From the NCBI GenBank assembly GCA_031213475.1, contig JARUPZ010000034.1:3867114-3931113 (forward strand): DNA of 64,000 bases, written 5' to 3'. The translations under genes were made by a program, and so were the position numbers. This DNA is from Nereocystis luetkeana (Eukaryota > Sar > Phaeophyceae > Laminariales > Laminariaceae). A model generated the notes under the pieces. That model did not search any database. It was not told the DNA's origin and saw nothing but the letters and a program-made list of their open reading frames with translations. Positions within the stretch are counted from its first letter, which is position 1. Each line of letters opens with the position of its first letter. Of this stretch, positions 1 through 64,000 are shown in pieces.

Positions 1-110
1 TTGGGCCTTACGGGCAAGGGCGAGGACGACCCCCCCCCCCCCCTCCCCCCATTTTGTTATGCCAACTGTTCTCTACTAACCCCTTTACCCCCCCTCCCAA
101 TTTTTGTATG
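1..110. repeat. C-rich low-complexity edge
   Basis: Runs of C (around 31-50 and 86-98) dominate the first hundred bases. No gene is visible here. Confidence 0.7.
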
Positions 111-261
111 TACCTGGCATGTCTTTGCACCTTAGGGGGGAATGTTGTGCCTTGCGGTTAAGGGCGAGGATCTGGGGCAGTTCGACCAGTGGTGGCTCCG
201 CGCCGTGTTGGCCGCCATCGGGGAAACCCTCGAGGCAAGATAAACCACCCGCACACGTCGG

Positions 262-640
262 AGATATCAGATAAATCATGACCTTTCTGTACATCATACT
301 TCGAAGTAGATAATCATCTCTCTGTAGATCGTTTAGATCATGATCTATTTGTAAATCGTTTAGATCAAGATTTATCTGTAGATCATTTAGATCACGATAT
401 ATCTGTAGATCATTATAGACCTGTAGATCATGATATATCTGTAGATAAGGTAGATCGTGATCTGTCTGTAGACCATGTAGATCGTGATATATCTGTAGAT
501 CGTGATCTATCCGTAGATCGTGAATCATTACCGGTATCTATATGTAGATCATGTAGATCATTATGTATCTATAGATTATCTGTATATCATAGATTACGAT
601 CTGTATATCGTTTAAGTCATGATCTATCTGTCGGTTAATT
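262..640. repeat. GTAGATC minisatellite
   Basis: A degenerate tandem array of short units built on CTGTAGATC(A/G)T(G/T)(A/T)TCTA. Unit length varies (about 12, 24 and 36 bases). The minus strand is open through most of it and would encode a DLQIYHDL-type repeat, but this follows from units in multiples of three and is not treated as a gene. Confidence 0.85.
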
Positions 641-826
641 TACTTCCTAACCCGCCGTTCTGAAGTGCTTGTGCGGGATCTGTGCAACAACGGAGCCAGT
701 CCAGGAAACATGTCATAGATCTTTGCAGGGTGTATATACGGCTCCCAGTCGTCGACGCGAGAGCTGGATCATACATACCTGGTATATGAGAAACGTTTTT
801 ATCTGCTCTGAAACATTTATGTACAG

Positions 827-935
827 TATTACGGGGGACCATAGTTAATAGGACCTGTGGTGTACATAAAAAACTATATATTTTACCATTTTTACCAACA
901 ATATTTGGTCCTATTAACTATGGTCCCCCGTAATA
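827..935. mobile_element. MITE, TTACGGGGG family, copy 1
   Basis: 109 bp including flanking TA on both sides. The ends are perfect inverted repeats starting TTACGGGGGACCATAG, and the arms extend through TTAATAGGACC. The core carries ATAAAAA...ATATTTTACC. No coding capacity. The flanking TA pairs and an empty site at another copy support Tc1/mariner-type TA target duplication. Confidence 0.92.
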
Positions 936-952
936 GATCACGACTCGACCTA

Positions 953-1237
953 CGGTATGTGCAAGAGCGTCCTGCATTCAACTTTGTGCAAGATGCGGGT
1001 CTCATTGGTGAAGGCAGGTCTTTCGGCCGCCCGGCGTTTTTTTTTGGAACAACGCCACCAAAACACGTGGCGGAGCCGCGTGACTGCCCCCCAGAGGGTT
1101 AGGGTTAAGGTTAGGAAAAGGGTTAGTGCTAGGGTGAGGCCTGGGGTTGGGTTGTTCTGGGCCGACGGGCAAGGTTGAAATTGACGACCCACGTCCCGCA
1201 CAAAGTTTTGTGCAGGACGCTCCTGCACATAGCGGGA
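953..1237. mobile_element. TIR element with telomere-like core
   Basis: About 45 bp at 955-1003 (TATGTGCAAGAGCGTCCTGC...) recur inverted at 1190-1235, making a ~280 bp element with imperfect terminal inverted repeats. Its middle (1094-1160) holds GGTTAGGGTTAAGG-like telomeric repeats. No ORF inside looks real. Family unknown. Confidence 0.65.
1094..1160 (+). repeat. Interstitial telomere-like TTAGGG tract
   Basis: Degenerate GGTTAGGGTTAAGGTTAGG sequence, too degraded to be an active telomere. Similar short tracts lie at 24628-24670, 28027-28043, 56128-56175 and 63202-63216. Confidence 0.6.
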
Positions 1238-1700
1238 GCCGTAGATGATGGATGTGGGAACCGATGATCAGTCCGAGGTGCGAAACCAACCATGGTTCTT
1301 GTTGCGGGTTCGTTAGAGTCATGGCGTGTTGTAGGTATGTATGTAGAAATAGTGGTTTGGATTTGAGTCGTTTATTCCGGACAGACGTCATTTTCATGCA
1401 CGAAACGATACGCAAAATAAAACTGTACCCTTTGTTTTTTTCCGGACAAAAACCGCACCAGGTGTAGTCTTATTGAAAGCGGTACTTTTTTTTCTTTTTT
1501 TACGGACGGGCGGGGTACGGACGACGGATAAAAAAGAAGGGACAAGGAAAAATATATGCCGTTCTTTGGAGACCCTAAGTTGGCACCTACTGGGAATATT
1601 GATAATATTTCGTACATGTTTTTTTTCAAGACGTCTGATACGACAGATAGGGGTGGCAGTTTTTCTTGTCCCAAAACTCTTCCGACCGACGGGGGGCGTG
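1238..1700. other. No gene recognised
   Basis: A/T-tract-rich unique sequence with short open frames on both strands. None shows a domain, codon pattern or repeat that I can support. Confidence 0.5.
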
Positions 1701-1704
1701 TTCG

Positions 1705-1796
1705 CCTTACAGGGGCAGCGCCTAAATGTTGCGAGCCTTACAGGGGCAGCGCCTAAATGTTGCGACCCTTACAGGGGCAGCGCCCAAAATGTTGGG
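1705..1796 (+). repeat. 30-31 bp tandem repeat, 3 units
   Basis: CCTTACAGGGGCAGCGCC(T/C)AAA(A)TGTTG units start near 1705, 1736 and 1766 and are almost identical, so the amplification is recent. Confidence 0.9.
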
Positions 1797-2306
1797 AGAT
1801 TCCACACTTGGTTATAGTGTAGGGGCTCCATGCCTCACCCAGAAACTGATCTTGAGGAAACGCTAAAAACAGGGCAAAACCCGATGACTCAACTCCAGAA
1901 GGCTATAGAAGATCTATCACCACTAAATATTGAAATAAAACTCTACCTGTTATTATTTTCCAGCGATATTGGGTTATGGAGCCGGGGTCAGCCAGAAAGA
2001 TTTGCCTTGGAAGGCAAAAAAGTGCTACCCAATGTCACGGCACACGCCTCTGACGGGGTTTCCCTGCTAAGGAACTACCAGTTCCCGATATCGTTGTATT
2101 CTGGAGTCAGGAAAGAGGGGACGCTAGAGGGGTGGACCCCTTTTCGAGGAAAAGCCTCATTTGGTGTACGCCCTGGGAGAGAGTGGCGGGGGTGCCGCGG
2201 TTGATGGCCAGATAGTTAACCCTGGGGTGAGAATCTCCGGCTGGTCGCAGCAGGAGGCCTCCTGTTGACTCAAACTCCTATTAGCCCATTGTATTGTTAA
2301 ATGAAC
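1797..2306. other. No gene recognised
   Basis: A 124-codon open frame (1830-2204, plus) begins MPHPETDLEETLKTGQNPMT and shows no known domain. A related phrase (atgcctcacccagaaactg / atgtctcgcccgaaaactg) occurs at 14270-14295, so the sequence is probably part of a dispersed repeat. Confidence 0.35.
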
Positions 2307-2440
2307 TATTACGGGGGGCCATACCATAATACCTGGTAGTCAATAGGACTAAATATTGTCAGTAAAAATAGCGAAATATACGTTCGAGTATAGGCTTTTG
2401 TGTGTACCGTAGGTCCAACTTAATATGGTCCCCCGTAATA
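2307..2440. mobile_element. MITE, TTACGGGGG family, copy 2
   Basis: Left end TATTACGGGGGGCC and right end GGTCCCCCGTAATA, 134 bp. It is longer than the ~110 bp consensus because the left arm contains an extra ~15 bases that include TACCTGGTA at 2330. Confidence 0.88.
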
Positions 2441-3600
2441 GTAGCGCAGTGTCCGGTCTAAAAAACAACAAATCGGGGCGAGGGTGGGTTTTTGGTATGG
2501 AGTTCCTCCAAAGAGAGGCCCGAAAAAAAAAAACGGTTGTACTGTATTGGTTTTTCCCGTGTATAGTAACATGTTTTTCCCGTCGTGGTGTCTGTTTCAT
2601 TTTCGCTTTTCATTTTTTTTTTTTTCAAAAATGGTTGCAAATATAAATATGTACGTAGACGTCTCCAAGAGCTGTGTGCGTTTTTCAACCGATTTGCTTG
2701 GGTCGTGGGCAGGTTTGAGTTCCTCATTGTTTGCGAGCTGCGTGATGTGTACGTACGTCGGACGCGCTGTTCTACTGCTGTGTGTTTCATTTCTCCAAAT
2801 TATTTTATTTTAGTTCTTTTTTTTTTGCTCTAAGTTGAACCGTTTTTTTTTTTCTTTGTTTTCCTGCCTCTTCGATCGACCGTTTCGTTTTTTGTCTGCT
2901 TGCCCCAGTCCGACGCTGTCTCGGAGGTGTGCGGATTGGTCGTCAGTCTCCGCAAGGGGCAGCACCGCATAGCTGTCTGGACTAAGACCTGCGACGAGTC
3001 CCGCGTAATTGCGGTCGGAAAAAAGCTCAAAGAAGCCTTGAAGGTGAGATAGATATATAACCAGAATGACGGCTGTATGTACTCATACGAGTAAATATAC
3101 CCTGAAGAAATACAAAGGAACACACTTAAAAAATAAAGCTGTCCGACGTACGCATCACGCAGCCTGCAAAAATTGAGCTTGCAACTGCTAAAAAAATCGG
3201 CCGTACTCGCAGCTGACGTGTCGTAGTATTTTTTTCTGTAAAACCCACGAAGCTGTGACTCCGAGACTGGTTCTCCCCCCCTCAAAACTCATCTCCGCCA
3301 GCTTGTGTGTCTTGTCAATATAGTGAACGCTCATTGGTGATATTCATGTATGAGCGGTCCTTATGTTTCCGTCCAAGAGCGGCCTGCTTCGATCAAGGCG
3401 TGCTACGGGGTGTGTGTATAGGTTTTCGAGTGGGCTACAAATCCTGACCCGTTTTTGTACGCATCGACGAATCTACGCGCTACGAAAAAATTATGGTATG
3501 GAACAATAAATATATATATTTTTTTTTTGATACGCATGGCCATGCACTCTGTGCATGAGCGATAGGGGTATAGGGGAGTTCACGTTAATAGGCGTGATTA
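2441..3600. other. T-tract-rich region, no gene recognised
   Basis: Long poly-T/poly-A runs (2525, 2610, 2815, 2843) and overlapping short frames. A segment at 3010-3060 (GGTCGGAAAAAAGCTCAAAGAAGCC) recurs at 3672-3730, marking a dispersed repeat pair. Confidence 0.5.
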
Positions 3601-3660
3601 CCGGGGGGGGGGAGGCGGGCGTACTCAATTTTTGCTTACCTTGGTCACTCGACGGGGGGA
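3600..3660 (+). repeat. Poly-G/GTACTC dispersed repeat fragment
   Basis: A G run followed by GCGTACTCAATTTTTGCTTACC. This is the same module as at 5349-5435 and 62288-62440, where a G tract is always followed by (C/T)GTACTC and a variant of TTGCTTGCCTTAGTC. Confidence 0.55.
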
Positions 3661-3929
3661 GGGGAGATGTAATTTCGGTCGGCAAGGAGCTCAAAGAAGC
3701 CTTGAGGGCGATGGCAAATATATGCAAAACGCACACATACTGTGTGCACATTGTGAGCGGTATATATAGAAGGGTTTACATTGAAAAGCGTAATTACCGG
3801 GGGGGGGGGGGGGTAATTCCTGTCGAAGCTGGGCTGGGCATGACCGCGCGCAATATATTTACAGCTTGCAGGGGAAAGGGAGTTCACATTGAAAGGCATA
3901 GTTTCTGGGGAAGGGGGGCGGGGGTAATT

Positions 3930-4345
3930 GGTTGGACGATCGGTGCGGCAGACATGACCGTCGCTGATGAGCGGTGCAGTCGGCATGGATCGGTGCAGCA
4001 AACCTCGAATCGGATGGATAGTCGGTGCAGTAGACATGGAATCGGTTGGACAATCGGTGCAGTAGACATACACTACCTAGGTTTATAATCTGTGCAGTAC
4101 CTGGTAGACATCTAATCGGTTGGATATTCGGTGGGGGCAGGCGTGTAATAACTTTGTAAAATTCGGTGCAGTAGATATTTAATTGGTTGAACAACAGTCT
4201 GTGCAATATGATCCGCAGTGTGCAAACACCGGCAATATGACGGGTATTTGGTGCCGTCGGCGTGGAATCGGTTGGATATTCGGTACAATTGACGATGCAA
4301 TCGGTTGGATGATCGGTGCAGGGGTGCAGTAGACACCGAACACAC
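3930..4345 (+). repeat. Degenerate ATCGGT(T/G)G minisatellite
   Basis: Irregular tandem units built on GATCGGTGCAGTAGACAT and AATCGGTTGGA repeat about ten times. The open frames here (for example 3859-4407 minus) are by-products of the repeat. Confidence 0.8.
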
Positions 4346-4640
4346 GAGGCTCCGTGCCTGCGCTGCTGTAGCAACATAAGTGTCGTATCCCAGTGAACGA
4401 CTTTCACAACACGGCCAAGAAGCCAAGCATATTGTAGACGTATAGCGTGGAAAGTTGTAAGGGATGCCCGAAAATATGACCGGGGGGTACCATCAATATA
4501 GTTTATCGAAACCGAACTGAAACGGAGGAGGGCTAAGGACGCTTTGTTTTCCCAGACAATCGCTGACCGGATTTTTTTTTTTTGCTCTTGCCCAACAAAT
4601 ATTCCAACAGGTGGCCGGTCACCCCGGTGGATGTATTGCT

Positions 4641-5136
4641 TTTACGGGGGGCCATGGTAAATAGGACGAAATATTGTTATTAAGAGTAAAAAACGGGTAA
4701 ATAAATAGGTGTGAAATTTATTTTCCAAGCCTAAAAAAAAAAAAGAATGAACTGCTGAGAGCGCGTATGCGTGGGTAGAGGCGCAATTAATCAGACGCGA
4801 GTCGACGAGGGGAAAAAGGGGTGAAGTCTTCCCGCGATAAGAATGCCTTCGAAGGCGAGAACGAACCGTAGTGTGTGTGGGGGGGGGGCGGTAGGAGAGC
4901 CTGCTGTATGCCCGGATCTGAGTGATGAATTTTGAGGGGAGCCATCGTAGTGAAAGGGACCTACGGTACACATAAAACCTACCAGGTATATATTTCGCTA
5001 GTTTTACGTAGAATATTTGGTCCTATTTACTATAGTACCTGGTAGTAAATAGGACCTAGTGTACACATAAAACCTGCATATTTCGCTGGTTTTACTAAGA
5101 ATATTTTGGTCCTGTTTACTGTGGTCCCCCGTAATA
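4641..5136. mobile_element. Compound or nested MITEs, TTACGGGGG family
   Basis: A left end at 4641 (TTTACGGGGGGCCATGG) runs into a core, then unrelated sequence. A partial copy at ~4931-5035 is joined head to tail with a second at ~5045-5136, which ends GGTCCCCCGTAATA. The junction of the last two is TACCTGGTA (5036), replacing the missing GC-rich tips. TACCAGGTA at 4980 splits the conserved core CCTATATATTTCGC. Confidence 0.75.
4795..4935 (-). repeat. Dispersed CAGATCCGGG family copy
   Basis: On the minus strand this reads CTCAGATCCGGGCATACAGC...CTACGGTTCG...CCTTCGAAGGCATTC...GTCGACTCGCG. The same order of blocks recurs at 13960-14100 (minus), 32045-32165, 61480-61555 and 61690-61850 (plus). 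Some copies have an adjacent T run, suggesting a retroposon. This copy lies inside the compound MITE region. Confidence 0.7.
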
Positions 5137-5255
5137 TATATGTTATAGAGGAGGGAGGGGAAAAAAAAGGGCGGGGACATCGAACGGGAAGAAAAATAAC
5201 GAGTTGTTTTGAAAAAAGTTTGTTTCTACCACGCACCCGCCCTCTCCCCTCTCTG

Positions 5256-5440
5256 CATCGACTGTCTACTCTACTTGCTGCATTGCAATGTACTTGGTAG
5301 TATCTCCGTGTCGGAGTGTTGTGGCCATGGAACTCACATCTCTCTAGGGGGGGGGGGGGGGGGGGGGCGTACTCATCTGTTGCTTGCCTTAGTCATTTGA
5401 CCATTGACCACGCATCCCTTTCGAGACGGAGCACCGTTCC
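5256..5440 (+). repeat. GTATCTC family joined to poly-G/GTACTC family
   Basis: GTATCTCCGTGTCGGAGTG...CATCTCTCTAG followed by ~24 G and then CGTACTCATCTGTTGCTTGCC. The same junction occurs at 7878-7985. The left half is related to the 33.9-36.8 kb foldback family; the right half recurs at 62282-62445. Confidence 0.75.
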
Positions 5441-5659
5441 TACTCCTAATAGAGACACCTCCAACAATTGGGCGCTCATTACGTGGTTTCCATATATTAC
5501 ATAGAAACTTTTTTTCTAATCTTATCCCCTTCCTGTTTGGCCGCCTGTGGCCACCATCTATCTCCTAGGATAGCGATCGTTTTCTCGCTGCTATCTAGTG
5601 TGTCAAACTCCTCCATGTCACATTCGTCTACTAGGGGGGGGGGGAGAATCGGTACGGAC

Positions 5660-5735
5660 ACTGGTATGTGCCTGATGTCGACGGATATAGAGAAATACGG
5701 GTTTTTGATGTGACGAACAGACACGCGCTTTTTAC
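5660..5735 (+). repeat. Fragment of the foldback family
   Basis: CGGACACTGG...GATGTCGACGG...GATGTGA(C)GAACA matches the right end of the units at 34640-34800 and 36700-36812. Confidence 0.6.
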
Positions 5736-5752
5736 TGGAACGTTTGTAAATC

Positions 5753-5754
<2 letters not shown>

Positions 5755-5797
<43 letters not shown>
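5755..5797. repeat. (GT)n microsatellite
   Basis: About twenty uninterrupted GT units followed by a T run. Confidence 0.97.
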
Positions 5798-5799
<2 letters not shown>

Positions 5800-6097
5800 T
5801 TTTTTCGTTTTTCTTCGTTGCCGCGCCTCGACCGACGTTTCTCGTCGTCGCAGCTGCCGGCACGGTTCAAGCTCCAGCTCCAGACTAACGAGGACGCGTC
5901 GTCCTCACTCTCCAGCATGAAGAACGCAGTGTGAGTTTTTGAGTCGCGGCCGTTTCTAACAAACGCAAAAAAAAAAAAAAAAAAGCGCTTCGGTGCCAAA
6001 TCACGAATACAAAACATATACCCCGGGTATATCAATACGTAGTTATCTACGATGTACGATGCTGAAAAATATTTGTTTCATGCTGAAGAGAGTCATG

Positions 6098-6215
6098 TAT
6101 TACGGGGGACCATAGTTTAATGGAACCTATGGTATCCATGAAAAAACTACCTGGTGTATATTTAACCATTTTTGCTAACAATAGTGGGTCCTGTTAACTA
6201 TGGTCCCCCGTAATA
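6098..6215. mobile_element. MITE, TTACGGGGG family, copy 4
   Basis: 118 bp between flanking TA dinucleotides with complete inverted ends. The core is interrupted by CCTGGTG where other copies read TATATATTT, a 7 bp insertion of the TACCWGGTA type. Confidence 0.92.
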
Positions 6216-6495
6216 GTTAGTTTTATTTTCCGATTCCGAGTTCGGGAACACGTAAGACAGGGGTTGCGTCGCTGAATAGCTACATTTTTAACATACTTTT
6301 TGTTACGCCATATTGTAGTTTTTTTTTCGTGTTTCAGTCAAAAATGTGTTTGTTTTGCCACCTATCGTGAAATAATTCATTCATCCCCTTCTCTTTTTTT
6401 TTTTTTCATCTATTTTCTATCATACGTACACATAGCGTGATTCGAAACGTGGCACACTTTTCTCAAGAATGTTCTTTTTAGTTTTGTTTTTTCGC
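6216..6495. other. No gene recognised
   Basis: AT-rich with poly-T runs. Nothing coding is supported. Confidence 0.5.
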
Positions 6496-6612
6496 TTTTA
6501 CGGGGGAGCATAATTAATAGGACCAAATATTGTTGGTAAAACTTGTTAAAATATGCAGGTTTTTATGTACACCGTAGGTCCTACCAGGTATTAACTATGT
6601 TCCCCCGTAATA
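6496..6612. mobile_element. MITE, TTACGGGGG family, copy 5
   Basis: Complete element in opposite core orientation to copy 1. Within the right arm the consensus GGTCCTATTAACTA reads GGTCCTACCAGGTATTAACT: exactly seven added bases, CCAGG plus a duplicated TA (6582-6590). Confidence 0.9.
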
Positions 6613-6619
6613 GAAACAA

Positions 6620-6900
6620 CTGCTGTCCCTCTGCAGTTGGATGCATGCCAATACGGTAAAAAGGTATCGTGATATTTTCTGAGGGTCCTGATCTAAGGAG
6701 CGCTGACGGCCGCACCCAAAAAAAAACTGACCTCGAAAAAACTGAAGTTGCAAAGCGATGAGGGATGAATGTCATGGGCTTAGATGGACCTTTCCGGACT
6801 GCAGCCAGTCCCGTTTCGGGCACAACAAAACTGCGCAGAACTTGAGTTGGCTTGTCCCCAAAACGGGACTCTGACTGCAGCCGTAAAAGGGTCGAGGGGT
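6620..6900. repeat. Scrambled pieces of the GCAGTCCCGTTTTGGGG family
   Basis: Short inverted fragments of the second palindromic family (around 6800-6835 and 6853-6890: CCCCAAAACGGGACT, CAGTCCCGTTTCGGG) lie in disorder, suggesting nested or decayed copies. Confidence 0.6.
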
Positions 6901-6984
6901 TGACGTTTCTGGAAAACTATTAATATTATTAGCTGAAAACACTAACGATATTCCAGCGATGGATAGTGATACTTTTCTAGTGGA

Positions 6985-7130
6985 GGAGGGAGGGAGGGAG
7001 GGAGGGATGGGGGGAGGGAGGGAGGGAGGGAGGGAGGGAGGGAGGGAGGGAGGGAGGGAGGGAGGGAGGGAGGGAGGGAGGGAGGGAGGGTGGGAGGGAG
7101 GGAGGGAGGGAGGTTGGGAGGGAGGGAGCC
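6985..7130. repeat. (GGGA)n microsatellite
   Basis: About 140 bases of GAGG/GGGA units with few interruptions. Its open frames (poly-Gly/Arg, poly-Pro/Ser) are artefacts. Confidence 0.97.
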
Positions 7131-7794
7131 CATTCGGCCAGAAATATTGTGGCCGAAAAGGGCTACTGTACCACTATCGTACCACGCGTCACTGCTGTTG
7201 TTTCCACATTTTCCCCAAAGGGAGTTGTTGTCTCACTTTAACCGATCGCCATAATGCAGTATGTGGTCGCGGCGCAGGACAGGCTCCAATAATTTGCTGG
7301 AAGTGGAATAGTTGCCTCCGAGAAGAGGGGAAAAAAAAAAAAAAAAAAAAAAAAACGGGGAAAAGAACAATACACACATACCGCTGTAGCAACAGCCGTC
7401 GTACAGTAGTTTGTATCTGAAACATACCGTATCCCTTGACATGTCCTTGGCAAGGCGTCCTGCACTGCACTCATTTTAGCGTAAACAATGAAAATGGTCT
7501 CATAATCCCCTTTTTGGGCAAAAACTGCAGAGCTACTTGGAATTTTAGTGGTCTATTCCCCACAACGGGCCTGCGGTTCTAACATATCTACGAACACAAA
7601 CGACACCCCTCCTCACTGCCCTTACCCCCCCCCCTTTCAGAACTGTAGTCCCGGTTTGAGGTGAAACCGCTCAAAATTCCAAGTAGTAATATTTCCCCAA
7701 TCGTTCGAAAACGAGACTGCAGTATGAGGAGCCTCGCCAGCCAGTTTGTTTTTGCCTCAGAAGGCAAAAAAAAACAAACTGATACGGGTACCCC

Positions 7795-7985
7795 TACACC
7801 GCAACGCACGCCTCTGTGTTCCCCCCCCCCCCCCCCCCCCCCCCCCGACACCGCCTCTGACGAGTACCCCTACACCGTATCTCCGTGTCGTAGTGTTGTG
7901 GCCATGGAACTCACATCTCTCTAGGGGGGGGGGGGGGGGTGGGGGGGGGGGGGGGGGGGGGGCGTACTCCCCAAATGGAGTGTCG
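7795..7985 (+). repeat. Poly-C and poly-G tracts with dispersed repeat
   Basis: A C run at 7820-7846, then GTATCTCCGTGTCGTAGTG...CATCTCTCTAG and ~40 G (7923-7963), then CGTACTC. This duplicates the 5300-5380 arrangement. Confidence 0.8.
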
Positions 7986-8543
7986 TATCCTTGGCCCGTT
8001 TTTCATTCTTGGGTCGCGGTCGGCGCTGTTGGCATAAAAATGGGCGTTGAGAACGTCAGGTGGGGGGCCTTAGTTGGTGCTTGGTTGAGACCCAATTGTT
8101 GTCCTCTTCAACCTTTTTGGAACCTCAGTCCCGTTTTGGGGGGGGGAAATACTCAAGTTTTTTTTTAATAGGTAATTTGGTCCCAAAACGGGATATTTTG
8201 CAGTAAGGGTTAACGTTTTCTTTGGGTAGGTTTCTTTGGGTGGGGGGGGGCGGGGTCGTTATCATTTTTTTTTCACGGTGACTCGACGCTTTTTTTTCTA
8301 TTAATTCTCGTCATTTTTTTTTTTTCGTCTCTTCGTTGTTGGATATGTATATGTATATGAAAATATAGCAAAAGCGGCTTTTTTATAGTCTCTGGAGGTT
8401 TTGAACGGCCCAGCTTGTGCGGGTGGCATGAGATTTTCGGACACGACTTTTGCGCGTACCGTGAAGAGCGTCGTTTTCAGACGCTTGCTACGATAGAAAG
8501 GCAGCGCATTTCGGCTGAAGTATTTTCTGAAGGACGGGGCTCC

Positions 8544-8640
8544 TTAACCCCTTTAGAACCGCAGTCCCGTTTTGGGGACAAACTGCTTGAAATTTGAGTG
8601 GTTTGTTCCGAAAACGGGACTGCGGTTCTAAAAGGGTTAT
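8544..8640. mobile_element. Palindromic MITE, AACCCCTTTAGAACC family
   Basis: Near-perfect ~97 bp hairpin: TAACCCCTTTAGAACCGCAG at the left mirrors the right end, with TGAAATTTGAGT as the loop. Related copies lie at 39245-39333 and 40568-40662. The 39 kb copy interrupts a tandem repeat unit that is uninterrupted in its neighbour, which shows mobility. Confidence 0.88.
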
Positions 8641-9395
8641 AACCCAAAATCGTCAGAAAATGCCCAGATTTTTTTTGTTCTGCAAAAATATACTTTCTGG
8701 TGTTTGGGCCGTGGGATTCTTCATCCGACCGGTTGCTCTTCTGATTTTCTTTAGAATCAGCTTTTGGGTGAGGCATATATACGAGCTCCACGAGCGGAGA
8801 GTCCCGAAAAAAAAGGTGCATCTCTACGCTGTCCAAGAATGCATCGTCAGCGCTCGTTTTTTCCCAAAACGGGAATTTTCCGAAATATCTGGTAGAGAGA
8901 GAGACCCTCCCGAACGTATTTATATGGCATGTCCGACTTTTTTGCACCCTCTTCCCGATTTGTCGAGAGAAAACAAGCGCTGCGGAAAAACGATCGCACC
9001 CCCCCCCCCCCCCCCGGTGTACGAACTCGGCGCTATTTTATTTACGGTATTCAGCACGCGACACCTCGTGAGCCCGTTTGGGATTGGGACTGCAGTCCCG
9101 TTGTTTGTGGGGGACAAACCGCTCTGTTACTATTGATAGTGCAGTGGATTATCAGATTTAGGCTTCTGTGCGCTGCAGCGCTTCGTAGAAGGGTCAAGAG
9201 ACCGAGAGTCGAGATTTTTTTTTGGCTGGACGTGCTCTCACCCCCGACTTGACCCTTTTCAGGATTCAAGACCCGTTTTGGGGACAAACTACTCCGGGGA
9301 CCGGCCGCTGGGGCCGCAGCAGCGGCCACTGTGGCCTCGCCCGGTTTCGATATCGGGGCATCACTCATCGCGGTAACCACGGCCAACAGCAGCGC

Positions 9396-9465
9396 GAATG
9401 AAGCCCGAAAGAAAACCCGAAAATGCCAGCGAATGAAGCCCGAAAGAAAACCCGAAAATGCCAGC
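9396..9465. repeat. Perfect 36 bp tandem duplication
   Basis: GCGAATGAAGCCCGAAAGAA...ATGCCA is present twice in a row with no differences, adding twelve codons to the open frames here. No gene is recognised. Confidence 0.9.
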
Positions 9466-9744
9466 ACCGCGCCGATCAGCGACGAAGCCAGCAGCTCCGA
9501 CCACAGCCCACTGCTATACACGGAAGCCAGAAGCTAGACCAGTCTTTATCGCACCTTGGACCTATCTGTCTTGATGACCCTGCGTCGCTGCGGCCTCTCG
9601 ATCGCGATCCAACTGCTAGAGCAGAACTGGCCCCAGGTGCACTTAAGGACTACGGTATATGGGTACAACAACCCGTCCGTGTTGATCTAATTGGTCAACT
9701 CCTCCCGTACGTACAAAACACGTATTTTCTCGTACCTCGAAAGT

Positions 9745-9872
9745 ACTCCGCTTTTCAGATTCAAGTCCCGTTTTTTGGGGGACAAAACTAACTACTCCAT
9801 TTCATTTCTAGAGTAAGTTTCTGGAGTCGGTAGTCGGTAGTTTGTCCCCCAAAACGGGACTGCAGTACTGTT
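9745..9872. mobile_element. Diverged member of the palindromic family
   Basis: CAAGTCCCGTTTTTTGGGGG at 9761 mirrors CCCCCAAAACGGGACTGCAG at 9846, with a ~65 bp loop longer than in the 8544 copy. Confidence 0.7.
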
Positions 9873-9947
9873 ATTAGAAGGGATAATAAAAACCATTTTC
9901 ATTGTTTACGCCCAAATGAGTGCAGGACATCTTTTGCCTCTGTACAC

Positions 9948-10066
9948 TATTACGGGGGACCATAGTTAACAGGACCTATTGGTACACATAAAAACCTACC
10001 AGTGGTATGTATTTAACCATTTTTACTAACAATATTTGGTCCTGTTAGCTATGCCCCCCCGTAATA
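9948..10066. mobile_element. MITE, TTACGGGGG family, copy 6
   Basis: 119 bp with intact left end. The core contains TACCAGTGGTA where other copies have TATA, and the terminal TA at 10065 is itself followed by CCTGGTA. So two footprint-like motifs sit in and at the edge of one element. Confidence 0.92.
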
Positions 10067-10126
10067 CCTGGTATTAATTAGTTGTTGTCCAATTTGCCCC
10101 CCGAAAGTGAGGAGATGCCCGAAGGG

Positions 10127-10735
10127 TTTCCGTTTCTTGCTGTTGCGGACACTTTTTTCGCGACGACTGAATTGTGCATGGAAACGACACTGCTTTAGAT
10201 TGACGAACTTTTTTTTTCTCGTCACGGGAGAGCACAGCAGTAATCGGGACCCGTTTTTTTGCTGTTGTGGACACTTTTTTCGCGACGACTAAATTGTGCA
10301 TGGAAACGACACTGCTTTAGGTTGACGAACTTTTTTTTTCTCGTCACGGGAGAGCACAGCAGTAATCAGGACCCGTTTTTTTGCTGTTGTGGACACTTTT
10401 TTCGCGACGACTAAATTGTGCATGGAAACGACACTGCTTTAGATTGACTAACTTTTTTTTTCTCGTCACGGGAGAGCACAGCAGTAATCAGGACCCGTTT
10501 TTTTGCTGTTGTGGACACTTTTTTTGTGAAGACTAAATTGTGCATTGGAAGCGGCAATGCTTTAGATTAACTTTTTGTTTCGTCACGGGAGAGCACAGCA
10601 GTAATCAAGACCCGTTTTAGGCTGTGTCGACACTTTTTTGCGACGACTATATTGTGCATTAAAGCGACAATGCTTTATGTTAACCCTTTGTTTCGTTACG
10701 GGAGAGCATACCAGGTAGTAATCAGCACCCATCAT
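10127..10735 (+). repeat. 122 bp tandem array, 5 units
   Basis: GCTGTTG(T/C)GGACACTTTTTT starts at 10139, 10261, 10383 and 10505 (exact 122 bp steps) and, degenerate, at 10621. Units carry CACGGGAGAGCACAGCAGTA; the fifth reads GAGAGCATACCAGGTAGTAA instead. Homogeneity of units 1-4 points to recent amplification. No gene. Confidence 0.95.
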
Positions 10736-10776
10736 ATACACTAAAACCTACATATTCCATATTCCAATGTTTGTAC

Positions 10777-10885
10777 TATTGCGGGGGACCATAGTAAATA
10801 GGACCTAATATTGTGACTAAAAATAGCGAAATATATAGGTTTTTGTGTGCATCGTAGGTCCTATTTCATACGGTCCCCCGCAATA
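10777..10885. mobile_element. MITE, family variant with TTGCGGGGG ends
   Basis: 109 bp, both ends changed symmetrically to TATTGCGGGGGACC and GGTCCCCCGCAATA. The matched change on both ends suggests a mobilised subfamily rather than independent decay. Confidence 0.9.
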
Positions 10886-11184
10886 GACACATTTTTTTTT
10901 TCCCGAGTTCTATTTTAATAGTTTCCTCCGTGATAGTGTGTTGTTTCTGTTTCGCCTCACGTGGTCCCTCTCATCCTTGCTCTCTTTGCTGTTACCGGCT
11001 TTTTGCCATTCAGGCGATTCGAGGTGTGAGGGACGCCGGAGCTTTGCGCCTGTCTCGTAACGGCGTTGTTTGCCCCGCAGTTGCCGCTCCCTCGCATACC
11101 GGTACTGCGGTGGGCGTGTTGTTTTCCGCTTGTTTCTCTTTTCTTTCGGAACGATTATTTGTTGAGCCTGTGTTTTTGTTTTTC

Positions 11185-11665
11185 GTGACCACGAGCTTGG
11201 TTCCAAGGAAATAAGCTGGTGTTATACTACCGTGCGTACCGAATCTGCGGTACGCACGTAGTATTTCAGCGCGTGTTCTCGGTCCGTCGAGACGTTTTGT
11301 AGCCTGCCCTCTTTGTTGTTGTTGACCGCGAGCTAGATTTTCAGGGAAATGAGCTGATGCTATACCATCATGCGTACTGGTATAAGCTGGGGTGCACTCA
11401 TCGTTCTGCGCTTCTCTTCTCCTTGCATCGAAAAGCTTTTTTAGCCTTTTTTTGTTTTTTTGTGTGGTGACTACACGAGAGCTGGATTTCAGTAAATGAG
11501 CTGGTGTGAGAGAGAACGTCATATGCGTACTGGCACAACGGCGCTTGTATTGTTTTTGGCGGGTTGTTTTTCTTTCACCGGAAAGCTTTGTGGCTAGCCT
11601 GTGTGTGTATGTTTTGTTGATTTTGTGACCACGGGCTAGTGAATTTCAGAGAAATGAGCTACGGT
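11185..11665 (+). repeat. ~140 bp degenerate tandem array, 4 units
   Basis: Units centred on GACCACGAGCT(T/A)G...AAATGAGCTG(G/A)TG...GCGTAC lie near 11190, 11322, 11468 and 11627. They are diverged, so old. Reading frames across them are not supported as genes. Confidence 0.75.
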
Positions 11666-12124
11666 ACGATGCAATACAACATCATGATCATCATCATGCT
11701 CAGCATCCGACAATAGAGGTTGGGGTGGTAGGAGGAAAGCCTGCTCCCGCGGGAAAAAAACAGCGCTGCTGGTGGGGCTGGCGATCGAAGTAGTCGCTGG
11801 TCCGTCCCTCCAGTACGGTCGGTCGCCCGTTCGTCCTGACCGACAACAATGGCTGCCAACTATGACAAAGAGACCGGTCTTTTGGGGCTCGTTTTTGCCC
11901 CGCTTAGGGCTGCAGCTCTCCTTTTCGGGGACGAAATAACGCTCGGAATTAGACTGAGATACACGTTCCTGTCGTATAGCGCAGTAGTTGTAGGGAAAGG
12001 GTTTTGATGCCTCTTTTGGCCACTCTGTCCGGGAATATAAAGTAGCCCACGTTTGGACTCTACTACCAACATCAAACCGAGCTTACAGTACATGTCAAAA
12101 GTGGTATCGCTCTGTACCATATTA

Positions 12125-12640
12125 TAATCACCGGTTTCACACTAAATGTCGAACCAAACGGTGTTTATGTTTCGGGACAGAGTGGTACTGAACTTGGGGC
12201 GATACACAGCAGTGACCGTCGATGCTACGTAGGAGACCGGTCTCTCGGAAGGCGTCAAGGTCTCACGTGGCCTCATTATACCGGTTTTAGAGTAGCGGAG
12301 CGGTCAGTCAAGAGAGGCGGTCAAACCGCGGTCACTTGTTGGCCATGCGTCGTGGTAGCGCGGTGGTACCCACCCGTCTGGGGGCGATAGTTCGTTGTCA
12401 CCGAAGCGTGCTGTTGTTGGAGCCCGGTTTTTCGAGGTACGCGTCAAGGTCTCGTTTGGTCTTGTTACACTGATTTTTGTGTAGCGGGGCAAGGCGGTCA
12501 GTCGCGGTGGTCAAACGGCGGTCACTTGTTAGCATCCGTGGGGGTAGGTGAAGGATGCTAGTTAAGGAGGCCGGTCTGCTTGGACGCGCCACGGACCCTT
12601 GTGGCATCATTATACTGGTTTTAGTGCAGCAGGGCGGTCA
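12125..12640 (+). repeat. Degenerate 140-190 bp tandem array
   Basis: The order GTCTCACGTGG / CATTATACCGGTTTTAG / GCGGTCAGTCAAGAG / GTCAAACCGCGGTCACTTGTT recurs around 12245, 12440 and 12590, partly truncated. The unit is irregular. Confidence 0.7.
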
Positions 12641-12734
12641 GTCAAGAGGGTCAAACCGCGTTTTCTTTTTTGCATCTGTGGTTGTAACGTGGTGTCCGTG
12701 CCGGGCCGACTCGAACCGAGCCGCGAGAGGTCTA

Positions 12735-12760
12735 GGGGGGGGGGGAGGGGGGGTGTCGGC
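12735..12760. repeat. G tract
   Basis: GGGGGGGGGGAGGGGGGG. Flanking sequence to 13200 shows no recognised gene. Confidence 0.6.
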
Positions 12761-13194
12761 GGTTCCGTGTGCGCCAGGAATTGAAACGGCGGGTAACGAG
12801 CAGCCAAGCAGACGTATCGTGGAAGAATTGGAAAATCTATGACGCTTTTTTTGTTGTTGTGTTCACCGCCCTGGCTATATGACGTGTGGGTTGTGTGTGT
12901 CGGTCCGTCTTGTCTTGGCGTATAATACTGCGATATGGCAACCTGCCTGGTGTCACTTCCGGGTGGGATGCCGTCGGGCTTAAGGACCTTGGCCTACAGC
13001 AGCTCAGCATGGGTGTGTTGCTTTTTTTTCCCCATCCTCCATGCGGTCAGATTCCGTCCGTTCTGGAAACTGATTCTGTGACGTTCCACGAAACGATACG
13101 ACGACCTCGTGCCACCTCCGGGGTGAAATACTCGCCGTCTGAACCGCTGCTTTACATAGCTTACGATTTGGGTGGGGTACCCTGCGTATGAACC

Positions 13195-13615
13195 GTTCCA
13201 TAGTGTTGTGCCAGCAGCAGAGGAGCTCACGGTGTTTTTGTCGTCTCCCCCCCCCCCACCTCCATGCGGACCTACTGTTGTAGCAGTGGCTCACGATGTT
13301 TGTGCTGCCTTCACCCCCCAATCTCCATGCGGACCTACCGTTGTAGCAGTAGCTCACGATGGTTGTGTTGCATTTACCACCCCAATCTCCGTGCGGGCCT
13401 ACTGTTACAGCAGTAGCTCACGATCCCCAACTCCCGCGCGGGCCTACTGTTGTACCAGTAGCTCACGATATCTGTGTAGCCTTTACCCCCCCAACTCCCG
13501 TGCGGACCTACTGTTTTACCAGTAGCTCGCGGTGTTTGTGTTGCCTTTACCCCCCCCAACCTCCGTGCTGACCTACTGTTGTACCAATAGCTCACGGTGC
13601 TGGTGTCGTGCCCCC
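13195..13615 (+). repeat. ~64 bp tandem array, 6 units
   Basis: CCTACTGTT(G/A)(T/C)A(G/C)CAGTAGCTC units start at 13271, 13334, 13398, 13443, 13507 and 13572: steps 63, 64, 45, 64 and 65, so one unit lost ~19 bp. Each carries a C run before ACTCCCGTGCGG. Confidence 0.93.
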
Positions 13616-13830
13616 CCCTCCCCCCTACGGCCATGCATGAGATCGAGTACAACTCTCCTATCGAGTACGAGTACACCCCCCCCAACGTTTTTTGCAAAAA
13701 TAAATGTCTGCCTGGTCGGTGAAAACCCGACGTGCTCCGTCCCGACATTGTAGCGATGCCAGGGTCTATGGTTATACGACCGCGGCCGCGCATGACAATG
13801 AGTACCCCCCCCCCCAACCTCCATGCGGTT
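13600..13830 (-). repeat. Poly-G/GTACTC dispersed repeat, minus copy
   Basis: Read on the minus strand: G tract, TGTACTC, GATCTCATGCATGGCC, and TCGGGTTTTCACCGACCAGG with GACATTTATTTTTGC. Plus-strand homologues lie at 21590-21800, 22945-23260, 26715-26800 and 52865-53110. Confidence 0.8.
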
Positions 13831-13959
13831 TGGTTTCATCTTGGGCGCATGCTACGGCAGCACGGCTGTTTCTTTGAAGAGCTTTGTCCCTCGCCAAAAA
13901 AGCGACTCGTTTCAGAAACATTAAAAAAGGTGTACCTGGTACCCGATTAGACAACCCCC

Positions 13960-14100
13960 AGACGCGAGTCGACGAGAGGAAAGGAAGGATGGCTGAAGCA
14001 TCCTTGCGATCAACAGGCAAGGCCCAAACCATACTGAGGATGGAGAGGGGAGAAGAAGAGCCTGCTGCTGTAGGTCACCCCCGGGTCTGAGTTTGCAGTA
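13960..14100 (-). repeat. Dispersed CAGATCCGGG family copy
   Basis: CAGACGCGAGTCGACGAG through AGCCTGCTG...CCGGGTCTGAG, the same blocks as 4795-4935 but diverged in the middle. A TACCTGGTA lies at 13933, just outside. Confidence 0.6.
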
Positions 14101-14389
14101 GACTATCTGTCCGTAGGAGGGGATAGAGAAAAGAAGGGCGAAGATCACAAATGGGATGAGAAACAACAAAAAAGTGAACAAAAAGGCAGACGCATGTCCC
14201 GTACGTACGGTAGGGGTGCGCCTTGACCTGCATTTTTCGCAGGCTGCCTCAGCACTTGAGGAGCTCCTATGTCTCGCCCGAAAACTGGCTTGAGGAAAAA
14301 CTGCACACACCCTTCACCGGATCGTCAGGGGTCCCTTTGGCTTGGGCCTGCAACGAAAATTATTCAATACTAATGGTGTCAAAACACAC

Positions 14390-14600
14390 AATGAGGTATG
14401 CCTTATTGAGTAATTCTTCAGTTGAGGCATGCCTTATATGTCATGCGCCTTATTTGGTAGTTCCTCGGCTGAGGCATGCCTTATAGGGCAATTCCTCAGC
14501 TGAGGCATGCTTTATATGACATGATGAAGGGGGTTGTTCCTCAGGTGGAGCATGCCATATGAGGCATGCCTTACAAGGTACCAGGTATGCCTTATTGGGT
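14390..14600 (+). repeat. ~30-60 bp repeat with GAGGCATGCCTTAT
   Basis: GAGG(C/T)ATGCCTTA(T) recurs about six times with TTCCTCAG(C/G)TGAGGC between copies, giving a hairpin-prone ladder. One copy contains TACCAGGTA (14579). Confidence 0.85.
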
Positions 14601-15439
14601 AGCTCATTAGTTTACAAGAAGCCCCAATCATGGCACAACCAATTAGGGTAGGCTGTACAGTGCTACCCGCCTCTGTCATCATCGTGGAATGCGCCCCCCC
14701 CTCCATGGCCTACGTAATGCATCGAAATGTTTTGCAAAACCTCATACGTGGTACACCCATTAAGCTTGCGGACCTGAGGTGGCAACTACCAGGTACTATA
14801 TCAAGCTTGAGGAACTGAGTACCGGTATCAATCAATACTTTATAGTAGGTTTAATTATCAAACACCGTGTTATACATGCAACGCGGAACAAACACGTCCG
14901 ATGAGCGTGTCTGACGTATCACGCAGCTTGCAGCTGAGTTTCAACCACTCAATCGGCTGTACTCACAGCTAGCTGTGACGCACTCGTAACAATTTTACAA
15001 AAACGGAAATGATATTCCAACGGTAAAATAAGGCATGCCTTTTTGGCTATCAAATATGTACTCAGTGCCCTTAATGAGCCGATCAGTCTGAAATGTTTTG
15101 CCCGGAAAGTTTTACCACTTTTGTTTTTTTATTTTAGTCTTCACTTTCGCTTTCCAGCGTAACTCGTAGGAGGTTCTACCCTCAGCGGTTTTCTTCTGGG
15201 CAAGCCGTGGTCACAGGTGTCGTCCCTTCTCCCCCCCGGTACGTGCTTTCAGTTTTTGTCGCGCATAGAGTTCAGCATTCCCACTGCTTGTCGATTTTCC
15301 TCGAATGTTAGTCTTTTTTTTTAGAGCACTACACATTGTCGGATGGCAAGCATAATACAAAAAATACTCGTACGTAGTGTATCTAACTCACGCTTTCGCG
15401 CTTTCCGCTAGTATTTTTTTTTGCAAGAAAAAGTCCTTA

Positions 15440-15522
15440 CGTGTACGCACTCGGTGATATTTGAACCCACGAAATTGATCTTAGTAGACACGCGGACCAC
15501 CTACTAAGCCACCGGGGACGCC
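15440..15522 (-). ncRNA. tRNA-like element (candidate SINE head)
   Basis: On the minus strand TGGCTTAGTAGG fits the pol III A box and GGGTTCAAATATC resembles a B box ~45 nt later. The acceptor arms do not pair and no CCA-compatible end is present, so this is not a functional tRNA. A tRNA-derived SINE or tRNA pseudogene is the likely identity. Confidence 0.45.
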
Positions 15523-15540
15523 GGCTATGGACGGAAATAT

Positions 15541-15680
15541 AAAGAGCGTTTATACATAAATACGAAAAGCCAACGTTCCTCATATTTCCGGCCAGAGTGG
15601 TATGAAGTAAACTATACATAAACACGAAAAGCCAACGTTCCTCATACTTCCGGCCAAAGTGGTATGAAGTAAACCCCTCT
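15541..15680 (+). repeat. 62 bp tandem duplication
   Basis: ATACATAA(A/C)(T/A)ACGAAAAGCC...CGGCCA(G/A)AGTGGTATGAAG occurs twice, head to tail, with a few substitutions. Confidence 0.92.
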
Positions 15681-16004
15681 CGTAGAGCACACGTCCTGGG
15701 AGGATGGGTACGTGGTGGATAACCCAATGAGACAACCGGAGGTGGCACCTGGTTGCCGTGTCGTATCATATCATACGTCGCGCAATCATTTCTCTGAGAC
15801 GAAATCAGGACGCGCGAAGATTGGGGGGGATAAAAGCAAGAGGCAGCAAGCAGCAGATGGAGCCAACATTGGTACAAAGAAAGGTGGTTCCAATATTCGG
15901 GTCCAAAGGTACTGGTGCTTTTACAACTTTTCACACCTCGAACAGATCATGATCTATGTATCTACAGTAGATTATCTATCTACTTTATATATAATTCCTA
16001 TTTT

Positions 16005-16111
16005 AAATTGCGGGGGGGCTTAAAAAATAGGACCATACGTGGGTAAAAAAATAGGTATACGAAGGTTTTCGTGCGTACCGTAGATCCTACATACTATGGT
16101 CCCCCGTAATA
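16005..16111. mobile_element. MITE, TTACGGGGG family, decayed left end
   Basis: The right end GGTCCCCCGTAATA is intact. The left end reads TTGCGGGGGGGCTTAAAAAATAGG, losing pairing. Confidence 0.85.
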
Positions 16112-16746
16112 GTACAGATCCAACCCTGGAAACATGAGCTAGGTCATGCAGATGATACGGCTCCCACCCGACAACATGAGCCACTACTGGAGATCATATT
16201 GATCATACAGATCATACAGATCAGGAATCTCCCTGTCTGTCCTGAAGCATCTAGATCATCAAGCGGGAAAAGATGATCTGCCCGAGGTGGTAAAACTTTT
16301 GCGACCGGGAGCGCCACCGCACTGGGTCCGCACTCAGCGCGGGGGGGGGATGTTTCATCCCGGATGAGCCCGCCCTGTTTCGAGACATTAGGCCTCAACT
16401 AATCCAGTGCTTTCGTCGAATGATCGGCGGCGAAGGCGCAGAATAATATATGCAGAAGAAAAGGCGGCAAACGAAAAAAACGTGACCTGTGCAGCAACGG
16501 TTTCAGCCAGCGAGCATCGCACCCGGAAGCGATGCTTGCTGTATGTAAATAAGCGTGTATGATGCGATAGGGCACTACGCAGCACAGTAGTGTTGTTAAT
16601 AGTGCCGTACATGTCGCATCATTTATTTGTGATCGTCCGATGAACGGTTAAAACATGCGCTCCGAAGCTCAGGATATCACGATGTTGTCGTCGTCGTTGA
16701 AGTGAAATTCCCGCTCGTGTTTGCTGTCGTTGAAGGCACAAAGACG

Positions 16747-16855
16747 TAATACGGGGGACCATAGTTAATAGGACCTATGGTATACATAAAAACCTATATA
16801 TTTAACCATTTTTACTAACAATATTTGGTCCTATTAACTATGGTCCCCCGTAATA
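16747..16855. mobile_element. MITE, TTACGGGGG family, inserted after the duplication
   Basis: Flanks read GACGTA ... TAGTAATATTAATAA; duplicon B at 47845-47870 has CGTCGTAATATTAATATT with no element. This is a filled/empty pair and supports a TA target. The left tip is ATACGGGGG instead of TTACGGGGG. Confidence 0.92.
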
Positions 16856-17014
16856 GTAATATTAATAATCCTCCAGCACTGACACTTACACGAGGCACGC
16901 GCGAGCCCAAGGAACAACACCCGCGCCTAGAAAACACCAACCACAATAATAGTGCCTCGCATAAACTAAACAACCCACGGAACTACAGTAGAAAAAAAAG
17001 AACCTCAACCAATC

Positions 17015-17240
17015 AATGGGATGTCCTCCAACGCAGTCCAAAACGTACGTTACCAAGTGAACCACCCGCAGGTACCGTACGTACTTATATGGACACTCCT
17101 TAGGACCCGGGCTTTATACCGCAACCAATAGATGGCATGCCCTCCGACACAGTCCAAAACGTACGTTACGAAGTGAACCACCCCACAGGGACCGTACGTA
17201 CTTATATGGACTCTCCTTAAGACCTGGGCTTTATACCGTA
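17015..17240 (+). repeat. ~125 bp tandem duplication with ACCGTACGTACTTATATGG
   Basis: CCAAAACGTACGTTACCAAGTG...CCGTACGTACTTATATGG...CCCGGGCTTTATACCG is present twice in A but once in B (48040-48085). Confidence 0.88.
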
Positions 17241-17269
17241 TGTCATTAGACATACGTATAGACCACGCC

Positions 17270-17405
17270 GTTTTACCATCTTCACCACCCTCACTACGCC
17301 CACCACTGTCACCACCACCACCTCCACTACCACCACCACCCTCATCACCTCCACCCTCTCCACCACCACCCCCACCTCCAACACGACCACCACCCCCACC
17401 CCCCC
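17270..17405. repeat. (CAC)n-rich tract
   Basis: Imperfect CAC/CCA triplets. The equivalent tract in duplicon B (48100-48360) is about twice as long. Confidence 0.95.
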
Positions 17406-18474
17406 AGTGTATTTACCACACGTATCGCAAAGAGTACTGGCGAATCATGACACGTTGGGTCGGACCACGCTAAAATGATTACGTACCCGTACATAAGTTT
17501 GCCTCTTACAGTCTCGATTGCTGATCACAATCAACCCCCCCCGCCTTACCGGACTCCCCGCGGAGAGCCGCAGCAATCAATCACCAACACGTAGATGATA
17601 AACGCCCAATCAATCGCGTGAGAGAAATCGCAAACACCATATTGGCGCGTTCGCTCGCAAAAAAATGCTACCATACCTGGTACGAAGCAATTGATGATGT
17701 GTTTCTCTATCAATCCCCACGCATCATGAATACACCAAGTTGTACAGCACCACGCGGAATCCCCCAAACGAAAAAAAGGTGGCGTAGGTGGGGGGGGGGG
17801 GCGTGCCGTGACAACAAACAAAAAATCGGAAAGGAAATAAAAACAATGGACAGTAATTTGGAAACAAATCGGACATCACTTGGAATCAAAATCGGGAACG
17901 AAGAGCAAAAAAAAACGAGGAGCAAAGGAATCGGAGACATCCTGCCGTGAGGAACACAGACTTAAACTGTACTACAGAAGCAAACACGGCGAAATTTCCG
18001 GCAGAATGAGCTTGGCTTCTTCCTATCACATACCGGTACACTCAGCCATGATAGACGTCGACCCATTGGACGACAGGTGTTGAATGGTTGACGCTAGCCC
18101 ACCCTATGGGCGATGGATGATACATGGTTGACATCGAACCCAAAACCCTAGAAAATGAGGGGGCGGCATCGCCCCGCATCACTTAATTTACACCCTACGT
18201 ATAGATACCTCGCGAAGGGGTGTATCTCTTACTGTACACACGTACAACACGTCGAAGGAAGAAGGGAAGGCAGGGAGCAAGGAAGAGCGTCAATCGCGTC
18301 TCTTCCCCCCTCCCTACGTAGACCACATCCAAAATCGCGCACAATTAAACACGACCGCACACACAGCCAAGGAAACCAACGAACTAGTTTCATACGGAGA
18401 GCATAAAAAAGTTCCTTGTAAGTGATACCGCTGCAAATCCGTTTCACGCGGAAAAAAACAAACTCACAGTGCGT

Positions 18475-18770
18475 CTCGAGCCCTTTGCCGGCTCGAGTCC
18501 TCGTCAATCAAAACACCAAGTACGACCGAACGGTGGTCACCAGTTCCGACGCCCGTACGTACGTGCAAAGCAGTTGCTTGCAAGAAAAGCCGTTACAAAA
18601 CCGTTTCATACGGAGAGCAACACAACCTTCAAGTGTCTGGGCCGGCAGGCAAAGGACTCGAGTTCTCCCCGGACAAAAGAAACTAAAAACGTAGACGCAT
18701 AAAACCCGAACGATAGTCGACTTAATCCCGCCGCTGCTTCTCGTCCCAACCTCTCCATTGGCACCAACAT
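18475..18770 (+). other. Conserved non-coding block with CTCGA(G/A)TCCTCG
   Basis: GCCGGCTCGAGTCCTCG and a repeat at 18636-18680 correspond to GGCTCGAATCCTCG at 49630 in B. The motif resembles a tRNA T-arm but no tRNA fold can be made. No gene is recognised in 17405-19060. Confidence 0.4.
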
Positions 18771-19061
18771 ACATGGCGTTATTACGACGACACTACTGTA
18801 TGAGACATTATCACCCTGCAAAAAACGAAATGCAGGAGTACACTACAGGAACCTACGGAATCCGAACGGAGGGGTGGAGGGGTGGTAGGTAAAACACAAC
18901 AAAAACATGTTGGGTGAATTATTTATGACTGCAGTTAATCGCGAATCGACCACATCGTGATGGACTAGACTTTGGGTCAGTCGATCGGTCGGTTGTTCGG
19001 TTGGAAGAACACAGCGAACGGCCTTCGACAAGATAGCCCCAAGGATAAAGCACAACCCAAG

Positions 19062-19260
19062 GGTTTCGCATTTTACAGCGTTATTCTCAGTCTGGAGGAA
19101 AACAAACCAAAAGGGTTTTCGCGTACAACACCTTAGTATCAGCCCGGAGAGGGAAACACTGAAAGGGCGTTCACACGCAACGGCGATATTATCAGTGTGA
19201 TGGAGAACACAAAAAAACGGAGTGCTCGCTTACAACTACGATGCTCTCCAGTCAGGATGG
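19062..19260 (+). repeat. ~60 bp ladder
   Basis: Units of the type TTTTCGC(A/G)T...GTATCAG(T/C)(C/G)(T/C)GGAG recur about four times. The homologous ladder in B spans 50235-50440. Confidence 0.75.
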
Positions 19261-19439
19261 GAGAAAAATGAAAACGGTCTGGCTACTGTTAGTTATTCCA
19301 TTACAATGTACCTGGTAACAGCTTTTGCTTGACTTCTTAAGAGGGGTGATTTCTTGACGAGGTGAATCCCTCAGCGGAATTGCGTCAAATAATGTACCGC
19401 GGAACCGATTCGAACCAAATATAGTCAATCCGACCTGAA

Positions 19440-19672
19440 CCAAACCGAAGCGAATCGAGTGAACCGAGCCGAATCAAGTTGAACAGAACCGACCTGACCC
19501 GAACCGAATCAACAGAACGGATCCAAACTGAATAGTTGCGAATCAAACCCAGTCAACCCACACGGAACAGAACCGAACCGAACCAAATCGAATCAAACAG
19601 AAACCGAATCGATTCGAATCGATCCGAACGCAACCATACCGAATTCAACCAAGCAGAACCGAATCGGATCGT
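19440..19672 (+). repeat. GAACCGAA(T/C) minisatellite
   Basis: Short units of GAACCGAA/CGAATC/AACAGAACC. The homologous tract lies at 50495-50715. Encoded frames (NRTEPNQIES type) are treated as artefacts. Confidence 0.9.
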
Positions 19673-19828
19673 CGGGGGGGAAAACACTTACACGCCCATT
19701 GCCAATCTCCGCATGCTTTTCCTCGTAGCCCCGTTGGCCCCTACCCGTGGGTAGGCACCGGCGGGGCGGGACCATTGCAACGTCAGCAACGCGCTTCGCG
19801 TCTGCGTCGGGCGAATCAAATGTCCGAG

Positions 19829-21553
19829 CTACGAGACGGGCATCAGCAGACCACCCGGACCCCAGAATACCAACGGTGCCGCCTGCGACCCCTGACGCAG
19901 GGGTTGATCCTGACTCTGACGCCCCAGCTGCACCCGCTGGCGCTGGAGCTGCCGCCGCTGGAGCTCCAGTTTCGCATCCTGAAGCTGAAGACGTATTCCC
20001 TGGCGCTGCAGTCGCTCGCTCTGGCGAATCAGCTGCACCCTTTGCTCGGCTATCACCCGCCCGCGCATGGCATCGCACCCCCGCGCAGGATAATAGTCGC
20101 CGTGACGAGGCAGGCTAAAAACCGTCGCTCCGGCGGTGTTGCCCAAGGCGTCCTCCGTCGTTAGGAGAGGAATTTCCTGCATGTGACTGCGGATTCCACC
20201 TTGTTGCGATCCCACCCTGGCAAAACATGCTCGGGCTACGCCTTCAAATCCCGGCGGCGCACCAAGGCGAGCCTGCTCGAGCCCACCGTTGTTGTTCCTA
20301 TCACCGCCACCACCACTGCCACCGCCACCACTACCGCCACTGCCACCACCACCCCCGCAGACACCGCCACCGACTCTACCGCCAACCCGGCCGACGGCAC
20401 GACGACCGCCACCACCTCCACCATGACGACGACTACCACCACCACCACCACCACCACCACCACTACCATGTCCGACCCCGGCTGCGGTGTCGCGAGACCC
20501 CCTACCAGGGGTAGCGGCGGAAGCAGGGGCGGTAGTGGGCAGCGGCTCAGCAATAACCGCCATGTCGCCGCCCGGGGGAGAGTAACCCCTCTCCAGATCA
20601 ACCACTTGCACCCAGTGCTGGGAGAGAGGTCGGTGTGGGACCGGAGTGATGATCCCGACACCAGCGATGGACTGTCCCCTCCCCGTCTCGGTGGAAGCGC
20701 GGGCGCAAGCAGCGATCTCTTGCGGGCGTCTTGGGGTGCCCCTGCCCACCGGCGTGCGGGCGATGCTTCTCGTAACGATTCCTGTACTATCATTATCGGC
20801 GGGACGACTTCTGTAAACAGCGCCTCCACCGCCACCATCACCACCGCCACTACCACCTTCGGCCCGGGCTGCGGTGCCGCGAGATCCCGCAACAGGGGCA
20901 ACAGGGGTAGCGGCGGTAGCGGCGGTAGCGGCAGCAGTGGTCGGCGGCTCAACGACGACCGCCATGTTGCCGTCCGACGGCGAGTAACTCCCATGCAAAT
21001 CAGGGACGCTCATCCGGGTCCGGGAGACGGGGCGGTGCGGAACCGGGGTGGCGATTCCGATCCCGACGACGGTAGTTGATTGTCTCGATCCCGTCTCGGT
21101 GGGAGCGCGGGCACAAGAAGCGATCTCCTGCGGGTCCCCTCGGGCACCGCGGCCCACGGGCGTGCGGACGATGCTTCCCGTAGCGCTTCCTGTATTGTCG
21201 TTGTCGATGGGACGACATCCGTAAACGGTTCCACTACCGCCGCCACCTCCGGCTACGGTACCGCAAGACCCCGTGACAGAGGCAACAGCCGTAGCGGCGG
21301 TGGTGGTAGCGAGCGGCGGCTGAATGATGGCCCTCGTGTCGCCGCCCGTGGACATGAACATCCTCTCGAGGTCGACAACATTCCAGAAGTGCTGGGGGAG
21401 GGAATGTTGAGAGGCGGAGCTCTTGGTCTCGGCGCAGGCAATGCCTTGTCCCGGTCTCGTCCCAGCTGGAGTGTGAGCGCAAGCAGCGGTCACCCGGGGG
21501 TACCTGGTGATGCTCCGGCCCATGGTTGCTTGGTTGACCCCTTCCGCGCGAGC
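19829..21553 (-). CDS. Modular Gly/Ala-rich coiled-coil protein, copy A (probable last exon)
   Basis: An unrecognised protein, open for 574 codons. It starts right after an in-frame TTTAG (21556-21554) that mimics a splice acceptor; the first ATG (21523) is not at the same place as in copy B, so the true start is probably in an upstream exon. Seen: three ~110-residue modules with TPVGRG, PQEIA.CARA.TETG, TPVPHRPLSQHW, VDLER, SPPGGDMAV and RPADNDSTG, separated by Ala/Thr and Gly tracts; then a Gly-rich stretch, PPGFEGVARA, and a C-terminal heptad-like Gln/Arg/Leu segment (last ~90 residues) likely to form a coiled coil. A 5 bp excess relative to copy B creates TAG at 19829; the next frame still encodes the matching tail (TFDSPDADAKR), so the C-terminus is truncated. 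Preserved openness in both duplicons argues for a protein. Function unknown; possibly the 3' exon of the cyclin-box gene at 25271-26647. Confidence 0.65.
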   Translation of the reverse strand, partial: ARAEGVNQATMGRSITRYPRVTAACAHTPAGTRPGQGIACAETKSSASQHSLPQHFWNVVDLERMFMSTGGDTRAIIQPPLATTTAATAVASVTGSCGTVAGGGGGSGTVYGCRPIDNDNTGSATGSIVRTPVGRGARGDPQEIASCARAPTETGSRQSTTVVGIGIATPVPHRPVSRTRMSVPDLHGSYSPSDGNMAVVVEPPTTAAATAATAATPVAPVAGSRGTAARAEGGSGGGDGGGGGAVYRSRPADNDSTGIVTRSIARTPVGRGTPRRPQEIAACARASTETGRGQSIAGVGIITPVPHRPLSQHWVQVVDLERGYSPPGGDMAVIAEPLPTTAPASAATPGRGSRDTAAGVGHGSGGGGGGGGGSRRHGGGGGGRRAVGRVGGRVGGGVCGGGGGSGGSGGGGSGGGGDRNNNGGLEQARLGAPPGFEGVARACFARVGSQQGGIRSHMQEIPLLTTEDALGNTAGATVFSLPRHGDYYPARGCDAMRGRVIAEQRVQLIRQSERLQRQGIRLQLQDAKLELQRRQLQRQRVQLGRQSQDQPLRQGSQAAPLVFWGPGGLLMPVS

Positions 21554-21589
21554 CTAAATTTGTACAGAAAGGGGCATACGCAGGGGTCG

Positions 21590-21800
21590 TGGGGGGTGGG
21601 GTGTACTCGTCATCATGCATGGCCGTAGTCGTATAACCATAGACCCTCGGGTCCCTGCCATACCGGAACGGGGGGGGGTTAAGATCAACAGAGGTACATC
21701 TTCAGTACAGAGAGAATCATGCTGGACGGGGGGGTGTACTCGATAGGAGAGATGTACTCGATCTCATGCATGGCCGTAGTCGTAAGACCATGCTGGACTG
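21590..21800 (+). repeat. Poly-G/GTACTC dispersed repeat, two units
   Basis: TGTACTCGTCATCATGCATGGCCGTAGTCGTA with CATAGACCCTCG, and a second unit at 21735 with GTACTCGATAGGAGAGATGTACTCG. It lies immediately upstream of the coiled-coil exon of copy A, in the putative intron. Confidence 0.8.
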
Positions 21801-22944
21801 GGGGGGGGGGTTAAGGTTAACAGAGGTATCTTTGTTGTGCGGAGAGGAGCATATGGAGGGAGGAGGGGTAAAGGTCAGAGGTACATCTGTACAGAGGGAA
21901 ACATACGGAGGGGGAGAGGCGGGTATGGTTAACAGAGGGATACTTCATTATGTTTTCTTCGTTACTTCCGTATTTTGTCTAGATCTACTGGAGAGGTCCG
22001 CCTACGAACACGGTGAGGTTTTCAATTTCAGCAGGACGGCTTTACAGAGAAATAAATACGAGGGGGGGTTAACGTTAACACAGCTAACTCACCCCCCTTC
22101 ATTCCGTCTAAATGTCTACCGAGAGTGTCGTCTTACAAAAGCGGAGCCAATAGATTCAAGTATGAAACTGTCAGTTGTGCAGAGGCAGAGATACGGCGGG
22201 GGGGTTAAGGCTAACACTGTTGTATGCTTTATTTCTTCTGTCTCTATTCCATATCTACTGAAAGACTAATGCTATAAACATGGCGTTTAAAACGACGTGA
22301 CAGAAATAAGCATTCAGCAGAGAAACAGGTAGGAAGGGGACGAGGGGACAGGGCTGGGCTTTCCGTTCCTTCCTCTACCTACACATCTACGCGGAGGCGT
22401 TTATCCTACAAACAAGGGTGTTAAAATGTTGAAACACAAAAACGACAGTTTCATTGGCGGGCGAGAACTACAGGGAGAAAGAGGTCGTGGTTAGTTTGAC
22501 AAGAGCAGATTTTTCCCACTTACTTCCGTCTACGTGTCTGCTAAAAGAGCCCTCCCGTACAAGCGGGGCGTTAATTAAATCAAACCAAACACCGATGTCC
22601 GGAGAGAGGAATTAACATGTGGGGGGAGGGGTAAAGCTGCCTTTGTCTTACTTTCTACCTTGTACTTATTTTTGTCTTTTCGTCTTCCGGCAGATGGGAA
22701 AAAACGAAGCTAAACCCCTTTACTGCCGCACTGCACGTAAAAATATATTCAACTCTAATAATTCCAAGTATTTTCCCCCTAAAACGGGAGAGGGGTCCTC
22801 AACGGGTATACTCTACGTCCCACATGTTTCCTTTCTCCCGTCTATACAACCTGCTGCGATTGTCGTCCTACACTCACGGTGTCGAATCGTTGACACTTAA
22901 AACCACATTTTGACAGACTGGAAGAAAAGGGCGAGGGCGGGGAG

Positions 22945-23260
22945 GGATCTACTCGATAGGAGAGATGTACTCGATCTCATGCATGGCCTTAGTCGTATGA
23001 CCATAGACCCTCGCATCCCTACAATGCCGGGACAGAGCATGTCGGGTTTTCACCGAGCAGGCAGACATTGCTTGCACCAAGCGCGAAGCGCCGTGAGAGG
23101 TGTCTGGCGAGTCGCATGGAGGGTGAGCTGCATCCTACCAAAAACCGCTTGTGAGGCGGCCTTGCACATGGATGACAGCGTCAATGAAGTGATTTATTTT
23201 CTGGTGTGGTCACTTCCAGGGGGGGGGGGGGGGTGTACTCGATATCATGCATGAGGGGTC
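22945..23260 (+). repeat. Long copy of the poly-G/GTACTC family
   Basis: GATCTCATGCATGGCC, CATAGACCCTCGCATCCC, TCGGGTTTTCACCGAGCAGG, GGTGAGCTGCATCCTACCAA, TTTTCTGGTGTGGTCACTTCC and a G14 tract at 23219. Copy B at 52865-53115 matches throughout; 13600-13830 is a shorter inverted copy. Confidence 0.85.
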
Positions 23261-24462
23261 AATGATCGGGGGAGTTATTTCCCTTCGCTGCGGTCTACCG
23301 ATATAGATCTACAGAGAGATTCGTCCTACCAACTTGGCGTTGATAATGTTGAAACAAAAAAACCGGCAGGTCAACAGAAGAACGAATATGGGGAAAGGGG
23401 AGTTAAGGTGGAACTATCAGAGCAGTATTCCCACCATGCTTCCGTCTATATGTCTACTGAGAGTGTCGTCCTACTATTAATAACACGGCGATGCCAAAAA
23501 CGTAAAACGTAAAAACAGCTGTTTCGACAGAACACGGAAACTTAGGATAAAACGTCATCGACTCTGTTTTCTCCTCCTTTGCCTGTGTCTATATACTTCG
23601 AGTTTTCTATCAAGTGGGATATCGGACAAACACGAAGTACCAAGTACCTGGTATGGAATTTGACATATAAAGCGGTCATTTGTCATAGGAATCAATTCGG
23701 GGGGGCGCGGGGGGGGGGGGGTGGGGGGTGGCGGAGTTTACAGAGCAGTTTGTTTCTGTTTGGTTTGCGTCTATGCATCAGCCTACCCAGAGTTGTCGTC
23801 CTACAAACGAAGGCGTGCAATGGGTGAAACCTGAAACGGCAATTCTGCGGACAATAACAAAATATGGCAACAAGGGGGTTAAGGTTCGGTTAACAGAGTG
23901 GTGTTTTATCCCCCTTGCTTCCGTCTATGTATCTACGGAGAGCGTTGAGCGCGGTACTAACGCGTCATCAAAACGTTGATACTTAAAACGACAACATCTG
24001 ACAGCGGAAAAAAAACGAGTTTTTTAGCTCTCGTTCCCGCGTCTGTATATCTACTCAAGGGCCATTGTTATCGACTCATGTGTTGTCATAAATAGTACGA
24101 TGTTCCTGGGTTTTTAGCCTAGAAGAGGAGTGCCAAACTTTTCTGAACTTCCAGTCTCTGTTCAAATTTCAAATTTCAGAAATTGGTGTTAATTTTTCGT
24201 TCGTTTTTACCAAAAGAGACGAAACCAGGGGGAAAAAATACTGGTGGTTGGTAAGATTGGCTCTAAGAGTGTCGCTACACGAAATCACGACTAAAGGGCT
24301 AAAAGGACGATTTGACATGGGAATAAACACAGGGGGGGCGATAATTCAAGATCAACAGAGCTGTTTATTCTCTTTGTCTCTGTCTACGCATCTGCTGAGA
24401 GTGTCGTTGGACAAGCGTGGAACCGAAACTTGAATCGATCCTTCGATCGAGGAATCAATCCG

Positions 24463-24506
24463 GGAGGGAGGGAGGGAGGGAGGGAGGGAGGGAGGGAGGG
24501 AGGGAA
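24463..24506. repeat. (GGGA)n microsatellite
   Basis: Eleven GGGA/GAGG units. Its frames are artefacts. Confidence 0.97.
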
Positions 24507-24627
24507 AATGTGAATAACACAGGCATTTCTTCAAATTCGTCCCTCGTCACATCTGCCCACTCAGCGTTTCATCCTACAAAGACGGCGTTAAAAATTGGCA
24601 CGACAGCTCTACAGAGGGGAAAGGGTT

Positions 24628-24672
24628 AGATGTAGGGTTAGGGATTGGGTTCGAGCTAGGGTTTAGACTCGA
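24628..24672 (+). repeat. Telomere-like tract
   Basis: GGGTTAGATGTAGGGTTAGGG...GGGTTTAG. The same position in duplicon B (56128-56175) has GGGTTGTAGGGG...GGTTAAGGTTTAG, so it predates the duplication. Confidence 0.6.
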
Positions 24673-24889
24673 TTGCAGTCAACAAGTTCGTCGAAGCTGG
24701 GCCGAATCGGATACAAGACCCGTAAACGCAGTCCTAACCAGCCTACCAGTATCACTTCCTACATACCAGTACGTATGGTATTGTTGTTTTCTACGAGTAG
24801 GCAACAACACCCTACGTATTTCTGGATTTAATTAGCGCAGTGTTTTCGTCTGGATTTAATTCGCCCCGGCCCTAGAAAAACCGGCCTAT

Positions 24890-25060
24890 TTTAGTTGTGC
24901 TGCTACTAATACCATGCCCGCCGATATCTGTTGTTACCCAACACGCGCTGCCGTGAAGCAATGCCGAGGCTATTTTATCTCGCATCCGTTTATTGTTACC
25001 TTCCTCAATATCTGAGCCTGTCGTGGACAGGAGAATGGCCGTAAGTTGCTGTGACGACCG
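24890..25060 (-). other. Conserved block downstream of the cyclin exon
   Basis: ~150 bp align well with 56395-56565 in B (for example ATATCTG(T/C)TGTTAC.CAACA.GCG.TGCCG) while surrounding DNA is diverged. Both copies are open on the minus strand (GNACCVTADI in B, GSACWVTTDI in A). This could be a small exon or a conserved intronic or 3' element. Confidence 0.4.
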
Positions 25061-25270
25061 GCAATAGTGTCAACCACAACAACATCCGACAACAAAAGCT
25101 GCGATAGCATCAACGACAAAACACGCCAACAACAGCAAAAAAACGGCAATAACTCACTGATAGCAACAAAACACTGTCAAAGGCAATAATAACGAAAACA
25201 ACAACAAAGAACAACTACAGTACAGTAACCCAACCCCGTGGTCCAATAACGACAACGGAATATCTCTCAC

Positions 25271-26647
25271 CCTAGTTTGCGAGGCTGGGTTCCTCCGCGG
25301 CCAACCCCCGCGCGCAACAGGCGGTGGGGTCAAATCCTCTGTCTCGCAACCACTATCGCCTCCAAGGTTGACCATTTTCTTGCCGTCGGAAGCTGTCCCA
25401 CCGCTGCTCTCACCCCCACCCCCACCACCGCCACAACCAGTCCGATCCCTACCACCCCTACCCCCACCTCCATCTCCGCGGTCGGTCACGCGGCTTGCAT
25501 CGCTCCCGTTGCCGTCGAGGCAGCGGCCTCTGCTAACCCTATCCTCTCCAGCGCATGCTGACATAGTCAGCGGAGCGCGGCTCATACGTCCGGGGCTCTT
25601 CTCCCGGAGCACCCGGTAGAGGGGCATGGTGTTGATGTTGTTTGAAACGCCGATTGGGCACCCGGCAGCCCGGCAGACTATATCAGCAGCCTCGGCGCCG
25701 TGTTCGCTGAAGACCGCAAGCTCGAGCGCCGCTGCGGCCATCTCTGAAGGTCTGGATCCCTTAAGGTAGCCGGCCCTCAGCCATCTCAATGCGGTCTTCC
25801 CCGCGCGCTCACCGATACTAGCGGTCTGGGTTTCGAGAAGCGCTCCTTCCGACATCGCGCGGGCGATGAAGTGGTGGAGGAACGTCCACGGCGTCTCCGG
25901 GAGAACGGAGAAGCGCACGCTCTCGCAGAAACGCCATTCTAGGCGCTCCATCGCTTGCGATGCCCGACGGTATTCCTCTCCCTCACACACGCCGCACGCG
26001 TACAGCAGACGGTGCAGGAGGGACCCCTGCGAAAAGCACTCGTCCAGCTTTAATGCCATATAGACGCAGACGGCCGGGATGAGGAAATGGTCCGGCAGCT
26101 CTTCGTCCTTGACACTGCCGTCATCACCACTGTCGCCATGATTGCCAAGGCTACCATCGCCACTACCCCAACCAGTCAACCCACCACCACCGCTACCACC
26201 ACCACCCCAACCGCTCCAACCACTATCCCCGCCACCACCACCACCACCACCACCACCACCTCCATCACCACCACCGCCATCCAAACAACGACCAGCAGCA
26301 CCACCACGACCACCACTCACAAACCCACACCTACCCACCGGGGACACCAATGCACCGTAGCACCTCCCCACGTTCACGTACACTGACGTGACCGCATCCA
26401 GGGTGGCTTCGTGGGGTACGTGGAACCCCCCCTCCACGGCCAGCTGTTCGATTATCTCATCCACCTTCGTTACTAGCGCTTCCAGCGATACGGGCGACAA
26501 CACTTCAAACCCTCGCTGGATAACGGGGTAGTCCGTTTCTTGCTTGACGTACGCGTGCCTGAGCAGGGCGTCGACCTCTGGGGTGGAGAGGTTGACCGTC
26601 CCGACCAAGTTAGCGGCGCCGGGATATACCTTCTTGTTGATTGGCGC
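25271..26647 (-). CDS. Cyclin-box protein, copy A (internal exon)
   Basis: 459 codons open between CTATAG|G (acceptor, 26648) and AGG|GTGAGA (donor, 25270). No ATG lies before the domain, so the start Met must be in an upstream exon. Seen: YVNVGRCYGALVSP (helix equivalent to YLDRFLS of cyclins), a ~75-residue Gly/Asp/Ser insertion, LIPAVCVYMALKLDECF (equivalent to AVACLSLAAKMEE, with the CDK-contact Lys and acidic residue), AMERLEWRFCESVRFSVLPETPWTFLHHFIARA (a D-type cyclin-like helix 5 and linker), then ALRWLRAGYL...MAAAALELAVFSEH as a candidate C-terminal cyclin fold, and a Gly-rich tail. Known of the family: cyclins bind and activate CDKs; the helix pattern is closest to D-type or Pho80/P-type cyclins. 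Inferred: a divergent cyclin of unknown partner. Beyond the donor the frame becomes Leu-rich and unlike copy B, as expected for intron. Pairs with copy B at 56807-58249. Confidence 0.75.
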
Positions 26648-26700
26648 CTATAGGAGGCGAGGCGCGGTGCGTGTGTGGAGAAATAGACGTGTTGGCGGCA
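26648..26700 (-). other. Putative 3' splice site upstream of cyclin exon A
   Basis: CGCCTCGCCTCCTATAG|GCGCC on the minus strand. Copy B has CCCTATTCCCTAAG|GAACC at the same codon (APINKKVYPGA versus EPLDKKVYPGA), so the exon edge is conserved. Confidence 0.55.
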
Positions 26701-26714
26701 GAGAGAGGAGGGAG

Positions 26715-26830
26715 GGGTGGGGTACTCATTGTCATGCATGGCCGTAGTCGTATGACCATAGACCACCGCATTCTTACAATGCCGGGACGGGGGGCGGGGA
26801 GGGGGGGGGGGGGGGGGAGGGAGGGAGGGA
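26715..26830 (+). repeat. Poly-G/GTACTC dispersed repeat plus GGGA tract
   Basis: GTACTCATTGTCATGCATGGCC, CATAGACCACCGCATTC, then G tract and GGGA units. It directly abuts the 5' side of cyclin exon A; B has a GA-rich microsatellite instead. Confidence 0.8.
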
Positions 26831-26969
26831 GATGGAGAGAGAGAAAAAGGGTGAGAGAGACGCACCGATGGTTATATACACGTATAACTACACACGCCTC
26901 TTTCCTGGTTGTTATGCCTTTCGTTCCTTTGGGCCGTTTATAATTTAACATCGCAACTGCTGGCGGGAC

Positions 26970-27670
26970 TTTTATCGTATTCACGTAATCAAAACGTCAC
27001 AGCTGTTTGAATTTTTAATAGCGGTACGAGAGGTTTCAATAGGCAGGTGGCTCCAGGGTCATTTTGCAATGGGACGTACAACGTTCAGGTGGGAAGCGTC
27101 TCAGACAATCTTAGGGTTTTTTGTGGAACACAAAGAATGCAGTGCAACAGGAGAGTATCACAACAGCAGCAGCCAGCAGCAGCAGCAGCGGTGAAGGCGG
27201 TGCTGCTGCTGCTTTATTCCCACTGCCGCTGCTGCTGTACTGCTGTTTTTGCTGTTCTCTCTTCTGCGTGGCCCTCAAAACTAAGCACTCTTCTGGTGTT
27301 GCTGTTGCACTGCGCGCGCAATTACCCTTCGTTTTTTATTCGCGTAATCAAAACGTCACAACTGTTTGATTTTATATAAATAGAGGTTGAAGTAAAGGTG
27401 AGTACAGGGTATTTTTCCAATGGGACATCTAAGGTTTAGGTGGGAAACGTCAGACAGTCTCAGATGTTTGGAACACGGAGTACGCAGTGTCACAGGAGAG
27501 TACCAAAACAACAATAGCAAGCTGCTGCTGCAGCAGCAGCAGCGGTGGGCGCGGTGCTGCTGCTGCTGCTGCTGCTGTTGCTGCACTGCTGCTATTCTGT
27601 TGTTTCCTCTTCTGCTTTGTCTTCAAAAGTAAGCACTTCAGTTGTTGTTGTTGTTGTTGCTGTTGTTGTG
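26970..27670 (+). repeat. ~350 bp tandem duplication with CAG/CTG runs
   Basis: CGTAATCAAAACGTCAC(A)(G/A)CTGTTTGA at 26984 and 27342, and CAGGAGAGTA followed by CAGCAGCAG...GTGCTGCTGCTG at 27148 and 27490. Inverted CAG and CTG runs can fold into hairpins. Absent from duplicon B. No gene. Confidence 0.88.
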
Positions 27671-28026
27671 CTCAAGCACGCTATTATTTGTTCCGTGATG
27701 TCGATCAATTGATGTCGACCGAGCATTTCGTTTCTATTGATTGCTGGGTGTGTTTTTGTGCCTGCAGTGTGTGTGCACTGCTGCTGCAATGAACCAAAAA
27801 TCTTTTTTATTATTATTATTCTTAGTCTTGCCATCCGACAATGTGCAGCATGAGCGTCCGCGTTGATCAATCAAAACATTCCTGAAAGAAGAAATCCCCG
27901 TATTTTTTTTTTTCAGCACACGCGATGCTGCCGCTTCCATTGATCCTACCTCCATTCCCGATAAACCGCAGAAATCTACATAGTGGTAGCATTTTGTCAA
28001 CCTAACTGCAAGTACTATGCTCCCTT

Positions 28027-28043
28027 AGGTTTAGGTTTAGGGT
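28027..28043 (+). repeat. TTTAGG telomere-like trimer
   Basis: TAGGTTTAGGTTTAGGG, short. Confidence 0.5.
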
Positions 28044-28269
28044 AAGTTGAAAAGCATCAGCCTTGCGTCACCACAAGTCCGAAGGGGAAAGTACCGAGTT
28101 CCGCTCGATGCTATGCTATATGCTGTTTTTTCAGCACACGCAAGTGTTGCAATTGATAAAAAAAACGGCATGTCATTGAGTAGCCAACCGCCCAACGTCG
28201 TGGCCTATGCATTTTTGTTACGCGTGAGTCATGAGATCAAAATTCGATGCCAACGTTTTCCGTGATTAC

Positions 28270-28660
28270 GATGTTGAGATAGCCACGACGACTCTATTGC
28301 TGACATACAACAAGGCTCTGTTAAAGCTGCCACGACGACTTCATCGTTGCAGTAGACAGGACTTGCTCGTTAAAGTAGAGAGGCTAGGCTATCATTGAAT
28401 CAGACGCGACCTTATACTTGGATTAAACGCGACTCTAAGGTTAAAGTCGACACGGCTCAAAGGTTGAACTAGCAATAGACACGCGTCGAATAAGACGAGC
28501 GTATTGCTCAAGTAGACACGGTGTTGTTGATCAATGGTGGCCACGACTCTACTGTTGAAGTAGACACGAAAGCTTCGTTGAAATGGTTGGCACGACCCTA
28601 TTGTGGAAGTAGACGCGATTTTACCGTTGGCGTAGATACGATTTACGTCCCTAATTGCTG
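28270..28660 (+). repeat. GTAGACACGACTCTA minisatellite
   Basis: Diverged ~35 bp units with (G/A)AAGTAGACACGA(C/T)TCTA.(G/T)GTTG. The B counterpart is 58900-59410. Confidence 0.85.
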
Positions 28661-28949
28661 TTGGTGAAGTACTGTGGACACGATTATATCGGCGAGGAAA
28701 ATATGACTAAAATTGTTGCTGCTGATTTACACGCGACGCGCATTTCATGGAGGCTAATAACACGAACACCGGCGCCTATGGGATTGGGCGTTAACCCTTC
28801 TAGACTTCCCACACTTTTAGGCACAAAAACAAATCAGAATCAGTGTGGAATACTGTACGCTGTAGATCAGGGGTTCAGCTATGCACCGCCAACGTGAGAT
28901 GAAAACGAAAGGCAAGGACCGCTAGAAAGTGGAAGAAGCGCACTTCAAA

Positions 28950-29085
28950 ACGGACGTCAAAGGCCGTTGGACGACAAAACGGATGAGAAGGACCGTTGGG
29001 AACACATAGACGTCAAGGACCGTTGGGAGAAGACAGACGTCAAGGACCGTTGGAAACACACTGACGTCAAGACCGTTGAAGATGG
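28950..29085 (+). repeat. 27 bp coding-like minisatellite (KDRW.HTDV)
   Basis: GACGTCAAGGACCGTTGGGA units, about five, in frame for KDRWEHIDV-type repeats. In B (59650-59785) the same 9-residue unit is kept in frame with variants. The 27 bp unit keeps the frame by itself, but parallel conservation in two old duplicons leaves a short repeat protein possible. Confidence 0.8.
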
Positions 29086-29261
29086 GGGGGGGGGGGGAGA
29101 AGGGGGCCTCAAGAGCGACTCTCGCTCTGTGAGCCCCGATATTAACAATCATATTACTTTTTTTGTTTAAAGTCAGAAACTCAGGACGACAAGAAGTTTG
29201 CCGGATGAAGGTAACATACTCCCTCCGTAGACGCCAGTGACACAAACCAACTAAGGAATTG

Positions 29262-29335
29262 ATTATTAAATAATGAAAGGATGACGATCAATCAGTAAGC
29301 AGGCAATCAATCGATCAATCAATCAATCAACCATT
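29262..29335. repeat. AATC microsatellite
   Basis: CAATCAATCGATCAATCAATCAATCAACC. Confidence 0.85.
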
Positions 29336-29779
29336 TCGCGGGTTACGTCAACCATTTTGGGACTTCAGAGCGGAAAAATGACGGTAAACAGCAGTGGCGA
29401 GTACAGCATCGGTCACTGCATGATCGGGGAACTATACGAGTTGAAAATTGAAGTCTCAACTACAGCACAGAGCAAGAGTCGTGCGAGACGAGCGCAGCAT
29501 GATCGTACAGTAGTTAGTACCCGCACTACTGCTGGCCGCTCACACTACTCGTGTACGGCTGATGAAGTGAACGTGTTCTTTTTTCGGTCGCATCCTCGGG
29601 GTCAGAAAAGGGTCGACTTAGAATACGTAGGTTCACGTGGCCCTATATATTCATGGCGATAAGTCGCGCAGAAAACCCACGGCATACCGTTTTCTGCCCA
29701 ACCCTCGAAGTTTTTTTTTTGTTTTTCCTTTTTTTTTTTCAAGTCGTTGCTATGATACGAGTACAGAGAGTGTACCGTA

Positions 29780-30480
29780 ACTACAGCGGCGACCTCTTAT
29801 GACAATATGAGTCCGTAGCGAATTCGTTGCTTTCAAAACCTGTAGCGATAACTGCGGAGAGAGCTGGGAGATGAGAAAATAAAGACGTGAACAGAAGGGA
29901 TAGGATGCGGGGGGGGTGATGGTCGCTTCTCCTCTTTATATCTGGCACGGGACTGTCTGGTTTGACCCCGTAACGCGCCAGAAAACCGTCGGATTTCTCT
30001 TTTGAGCTCTTGCTCTGTGATTTGAGCACGCTCGTTGGTCGAAAACAAGGAAGAAGCCGGCAGGTTCAATGACTTTGCAAGCTGTAGCCTGTAACCCCGA
30101 TCTATAGCTGTATTCGTCCGAGAGTGTATACCTTTACGTTTCTTTGTAGAACCCAACGATAAAAAGTTACGTTTTGATTCAAGTATCCAACTATATATTT
30201 TGCGGGTCATCGCCCGACTTTCGACTGATGGTTGCTATTAATACTGTACTACGGAGGGGGGAAAGAAGCGGGATTTTACATTATTTACGCTGATTTTAAA
30301 ATACCTTGGTATATATTTTCCGATTCGGGAATGCAATCTGATCACAACATACACTTGGAATAATTGGAGTTTCCAACTTCTGTATTTCATACTGGAAATG
30401 GAGTTAATTGTTTTTTTCCGAGTACGCGCACACGATAGTCATACAGCAGTAGCTAAGCTCCTTTATCGCGGTGAAATTAC
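29780..30480. other. No gene recognised
   Basis: Beyond the duplicon edge. Two overlapping minus-strand frames (82 and 125 codons, 29781-30210) show no domain. Confidence 0.4.
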
Positions 30481-30910
30481 TACATTTGTGTTACAGCAGC
30501 AGTACGGCGGTAGTACTGCTGTACAGCAGTAGTACTGCTTCAGTAAATCATGCATACCAGTCTGCTCAGACACGTGCCTGAGAGGAATGAGTCATACATA
30601 GACTGGTGCTGTACCCAAAGACTGAGCCTCTTTGGCGCGGCGAGAATCAGACTCAAAACTGAGTAATTTGAGATAGGATGATCATGAGAACGGAGAACAT
30701 AAATTTGCTGGACTAGTGTGATCGAGATTTCCAGGTAAAGGAATTATACTACTGAAGCAGTACTGCTGTGTACTGCTGAATCATACATACCCGTCTGCTC
30801 AAAAATTAGCCAGAGGGGAATGATACATACTGTAGATATATACCTAATACATAGACTGCCGCTGTATCGAAGAACTGAGCCTCTCTGGCGGGCGAGAAAT
30901 CAGAACTGAG
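30480..30910 (+). repeat. CAGTACTGCTG-rich direct repeats
   Basis: ACTGAAGCAGTACTGCTG-like palindromes plus the block AATCATACAT(A)CC(C/A)GTCTGCTCA...ACTGAGCCTCT(C/T)TGGCG at 30545-30665 and 30778-30905. Confidence 0.75.
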
Positions 30911-31387
30911 CAATTTCAGAAATGGTAATATACTGAAGTATGAGATTGATGAAGATTGGAAAAAAAAAAAATGCTGGTGATCCTTGGGTAATCAAGAATC
31001 TCGTGAATACGCTTGACCTGAGAGAGAGAGACTGGTAAAGGAATACCAGTAGGCATAAGAAACGAGCCTGAGAGAGACTTGGGACTACTGCGGTGGGAAC
31101 TGTAACATCTGCAAAATGAGGGCGAGTACTGAATACCAGAAACCATCGAGCTTGATAAATCAAAGTGGCGAATTAGACTGCTCTGGCTGCTGACACACTT
31201 TTCGCCTTTCACCTTCATCCTGTAATACACTACTGTTGTAAGTTCGCTTCATTACTCCTGTAAAAACCACTTTGTGTCGCATTGGTTTTCTCCTGCAACG
31301 CATGACATTGATTGAGTGATGCTGGACGTATCATCAGATTTCGACACATGAAGTACGCTGACTCACCAGGGGTATATTTTAGATTTT
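30911..31387. other. No gene recognised
   Basis: Short overlapping frames only. Includes TTCACCTTCATCCTGTAATACAC and AT-rich stretches without repeat structure. Confidence 0.4.
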
Positions 31388-31755
31388 GTGATATGATATA
31401 GTATCGGGCTAATAAGTGGTTATGATACAGCCCGTAGCATCAAAGCCCTGAATACCCTAAGAGTATTCTCGGGGCGCTGGAGTTTCCTTTGGGGTACAAT
31501 GGTTAGGACAGCCGATAGGAGAAGAGTAGACAAACGCCTGATTAGCGGGTTAATGGAAGGAGAGTAGAGTGGGCTTGATGCCTTGAATCAAGCCCCTATC
31601 GACTCACTCTCTCAACAGCTCCCTTCTCTCGTCATGAGGAATAATACAACAGCACAAGAATAAGTCTACTGAATAAGAGAAGCTGCCTTTCTAGCCAGTT
31701 CCAATAGTACCTGCATTCCATTCCCTTACCACGATACTCTCGTACTACTACACTT
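31388..31755 (+). repeat. ~360 bp dispersed unit, uninterrupted copy
   Basis: GTGATATGATATAGTATCGGGC...CTGAATACCCTAAGAGTAT...GGTACAATGGTTAGGACAGCC...AGCCCCTATCGACTCACTCT...TACCTGCATTCCATT. TAC(A)ATGGTTAGGA-type sequence resembles a tRNA D-arm/A box, so a tRNA-related head is possible. It serves as the empty site for insertions in the copy at 31930-32630. Confidence 0.88.
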
Positions 31756-31967
31756 GGCGTCGACGGCAGGACTAGGCCTCACTACGAGGTGTGAAGAAAT
31801 CTATAGCCTCATCTAGTTGTTTCGAATAGCCGCATCTTCGACGTCCTTTTCCGGTCTTTTCGGATGATTCCGGTATTATCCATTGACCGTCGTGTGGTCT
31901 GCATATACGACTATTCAGGGTGGGCTAGAGTGATATGATTTAGTATCGGGCGAAAGAAGTGGTTATG

Positions 31968-32165
31968 ATATTTTTTTTTTTTTTTTTTTTTTCCATCCCA
32001 TTCATTATCTTCGCACATCTTCTTCTCTCTCTCCTTCCAACTCGTAACTCAGATCCGGGGTCACATAGCAGGCTCTTCTCCCCCCTTCCCGCTACGGTAC
32101 GTGCCTTCATTTTTTATCGCGAGAAGATTTCAGCCTTTTCTTCCCTCGTCGACTCGCCGCAGTAA
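31968..32165 (+). mobile_element. Inserted retroposon-like CAGATCCGGG element
   Basis: Poly-T (minus-strand poly-A tail), CTCAGATCCGGGGTCACATA, CTACGGTACGTGCCTTC, TTTTATCGCGAGAAG, CTCGTCGACTCGCCGCAG. Absent from the 31388 copy. ~20 bp of the target are missing, so insertion came with a small deletion. Confidence 0.7.
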
Positions 32166-32299
32166 CTAAGTCCTGAATACCCTAAGAGTATGCCCGGGGC
32201 TCTGACGTTTCCTTTGTAGTACAGTGGTTAGGATAGCCGATAGGAGAAGAGTAGACAAACGCCCGAGGAAAGTTCCTCGGACTAGTGTCTTTACCCGTC

Positions 32300-32414
32300 T
32301 ATTACGGGGGGGCATAGTTAACAGGACCAGATATTGTTAGTAAAAATGGTTAAACATATACTGGTAGGTTTTTATGTGTACCATGGGTCCTGTTAACTAT
32401 GGTCCCCCGTAATA
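32300..32414. mobile_element. MITE, TTACGGGGG family, with visible empty site
   Basis: The filled site ends ...CCCCCGTAA|TA|GCGGGTTAATAG; the sister copy at 31547 reads GAT|TA|GCGGGTTAATGG. This defines the element as TTACGGGGG...CCCCCGTAA with TA duplicated. The core has TATACTGGTAGG where others have TATATAGG. Confidence 0.95.
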
Positions 32415-32625
32415 GCGGGTTAATAGAAGGAGAGTAGAGTCGGGCTCGATGCCTTGAATCAAGCCCCTATCGACTCACTCTCTCAACAGCTCCCTTCTCC
32501 CGTCATGAGGAAATAATACGACAACACAAGAATAAGTCTACTGAACAAGAGAAGCTGCCTTCCTAGCCAGTTCCAATAGTACCTGCATTCCATTTCGTTA
32601 CCACGATACTCTGGTGTTTCTACAT

Positions 32626-32690
32626 TTTTCCTATCCGAAACATGGATGCCGGCATTCGGAGCCCTTGTACACGTATGTATAATATGTCAA
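32626..32690 (+). repeat. GCCGGCATTCGGAGC dispersed repeat
   Basis: CTATCCG(A/G)A(A/G)CATGG(A/G)TGCCGGCA...CGGAGC(C/T)CTTGTA also occurs at 36380-36435. Confidence 0.75.
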
Positions 32691-32974
32691 AAATTAAAAA
32701 ACGTGACGGCAATACGAGTACAGCAGCACGTTCATAGTCGTACGTCTTTGACTCTGTATAAATATACCAGGTATGTATTATCCTTCTCGAGGGATGTGAG
32801 CGAAGCCTTCGCTTCCGATTTCATCTTGAATATAGTCTGGGACTCCAGACGCCTTCGCTTCCCTGCCTTCGTGCTAGGTATTTTGACCGCTTTCCTCGTG
32901 GGTGGCGCTCGCCGGGCTCCGACGGGTGTTCTCCCGTGCGCGCGTCTCGGAGTCTCGCGCCACCGACGGGCGCG

Positions 32975-33405
32975 GCGACCCCGAACTCGAAGGATATTTG
33001 CTGGGGAGAGGAGACACGGAGGTTCTATTTTCTTCGGCCCTGGATATTTGTTTCGCTGTTGTTCTACAGGTCCAAGGAGGGCACGCGTGAACAGCAGTCG
33101 TGTACTCAGGATCTGAACGATTGAAGGGTTGAATCTTTGTTCGGAGGATTTTTATTGGTGCACACTGACAGTCCCGTTTTTCGTGTGCGAGATCTTCGCA
33201 TCGACAGTCCCGTATTCTTGGGGGCGAGATCTTTATTTGAGATCGAAAAGATCGCTGGGGCGAGGAGACACTGAGGTTCTTTTTGCTGCGGTCCTGGAGA
33301 CTTGTTCCGCTGTTGTTGTCGACCCCGAACTCGAAGGGGGGAGGAGGCACTAGAGGTTCTATTTTCTTCGGTCCTGGAGATTTGTTTCGCTGCTGTTGCT
33401 CGGCG
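32975..33405 (+). repeat. ~95 bp degenerate tandem repeat, 3 units
   Basis: GAGGAGACAC(G/T)GAGGTTCT...GGTCCTGGAGA(C/T)TTGTTTCGCTG at ~33005, 33256 and 33340, with CCCGAACTCGAAGG before two of them. Confidence 0.85.
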
Positions 33406-33870
33406 AAGAGCTTATTATATTGTGACAGACTCGATCTTAGCTTAGTTTCTCTCCGAGGTTCGATCTCTCGGCCTTGCTGATGCGGCCGCTTTCTCCCGAC
33501 TCCCCTTCTTTGCGGGCCACCATCGGCCTGATCGACCCCCTCGGTCTTGCCTTACTCGTTGGCTGCCTTCCCTAGCCCCTCTCTCTTCGCCGGACGACTA
33601 CACGCGCCTTCTCGAGGTATCGCACCGTTCTTGGTACCAGATCGTTGCATATCCCGGTGATTGCTTTGTTGGTGTTTTATAATTCGGCACGTCTTCTGTT
33701 TGCGCCGGTGGAATGGAATGAAGGTTGTCGGGGAGTATGAATTCGGCCGAGTGCTGTGAGTTCGACAAAAAAAAAAAAAAATCACATCGGAGGGTATCAT
33801 ACAGGTGGTCATGCGTTGTACATGCTCGGACTGCTGAGGTGCATTAGAATACGAGTACCAACAACAGCAG
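33406..33870. other. No gene recognised
   Basis: Includes an A14 run at 33768. The open frames show no domain. Confidence 0.45.
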
Positions 33871-33871
33871 C

Positions 33872-34045
33872 AGTGTGTGTGTGTGTTCTTCACATTAAAC
33901 CGTTCTTTCTACCCATCGACATCCAGCACAGCCAGTGTCCGTGCCGATTCTTCAATCCTAGAAGAGATACAAGTTCTGTGGTCACAAAGCTACGCCACAG
34001 AGATACTACGCGCTACGTTGCCACGTGTGCAGTGTTCATTTCATT
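33872..34045 (-). repeat. Foldback family, half unit
   Basis: Minus-strand copy of the right half of the 34414-34800 unit: GTATCTCTGTGGCGTAGCTT, TTCTAGGATTGAAGAATCGG, GGATGTCGATGGGTAGAAAG and TTAATGTGAAGAACACACAC. Confidence 0.88.
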
Positions 34046-34413
34046 TTTTCTCTTCCTCTTCCTTTTTTGATTGATACCCTGGTACCTGGTAAGCCGTACT
34101 CAAGGAGCCGTGTGGCGTGGTTGGAAGACGAACCTGCTCTGCTCGGCTCGTATTGTCTGACGCCGAGGGGCTGGGCATAGTTGACGAACGCAGGGCGGAG
34201 ACGGCAGTCTGGGTAGCAAGGTACCAGGCGGATTAGCAGGGAGAACCTGGCTATACTACTCGTACCACAAGCTGCTGCCGCCACCTGGAAGGTGCTTTGG
34301 GCTTTGGTCTGCCTGTTATTTCCCCTTTGTTATTTTCCCTTGTTACTTTCTCCTTGGTTCTTTGTCTTACTCTGTTCACAAGCAGTGGTGTTTTTTGTTA
34401 TTTCTTCTTTTTT

Positions 34414-35027
34414 CCAGCTCGTTCTTTTTCAAGTGTTGGCCACCTCGCCTGCGGGGGGGGGGGCACGACAGATTGTTTCTCTTAGATTTTGCTTTCATTT
34501 TTCTTCTTTTTCTTTTTCGATTTGTCTACCTTGTTTTTGTTTTCTCTTTGATTGTTTCTTTTCGTTTCACTATTTCATAGATTGCGTATGTCGTGCCTGT
34601 CGTATCTAGTATGATGACATGGCTTTGCATTGCCCACTGCAGTTCACACTGCACACGTGGCAACGTAGTATCTCTGTGGCGTAGCTTTGTGACCACAGAA
34701 CTTGTATCTCTTCTAGGATTGAAGAATCGGCGCGGACACTGGTTGTGCTGGATGTCGACGGGTAGAAAGAACGGTTTAATGTGAAGAACACACACACACA
34801 CTGCAGTGGGCAATGCAAAGACATGCCATCATACTAGATACGACAGGCACGACATACGCAATCTATGAAATAGTGAAACGAAAAGAAACAATCAAAGAGA
34901 AACAAAAACAAGGTAGACAAATCGAAAGAGAAAAAGAAAAAATGAAAGCAAAATCTAGGAGAAACAATCTGTCGTGCCCCCCCCCCGCAGGCGAGGTGGC
35001 CAACACTTGAAAAAGAACGAGCTGGAG
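34414..35027. mobile_element. Foldback element: 225 bp inverted arms
   Basis: The left arm 34414-34637 (CAGCTCGTTCTTTTTCAAGTG ... TTTGCATTGCCCACTGCAGT) reappears inverted at 34796-35027 with near-identity, including the G/C run. The ~160 bp spacer (34638-34795) is itself inverted relative to 33872-34045. A related full unit is at 36473-36812. The near-identity indicates a recent event, or an inversion artefact of assembly. No transposase. Confidence 0.88.
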
Positions 35028-35029
35028 AA

Positions 35030-36375
35030 TTGCAGTAGCTCAGAGGCGTTCTACTTCGAATATGTACGTACAAAAGTTTTGTTTTCGCCGGTCGAATTGA
35101 ATGAAGGTTGTTGGAAAGTCGGACGAGTGAGAAAAACCGACCAATCGGCATCGGAGGACATCATACACAGCAGACGTTTTTCACTTCTTTTTTTTAATAT
35201 ATATATCCAGATGCGAGGTATTTATTTACTAAAGAAATGGGAGATACGGACCCGCTACGATCCTTCGTACCAAGATCGTACAATATATTATGTTCGGCTG
35301 GGTACCATTTAATGTTGAAAAACGCGTCAAGTTATTTCGGCGAGCATTACTGGAGGTAACAGGGGGTTGGAGACTGCTTGCTCCAGCTGCAAGTACTCGC
35401 AGTATGTCGGGGTTTTGTGCTGCTGTATACTGCTGCGTGTGCTACACGCATATCCAACATGAACATTTTGGGATTCACACTGAGAATACGGCCCATATCA
35501 GCAGTACTTTGCGGTTGTTCTGTATTACCGATCGATACTAGGTATCAGGTATTAGGGGTTCAATACTGCTCATACTCGCGGTATCTCGGTTGCTGCCTGT
35601 TCTCGGGATAGAGTGCGATAATGCGCGTACAGTACGCGTCCTGTTCTCGCAGTAATTTGGGCGTATTGTGCAAGTTGTTGCCTGCTGCGATGCCGTACGT
35701 ACTACCGCTGCTGCTGTTGCGCTGCTGCTGGTGTTGCGATTGGGTCTGCACAGCAGGTCCTCCTGGAGCTGCAGCAGCGATGCCTGCTATTGAAATACTA
35801 CTCCTGCTGCTGTTGCTGCTATTTTGGCTGTTGTGCTGCTGCTGCTGCTATCGCTTTCGTGTGCGGGAGAGGCCATCTCTTCTGCACAAGCGCCGTTGGA
35901 AGTAGGTACAGCTCGCCGTAGATAGGGGTGATATCGGCGTGGGTATTGGGTACTTGGCAACTCGGCAGATAAAGGGCAACCCTACTATTATCGTAAACAA
36001 AATCAAAGCAATCTCAGTTCTGCAGAAATATGATAAACCTCTCAGAACTGAGCTGATTTCTGCCCCCGCCAGCAGCAACCGAGGTCCAAAGTATCGATGA
36101 TTTCCTTGCCCATAATGATGGACGGTTCTGACTTCTGGGCTTCAGAGTAGATGGCTGAAAAATACAGCTACAATGACGTCCCAAAAAAATGCTGTAAAAG
36201 TTGGTCTATAATTCGAGTGAGACAGGCACAAAAACTGAGAACTGTCACTCGGCATTGATTGCCTTTTCCCCGCACCACTTGGCATTGCCCAGATCCTGTT
36301 CGTAACAAGATCGAATGGTGCATTTATGTCAATTTGCTTAAACAAACGCAATCACATCACTTGGCACTGAGGTAT
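35030..36375. other. CTG-rich stretch, no gene recognised
   Basis: CTG/GCTGCTG clusters (35640-35850) and repeated TACTGCTG(T/C) phrases resemble those at 30.5 kb. Frames read poly-Leu/Cys or poly-Gln and are not supported. Confidence 0.5.
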
Positions 36376-36472
36376 ATTTCCCTATCCGGAGCATGGGTGC
36401 CGGCAGGCACCCATGCGGAGCTCTTGTATATACCTCGTATGTTACAGCAGTAGTAGTAGTGGTAATGTTTCT

Positions 36473-36812
36473 TCAGCTCGTTCTGTATTGTCTGCTACAT
36501 CTATCTATCTCCTACAAGGGGGGTACAACACCTTTTTTCTTTTTTTCTTCCTTTTTTCGTTTCCCTTGTTTTCTCCATTTCATAGAATGTGTATGTCGTG
36601 CTTGTCGTATCCAGTACGATGACATGACGTTGCATTCTCTATTCTGCTTACTGCATAACAATGTACTAGGTACCTGGTATACTACTGCTGTAGTATCTCT
36701 GTGGCGTAGTTCTTTTACCACACACAGAACTTGTATCTGTCTGGGATTAAAGAATCGGCACGGACGACATTGGTTGTGCTGGATGTCGACAAGTAGAAAG
36801 AGTGACACACAC
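36473..36812 (+). repeat. Foldback family, full unit
   Basis: CAGCTCGTTCT, TATGTCGTGCTTGTCGTATCC, GTAGTATCTCTGTGGCGTAG, GATTAAAGAATCGGCACGGA, GGATGTCGACAAGTAGAAAG and GACACACACAGCAG. Diverged from 34414 and split by TACCTGGTA at 36671. Confidence 0.82.
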
Positions 36813-36814
36813 AG

Positions 36815-37650
36815 CAGTAAATATAAAATATGTACCGGCGTACCAGCTACCTGGTATCCCTGGTCCAGCAGTACGCGAACGAGTATGCGGGTATGATATT
36901 TGTATTTTTTTCTGGCTTACCGGACAGAAATCATCCCACGCTTCCACTCCAAAATCAAAAGCCCGCGGAGACGCCGGCGTGCTTGACCGCCAGATCGGGG
37001 TCCTTGGGGCCTCGCAGTCTGCCTGTCGCTGTTCGAGTTGTTGATGTTGGTGTTGGCACCGCTCCCTGTAGTACCTGTCGCTGCTGTGATGACACACGAC
37101 ACACGAGACACACGACACACAGGAAACGCAGTTCCGTACAGATACGCCGCAGAATTGAAAATACTTTTGAACCGAATGTATGAAATTAAACATGCGCGGA
37201 TATCATTTTCCATTCTTTCGGCGGATTCAACAGCTGAAAAATATGAACCCAGGTGTAAAAGGCGTTGGTGTTTTTTTCTTGTATGAAAACGTCGACGCGA
37301 GACAGAACAAACTGCAACACCATCATGTTCACACCACTGCCTCCATCAGAACGCCAGACTACCGCGTTCGTTTGCCTCAGCAGCGGTCTCCGAGCTGACT
37401 GCCCTTCCCACACTATTCCTTGTCGTAGGGCCACACTCTACTTTACTTTACTGCCGCTCTGTCGACTAATTAATTGCAGCAGTTCAACAGGAGTGATGCC
37501 ATTGATGAGGTGCTACCATGTCTTTACCTGCCTACAAGTATTCAAAAGTACAATAAGATACCAGTACCAGGTACCCGGTACACATCACTATTAATACCAC
37601 CATCACTACTCGTATGATGATGAGACGACACACGCCGCGGTCGCTCGCCT
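36815..37650. other. No gene recognised
   Basis: Several mutually overlapping frames on both strands. An ACACGACACACGAGACAC microsatellite lies at 37090-37120. Confidence 0.45.
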
Positions 37651-37653
37651 CAT

Positions 37654-38382
37654 CTATTCGCCATTACCCACCTGAACAGCGGCCGTGACACTGCCACCGT
37701 CGTCAACTGGCATCGGCCTGGCAGCTGGCCGCCGTTGGCGAAGTGCCGACCCCTGCCGCTGGGGTGGCGTGGGGCCGCCTCGGCCGGCCAGCCTTTTCCT
37801 TCTCCAACTTCTGATTCCGAAGATGCTGTCGTGGTACCAGTTGTTGGTAATGCCTCCGCGGAATAGTCGACGAGCATAGCGGATGGGCGACACCCATCCC
37901 GTGACAGCATTCTCCCCGTCCGGCCAGAGGGTTGCTTGGCCTGGGTCGGCGGCCCCCTGGGGATGCTCAATGATGACATCTCTGTGTAGCCCTTCCGCTC
38001 GTTGCTGGGTTGCCGCGGTCCTGATGCTGCTGCGACCGCTGCCGCCGCCGCCGCGCCGCAGCGGCAGCACTCCTTTCTATTGCTGCTGCTGTTGTTTTAG
38101 CCGTGTACCGCCGTAGATAATTTTCTCCCTCTGTGGCAGAACGAAAATATTTGAAGAACAATCGCGCCGGGCTCGATCCTTGAGCCGCAACCGGACCGCA
38201 TGCAGAGCGTTCGCCCCCACCACAAACACCTCGTACCGAATTGTCCCCTCCACCAAAACAAGCTGTGGCACTGCTGTTATGCTGATCGGCCGAACCTGCT
38301 GCACTGCCGGTGCTGCTGCTCGCTGCTCCCTTCTCAACTTCTTTCGATCGTTGTTTCCTCCATCCGACTTTTCATTGGTTAG
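37654..38382 (-). pseudogene. Coding-like frame broken by one TAG, unknown product
   Basis: The minus strand is open from just after a TAA at ~38385 to 37654 except for one TAG at 38077, which directly follows a run of CAG/CAA codons (LKQQQQQ) and may be a mutated Gln codon. Composition is protein-like rather than repetitive: upstream VRPISITAVPQLVLVEGTIR and RLKDRARRDCSSNIFVLPQR; downstream GLHRDVIIEHPQGAADPGQA and WVSPIRYARRLFRGGITNNW, then an Arg/Pro-rich tail. No family recognised and no ATG near the start. It could be a decayed gene, an exon with a short intron, or chance openness in GC-rich DNA. Confidence 0.3.
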
Positions 38383-38399
38383 CCCAAAAGCTTACCCCG

Positions 38400-39140
38400 C
38401 ACAATTTTGATTAGTGCTTCGAGCCGAAGAGCTTGCCCCGCACGAAACCTCATTGGCCAGGTGGTTCCGTGCGTCTGTTCCTTCCAGGCCGATCACGAAA
38501 CGGTACCAAATTCTCCCTACTTGCAAAATTTATTGGCCAACGCTCATCCCGTCGTCGGAGTCGGGCCGACTCAATGCGAATCAGACATGTACGTATGTGT
38601 ACGTACTCGTACCAGAGACCAGAGACGAATCATTTTATTATACTGTTTTAATACGTACGAGCAAAAGAATGGAAGTATTTGTGCTCGTCGCGTTTCCGTG
38701 CGCATGATGAAGGGTTTTTCGTATGGTACGTGCCAGGTAGGTGAGGAATGTAGGAACACCAGGCTGGCGGTTTTTCTTTGTACTACGACTACTTGTTGTA
38801 ACATCGTCCTTTGGCCCTAGTACTACAGCAGTACGTACTGCCATCCAGGGCAGTCACTATGTCCCACAGCAGCAGCAGCGGCGGTCTCTGTATCTATCAT
38901 GTCATCTATATTTCCTTCACGAGGTCACACACACCGTACGTAGCACGCGCGGTCTAAGCATGAAATTCACAAGCACAGCTATACGTAGCAATATGGGAAT
39001 GAGGAGCGTGACAGACGCCTTGAAGTGGTCAAACTCCTAACTCTGCCACACTCTGGCGCTTTCGGTGATCGTTTTCCATCAGTGTCCGTACGTGTGCCCC
39101 CACCTACCACTATATACTACATCCCCACGTAGGCCCTAGC
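38400..39140. other. No gene recognised
   Basis: Overlapping frames of 60-137 codons without a recognisable domain. CAGCAGCAGC at 38867. Confidence 0.45.
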
Positions 39141-39149
39141 CTTTAAGGC

Positions 39150-39770
39150 ACGCCGCAGGCGCTTTCAGGTGTGCAAAAAAAATGAGATATATATGCAAAA
39201 GGATAGGCATATATATGCCTGACGTACGTGCCTTAATTTGCCTCAACCCCTTTAGAACCGCAGTCCCGTTTTGGGGACAAACTACTTGAAATTTGAGTAG
39301 TTTGTCCCCAACACTGGACGGCGTTTCTAAAGCCTATCTATTTCAGGCATCTGCCTTATAAAAAATGCCTGAGACGTGCCTGAAACCTTCTCGGCGACCC
39401 AAGACAAACCCTGTACTAATTTCAGGTAGTTTTGTGTGAAAAAATGGAGATAGATAGGCAAAAAGATAAAGGCATACCATGTATGTGACGTGCCTTAATT
39501 TGCCTTTAACGGGCCTATATATTTCAGGCATTTGCCTTACAAAATGCCTGAGATGTATGCGCCTGAAAACTTTTCGGCGCCTCAAGACAAACCCTACACT
39601 AATTTCAAGGAAGTTTTGTGAGAATGGGCAAAATGCCTGAAAAAATGCCTGAAACTTGTTCAGCGCCCCAATGCAAATCCTAGATTATCCTAGACAAATT
39701 TCAAGTAGTTTTTGGTTTCAAGTGGTAAAAGGCCTGAAAAAATGCCTGTCAAGATCACGGACAGCGGGAC
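39150..39770 (+). repeat. 181 bp tandem repeat with GCCTGA/TGCCTTA boxes
   Basis: TTTCAGGCAT(C/T)TGCCTTA(T/C)A at 39341 and 39522, with GTGCCTTAATTTGCCT, CTTTTCGGCGCC(T)CAAGACAAACCCT and ACTAATTTCA(A)GG boxes. A partial first and third unit flank these. The first unit is interrupted by a palindromic MITE. Confidence 0.88.
39245..39333. mobile_element. Palindromic MITE inserted in a tandem unit
   Basis: AACCCCTTTAGAACCGCAG ... GGCGTTTCTAAAG sits between TTAATTTGCCT and CCTATCTATTTCAGG. The next unit has only TTAACGGG there. Copy of the 8544-8640 family. Confidence 0.88.
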
Positions 39771-40567
39771 ACTTTTTATCCCTGGGCAGGTCTGCTTACT
39801 AAGCCGGTACTCATTGGGAATCACATGCGTTGCTTGCTTAGAGATAGAAGAGCAGCTTTATTCCTTTCGTGCACGACGGAGACTGAGACCACGCTCGTGC
39901 CTCTCTGGAAAACCCCTGGTTTTCCACCTAAGATACGCCTTCCAAGTACTACAAAATACGATCCCAGTGCCAGAACCCAGGTAATTACCGGGTTTTCAAC
40001 CTCATACAAAGCAGGATCGTAACACTGAAACCTGTTCACCGCCGCAAGGAAAAATGTGTACTAAAATCACGTGGGTTGTTTTCAAGAGGTAACTCGCCTA
40101 AAATAATGCATGTAAACGTACGTACGAGGGTACTTGGCTGGGTTGTCATAACGTAGATGAGTAAATGACCTATTGCGTCGTTTCGTCGTTACACTATACC
40201 AGGTATGTATTTTATCAAGACACAACTTGCAGCGTACAGCCTAACGCCATGAAGAAATCTACGTTTCTCAAGGGGGGGCTGTGAGAACGAACAACCAAAG
40301 ATATCGGGAGACAGCATTTTCACCCCTTGACAGACAGCAACTTTTGTCTTGACAAGCCTTGACTGACACCCAACTACTAGGTTTTAGTGTGAAACACTCG
40401 ACCCTACCCCCTTGACAACGCAGGATTTGCCTTGCTTGATGTGTCTCCTGACATCTTTGCGAACAAGCGCTGTGTGGTGGCCACGGACTGCGGGGAATCT
40501 ACAAAAAATGTATCCCCTTTCCCCCAATTTTGGGAGTTCCAGACGAAGGCGTTATTTTTTTATGCCT

Positions 40568-40662
40568 TAACCCCTTTAGCACCGCAGTCCCGATTCGGGG
40601 ACAAACCAGTCTAATTCCAAATGATTTGCCCCCAAAACGGGACTGGGGTCCAAAAAGGGTTG
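40568..40662. mobile_element. Palindromic MITE, third good copy
   Basis: TAACCCCTTTAGCACCGCAG ... AAAAAGGGTTGA, arms somewhat diverged, flanked by ATGCCT on both sides, again in GCCTGA-rich repeat DNA. Confidence 0.85.
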
Positions 40663-40669
40663 AATGCCT

Positions 40670-41330
40670 GAAAGCGTGCCTGACGCGTGCCTGGCAAAAG
40701 ATAGGCAAGATAGGCACGAAAACAGTAGTTCAGGCAAGCCTGTTTCAGAAACAGTAGTTCAGGGTTATTTTTAGGCATGTCTTAAAGGCTAGGGCCTACC
40801 CCCACACAAGAAGACCATTTATAGAAGGGGATCAATAGGTGTGTCTGTTGTCTTTTCATATTTTCAAAACTTCCGAATCCCTACGTACGTATTTTACGTA
40901 GTGTTTAAAAATTGCTGCCTGTCGTCGTTTTTTGTCGTCGGTGCTCTAAAGCAGGGTACGATACAGCAGCAGTAGTATATGGATAAGCATCCAGGGCGCA
41001 GTTGGCACCTGGTATTGCTCTAATGTTGCCTGCCGCCGTTGTTCTCGTCCTTACTCCACGGTACGGAGAACAAGGGTGCAGTTGGTTCGCTTTACCCCAC
41101 ATACCGCATTAATACTCCCCCGACGACCACTACCAAAACCATCACCAAAAATGTGAACTCTCGGCGCGAGTCATGTACTTATAGCATGTGTGTATGCGGA
41201 GTTACAGTAGACAGATACGAAGTAGACGCGTGTGAAGGTGATACCTACCGAGGAGGGCAGAGGAGTGACAATAGTGACTCCATTGTCAATATTAATAGTA
41301 ATTCGTTCTTTCCGCTCATGAATCTTCTGA
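40670..41330. other. No gene recognised
   Basis: GCCTGA repeat remnants to 40800, then unique-looking DNA with frames that lack domains. Confidence 0.45.
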
Positions 41331-41337
41331 GCTGTGT

Positions 41338-41580
41338 ATCGGCTTGGATGGGCTTATTCGCCACTCTTTCAGCCCCACTACCCACCTCTCCACCTCTCCT
41401 TTTTTCTGAGCCGGGTATTGGTTCGGGTGGGCTTCCGCCTTCTCTTCCACCCCATTACCTCGCCACCGTTCCCCATTTACCGACGAAGAGCATACTACCC
41501 GCCTTCCATATACCGAGCACCGACTTGGGGGGGGCTTGCCCGTCCCTCCCTCCTGCTCCACGGACATCATTCCGCGACTA
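41338..41580 (+). repeat. ~90 bp degenerate repeat, 3 units
   Basis: CGGCTTGGATGGGCTT / GGTTCGGGTGGGCTTCCGCC / CGACTTGGGGGGGGCTTGCC, each followed by CCCCA-type pyrimidine-rich stretches. Confidence 0.6.
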
Positions 41581-41661
41581 ACCCCACCGGCAACTATGTG
41601 GTCGACGTTCACTGTGGCACACCACCCGTTGATACATTTGACCTCTTCTCCGGCCCGAAAC

Positions 41662-41730
41662 CTATGTCGGGCCTATTTCGGTCCGGTGGTGAGTCGGGCC
41701 TATTTCGGTGAGTCGGGCCTATTTCGGCCC
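41662..41730 (+). repeat. GTCGGGCCTATTTCGG repeats
   Basis: Three close copies of TCGGGCCTATTTCGG at 41667, 41693 and 41712. Confidence 0.9.
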
Positions 41731-42479
41731 ACGGCATCGCCGCCGGACCACTCGCCAGCTGCGGGAAAGGCGCCGTTGACACTGGAGCTCCTCCGGGCTT
41801 GACTTTCAGGCCACCCGTCGTCTCCCACCATCCACCATAGACGGGGCATCAGCCCCTTCTCATCCTTCGCCAGACCTTTAGTTCTTCCTAGAGACCTCAT
41901 CGCTGTGCCGCCGCCGCTGGACACCTTCCGATTACCCCCGACGATGCTTTTTTCCGTTCAACGTCAGTAGCCAAACCTCCGAGACCATCGACCCCCCCCG
42001 CCACCGTGTTTCACCTGCTGCCGTTCAAGATCATCAACCCCGCAGCCGCCGTGCGCCCACTTCGTGACCAGAGCTTCGCCACGTCCTGAACTCCGCCACG
42101 TCCGATACTATCGAGCACCGCCCCGGACCACACCCCATCCACCGCCTGCACAGCCTGCGCTACCTCCAACAGGCATTGGCGCGACCACCAGCAACCCCAT
42201 TCCGCCAGGGGACTTTCTAAAGAAATTGGTCGACTTCGATCGATGTTCACACCTTCTTCTTCGCCGACTTCATCGTCATGAACGCCCCACGGTCCGGAGC
42301 CCGACGTCGATCCTGATGTCGTCCATTCAAGATAGCTTGCGATACGATCGTCTGCGCGGCCATCCTTCACCATCTACGGCCCGTCTTCCGGAGTTCGTCA
42401 TCGAGCCTGATGACGTCCTTTGTTGTTTTCGTTTGTTTTTTTTCCCCGCGTCGAGCATTATTATTCGACTATATTAGGG

Positions 42480-43195
42480 GCTGGGCGCACGAACAACACA
42501 CCAAAAGCCTCTACGCTCCGCCACCTTTCAGTTCTTGCTAGTAGACTGGTTTTCTCCGCCGCTTCCTCGCGTGCGAGGCTCGCGAATCCTGGCGCCAAAG
42601 GACCCGCTGATGTACCCTTACCTTGTCGCTACTTAACGCCCCCCGGCGCCACCGTCAGCGCTCTCCACTTCGACCCCTCTATAGTGACCGCTGCAGCCGC
42701 TGCGCTGGCCCCCACTCTTTCCTCGCTGGTACTAAAAAGCTCACCACTTCGGGCCCTCTACACTGGCCGCTGCAGCCGCCGCGCTAGCATGCCTACCCTC
42801 CATGGCCCATATTACACGGCTCATCCCCGTCACCGACGACTACTTCGAGCCTTCTACACCGACCACACACCGGCCGTTCCAGCCACCGCTCCGGCATCTG
42901 CGCCGCGAGCACAAGACCAATTCACCGCCGCGGCCACCGCCCACGTCTACTTGGACGCACTTTTATGGCTACTGCAGAGCCTGTCACCGCGCCTGCACGC
43001 ACAGCGCGGAAAACGCACTGTTCGCCGCCACGGCCACCATAGACATCTCCTTCGACCAACCTTAAGGGGACGCTGGCACGCTCAGGAATGCGTCGTCACG
43101 TACCCGCGCGCAGGCGTTTCGGTGACATACACATCGACTTGGAATAAGAGTGAAGGGTTTGCAACTAAGATCCGTATTTCGTGGTTGTAGAATAG
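42480..43195 (+). pseudogene. Possible Ty3/gypsy pol relic
   Basis: Weak evidence. At 43114-43145 one frame reads RRFGDIHIDL and then stops, like the start of the integrase core in Ty3/gypsy elements (RF..VHVDLVGPLP). At 42523 another frame reads TFQFLLVD, like the segment after the gypsy protease (F.FLLADV..PLLG). The GC-rich, stop-poor 42060-43190 has an open 256-codon frame with Ala/Pro/Arg bias that I do not think is translated as such. No LTRs or reverse transcriptase motif (Y.DD) seen. Confidence 0.2.
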
Positions 43196-43199
43196 ATGA

Positions 43200-44090
43200 C
43201 ACAAATATACGAGAATCCCGACCCATTTTTGCACTTTTTGGGGCCCAATAACTTACTACAGTACCCATCATGGGAACGTAGTTTTGCGCCAGGTAGCATC
43301 TTCGATAGATAGCGACTGCCTAAGAGGTGTATCATGCGCCTGGAGAACAGCAGTCTTCTAGTGAAGGCATTTTCTTCATCGGTGATGTAGCCATTGTACT
43401 GCGCTCCCTTGCGTGAAATAAAACATTTTAGCGCTTTGGCGAGCTTTTTGTGCTACTCGCTCGCAAACTTTGAATACACGAAAACACCTCGTGAGTAGTT
43501 TCTCGCTGCCTACGACTACCGTCTGGCGCACTCGACGCCCTCACACAGCCCAAAATTCGACCAATTTTGACCACTGAAGCACCTCTCAGGCGGGGTGTAA
43601 ATCTCTGTTGAGAACCTGCGGGGGATCAATCTCGAGAGAAATACAAGCTGCTGTGATGAACCTCTAACAAGTCACCGTCGCTCTCCGGTCAGCACCAACC
43701 AGCCGAAGTTATAAACGCAACGTACTAAGATAGCAATGTTTTTTATGTTCCGATAAAACATCTAGAGATTAGAGCGACAGGAAACCTGGGAACCAGGGGA
43801 CGCTTGGGTGCCAGCGTCCCTTTAACGGACCATTTTACCCTCACCGCCGACCGTACACAGCGCTTTTACAGCCATCCGCGAACACCACACCATCCCCGGC
43901 TCGCGCTCGGAACCTGTAACACCCCCATTCAAAACCTCTCATTTAATTTCATCGGACCATCGGGCGTCAGCAGCGTTTCTACCGCACCGCCTGTGACCAA
44001 CATGCCTTCATCGTCTCGCGCCTAGAGCGTCGGAACGTATCCTTTTGCAAGACCTCCCATCGCGCTTCTTGGGACGTTTCTTCGTAAAAC
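43200..44090. other. No gene recognised
   Basis: Unique-looking DNA. The 73-codon frame at 43804-44025 shows no domain. Confidence 0.45.
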
Positions 44091-44097
44091 CCCTACA

Positions 44098-44195
44098 CCA
44101 TGTGGGTCTTGCCGATAACGTCAGATGTAAAGGCTTTACCTACTGAGCTATAGAGGTAGAAGATCGATCGATTACCCAGCCAGGGTACTCCTTAC
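44098..44195 (-). ncRNA. tRNA-like repeat, decayed copy
   Basis: Minus strand: TAATCGATCGATCTTC...CTATAGCTCAGTAGGTAAAG. The A box is intact and no B box is visible. Same family as 54885-54985 and 55141-55245. Confidence 0.5.
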
Positions 44196-44994
44196 AACAC
44201 ACGCTCGGGCGATCTCCCGGGGAATTTCCTCGCCAAAACCATCTATATTTCACGTATATACACTACTGTGTACTACTGTTAAGAGTCCACACACCATACC
44301 GTACCATACAATACCATACATACTTGCGAGACTTCCAAGCAAGGGGAGAGGTCGTGCGGGCGAGCCAATAACTGTAGTAGCGAACCATGCCGCGCACAAT
44401 GTGTATAGAATACGCACGCGCAAAGATCGTGTCAGTTTTCCCTATTGCGCTCCGCCACGCGAAGGTTGTAGACGGTACTCGCAGCCCTTTGCGACCAACT
44501 ATTCCATTATTCATACAGTAAGGCCGTCTGATATGCGGAACTTTTGTTTTCAGGATACAAAGAGAGGTTCGTTTTTTCTTTAAGGTGATTTTTGGCCCCG
44601 TAAAGTGCGGAAATCGAGAACGAGTCCAACCATTCTATTAATAGGAGAGATACCAAGATGTGTTTCCCGCTTTTCGAAAGAGGCAGTTGCAATAATTTCA
44701 GACTAGCGCATTTTTCAAAGTTTTCTAGAAAAAAAAAAGGTTGATCAAACAGAGCCCATTTAACACCCACTTTTGGTCTGACTAGACTATCTACGACAAT
44801 TGCAAAAATGAGCTACGTACGAGTGGTTCAAAACTCTCGCAAATGTGACCCCCGAGAAGCGGAAAACTGATCTCGGCACCTCTCCGAAAGTAGCCAAATT
44901 CATTCAGAGAAGAGCTGACTCGATTTCCTCGCTTTCCGAGGTAAAAATTGACATGAAAGCAAAAACGAACTCAGTTTGTGACGAAAAAAAAAGC

Positions 44995-45677
44995 CCTTAA
45001 GGGTCGATCTTAACGATGCGTGTTTTTCAGTTTTTTTTCGGAATTTTCCAGAAATTTCGGTATTTTCAAGAAATATTTTCGGGAAAAGCCGAAAAACTTC
45101 ACCCCCCCAAATAATCGCCTCGAAGTTTTTAGTTTTTAGGGTTTTTCAGGGAAATTAGGTACAAGGCCGTAGAGGATCGGGCAACCGCACCGCTCGAGCT
45201 GTGCCACCACTCGTGAGCGCACAGAGCTGACAGGGGTCGTTCCTAAGGTCACTCGCAAGTCATGGCCGAATGCAGAAGGCGCAATAGCTTTTTGGGCTCT
45301 CGTGGCCGAGTTCACAAGGTGACCGCACCGAGGTGGCCGACCGACTGAGCTCGGTGACAGCAATAGCTGAGACTTTGTTGCTTTGGGCAAGCGTTGGGCG
45401 TTGTTGCGTGACGAGTTGGTGATGGATTTCACTCCCCAAGGCACCGACACCTGCCTACGAGTCAGGCCGATGACTGTGGGGCCACCGCACGCATGGGTTC
45501 CGCGAGCGCAGCTGCTGTAGGGACGGTTCTGTGCCGGGTGGACGATTATTTCCCCGAGCCAACGGAGGCACTTACTCGATAAGATTCAACCCTCGCTGAA
45601 TTTGGTGAAATGCCGAAATTTCAGGAAAAAAACGAAATACAATAAAAAATGTCGTTAAGATCGACCCTAACAACAAA
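44995..45677. mobile_element. ~680 bp element with TAGGGTCGATCTTAACGA ends
   Basis: AAGGGTCGATCTTAACGATG at 45000 is mirrored at 45651-45672. The following ~50 bp (TTTTTTTTCGGAATTTTCC.GAAATTTCGG) are also mirrored at 45600-45645. The interior contains two imperfect direct repeats with (A/G)CCGCACCG and GAGCTCGGTGAC. No transposase. Family unknown. Confidence 0.7.
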
Positions 45678-45714
45678 CAGCCTATTAATAGAAATCATAT
45701 TTGATACTGGTTGA

Positions 45715-47420
45715 TGAACTTTGCTGAATCTTCTTGGCCCCAATGGGTGGGGTCCGCGGTCTTCACATACCCCAGCCAATGGTGTATACCCGGAGTGGGG
45801 GTTTCCACACCGTGTGGGGCGGCATCGCCCGTGGGGGAAACCGTGTTCGCCCCCGGTTTGTTGGAGCTGTAGACCTATGGAAGACATTCTGATCCGGCTA
45901 TGTGACCGTACCCTCCGCCGGGATCGCTGGGTTAATCAACCCCAGCAAATGAGGCACTCGCAGCTGCGGTTTCCACACCGTGCGGCGCGGTATCGTCCGG
46001 GGAAATCACCACTTTCAACCCTGATTTCTTGGAGGTGTAGACACATGAAAGGATTCCTAGTCCGGAGATTGGACCGTATTATCCCCGGGTGTCACTGGCT
46101 TCACCGACCTCGGAAAATCAATGGTGTACCCGGGGTTGCGGTTGCCACACCGTGCGGAGCAGTATCTCCCCGCGGCATATTTTTCGTCCACAGTATTTTT
46201 ATTTGTAGAGGTTTGGAAGGCTTTCTGATCCGGCGGTAGGACCGTATCCTCCCCTGGTGCCGTCGGCTCTACAAACCCTAGCCCCTCACCAATATTGTAC
46301 CCGAAGTTGGGCTTTTCACATCGTGGGGGGGGGTATCATCTCGATGGATCACCGCTTCCGTTCCCCATTCGTTGGTGTTGTAGATACGTGCAAATATTCA
46401 TGATGGAGAAATGGAGCCATAACCTCCCTGGGTCCATTGGTGTTACGAATTCCGGCCAATGACCATTGTGTACCCGAATTTGAGGTTTCTACACCTTACG
46501 AAACGGTATCGTCCCTAGGGAACACCGATTTCGTCCCCGATTACTTGGAGTTGAAGATGTATGGAAGGCGGTATTGTCCCGGGGGGTCACCGTTTTCGTC
46601 CCCTCCCCAGTTCGTTGGAGTTGGAGATGTGTAGAAAGTTTCTGATGTGGGGATGAAGTCAATAGTTCCCGAGTGCTGTTGTAACCGGAGTTGGGGTTTC
46701 CATACAGTGCGAGGCATTTGCGTCCCTGGGAATGACCGCTTGCGTCCCGGAAAACGTAGGAATTGTGGATAAATAACGGGATACATTATCCGGGGACGGG
46801 AACGTATTTTCCTATGGTGCCGCTGGCGTAGCGAGCTCCATGTCCTATCTCCCAGCCAAGGATTGAAAATCTGGAGTCTTAGCCGATTTTTCCCATGGTT
46901 CCGCTGGCTTTACAAACCCCAGTCAATCAGCAATCAACCAATGGTTTATGGCTCACCCGGGGTTGGGGGTTCCACACCGTGCGTGACGCTATTCCCCCCG
47001 AGGATCATTGCTTTCGTTCCCGATTCGTTGGAGGTGTAGATGTAGATAAACCTATCTGACTCGGGGATGGAGCTTCATCTTCTCCGGGTGCCGCTGGCCT
47101 CACGAACTCCAGCCAAATCAGCAATCAGCCAATGAGGTTGGGATTTCCACACCGTGCGCGACGGTACCGTTCCGGGGGGTCACCGCATACGTCCCCGATT
47201 CGTTGGGATTGTAGATGTGTATGGAAGGATTAATGATGGTCGAATGGGGCCGTATCCTCCCGGGGTTTCTGTATTCACGAACTCCCGCCGGGGATGGGAC
47301 CATATCCTCCCCGTGTGAGGCGGAACCGCAACGTTGCCGCGAGGGGCAACTCTCGCCGCGCGCCCGGAGCTCCCTCATTGGGCGAGGGCGGGCGATGGGA
47401 CCCCGAAGACCAATGATGCG
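45715..47420 (+). repeat. ~171 bp satellite-like array, about 8 units
   Basis: The box GGTTTCCACACCGTG(T/C)G recurs at ~45802, 45971, 46142, 46315, 46487, 46698, 46970 and 47145: steps of 169, 171, 173, 172, 211, 272 and 175. Each unit then has GGTATCGTCC, CGTCCCCGATT(C)GTTGGAG, TGTAGAT..ATGGAAGG, GGACCGTATCCTCCC and TGCCGCTGGC...AACCCCAGCCAAT. Units are diverged. The long frame at 45721-46239 is a by-product. Confidence 0.93.
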
Positions 47421-47800
47421 TCCGGAATTTGAGTCCCAGAAAACGCTGGATTAAAAGCCCTTTGCCCAGTATAATATACACGGACAAGCGAACGGAGAAA
47501 CGCATGACTACAGTACATAACTACATCATAATAGTGGCAAGCGTTGAGGAGCAGTGGACAGCAGCATTCTTCGCACAACACATGCATGAACGTATTTTCA
47601 CGGCAACTAGCAAGCCATGAACGACGAAAATGCTACAACTATCATACTGTTACTACTGTGCTTGGCTTGTTCTACGTTTTGGTTAGTCTAGACCGTCCCT
47701 AGCCCTAGCCCCAGCACTAAATACGGTGGTGCATTACTGCTGTATGTAGTTTAGTGCTATGCCGTATAGTCACGACCGATCATGCGATTGCAGTCGTAGC
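47421..47800. other. No gene recognised
   Basis: Between the satellite-like array and duplicon B. No domain or repeat noted. Confidence 0.45.
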
Positions 47801-48084
47801 TCAAATAGAAGTTCCCGTTGTTGTTGCTGTTGTTGCTGAAGACACCACGTCGTAATATTAATATTAATGCTAACACGGGGCACGCCCGAGATCAATGTAC
47901 AACACTCGCGTCAAGAAAACAGCAATAACATCAACATACCTCGCGCAAAGTAATAACCCGCCGCCAACAGGACGAAAGTCGTCGCAAGCAATATTCCGTC
48001 CCCGCACGCAGCCAAGAAAAACACTCACCACATGCACCACAACCAGGTACCGTACGTACTTATTGCAAAACCCAGGCTTCACAT

Positions 48085-48365
48085 GCCTTTAGGATTGTAG
48101 ACCCCCCCACAGCCACCATCACCGCCATCACCCTCACCTCCGCCATCGCCATCACCGGCGCCACCATAACCACCGCCACCACCACCACCACCACCACCAC
48201 CACCACCACCTCCACGCCGACCACCACCTCCACCTCCACCTCCACCTCCGCCACCACCACCACCACCACCACCCCCACCACCACCACCACCGCCACCACC
48301 ACCACCACCACTACCAGTATCATCCCCACCAACAACACCACCAACACCACCACCTACCAGCGCAT
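48085..48365. repeat. Long (CAC)n-rich tract
   Basis: Nearly continuous CAC/CCA triplets, about twice the length of its partner in A. The poly-Gly and poly-Val frames are artefacts. Confidence 0.96.
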
Positions 48366-48664
48366 TTACCATATGTATCGCAAAAACTGCTTGCAAGTCA
48401 GGACGCGTGGGCTCGGACCAAGCTTAAGTGATTCCGGGCACCCGTACACCTATCAGTGTGCTTGATATGATCTCGATTGCTGAACGCAGCGGTAGCTCCC
48501 CCCCCCGTCACCCTCCCGGTCTCCATGCCAAGAGTCCCAGCAATCCATCATAACTGGGAATGACACACGACAAGTCATTCGCGTGATGTGATCGCAAGCA
48601 TCATTTTGGTATGTTTTTGTTTTGCTAAAACTAAAACTAAAAGGATAGAATAACGATAGATGTA

Positions 48665-48870
48665 CTCGATGCTGGTATGGTGCATTCCTTCTTAATAACT
48701 ACTTCCGCATCATGAACCAAGGTAGCACAAGGCGGAATCTCCCAAAACAAAAAACGGGGGGTGGGTACTGGATGCTGGTATGGCGCATTCCTTCTTAATA
48801 ACTACTTCCGCATCATGAACCAAGGTAGCACAAGGCGGAATCTCCCAAAACAAAAAACTGGGGGTGGGAA
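48665..48870 (+). repeat. ~101 bp recent tandem duplication
   Basis: CTGGTATGG(T/C)GCATTCCTTC...GGCGGAATCTCCCAAAAC is repeated almost perfectly. Duplicon A has one diverged counterpart (17700-17765). Confidence 0.95.
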
Positions 48871-49095
48871 CGGGGGGGGGGAAGCGTGCATTGACAGCAG
48901 AAAAAAAAATCGGAACCGAAATGAAAATAAATCGAGAATAACTTGAAAATAAATCGGAAATCCCTTGAAATCAAAATCGAAAAAATATGACAAAAATAGT
49001 GGAAAAACCTGAAAAAAAGGGAATCGGAGTCGTCCGACCGTTATTAACACCGACTTGTATTATACTATAGTAGTAAATGAAATTGCCGGCAGCAC
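48871..49095. other. A-rich block
   Basis: GGAA(A)TC(A)AAATCGAAAA-type repeats, matching 17815-17940 in A. No gene. Confidence 0.5.
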
Positions 49096-49109
49096 GAATT
49101 TGTCTTCAC

Positions 49110-49350
49110 ACGAACACATACGCTCAGCCAATCGTTGAACTCTAACTCAGCCAACGGCAGACAAGACATGGTCAACGCTCGTACCCCACCAATAGTGGAA
49201 GACGATAAACGGTTGACGCTAACCCAACCAGCGAGAGATGAATTATACATGGTTGACGCTACACCCACCCGGCGAACGACAAACGTTACAGTGTTGGCGC
49301 CGACTCACCCAATGAGAGATGGATGACACACAGTTGACACCGACCTCACT
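49110..49350 (+). repeat. GGTTGACGCT minisatellite
   Basis: ~45 bp units ATGGTTGACGCT(A/C)..CCCACC...CGA(G/C)(A/G)GA, four to five copies. The A counterpart is 18045-18150. Confidence 0.82.
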
Positions 49351-50494
49351 CCGAAACAACTGGGGTGCGGCATCGCCCCGCATCACCTTCCATTCACATC
49401 CTACTCACCGCACTTCCACGCTACGAGTAGCTAATTTCTTATCGCACATACACGCAAGTTGAAGGAAGGAAGAGCGTCCATCCCGTCTCTCCTCCGTCCC
49501 TGCGATATAACCCCCGCATGCCAAATCGCACACTCTCGCGCACACTTGCACACACACACAGTCACGGAAAAAAGTAACAAAACCGCTTCACACCGAGATC
49601 AACAAATCCTTCCGCGACCCGGGTGGGCAAAAGGCTCGAATCCTCGCCCCACCAAAACATAAAAGTACGACCCAACCATGGTCCACCTGATTCCGCCGCT
49701 CGTGCTCGTACGTGTAGAGCCATTGGAGCAGTCTACTGGAAGAAACGCCGTCATAAAGATTGTTCCATACGGTTCCATACGGGGATCAACAAAACCCAAC
49801 GCGTCTCGGGCGGGCAAAGGGGGTCGGCTCCTAGATAGGCAAAAAACAAACCGCTCGCACAACATCCGGTCGACTAGTTGCCGCCGCAGCTTCCTGCCCA
49901 AAACCCTTGATCGGCACCAACGTATATAGCGTACAAATACCACTGAGGCAGTATAATACGTCAGAAATATGCAAAATCGAAGGGCAAGAGGCACAGAATG
50001 CACCAAGAATCTAAGGAACCCGAACGGTATAAGTAACGCTGGCCGTACAGGAGACCGGCAGGGAGGGTGAGGGGTGGGGGGTGGGGGGGACACGAAAACA
50101 AACGAACGCTGATGGAATCTGAAATACCGCAGCTAATCGCGAATTGACCGATCGGAGCGGACTAGAATGTCGCTCGCTCGGTCGGTTGGATGGAAAAAAA
50201 AACGGACTGCGACAAAAAACTCCAAATACGAGAAGAAACAAAGGCTTTTCGCATTTTACAGCGTTCTCTCGGTCTGAAGGGAAACAAGTTAGAAGGATTT
50301 TCGCATGCTGCGGCGTTATGGTCAGCCAGGAGAGGGGACACAGCAAATTGGCCTTTTGTACACTCTTAGTCTGGGGAAAAACAAAGGACTTTCACGTACA
50401 ACTACACGGTATTCTCAAGTCATGAGGAAATCTCGACAAGGCGAGGTCTTCGCGGAATAGTGTCATCTACGGTACTTCGGCGCAAAAGACGAAC

Positions 50495-50715
50495 GGCATT
50501 GATCCGAACCGAAATCAATCCGAACCGATTCGACCCAAATCGAATAAAATAGACCTGAACCAACCTGAATTAGCCGAACTGACCCGAACCATAGCAATCC
50601 AAACGTACCGAATCGGCTCGAGCAGAACTGAACCGAACCGATATCGAGCATAATCGATTCGAACCGATCCGGACGTAACCATACCTAAACGAGCCGAACA
50701 CAACCGACTCAGATC
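50495..50715 (+). repeat. GAACCGA(A/T) minisatellite
   Basis: The B counterpart of 19440-19672, with GAACCGATTCGA and CAATCCGAACC units. Confidence 0.9.
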
Positions 50716-50780
50716 GCGGGGAAACAACGCATACACGCCTCCCGTCAATCTCCGCACGCGTCCCTCCTTGCCCCGCTACC

Positions 50781-52631
50781 CTACCCGCGGGTAAGCCCGG
50801 GCGGAACCATCGCGGCTCGAGCAGCACGCCTCGCGTCTGCGTCGGGCAAACCAAATGTCCGAGTCACAGGAACCAGCAGACCGTCCGAATTCCAGAGCAC
50901 CAACGGTGCCGGCGACACCTCACGCTGAGATTGGCCATCACGCTGACGCCCGAGCAGCACCCTCTGGCGCTCGAGCTGCTCCCGCTGGTGCTCCAGCTCC
51001 GCCTCCTGAAGTTGTAGCTGAACCCTTTGGCCCTGCAGCCGCGCGCTCAGGCGAATCAGCCGTGTCCTCTGCTCGGCTTCCATCCGCTCGTGCATGGAAT
51101 CGTACCCCAGTGCGGGATGGAAGTTACCGTACCGAGGCACTCTCGAAGCCACTGCCCCGGCGGTGTTGCCCTCCAACTCGTCCGCGGTAGCGAGAGGAAT
51201 TTCTCGAATCCGCCTCCAACGCTCACCTTGTTGACATCCGACCCTGGATACACCTGCTCGGGCCACGCCTTCAAAGCCCGGTGGCCCACCCGAGCGAGCT
51301 TGCTCGAACCAACCGGTGCTCCTGTCCCTACCATCGCCGTCGCGGCCGCCGTCAACGCAGATACCCCCACCACCGCCACCCCCGCCAACGCAGACGCCGC
51401 CACCGACGCCACTGCCGCTACCTCCGCCCCCGTAGGCGGCACTACCACCACCACCATCTCCGGCTCGCCCTACCCTGTCGAAAGACCCCGCGCCAGGCGC
51501 AACAGCGGTAGCGGTGGCAGCGGCAGCAGAGGCGACGACGCGTGGCGTCTCAACTACAACTGCCATGTCGCCGCCCGGCGGCGAGTTGACACTCTCCAGA
51601 TCGACCACGCTCATCCAGTGCTGGGAGAGGGAGCGGCGTGGGACCGGCGTGATGAACCCGACACCGGAAACGAGTTGTCCCGTTCCCGTCTCGGTGGGAG
51701 CGCGAGCGCAAGCAGCGAGTTCCTGCGGGTATCTGCGGATGCCTCGGCCCACCGGCGTGCGGACGATGCTTCCCGTAACGCTTCCTGTACTGTCATTATC
51801 GGCGGGACGAATTCCATAAACAGTATTATCATCGCCACCATCGCTGCCGCCGACACCGCCACCACCACCACTACCACTCAGACCGCGGCCGCCGGCGCCG
51901 GCGCCGATACCGCCGGCACCCCTATTGCAGCTGGCACCGATGCCGCTGCCGCTTGTGTATCCCGACAGAGGAGAACCATTCTCCATCGCGATGTTCCTCC
52001 TCCATTGCCTCACACCCGCCGGCACACCCGTTTCTGCCGACAGACCCGGCGCCTCTGCTATCGCCCCATCGATGTCGCGCGACTGTCGAGCCGGGAGGGT
52101 CGCCTCTACCCGCAAGCCCGTGCCGAAAGCCACGGGATGTTCAGTGCTTGTGCGTACACGCTCCGCTACTACTTCATCTCCGAGCGCTGGCTGCTCGAGG
52201 CCTGTGGCCCTCGTGCCGCCTTCGTCGATGCCTGCGGTGCCGCCCAGCGCAACTCCTTCTTGCCGTACAACGGAAGCGTACGACCTTACGTCGCGCAGAC
52301 CACCACCGCCTCCACCACAACCTCCGGCTACATTACCGCGAGGACCCGTAACATCGGTAGCAGCCGTTGCGGCGGCGGCGGTGGTATTGGGCGTCGGCTG
52401 GACCGTGGCCCTCGTACCGCCGCCCGTGGACATAAACATCCTCTCGAGGTCGTCAATATTCCAGCAGTGCTGGGGGAGAGGGGCTTGTGGGGCGGGGCCC
52501 TTGATCCCGGTGCAGGCAATGGTCTGCCCCGGTCCAGTCTCGGTGGCAGCGGTGGCGCGAGCAGCGACCTCCTGCGGGTGCCTGGTGGAGCCTCGGCCCA
52601 GGGGCGTACGGGCGACCATGCCAACGCGCCC
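50781..52631 (-). CDS. Modular Gly/Ala-rich coiled-coil protein, copy B (probable last exon)
   Basis: An unrecognised protein, open for 616 codons after an in-frame GTTTAG (52634-52632) matching the acceptor-like edge of copy A. Two modules (TPLGRG/TPVGRG, PQE(V/L)AA.A.A.TETG, PLPQHCW / SLSQHW, DLE, GG.(T/D)(R/M)A) instead of three. Between them is a ~130-residue segment absent from A, containing RSYASVVRQEGVALGG and ALGDEVVAERVRTS. Then come a long Gly-rich stretch, PPGFEGVARAGVSRVG, and the C-terminal Gln/Arg/Leu coiled-coil segment, which here runs on to TRTFGLPDADARRAARAAMV and stops. Its intact tail is the reference that shows copy A is truncated. Near the stop, CGCGGGTAGGG could also serve as a splice donor. 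Function unknown; possibly one gene with the cyclin exon at 56807-58249. Confidence 0.65.
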   Translation of the reverse strand, partial: GRVGMVARTPLGRGSTRHPQEVAARATAATETGPGQTIACTGIKGPAPQAPLPQHCWNIDDLERMFMSTGGGTRATVQPTPNTTAAAATAATDVTGPRGNVAGGCGGGGGGLRDVRSYASVVRQEGVALGGTAGIDEGGTRATGLEQPALGDEVVAERVRTSTEHPVAFGTGLRVEATLPARQSRDIDGAIAEAPGLSAETGVPAGVRQWRRNIAMENGSPLSGYTSGSGIGASCNRGAGGIGAGAGGRGLSGSGGGGGVGGSDGGDDNTVYGIRPADNDSTGSVTGSIVRTPVGRGIRRYPQELAACARAPTETGTGQLVSGVGFITPVPRRSLSQHWMSVVDLESVNSPPGGDMAVVVETPRVVASAAAATATAVAPGAGSFDRVGRAGDGGGGSAAYGGGGSGSGVGGGVCVGGGGGGGGICVDGGRDGDGRDRSTGWFEQARSGGPPGFEGVARAGVSRVGCQQGERWRRIREIPLATADELEGNTAGAVASRVPRYGNFHPALGYDSMHERMEAEQRTRLIRLSARLQGQRVQLQLQEAELEHQREQLERQRVLLGRQRDGQSQREVSPAPLVLWNSDGLLVPVTRTFGLPDADARRAARAAMVPPGLTRG

Positions 52632-52864
52632 CTAAACGATATTTATTAGTGCAGCAGCAAAAAAATTACGGATGGAGGGGGGAGGGGGGAGGGGGGGGGG
52701 TAAGGTCAAAAGAGGCAAACTTGTGCAGAGGGAAAGGTACGGAGGAAGGGGGAGTTATTGGTGACAGATGTACATTTATACGGTGGGAAAATAACGGAGG
52801 GAGGGTGAGGTTAGGTGAATACAGATTATATATATATGCTGTACAGTGGGATCATACGGAAGGG

Positions 52865-53115
52865 GGGGGGACGGGGTGTACTCATGGCACGCATGGCCGC
52901 AGTCGTATTACCATAGACCCTCGCATCCCTACAATGTCGGGACGGAAAAACTTGGTTTTATCCGACCAGGCAGACACTGCTTGCAACAAGTGCGAAGTGC
53001 CGTGTTGTGCTCGGATAAAGGATGAGCTGCATCCTACCAAGAACCGCTCATGAGCCGGATTTTCTTGCATCTGGGTGACAAATCGACTTCATTGATTCGT
53101 TTTCTGGTGTGACCA
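52865..53115 (+). repeat. Long copy of the poly-G/GTACTC family
   Basis: The B counterpart of 22945-23260: GTACTCATGGCACGCATGGCC, CATAGACCCTCGCATCCC, CAGGCAGACACTGCTTGCAA and GATGAGCTGCATCCTACCAA. Confidence 0.85.
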
Positions 53116-54884
53116 TTTCCATAGACAGCATTGGGTGTGCCATACCACACACGCACATTTCGTGATACGATCAACGCCCCTTTCGGAGTTAAGGTTCTCC
53201 ACTCCAAGCAAATGATCTACGCAACTCGACCACGCCAGCCATGGGTACAGCCCAAAAACAAAACGGCACCCTGCTTGTCTAGCTCACGCAATGATTGGTG
53301 CGTTTTACAGCGTTGTTGATAACCGACGCCAGCTCAGCCTATACAAACCTGGTATGTAATATGGGGGGGGTTAAGGTTAACATAGACTTATTATTTTTCT
53401 ATATGTATTCCGTCTCTCCTACCGGGGATATATCTACCAGGAGATTCGTCCTACAAAAACTGTGTAACAATGTTTAAGCAGTAAACTACCTGGTATAGCT
53501 TCACAGAGGAAGAAACATGGGGGGAGGGGGTTAAGGCTAACTGAGCCCACGTTTTGTTCCTCCCTTCGGGCTATATATTTGCTTAGAGTGTCGTTCGACA
53601 AAAACGATGTGAACTAGTTTAGACTGCAAGTTGTCAGTTTTACAGGGAAACAAGCAAACGGAGGGGTGGGGTAAAGTTAACTGTTTTTCCTTGCTTCCTT
53701 GCATCCGTCTTGACGTCTAGTGATAAGTAAGTCTTTTGAACATGCGTTAAAACGACATAGGTAGGAAAAACAATGAACACAGATGAAAATGTGCGGAGGG
53801 GGGGGGGATAGGGCTGTTTTTTATCCTTCCGTTCCTCCGTCTAAACGTACATCTAGGCCGAGAGTTTTATCCTACAAACGTGGTGTTAATTGTTGAAAGT
53901 CGAAAGTGACGGTTTTACAGAGAGAAGAACTAAGCCGGCGGGCAAAGTGGCTGAGACTAGGTTGACAGAGCAGTGTTACCCCCCTTGCTTCCGTTTACAA
54001 ACAGGGCGTGAAAAATATCAAATTGAGAGCCGATGATTTGACTCAGGAAAAAAACATTGAGGGGGGGGGGGGGGTTGACAGAGTTACATGTGTCTTCCTT
54101 TCTTCCGTCTCTATACCTACTGAGAATAATGTCCTGAAATCACGGTATCAAAAAGTTGAACTTGAACGACAATTCGACAGACTGGAAGAAATATGGGGGG
54201 GGGGGGGCTACGGTTATCGGAGTAGATATTCCCTTGCTTCCGTATATGTATCTACGGAGATATTCGCCCTGCCAGCACGGTGTTGATAACGATAAAACAC
54301 AAAAAGTATAGCTCAACAGAGGTACGGATACGGCGGGAGGGGAGTCAAGGTTAGGTTACCGGAGAAGTTTCTTCACCCTGCTGCCGTCGACTTGGGTGTT
54401 TTTTCTACTGAGAGAGTGCCGTCCTGCTAACGCGGCGTTGTAAAAAAAGTTTCGAGATCTAAAACAATTTTGCTTAACGGAAGAAGACATTATTGTCACA
54501 GTTTTTTTTACATTCGTTGTCCGTGTCTGAAAAAAATTTGAAGCATCTATCAATACTACGAGTGTTTCTCAAATACACCCGAAGCACCAGGCATGGCATC
54601 AACCCCCTTCGGAACCCCGAGATAGTGACCAGAACGACGAAAACAAATGGCGTTATACATCAGCCGTCTACGAGCAACGTGTCGCCCCAAGCAGTACGGG
54701 CAGCGAGAGGCTCATGTTGCGCCCCCCGTGGCGCACGACTCCTTGCACCGACATTTGTCACTCGGACACCATGCTGTACAATATCATCCCCCAATCATCA
54801 CGCAGTGACCGTTGCTGAAATCGTCACTTTTTATTCGTCAGCCATTGTTTCCCCTCTGAAGTCCCAAGAGGGTTAACGTGAAGG

Positions 54885-54985
54885 TGTCTTGCCGTCGACG
54901 CCCAATGTGAGAGTGTTACCTACTGAGCTATAGGGGTAAAAGATCGATCGATACACCCAGCCTAGGGTAATCCTCGTGACACTCC
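54885..54985 (-). ncRNA. tRNA-like repeat
   Basis: Minus strand: GGTGTATCGATCGATC...CCCCTATAGCTCAGTAGGTAA. A box intact, B box degraded. ~250 bp from the better copy at 55141-55245. Confidence 0.55.
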
Positions 54986-55140
54986 CCCCCCCCCCTCTCT
55001 GAACGGCGGGGTCTTTGAAAGGGGCGTCAGTACCGAATCGGCCGTATGCTGACCCACCCGCTTCGATTTCAGTACCTGGGGCACCAGGTAGTTATGTTTT
55101 TAGGAACGCACGCGCTAGCGTTTCTGCAAAAGAAACGTTC

Positions 55141-55245
55141 GAAGTGAGATTCGAACCCGTGTCCTGCCAACGACGCCAAAAGTGAAGGTATTACCTACTG
55201 AGCTATAGGGGTAAAGTATCGATCGATACCCCCAGCGCTGGGGAA
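55141..55245 (-). ncRNA. tRNA-derived SINE-like element, best copy
   Basis: Minus strand: CCAGCGCTGGGGGTATCGATCGATA leader (palindromic), then TAGCTCAGTAGG (pol III A box consensus TRGYNNARNNGG) and, ~40 nt on, GGGTTCGAATCTC (B box GGTTCGANNC). The acceptor arms do not close and no D-stem partner is present, so it is not a working tRNA. Three copies share the leader and A box, as in a tRNA-derived SINE family. Confidence 0.65.
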
Positions 55246-56127
55246 TCCTTACAACACTTAAGTAATACCTTCACATTAGCACGTCAAGCGGATACTTGAT
55301 AGAGGAATGCACCCGGGGGGGGCGGGTCGTCCTACAAAACGAAGGCTTGTGAACGATAACGCTTGACACGGCGATTTCACAGAGAGGGAGGAATATATAT
55401 GGAGGCTCGAGCGTTAGAGTTGGACGAACAGAACGGTTTTACCCCCCTTCGCTACCGCCTGTAAATCTACTGAGAGTGTCGAGCGTCGTTTTCAAAACGT
55501 GGCATTAAAACGTTGATACTTGAAACCATAATGTTTTCAGAGGAAGAAGATTTTTTTTTTTTCTCTCGTTTCCGTGTCTGTATACCAGGTACCAGGTACG
55601 AAATATCTACTGAAGCGCCATTATTATCGAAGAGCTCTTTTATATTTTTCCTGATTTTCCCCTTCTTGTTTCCCGAAATATACCCTGGTAACATTTTTGC
55701 TCTCTGTCCGATTTCTTGAACTCGGAAACAATCCCTGTTTGCCCTTCTTTATTTTTCGAAGAAAGAAGAGGAAACCAGGAAACAACTCCGTGATAAGTTG
55801 ACCCTACGTATATACGAGTGTCGTTCTATGAAAACGTCATCAAAAAGTCAAAGCTTAATAACCACCGTTTGGCAGGGGAATAAAAACAGGGGAGGCACGG
55901 ATTAAGGTTCACCGAGCTGCTTATTTCTTCTTGGTTTCCGTCTACCAAGTGTGTATCTACTCAAAGTGTCACCGGACAACAAGGCAAGAAAAATTGAAAC
56001 GATTATTCGACAGAGGGAGGGGGGGAGGGCCCAACTAACAGAGCTCATTTTTCAAGTGGCCGACTGCGTATGTCCGCTAAGTGTTTCGTTCTACAAGTAT
56101 GGACATGGAAATCTCACACACAGGGGA

Positions 56128-56175
56128 AATGTGTAGGGTTGTAGGGGTGGGGGAGGGGCTAAGGTTAAGGTTTAG
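56128..56175 (+). repeat. Telomere-like tract
   Basis: GTAGGGTTGTAGGGGTGG...GGCTAAGGTTAAGGTTTAG, orthologous to 24628-24672. Confidence 0.55.
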
Positions 56176-56394
56176 AGTCGCGTGAATTCAATCATTTTGC
56201 CGAAACCGGACGAAATCGTACACCCTTCCCGAAAGTATGCATCAAAAACACAGAATACAATTATTGACATATACGTATCATACTTAACAAAGCGGTTTTG
56301 TTTTTGCCACGGACAGGCATTCACGGCAGCGCATGTTTCCTCCCAATGTAGAACGTTTTTTAATCCAACTTTGATTCTCCCAAGTCCTGGAAAA

Positions 56395-56565
56395 TATGCC
56401 TGTTGCTGTGCTGTTGCTATTACGAATATCTGCTGTTACACAACATGCGTTGCCGAGAAGGAATAACGAAACTAAGGCATATCTCAGAATTATATGGTTT
56501 CCTTCCAAAATGGTTGACTTGAACCTGTCATGGACTAGAGAATGCTGGTGAGCCCTCGTGAGAAA
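56395..56565 (-). other. Conserved block downstream of cyclin exon B
   Basis: The partner of 24890-25060. In B the minus-strand frame reads ILEGNHIILRYALVSLFLLG then NACCVTADI. This could be a small exon of the same gene or a conserved non-coding element. Confidence 0.4.
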
Positions 56566-56806
56566 CAACATCCAAGAACAAAAGTAGCAACAGCACCAGT
56601 AGCAAGGGCAGTGGAGAGCTTGAGCTTCATTTTTACCATTCCGCCGAAGGATAAATAAAAAAAGCAACCAAAGCAACAGCCTCAAAAACAGACTGACAAC
56701 AACAAAAAGACGGCTGCTCAAACACCAACAAAGAACAACTACGTACGTGCAATAAAGAGGGCCAACACCAAAATAGCAACAGCAACAACAACACAATGTC
56801 TCTCAC

Positions 56807-58249
56807 CCTTGTTCGCGCTTCGGATATCCTCTGCTGCCGGCCCCTGCTCGAGCTCGGCGGTGGTGTCAGATCTTCTGTATCATACTCGGTGCTGTCTCCA
56901 CGGTTGAACCTTTCATTGACCCAGACTGCGGATCCACCGCCGCCCCCACCTCCACCCCCCCCACCACAACCCCTACCTCCACCTCCACCTCCGCGTTCGT
57001 TGGCGCGACTTGCATCGCTGCCGCCGCCGCCACCGTAGCAGCGGCCTCCCGCAACCCTGCCCTTTCCAGCGCGGGCCGGCTTAGCGGCCGGAGCGCGGCT
57101 CAAAATCCCGGGGTTGTTCTCCCGGAGCACCCGGCAGAGGGGCATGGCGTTGTTGTCCGAAATACCGATTGGGCATCCGGCAGCCCGGCAGACCGTGTCG
57201 GCAGCTTGGGCGCCGTGTTCGCTGTACACCGCAAGCTCGAGAGCCGCAGCGGCCATCTTCGAAGGCGTGGCGACCGCGAGGTACCCGGCCCTCAGCCACC
57301 TCAAGGAGGCTTTCGCCGCGCATTCACCGATGCTAACGGTCTGGTCTTCGAGCAGCGCCCCCTCTGACACAGCGCGGGCGATGAAGTGGAAAAGAAAGGT
57401 AAAAGGTGTCTCCGGGAGAACGGAGAATTGTACGCTGTTGCAGAAACGCCACTCCAGGCGTTCAACGGCTTTTGATACTCGGCTGCATTCGTCCCTTTCC
57501 CATATGCCGCAGGCGTACAGCAGACGGCGCAGGAGGGTCCCCTGCCCAAAGCACTCGTCCAGCTTCAACGCCATGTAAATGCAGACAGCCGGGATAAGGT
57601 TTTCGTCGCATAGGTGTGGAAGCTCTTCGTCTTCGCCGCTACCATCGTGGCCACCACCGCCACTACCACCACCAACAAGACTGCCACCGCCATCACTCCA
57701 ACCAGCCAAACCACCATCATCGGCACCACTTCCACCACCCCAACCCTCCCAACCCCCATCACCGCCAGTAGCATCCCCACTGTCACCACCGTTGCCTCCA
57801 CCACCACCACCACCCCAGACTCTGCCGCCACCACCGCCACCAACACCACCACCATCGCCACCGCTACCACCCCAGCCACCACGACCACCTCTCCCAGCGC
57901 CACCCCGACCGCCACTCTCACCACCACCACCACCGCCCGTCGGGGATACCAAAGCACCGTAGCACCTCCCCACGTTCACGTAGATAGACGTGATCGCATC
58001 CAACGTGGCTTCGTGGGGTATGTAAAACCCTCCTTCCGCGGCCAGCCGGTTCAGGATCCCATCCACCTTCGAGAGTAGCGCTTCCAGCGGTACGGGTGAC
58101 AACACTTGGAACCCCCGCTGAATAACGGGGTAGTCAATTTCTTGCTTCGAAAAAGCGTGCTTCAGCAGAACGTCGACCTCCGGGGTGGCGAGGTTAACCG
58201 TCCCGACTAAGTTCTTAGCGCCAGGGTAGACCTTTTTGTCGAGTGGTTC
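56807..58249 (-). CDS. Cyclin-box protein, copy B (internal exon)
   Basis: 481 codons between CCCTAAG|GAACC (58250) and AGG|GTGAGA (56806), both phase 0 and aligned to copy A. The exon begins EPLDKKVYPGAKNLVGTVNL. Seen: YVNVGRCYGALVSP, a ~105-residue Gly/Asp-rich insertion (longer than in A), LIPAVCVYMALKLDECFGQG, AVERLEWRFCNSVQFSVLPE, TPFTFLFHFIARAVSEGALL, ALRWLRAGYL, MAAAALELAVYSEHGAQAAD, VCRAAGCPIGIS and a Gly-rich tail. Cyclin residues including Lys/Asp-Glu of ALKLDE are kept, and differences from A are mostly conservative or confined to Gly tracts, which suggests both copies stayed under selection. Role as in copy A: a divergent cyclin, CDK partner unknown. The Leu/Phe-rich frame past 56806 (to 56633) is read-through into intron. 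No start ATG in this block. Confidence 0.75.
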
Positions 58250-58284
58250 CTTAGGGAATAGGGGGGCGGGACGGGGTACATGCA

Positions 58285-58720
58285 GAAAGGGAGAGAGAGA
58301 TAGAGAGAGAGCTAAGAGAGAGATGGACAGAAAGAGTCAGAGACATGGACAGAAAGAGACTGAGAGATAGATGTATAGATACATAGAAAGGAACATAGAC
58401 ATAAATATATTAATAGATAGATGGATAGCTATCTAGAGATATCAAGATACATCTACACATATCTAGATAGATAGACAGAGAGATATGTCAAGATATATCT
58501 AGATAGGTAGATAAAGAGATATATCAAGATACATCTAGATAGATAGAAACAGTACGGTAGATACAAGAGATACCATATACATATCCATAGGCAGGTAGGT
58601 AGATAGATAGATAGAAATATAGATAGCTAGACACACAGGTAAATATGTGTAGATGGATAGATAGACCGATATATAGAACAGATGAATACGAAGTACATCC
58701 GAATATATAGAGAGAGATGG
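58285..58720. repeat. GATA/GAGA microsatellite region
   Basis: Over 400 bases of GAGAGA, AGATAGAT, ATATCTAGATAG and GATACAT units just upstream of cyclin exon B. Absent from A. Confidence 0.93.
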
Positions 58721-58899
58721 GGAGAGCCGAATTTCGTTCGATATTTTACGATGATGATGATCGAAGCGCAAACAGTTAATACGTTTGAAAGAACAAACAC
58801 ATTAACCGGCCGCCCCGGCGGATCAACGGTATCTTCGTGGCATCAGTAGTTTTGTCACCTTGAGGCTTGAAGTCAAACTGCCGATGCAAATAGTTTCCG

Positions 58900-59410
58900 G
58901 GATGATCAAATTGAAGCAGTCACGGCTCTGCTATTGACGTAGGCACGACTCTGTGTTTGAAGTAGGACACGAATCTACGGTTGAATTATACACGATAATA
59001 TGGTTGAAGAAGACACGAATGGTTGAAGTAAGTAGAGCACGACTCTATAGTTGAAATATCCACGGCTCCACGGCTGAAGTAAACAAGATTGTATGTCGAA
59101 GTAGACACGACCCTGCGCTCGAAGTAGGCACGACCATGCAGCAGTTGAAGTAGACGTAACTCTACGGTTGAGGTAGAGTCGAAGTAGTCACGACGCTATG
59201 GTTGCAGTAGACACGAGTGTAGGTCCGAAGTAGACACGAGTGTATGGTTGAAATATGCATCAGTCTATAGTTTGAAGTATGCACGACTCTGTTGTTAACG
59301 TAGATACGACTCTATGGCTGAGCACGTAGACACGAGTCTATTGTTGACCCAATCGCGAGCCTATTGGTCAAGTAGAAACGGCTTTATAGTCACAATGGTT
59401 GACACAACTC
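58900..59410 (+). repeat. GAAGTAGACACGA minisatellite
   Basis: ~35 bp units (G/A)TTGAAGTAGACACGA(C/G)T(C/G)TA, the B counterpart of 28270-28660. Confidence 0.87.
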
Positions 59411-59649
59411 TTATGCTTGAAGTACACAAACCCAGCGATAACCCCAAAAATACAACTCGAATATAAACATAGGCGAGTGCGCAGGAATTAACCTCAAGCC
59501 CGTAAGACCTGCACGGCATAGTTTTTGGGCACAAAATCCTCAGACTTAATGAGAGATCTTGTTTGCAGTAGAAAAGAGGGTCCAATTTTGTACCGCCAAC
59601 ACGAGCCGAAAACGAAACGCAAGGATCGTTGGAGGCTAGAAGACTCGCA

Positions 59650-59790
59650 CGACAAAACGGACGTCAAGGACATTTGGGAACACGTCGTAGATGCCAAGGA
59701 CCGTTGGGGACACACAGACGTCAAGGACCGTTGGGGGCACACAGACGTCAGGGACCATTGGAAACACACTAACGTAGAGGTTCAGAAAGC
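59650..59790 (+). repeat. 27 bp KDRW-type minisatellite
   Basis: GACGTCAAGGACCGTTGGGG units in frame as KDRWGHTDV. Partner of 28950-29085. Confidence 0.82.
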
Positions 59791-60379
59791 CAGGACAACG
59801 GCAGCACTCCATGGAGTTCAATATCGTATTGTGTGTCGTATTGGTGATCATGTGGCAGCAGGCTAAAACTCTACAGATCCATCGGCAGGACGATAATTTA
59901 TTGAAAGGACGACAGCCCAAAACAATCGCATGTGTTCTGACCTCCGACAACTCATACAGTAGTGCTCTGTTCGTTGTTGTATCTATAGTGTACGTTGTTG
60001 CTTCGTGGGACGTGCGGTATGTATGCTCTCATCTCGTTTAGCTCTAAAGATGGTGGGGTTGGCGTTGGTCGGGTCTGACGTCCGATGGGCGGATGGGTCA
60101 GTGTTCTGTACGCTATAAAACGGTGGACCTACGCAAGTACGCCGTAAAACGGTACAAATCTGTAGGGTGTGCGTCGTCAGATCACCGCACAGCAGTGGTG
60201 CCTCGGCGCCTAGGCCAACGAGCGTTGCCTGTATAAAGTGCTCTCTGCTTCGGCATAGCCCTGCAAAACGGCAAGTGGCGAAGATAACCCACGTTATACC
60301 GTTTTTTGGCCAACCTCCAAGCTTTTCATAGACCGTGTTGAAAAATATCGCTGCTATCGTAGGAGATCAAGTATGAAAG

Positions 60380-61470
60380 AGTAAGATTATCCAGTATCCA
60401 TATCGGGATTCAGTTTTTTGCACCAGTGAATGATGACTATATTCCTGGTGACTACCTGGTATTATGAATACCAGGGACGGTAGTTACCACGATTCAGAGC
60501 TGTGACGTACCGGTAATAATCCCTTGTAGCTGAAAATCATGGCCGCTCGCCATTACCGCTACCGGAAATATCGGCAAGGCTTTTAAATTCGGGGAATGCA
60601 CCCTTATCCGCCCGGTCAAGAATAATGACACAATCCCTACCGGACACGCCTCTGTTGTGTGTCACCTGTGCGCGCTACGTAGTCTGGCGACGTAGAGAGT
60701 AGAGAGCTAGAGCTACGAAGAGAAAAAAAAAAAGCAGGGATTTCCTGTGTATATGTACGCGGTTTCACCAAGGTTTTTTCAACAAACAAATTATCGCGAA
60801 AAATATTACGAAACCTCATCCGAGTACAGGGTTCAATACACCGGTGATTACCTCGTACCGGTAGTCACCATCCCTAGTGAATACCGCTGTACCCGATATC
60901 GTATATAATAAATGTTGTTCTTGCACCATCCCACAATGTGTAGAATGAGCTTCAGCACGTTGTTGTCGAAGTATAACAGGCACACAGCAATACAGGGCAG
61001 TGGTAGATGTTTTGTCTTTATAGACGAAATTCATTTTTTTTTGCGGAACACATATATTTTCTCTTTGGGCCGACTTGTCTTCTCTCGCGCTCTCGGCCGC
61101 GTGGCACGATTTATCTTCCCATTTATTTTATTCGCCCCTGGTCATACGACTACGCCCATGCATGATATCGATTATCTTATCGAGTACACCCCCCCCCCCC
61201 CCCCTGTTTTCTCTCTCCCTTCTACTAAGGGTCATTCTTATCGGAGAGCTTTTTCCCATAATTTCCATGTTTTTTTTGCGCAATTTTTTTATCTTCCAGA
61301 TTTTCCTGATTTCGTTTTTCCAAATATGTGAAATTTAACAAACCTTGTTTTTTTTTCCTTCAGGAGGATTTTACGACTACAGAACGCCTACGTACCTTGA
61401 TACGTATCTCCAATTATTTCCAATCTTTGGAAGTTCTAGGAAAAAAGCTCTCCGATAAGAACGAGCCCAA
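60380..61470. other. No gene recognised
   Basis: GGTGACTACCTGGTATTATG near 60446 is partly mirrored at 60835-60890 (GATTACCTCGTACCGGTAGTCACC), suggesting an imperfect inverted pair ~400 bp apart. An inverted poly-C/GTACTC repeat copy lies at 61135-61205. Confidence 0.45.
61135..61205 (-). repeat. Poly-G/GTACTC repeat, minus copy
   Basis: GTCATACGACTACGCCCATG, ATCGAGTACACCC and a C run: the inverted complement of the 22945 type. Confidence 0.75.
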
Positions 61471-61475
61471 GAGTC

Positions 61476-61555
61476 GTGACTCAGATCCGGGACCACATAG
61501 CAAGCTCACCCCCCTCGCTCCCCACTACGGTTCGTGCCTTCATTTGGAACACTAG
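61476..61555 (+). repeat. CAGATCCGGG family copy
   Basis: ACTCAGATCCGGGACCACATA, CACTACGGTTCGTGCCTTC. The first of two copies within 400 bp. Confidence 0.75.
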
Positions 61556-61689
61556 GCCCCACACCCTCGGCAGCGCACGCTTTGCCTTGCTTGACATGTC
61601 TCCTGACGTCTTCGGCTGGTACTTTTTCACGCTGGTATATATTCATCCCCCTTCCCATTGATTATATTTCGCCCTTTTTTTCTGCCCCT

Positions 61690-61850
61690 CCTATTAATAG
61701 TCGCAACTCATATCCGGGGTCACATAGCAGGCTCACCCCCCCCCCCCCCCCCCCCTCCCCTCTCCACTACGGTTCTTGCCTTGGAAGGCATTTTTATCGC
61801 GGGTAGTTCTTCAGCCCTGTGGTCCCTCGTCGATTCACGTCGATACTGGC
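61690..61850 (+). repeat. CAGATCCGGG family copy, fuller
   Basis: AACTCATATCCGGGGTCACA, a C20 run, CTACGGTTCTTGCCTTGGAAGG, TTTTATCGCGGGTAG and CTCGTCGATTCACG. Inverted homologue of 4795-4935. Confidence 0.78.
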
Positions 61851-62281
61851 ACCGGAAACACTTTGATTTGGCGTGGTTAGACACCAATTTCGTCATGTAC
61901 ATTGTCAGATGCGATATTACTAGACGGCGAGGTGTTGGATGCATATAGCCTAAGTAGTGTTGCGCGTGCGTTCTTGGAGGCATGCCGTTCATAATTTCCG
62001 AGCAAGTGAGCATCGTGGGCTTCGATGTGTTGGAACTTGTTGCAGTGTTGTGCGTGCGCTCTTGGAGACATGTCGTTGCTGCTTCCGAGCAATCGATGAG
62101 GTATGTGGAGTGTGGAATTGTAGTTGGCAAATGGAATAGTAATACTATATATTGGGGATTTGTTGGAGCGTGGGCTTTTGGCGGCTTCGACACACAACGT
62201 GTTACATTGTTGATACGGGTCCATGAAAAGATATCCCGAGACCCCCCTGTTTACCCATTTTCGAGGGCCAGACAAGAGGGG

Positions 62282-62445
62282 GGGGGGGGACTCATTTGTT
62301 ACTCGCCTTAGTCCTTTCACCATTGACCACGCATCCCTCTCAAGGCGTCAGTGGGGGGAGAGGGGGGCGTACTCATTTGTTGCTTGCCTTAGACATATGG
62401 CCATTGACCACGCACCCCTTTCGAGATATCAAGGGGGGGGGGGGT
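62282..62445 (+). repeat. Poly-G/GTACTC repeat, two tandem copies
   Basis: Two head-to-tail units: G run, (A/G)(C/G).(G)ACTCATTTGTT(A/G)CT(C/T)GCC, CCATTGACCACGCA(T/C)CCC. A further G12 tract follows at 62431. Confidence 0.85.
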
Positions 62446-62710
62446 CACTAAAACCAAGCGAGATGTAAATATGAAAAAAAGTCGCTTTCCGTAATTTTGT
62501 CCTTAAATCTCATCAAACTGTTTTTTTTTCTTCATTTTGGCACTGGGAAGGAGTGTAGGTCGTTTTCTCTTTTCGGTCGAGCCCCCAACTACTATTGGTT
62601 TTTCGGCGAGGTGTCGTTGTGAAGGCTCGTTGGGTTCTTTGATGCCAAGTCTATGTACGGTGTTACGCGATCTCTCGAGGTTTACCAACCAAGCCGATGA
62701 ATTACCGTAT

Positions 62711-62819
62711 GATTACGGGGGACCATAGTTAATAGGACCTATGGTCCACATAAAAATCTATATATTTAACCATTAGTACTAACAATATTTAATTCTATTA
62801 ACTACCGTCCCCCGTAATA
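62711..62819. mobile_element. MITE, TTACGGGGG family
   Basis: 109 bp, GATTACGGGGGACC ... GTCCCCCGTAATA. Right arm slightly decayed (ATTCTATTAACTACC). Confidence 0.92.
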
Positions 62820-63012
62820 AAGGTAACCACAACTTGCCACAACTGACCCCGTACGGCGCTATAAGCTACCTGGTACCAGCCACTATCATCGCTTGTCAAG
62901 GTTCACTCGCTCCAGGGTTCTGCCGTGTCAACTTTCTCTGCAGTTTTCGGTGTTATTTTGTTCAGATTGTTTGAACCGCGCCGGTGAACTACCGGCTTAA
63001 TGAAAAAAACGT

Positions 63013-63123
63013 CATCATGGGGGACCATAGTAAATAGGACCTACGGCACACACACAAAAACTTATATATGTCGCTATTTTTACGAACACTATTTGGTCCT
63101 ACTTACTATGGCCCCCCGCAATA
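63013..63123. mobile_element. MITE, TTACGGGGG family, decayed tip
   Basis: CATCATGGGGGACCATAGTA ... CTATGGCCCCCCGCAATA. The left tip is mutated and the right tip is of the CGCAATA subtype. Confidence 0.88.
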
Positions 63124-63201
63124 GTATGCCTTTTTACGTAGTGATAGTGTTTTCGGTGTTTTCGACCGCCATGCTAGCGGTTGTGTTAAATTCTGAGGCG
63201 G

Positions 63202-63216
63202 TAACCCTAACCCTAA
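63202..63216 (-). repeat. Short telomere-like CCCTAACCCTAA
   Basis: AACCCTAACCCTAAA only; too short to mean a chromosome end. Confidence 0.45.
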
Positions 63217-63219
63217 AAG

Positions 63220-64000
63220 TACGTTACATAGTATTATATGTCCACTACGGCCAAAAAGGGACGGTCTTGGATTCGCGTCACTGAGCGGGTGGCGTCATCC
63301 GCATAACCTTGTACGAGCACGTACGTATATTCTGCAGGTGAGATGGAGCGGACCGAGTGGGCTACGTAGTGCGATGGGGCGGCCATGGAGAACGCCAGCA
63401 GGACGGTACACGGAGACCCACGACCGGCGCGCGCCCCACGAGAACAGCAACCATCATTTTTTCCCTCAGTTTTTTACGAGTCCGCGGTATTAATACTGTA
63501 CCTGGTACCTGGTAGTACGTACTGGTACCTGTTATTTATCGGTACGTCACTGGTCTTCGTAGTGAAGGCAAAGTTGTATACCCTTCATGGGAAACGCCCC
63601 CCGGAAAATGATCAGGGGCGTGGTATGACAGCTGTGCTACACCTTGCCAAGACAGTCCGGGAAAACGTGGCGATCATTGACATTCGCAAGGGGGATTTTG
63701 GTTGTATTGCTCTTTTTTCACTGCATGCCCGCCAGTCGTGACTCTGACAGCACCCCAGACAGCAGGTGTGTCCCTCTCGACTACCACCGTGTGTTTCGTG
63801 AGGTGCAGGCAGCACTCCAGACAGTAACCGCCGTAGTCAGTCGTAGCCACGAGTTGGGTAGTTGTGGGAACGGGGGAGCCCTATATGCTGTATAATAGTG
63901 GTTGAGTGTATACCCGCGGCCATGTTCAGTTTGCACATTGAGCAGAGGGAATGTTGAACCCTATGCGCGACATAAAGGCACGTACCGGGGGGGGGAAGGG
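63220..64000. other. No gene recognised
   Basis: Several overlapping frames on both strands (for example 63385-63741 plus, with a hydrophobic LVPGSTYWYLLFIGTSLVFV stretch partly made by TACCTGGTA repeats at 63499-63514). No family recognised. The window ends in a G run. Confidence 0.4.

Follow-up and report, generated by a model that had tools for sequence, protein, structure and literature searches.

The nine-base motif TACCWGGTA, which recurs throughout the Nereocystis luetkeana genome, is an addition at TA, and it is very probably the excision footprint of a TA-targeting, TA-duplicating cut-and-paste element with TA-CCAGG ends. The whole stretch of DNA that we analyzed, 64 kb long and hereafter called the window, holds 27 exact copies, compared to a mean of 0.44 in 100 dinucleotide shuffles (largest 4). 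Among window 9-mers without a short period, the motif ranks top for enrichment (27 vs 0.57 and 0.61 under second-order and fourth-order Markov models). The preliminary description had given 27 copies against about 0.5 expected, and each position it listed matched. A genome-wide count, which it had proposed as a check, shows the same enrichment: the 465-Mb genome contains 182,395 copies, compared to 1,744 for a reversed-pattern control.

In a 314-kb sample comprising the window and 25 ten-kb stretches, TACCWGGTA occurs 116 times. The runner-up among W-centred palindromes of the form TA-xyWy'x'-TA, GGWCC, occurs 21 times (inside the window its copies are mostly MITE), and CCWGG within any non-TA palindromic two-base flank occurs at most 6 times each. 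The commonest 8-mers downstream of TACCWGG are TACCTGGT (14) and TACCAGGT (8), both of which are tandem units counted from both strands, and the next reaches 4; tandem units and copies in the same repeats aside, the sequence after TACCWGG scarcely recurs in the 314 kb. Loci L001–L008 and the small loci L029–L044 were picked by a motif and are excluded from all rates.

All footprints in the window are given on the forward strand except one. Outside the structures described below, exact copies of TACCTGGTA lie at 776–784, 4098–4106, 13933–13941, 17674–17682, 19309–19317, 53487–53495, 60453–60461, and 62867–62875, and exact copies of TACCAGGTA at 14787–14795, 32765–32773, and 40197–40205. Another TACCAGGTA (10709–10717) falls in what appears by eye to be a diverged unit past a tandem repeat.

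That the motif is added at TA can be read from copies of MITE-A, an abundant repeat whose empty form is known; what is observed there is the footprint, not the element. At 4980–4988, TACCAGGTA is an exact 7-bp addition at AACC-TA-TATATTT, the hot TA of a MITE-A copy (within 4933–5136), and at 6582–6590 the same sequence is a 7-bp addition at GGTCC-TA-TTAAC of copy 6496–6612. TACCTGGTA at 10065–10073 occupies the TA that flanks copy 9948–10066 on the right. The same copy carries the variant TACCAGTGGTA, a 9-bp addition, at its hot TA (9997–10007), and on the reverse strand TACCAGTA is a 6-bp addition at the hot TA of copy 32300–32414 (32359–32366). At the hot TA of copy 6098–6215 we find TACCTGG with TG as the second TA (6148–6156). 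Two further TACCTGGTA copies lie within a longer complex addition in copy 2307–2440 (2330–2338; exact match, MITE alignment) and where two fused MITE-A copies join (5036–5044). TA is retained on each side of the footprints, as seen in the footprints themselves rather than around an inserted element. Of the merged MITE-A matches in the 314 kb, 10 of 41 carry at least one CC-type addition at TA, as judged by eye. Genome-wide, with exact flanks, one hot TA of MITE-A is empty in 10,618 cases and carries TACCWGG in 1,367 (controls 1 and 0); C-N-N-G and CC-N-N-GG additions number 253 and 157 (control 0 for both). The earlier claims of exact 7-bp additions at 4980 and 6582 and of a copy on the TA target duplication of a MITE at 10065 are thus upheld, and the genome-wide enrichment and the 7-bp TA additions together support the reading of the motif as transposon excision footprints.

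The minor additions at the hot TA are informative about the ends of the predicted element. Their spectra are hand counts over 100 listed rows each, from the first contigs only. Among the 4-nt additions we counted CCGG 41, CCAG 32, CTGG 20, CTAG 1, and 6 others, so that CCAG, CTGG, CCGG, and CTAG together make up 94; among the 6-nt additions we counted CCAGGG 54, CCCTGG 20, CCATGG 15, CCCGGG 0, and 11 others, the first three together making up 89. These forms are polar: CCAG outnumbers CCTG 96 to 4 (100 listed of 107), and in the 314 kb the ratios are 32 to 8 for CCAG over CCTG, 10 to 1 for CCAGGG over CCTGGG, and 45 to 16 for CCA over CCT. Spectrum and polarity, both read from footprints, are compatible with CCAGG ends. 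If CCAGG 3' overhangs were joined in register 0, −1, or +1, the observed main and minor forms would be expected, and the minor-footprint spectrum therefore suggests that the predicted element probably ended in TA-CCAGG and was cut with a stagger of 5 nt, although 4 nt is possible. This strengthens the 5-nt stagger put forward in the preliminary description; of the CC(A/T)GG-like ends it proposed, the spectrum points to CCAGG and not CCTGG.

We propose the following sequence of events. An element with ends TA-CCAGG... would have inserted at each site with duplication of the TA and later been excised by its predicted transposase, which would cut exactly at the 3' ends of the element and about 5 bases inside its 5' ends. 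Each flank would be left with TA and the 3' overhang CCAGG. The overhangs could then pair as CC(A.A)GG, with the central A.A mismatch resolved to A or T to give TACCAGGTA or TACCTGGTA, and one-base register shifts would yield CCAG/CTGG/CCGG or CCAGGG/CCCTGG/CCATGG. Several counts from the hot TA go against this model: the central base is uneven (67 A vs 33 T in the first 100 listed), CCAGGG and CCCTGG differ in frequency among the listed 6-nt rows, and CTAG (1) and CCCGGG (0) are fewer in the listed rows than a free choice per mismatch predicts.

The same excision mechanism could instead operate with a four-base (CCAG) or three-base (CCA) overhang, CCWGG arising by out-of-register joining and gap filling. 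We consider this unlikely, though it deserves serious weight: a CCAG overhang would also yield CCWGG (C-G, A.A, G-C) and, joined in register, would give CCAG/CTGG/CCGG, while CCATGG, at 15 of the 100 listed 6-nt rows, can be read as CCA+TGG from a shorter overhang. However, with four bases the 6-nt products would have to be joined in the absence of any base pair, and such products are not rare next to the 4-nt ones (157 vs 253); with three bases the dominant product would depend on one A.A mismatch.

Returning to excision with CCAGG overhangs, the footprints also reveal a target preference. TA occurs at ±7 of footprints in 56 of 208 flanks, where 15.3 are expected (largest of 10,000 resamplings 30), and with CCWGG-like spacers removed it occurs in 44 flanks, where 11.2 are expected (largest of 2,000 resamplings 25). 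Sites near locus ends were omitted, leaving 84 of 85 merged sites in one test and 104 in another. The preferred sites are those with a second TA seven bases off, and since many targets carry such a TA, the scar itself would become a fresh target. Because a footprint is just such a TA pair, new copies would enter old scars and leave tandem scars. Tandem scars number 15,917 genome-wide, against 2 for the control. Within the window, exact tandems are TACCAGGTACCAGGTA (55583–55598) and TACCTGGTACCTGGTA (63499–63514), the latter followed by TACTGGTACCTGTTA from 63520. The others are TACAAGG-TACCAGGTA with one mismatch in its first unit (14572–14587), TACCAAG-TACCTGGTA (23638–23653), TACCCTGG-TACCTGGTA with 6-nt and 5-nt units (34075–34091), the degenerate TACTAGG-TATCAGGTA (35536–35551), TACTAGG-TACCTGGTA (36664–36679), TACCAGC-TACCTGGTA (36841–36856), and the triple TACCAG-TACCAGG-TACCCGGTA (37559–37580).

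These patterns bear on three further explanations. A short palindrome could remain from a cut-and-ligate step, but a library, ligation, or assembly artefact is very improbable given that the sites favour TA with TA at ±7 and vary among copies of one MITE, that mutated as well as nested forms occur, and that the contigs holding the sites are several megabases long. A W-centred palindrome also has the usual shape of a dimeric site, yet we give hardly any credence to a putative functional binding site that selection would have maintained or propagated: filled and empty forms at one MITE TA differ by 6, 7, 8, or 9 bp in a repair-like spectrum, exact empty sites exist, and the motif appears in tandem units, with telomeric filler, and between flanks that share little. 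Of the first 59 tandems listed, 40 have like centres, an excess that counts against our model, and some of these units may be slippage copies; however, the other 19 have unlike centres, single sites occupy unrelated TAs, and flanks scarcely recur outside tandems and MITE copies, so that the 9-mer is scarcely credible as a piece of a longer repeat family or as a short repeat multiplied by slippage or duplication.

We searched for the predicted parent by scoring facing TACCWGG/CCWGGTA pairs for inverted ends in the window and samples. None of 526 facing pairs in 322 kb had the inverted TACCWGG ends of a parent; the preliminary description, which had suggested looking for elements with TA-CCWGG ends, had likewise seen no intact parent in the window. 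The only perfect facing pair (L023, 2141–6126) is part of a larger inverted repeat extending outward beyond the pair, a second (window 55583–63514) is two tandem footprints, and the recurring half-site TACCAGGCGGATTAGCAGG falls within another repeat. Among the 153 hot-site junctions other than CCWGG-TA that were listed out of 341 (100 of 288 and 53 of 53), no unexplained recurrent element end was found by eye. The recurring continuations proved, also by eye, to be MITE-A; a second repeat, containing ...GTAGTTTGGTGTCAGTC..., of which the window has the empty form AAAACCTA-GTAGTT close to 40386 (minus strand); one duplicated place (C15, C1259); and two related junctions, L039 and L040, with left flanks alike as well. 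Of fourteen odd junctions, two (L042 and L044) can be assigned clearly to MITE-A and carry filler or telomeric repeats, L043 is uncertain, and the rest are not MITE-A by eye. In L044, telomeric repeats follow TACCAGG at one hot TA, as if a break had healed there.

Profile searches of the genome gave no match for DDE_3, none for Transposase_1, for which the control was also silent, and 28 for DDE_1. CCAGG-type ends were absent at the three of these 28 loci that we read (L050, L051, and L052), in stretches of 2.4–3.4 kb that may stop short of the element ends. Ten large ORFs had no Pfam match; the product of one window ORF is identical to protein P0001, whose ENA contig is 5,664 bases long. A MITE word had no match in viral contigs, from which records of the source genome may have been left out. 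Our literature search returned no paper with the motif in any of three spellings and, among the entries listed, no title or abstract reporting a comparable number of footprints.

The process would resemble Tc1/mariner excision and be extreme in scale, with a parent that is so far a prediction. Sleeping Beauty leaves the footprint TAC(A/T)GTA. One inverted repeat of mariner Mos1, which also targets TA, begins CCAGG, the same as the end proposed here, and its usual footprint retains three bases. The Tc1-like Minos leaves a four-base CGAG footprint from a four-base overhang, with both central bases unpaired; our −1 and +1 register products likewise consist of two pairs and two mismatches, but the end sequence differs and the Minos overhang is one base shorter than the one suggested here. 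Like our predicted element, the Tc1-like Sleeping Beauty targets TA, and its end-joined 3' overhangs are repeated in the footprint (PMC7827188); its overhang is three bases, whereas here we propose about five (CCAGG) and found no element or transposase. Mos1 is described as leaving three-base overhangs on excision (PMC4505599), compared to about five here. ISY100 (IS630), a bacterial Tc1/mariner relative, shares the TA target, the exact 3' cuts, and the internal 5' cuts that we propose, but with a two-base stagger and a predicted junction TATATA, and the same source has Tc1/mariner elements cut two to three bases within their 5' ends (PMC2170065), in contrast to the roughly 5 bases that footprints alone suggest here. 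Stowaway/Osmar elements in grasses leave TA beside short end fragments, with several footprints per site and an insertion adjoining an older footprint; the fragments described are 1–4 bp at a few loci (PMC1925063), unlike the ∼182,000 near-uniform footprints in this one genome.

The abundance of scars looks like a record of exceptionally long or intense hopping by the predicted element. We see an even chance that an element that targets TA and is cut with a stagger of five bases hopped serially to leave ∼180,000 scars under a TA-N5-TA rule by which scars breed scars, and that it is now rare or gone. Descriptions of excision footprints are usually limited to a handful of loci. With ∼180,000 in one genome, the repair of transposon breaks becomes readable as a population that shows which register is used, which strand wins the mismatch, and how often the ends lose bases or are filled in, and that gives a count of past hops even where no element is visible. 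If our reading is true, the stagger of five would exceed the two to three bases given for Tc1/mariner in the papers cited above, the target rule would feed on its own scars, and the parent should be recognizable by its TA-CCAGG ends.

TACCWGGTA (W, A or T) occurs 27 times in the window against 0.44 in shuffled sequence, and it is the most enriched 9-mer among those without a short period. Every copy placed by the preliminary description was recovered, and the enrichment it proposed for the whole genome is indeed found there: the assembly (465 Mb, 1,987 contigs; the window is G000:C34:3867114-3931113) carries 182,395 copies, or one per 2.55 kb, compared with 1,744 for the pattern read backwards. 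A 314-kb set, comprising the window and 25 ten-kb stretches, holds 116 copies; the runner-up among palindromes of this form reaches 21, and CCWGG between any other palindromic flanks is seen at most 6 times for each flank. Half sites, in which TACCWGG lacks the second TA, show no clear excess in the window (18 on both strands, with about 16 from simple arithmetic at equal base use).

MITE-A is a short inverted-repeat element with ends TTACGGGGGACCATAG, TA flanks and a length of about 109 bp when empty. Its window copies lie at 827-935, 2307-2440, 6098-6215, 6496-6612, 9948-10066, 10777-10885, 16747-16855, 32300-32414, 62710-62819 and 63012-63123. Comparison of copies with and without the word shows 7-bp additions at 4980, 6148 and 6582, the first and last of which had already been proposed; a 9-bp addition is seen at 9997 and a 6-bp addition at 32359. 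The 314-kb set contains 41 merged MITE-A hits, unevenly distributed, which by extrapolation would mean tens of thousands genome-wide. Read by eye, CC-type additions at TA are present in 10 of the 41 (CC only in one of them), and the GGTCC-TA-TTAAC spot has an addition both in L049, one of the ten-kb stretches, and in the window. At the hot TA, the recurrent addition site of MITE-A, exact flanks occur genome-wide 10,618 times empty (control 1) and 1,367 times with TACCWGG present (control 0). TACCWGG is an addition at TA. A second repeat, near 40386 on the minus strand and containing AAAACCTA-GTAGTT(T/G)GGTGTCAGTCAAG, has CC-type additions at the same TA at several places in the genome, forming an independent filled/empty set.

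If each flank kept the 3' overhang CCAGG, three joining registers would be available. Register 0, with four of five bases paired, would yield CCWGG; registers -1 and +1, each with two pairs and two mismatches, would yield C(C/T)(A/G)G and CC(A/C)(G/T)GG. The hot TA has 253 members of a 4-nt class (C-N-N-G) and 157 of a 6-nt class (CC-N-N-GG). By hand count among 100 listed members of each, drawn from the first contigs, the predicted forms make up 94 of the former (CCGG 41, CCAG 32, CTGG 20, CTAG 1) and 89 of the latter (CCAGGG 54, CCCTGG 20, CCATGG 15, CCCGGG 0), where random letters at both free positions would place one quarter in them. Polarity is strong, with CCAG at 96 vs 4 for CCTG among 100 listed of 107, and in 314 kb at 32 vs 8 (CCAGGG 10 vs CCTGGG 1), so the retained end would be CCAGG, not CCTGG. 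Spectrum and polarity thus sharpen the CC(A/T)GG-like ends of the preliminary description, and support an origin of these scars from a TA element with CCAGG ends.

An overhang of four bases, CCAG, could also yield CCWGG and the 4-nt class. However, it would have to join the 6-nt class with zero base pairs, and that class, with 157 members against 253, is hardly rare. For this reason we prefer five bases, keeping four as the alternative, and the five-base stagger suggested earlier seems most likely. Several observations speak against simple joining of CCAGG overhangs: the hot-TA centre favours A over T (67 vs 33 among the first 100 of 1,367), CCAGGG and CCCTGG are unequal, and CTAG and CCCGGG are almost missing among listed members, so resolution of the two mismatches is not free. 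Among the first 59 of the 15,917 exact tandem footprints in the genome (control 2), centres are alike in 40 (AA 23, TT 17) and unlike in the rest (AT 14, TA 5). The simple model would additionally need biased mismatch repair or some slippage.

Fourteen odd junctions were examined. L042 is a MITE-A copy with a longer filler; in L044 (G000:C1:21794762-21795196), a MITE-A copy with TACCAGG, the hot TA holds TACCAGGCATAT with telomeric CCCTAA repeats directly behind it, as though telomeric sequence had been used to heal a break. Both are as expected from break repair.

With the 7 bp removed and exact tandems merged, a second TA lies seven bases off in 56 of 208 flanks, where 15.3 would be expected and 10,000 resamplings reach 30 at most, and 44 remain vs 11.2 expected when CCWGG-like spacers are dropped. 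Smaller excesses occur at distances 2 (35 vs 16.5) and 8 (27 vs 14.7). In the 264-kb set, 42 of 84 sites have a TA at seven on either side, vs 13.7% of all TAs. Because the footprint is itself TA-N5-TA, it is a favoured target. The window also holds degenerate and triple footprints. One footprint, at 10709, sits by eye in one of the diverged units that follow a 174-nt stretch present three times at 122-bp spacing (10133-10550).

The preliminary description saw no intact parent in the window, and none was seen when 526 facing TACCWGG/CCWGGTA pairs were compared across 322 kb (window, L009-L028, L045-L052). Just one inverted pair is perfect, and it forms part of a larger inverted repeat; the second-best is two tandem footprints. 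No element end was seen at word AAAACCTACCWGG among the listed junctions other than TA (100 of 288 where the next base is not T, 53 of 53 where T is followed by a base other than A); recurring there are MITE-A, the second repeat (...GTAGTTTGGTGTCAGTC...), whose empty form lies near 40386, one sequence found twice and one related pair. Pfam DDE_3 has zero matches in the genome; Transposase_1 has none either, but its control gave no signal. DDE_1 (pogo group) has 28 matches, genes or fragments with open frames in several; five score identically, each with three TAG codons, and four of these five lie on high-numbered contigs. TA-CCAGG inverted ends were not found in stretches of 2.4-3.4 kb at three DDE_1 loci. 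The parent may be rare, extinct or in other sequence, or its transposase may have been missed by the profiles used.

Other TA-N-TA words are in excess in the 264-kb sample: CTCG/CGAG (43 vs 10.7), CAG/CTG (92 vs 39.8) and CTGCTG/CAGCAG (25 vs 1.3). These may be footprints of additional elements; CTCG/CGAG is the footprint of Minos. Two gene-like ORF pairs (19829-21523 and 50781-52619; 25154-26608 and 56633-58105) recur about 31 kb apart with 73-81% DNA identity over 265-300-bp stretches, as an old segmental duplication might leave them. By eye the second pair resembles cyclin, with no match in a Pfam search. A protein identical to that of 56633-58105 (P0001) lies on a 5,664-base ENA contig, so a second record of the species may exist.

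We did not see footprints on such a scale described in the literature searched. A transposon survey of Ectocarpus counts almost 12,000 Mariner-Tc1 copies, and the words footprint and excision are absent from its main text (PMC12477816). Tc1/mariner elements are described as inserting at TA, with the 5' cut two to three bases inside the end (PMC2170065, PMC4505599, PMC7827188), and at grass Stowaway sites, multiple short footprints at the same position and an insertion beside an old footprint are reported (PMC1925063). With neither an element nor a transposase linked to the scars, membership in Tc1/mariner is not established; the process behind them in N. luetkeana works like Tc1/mariner excision.
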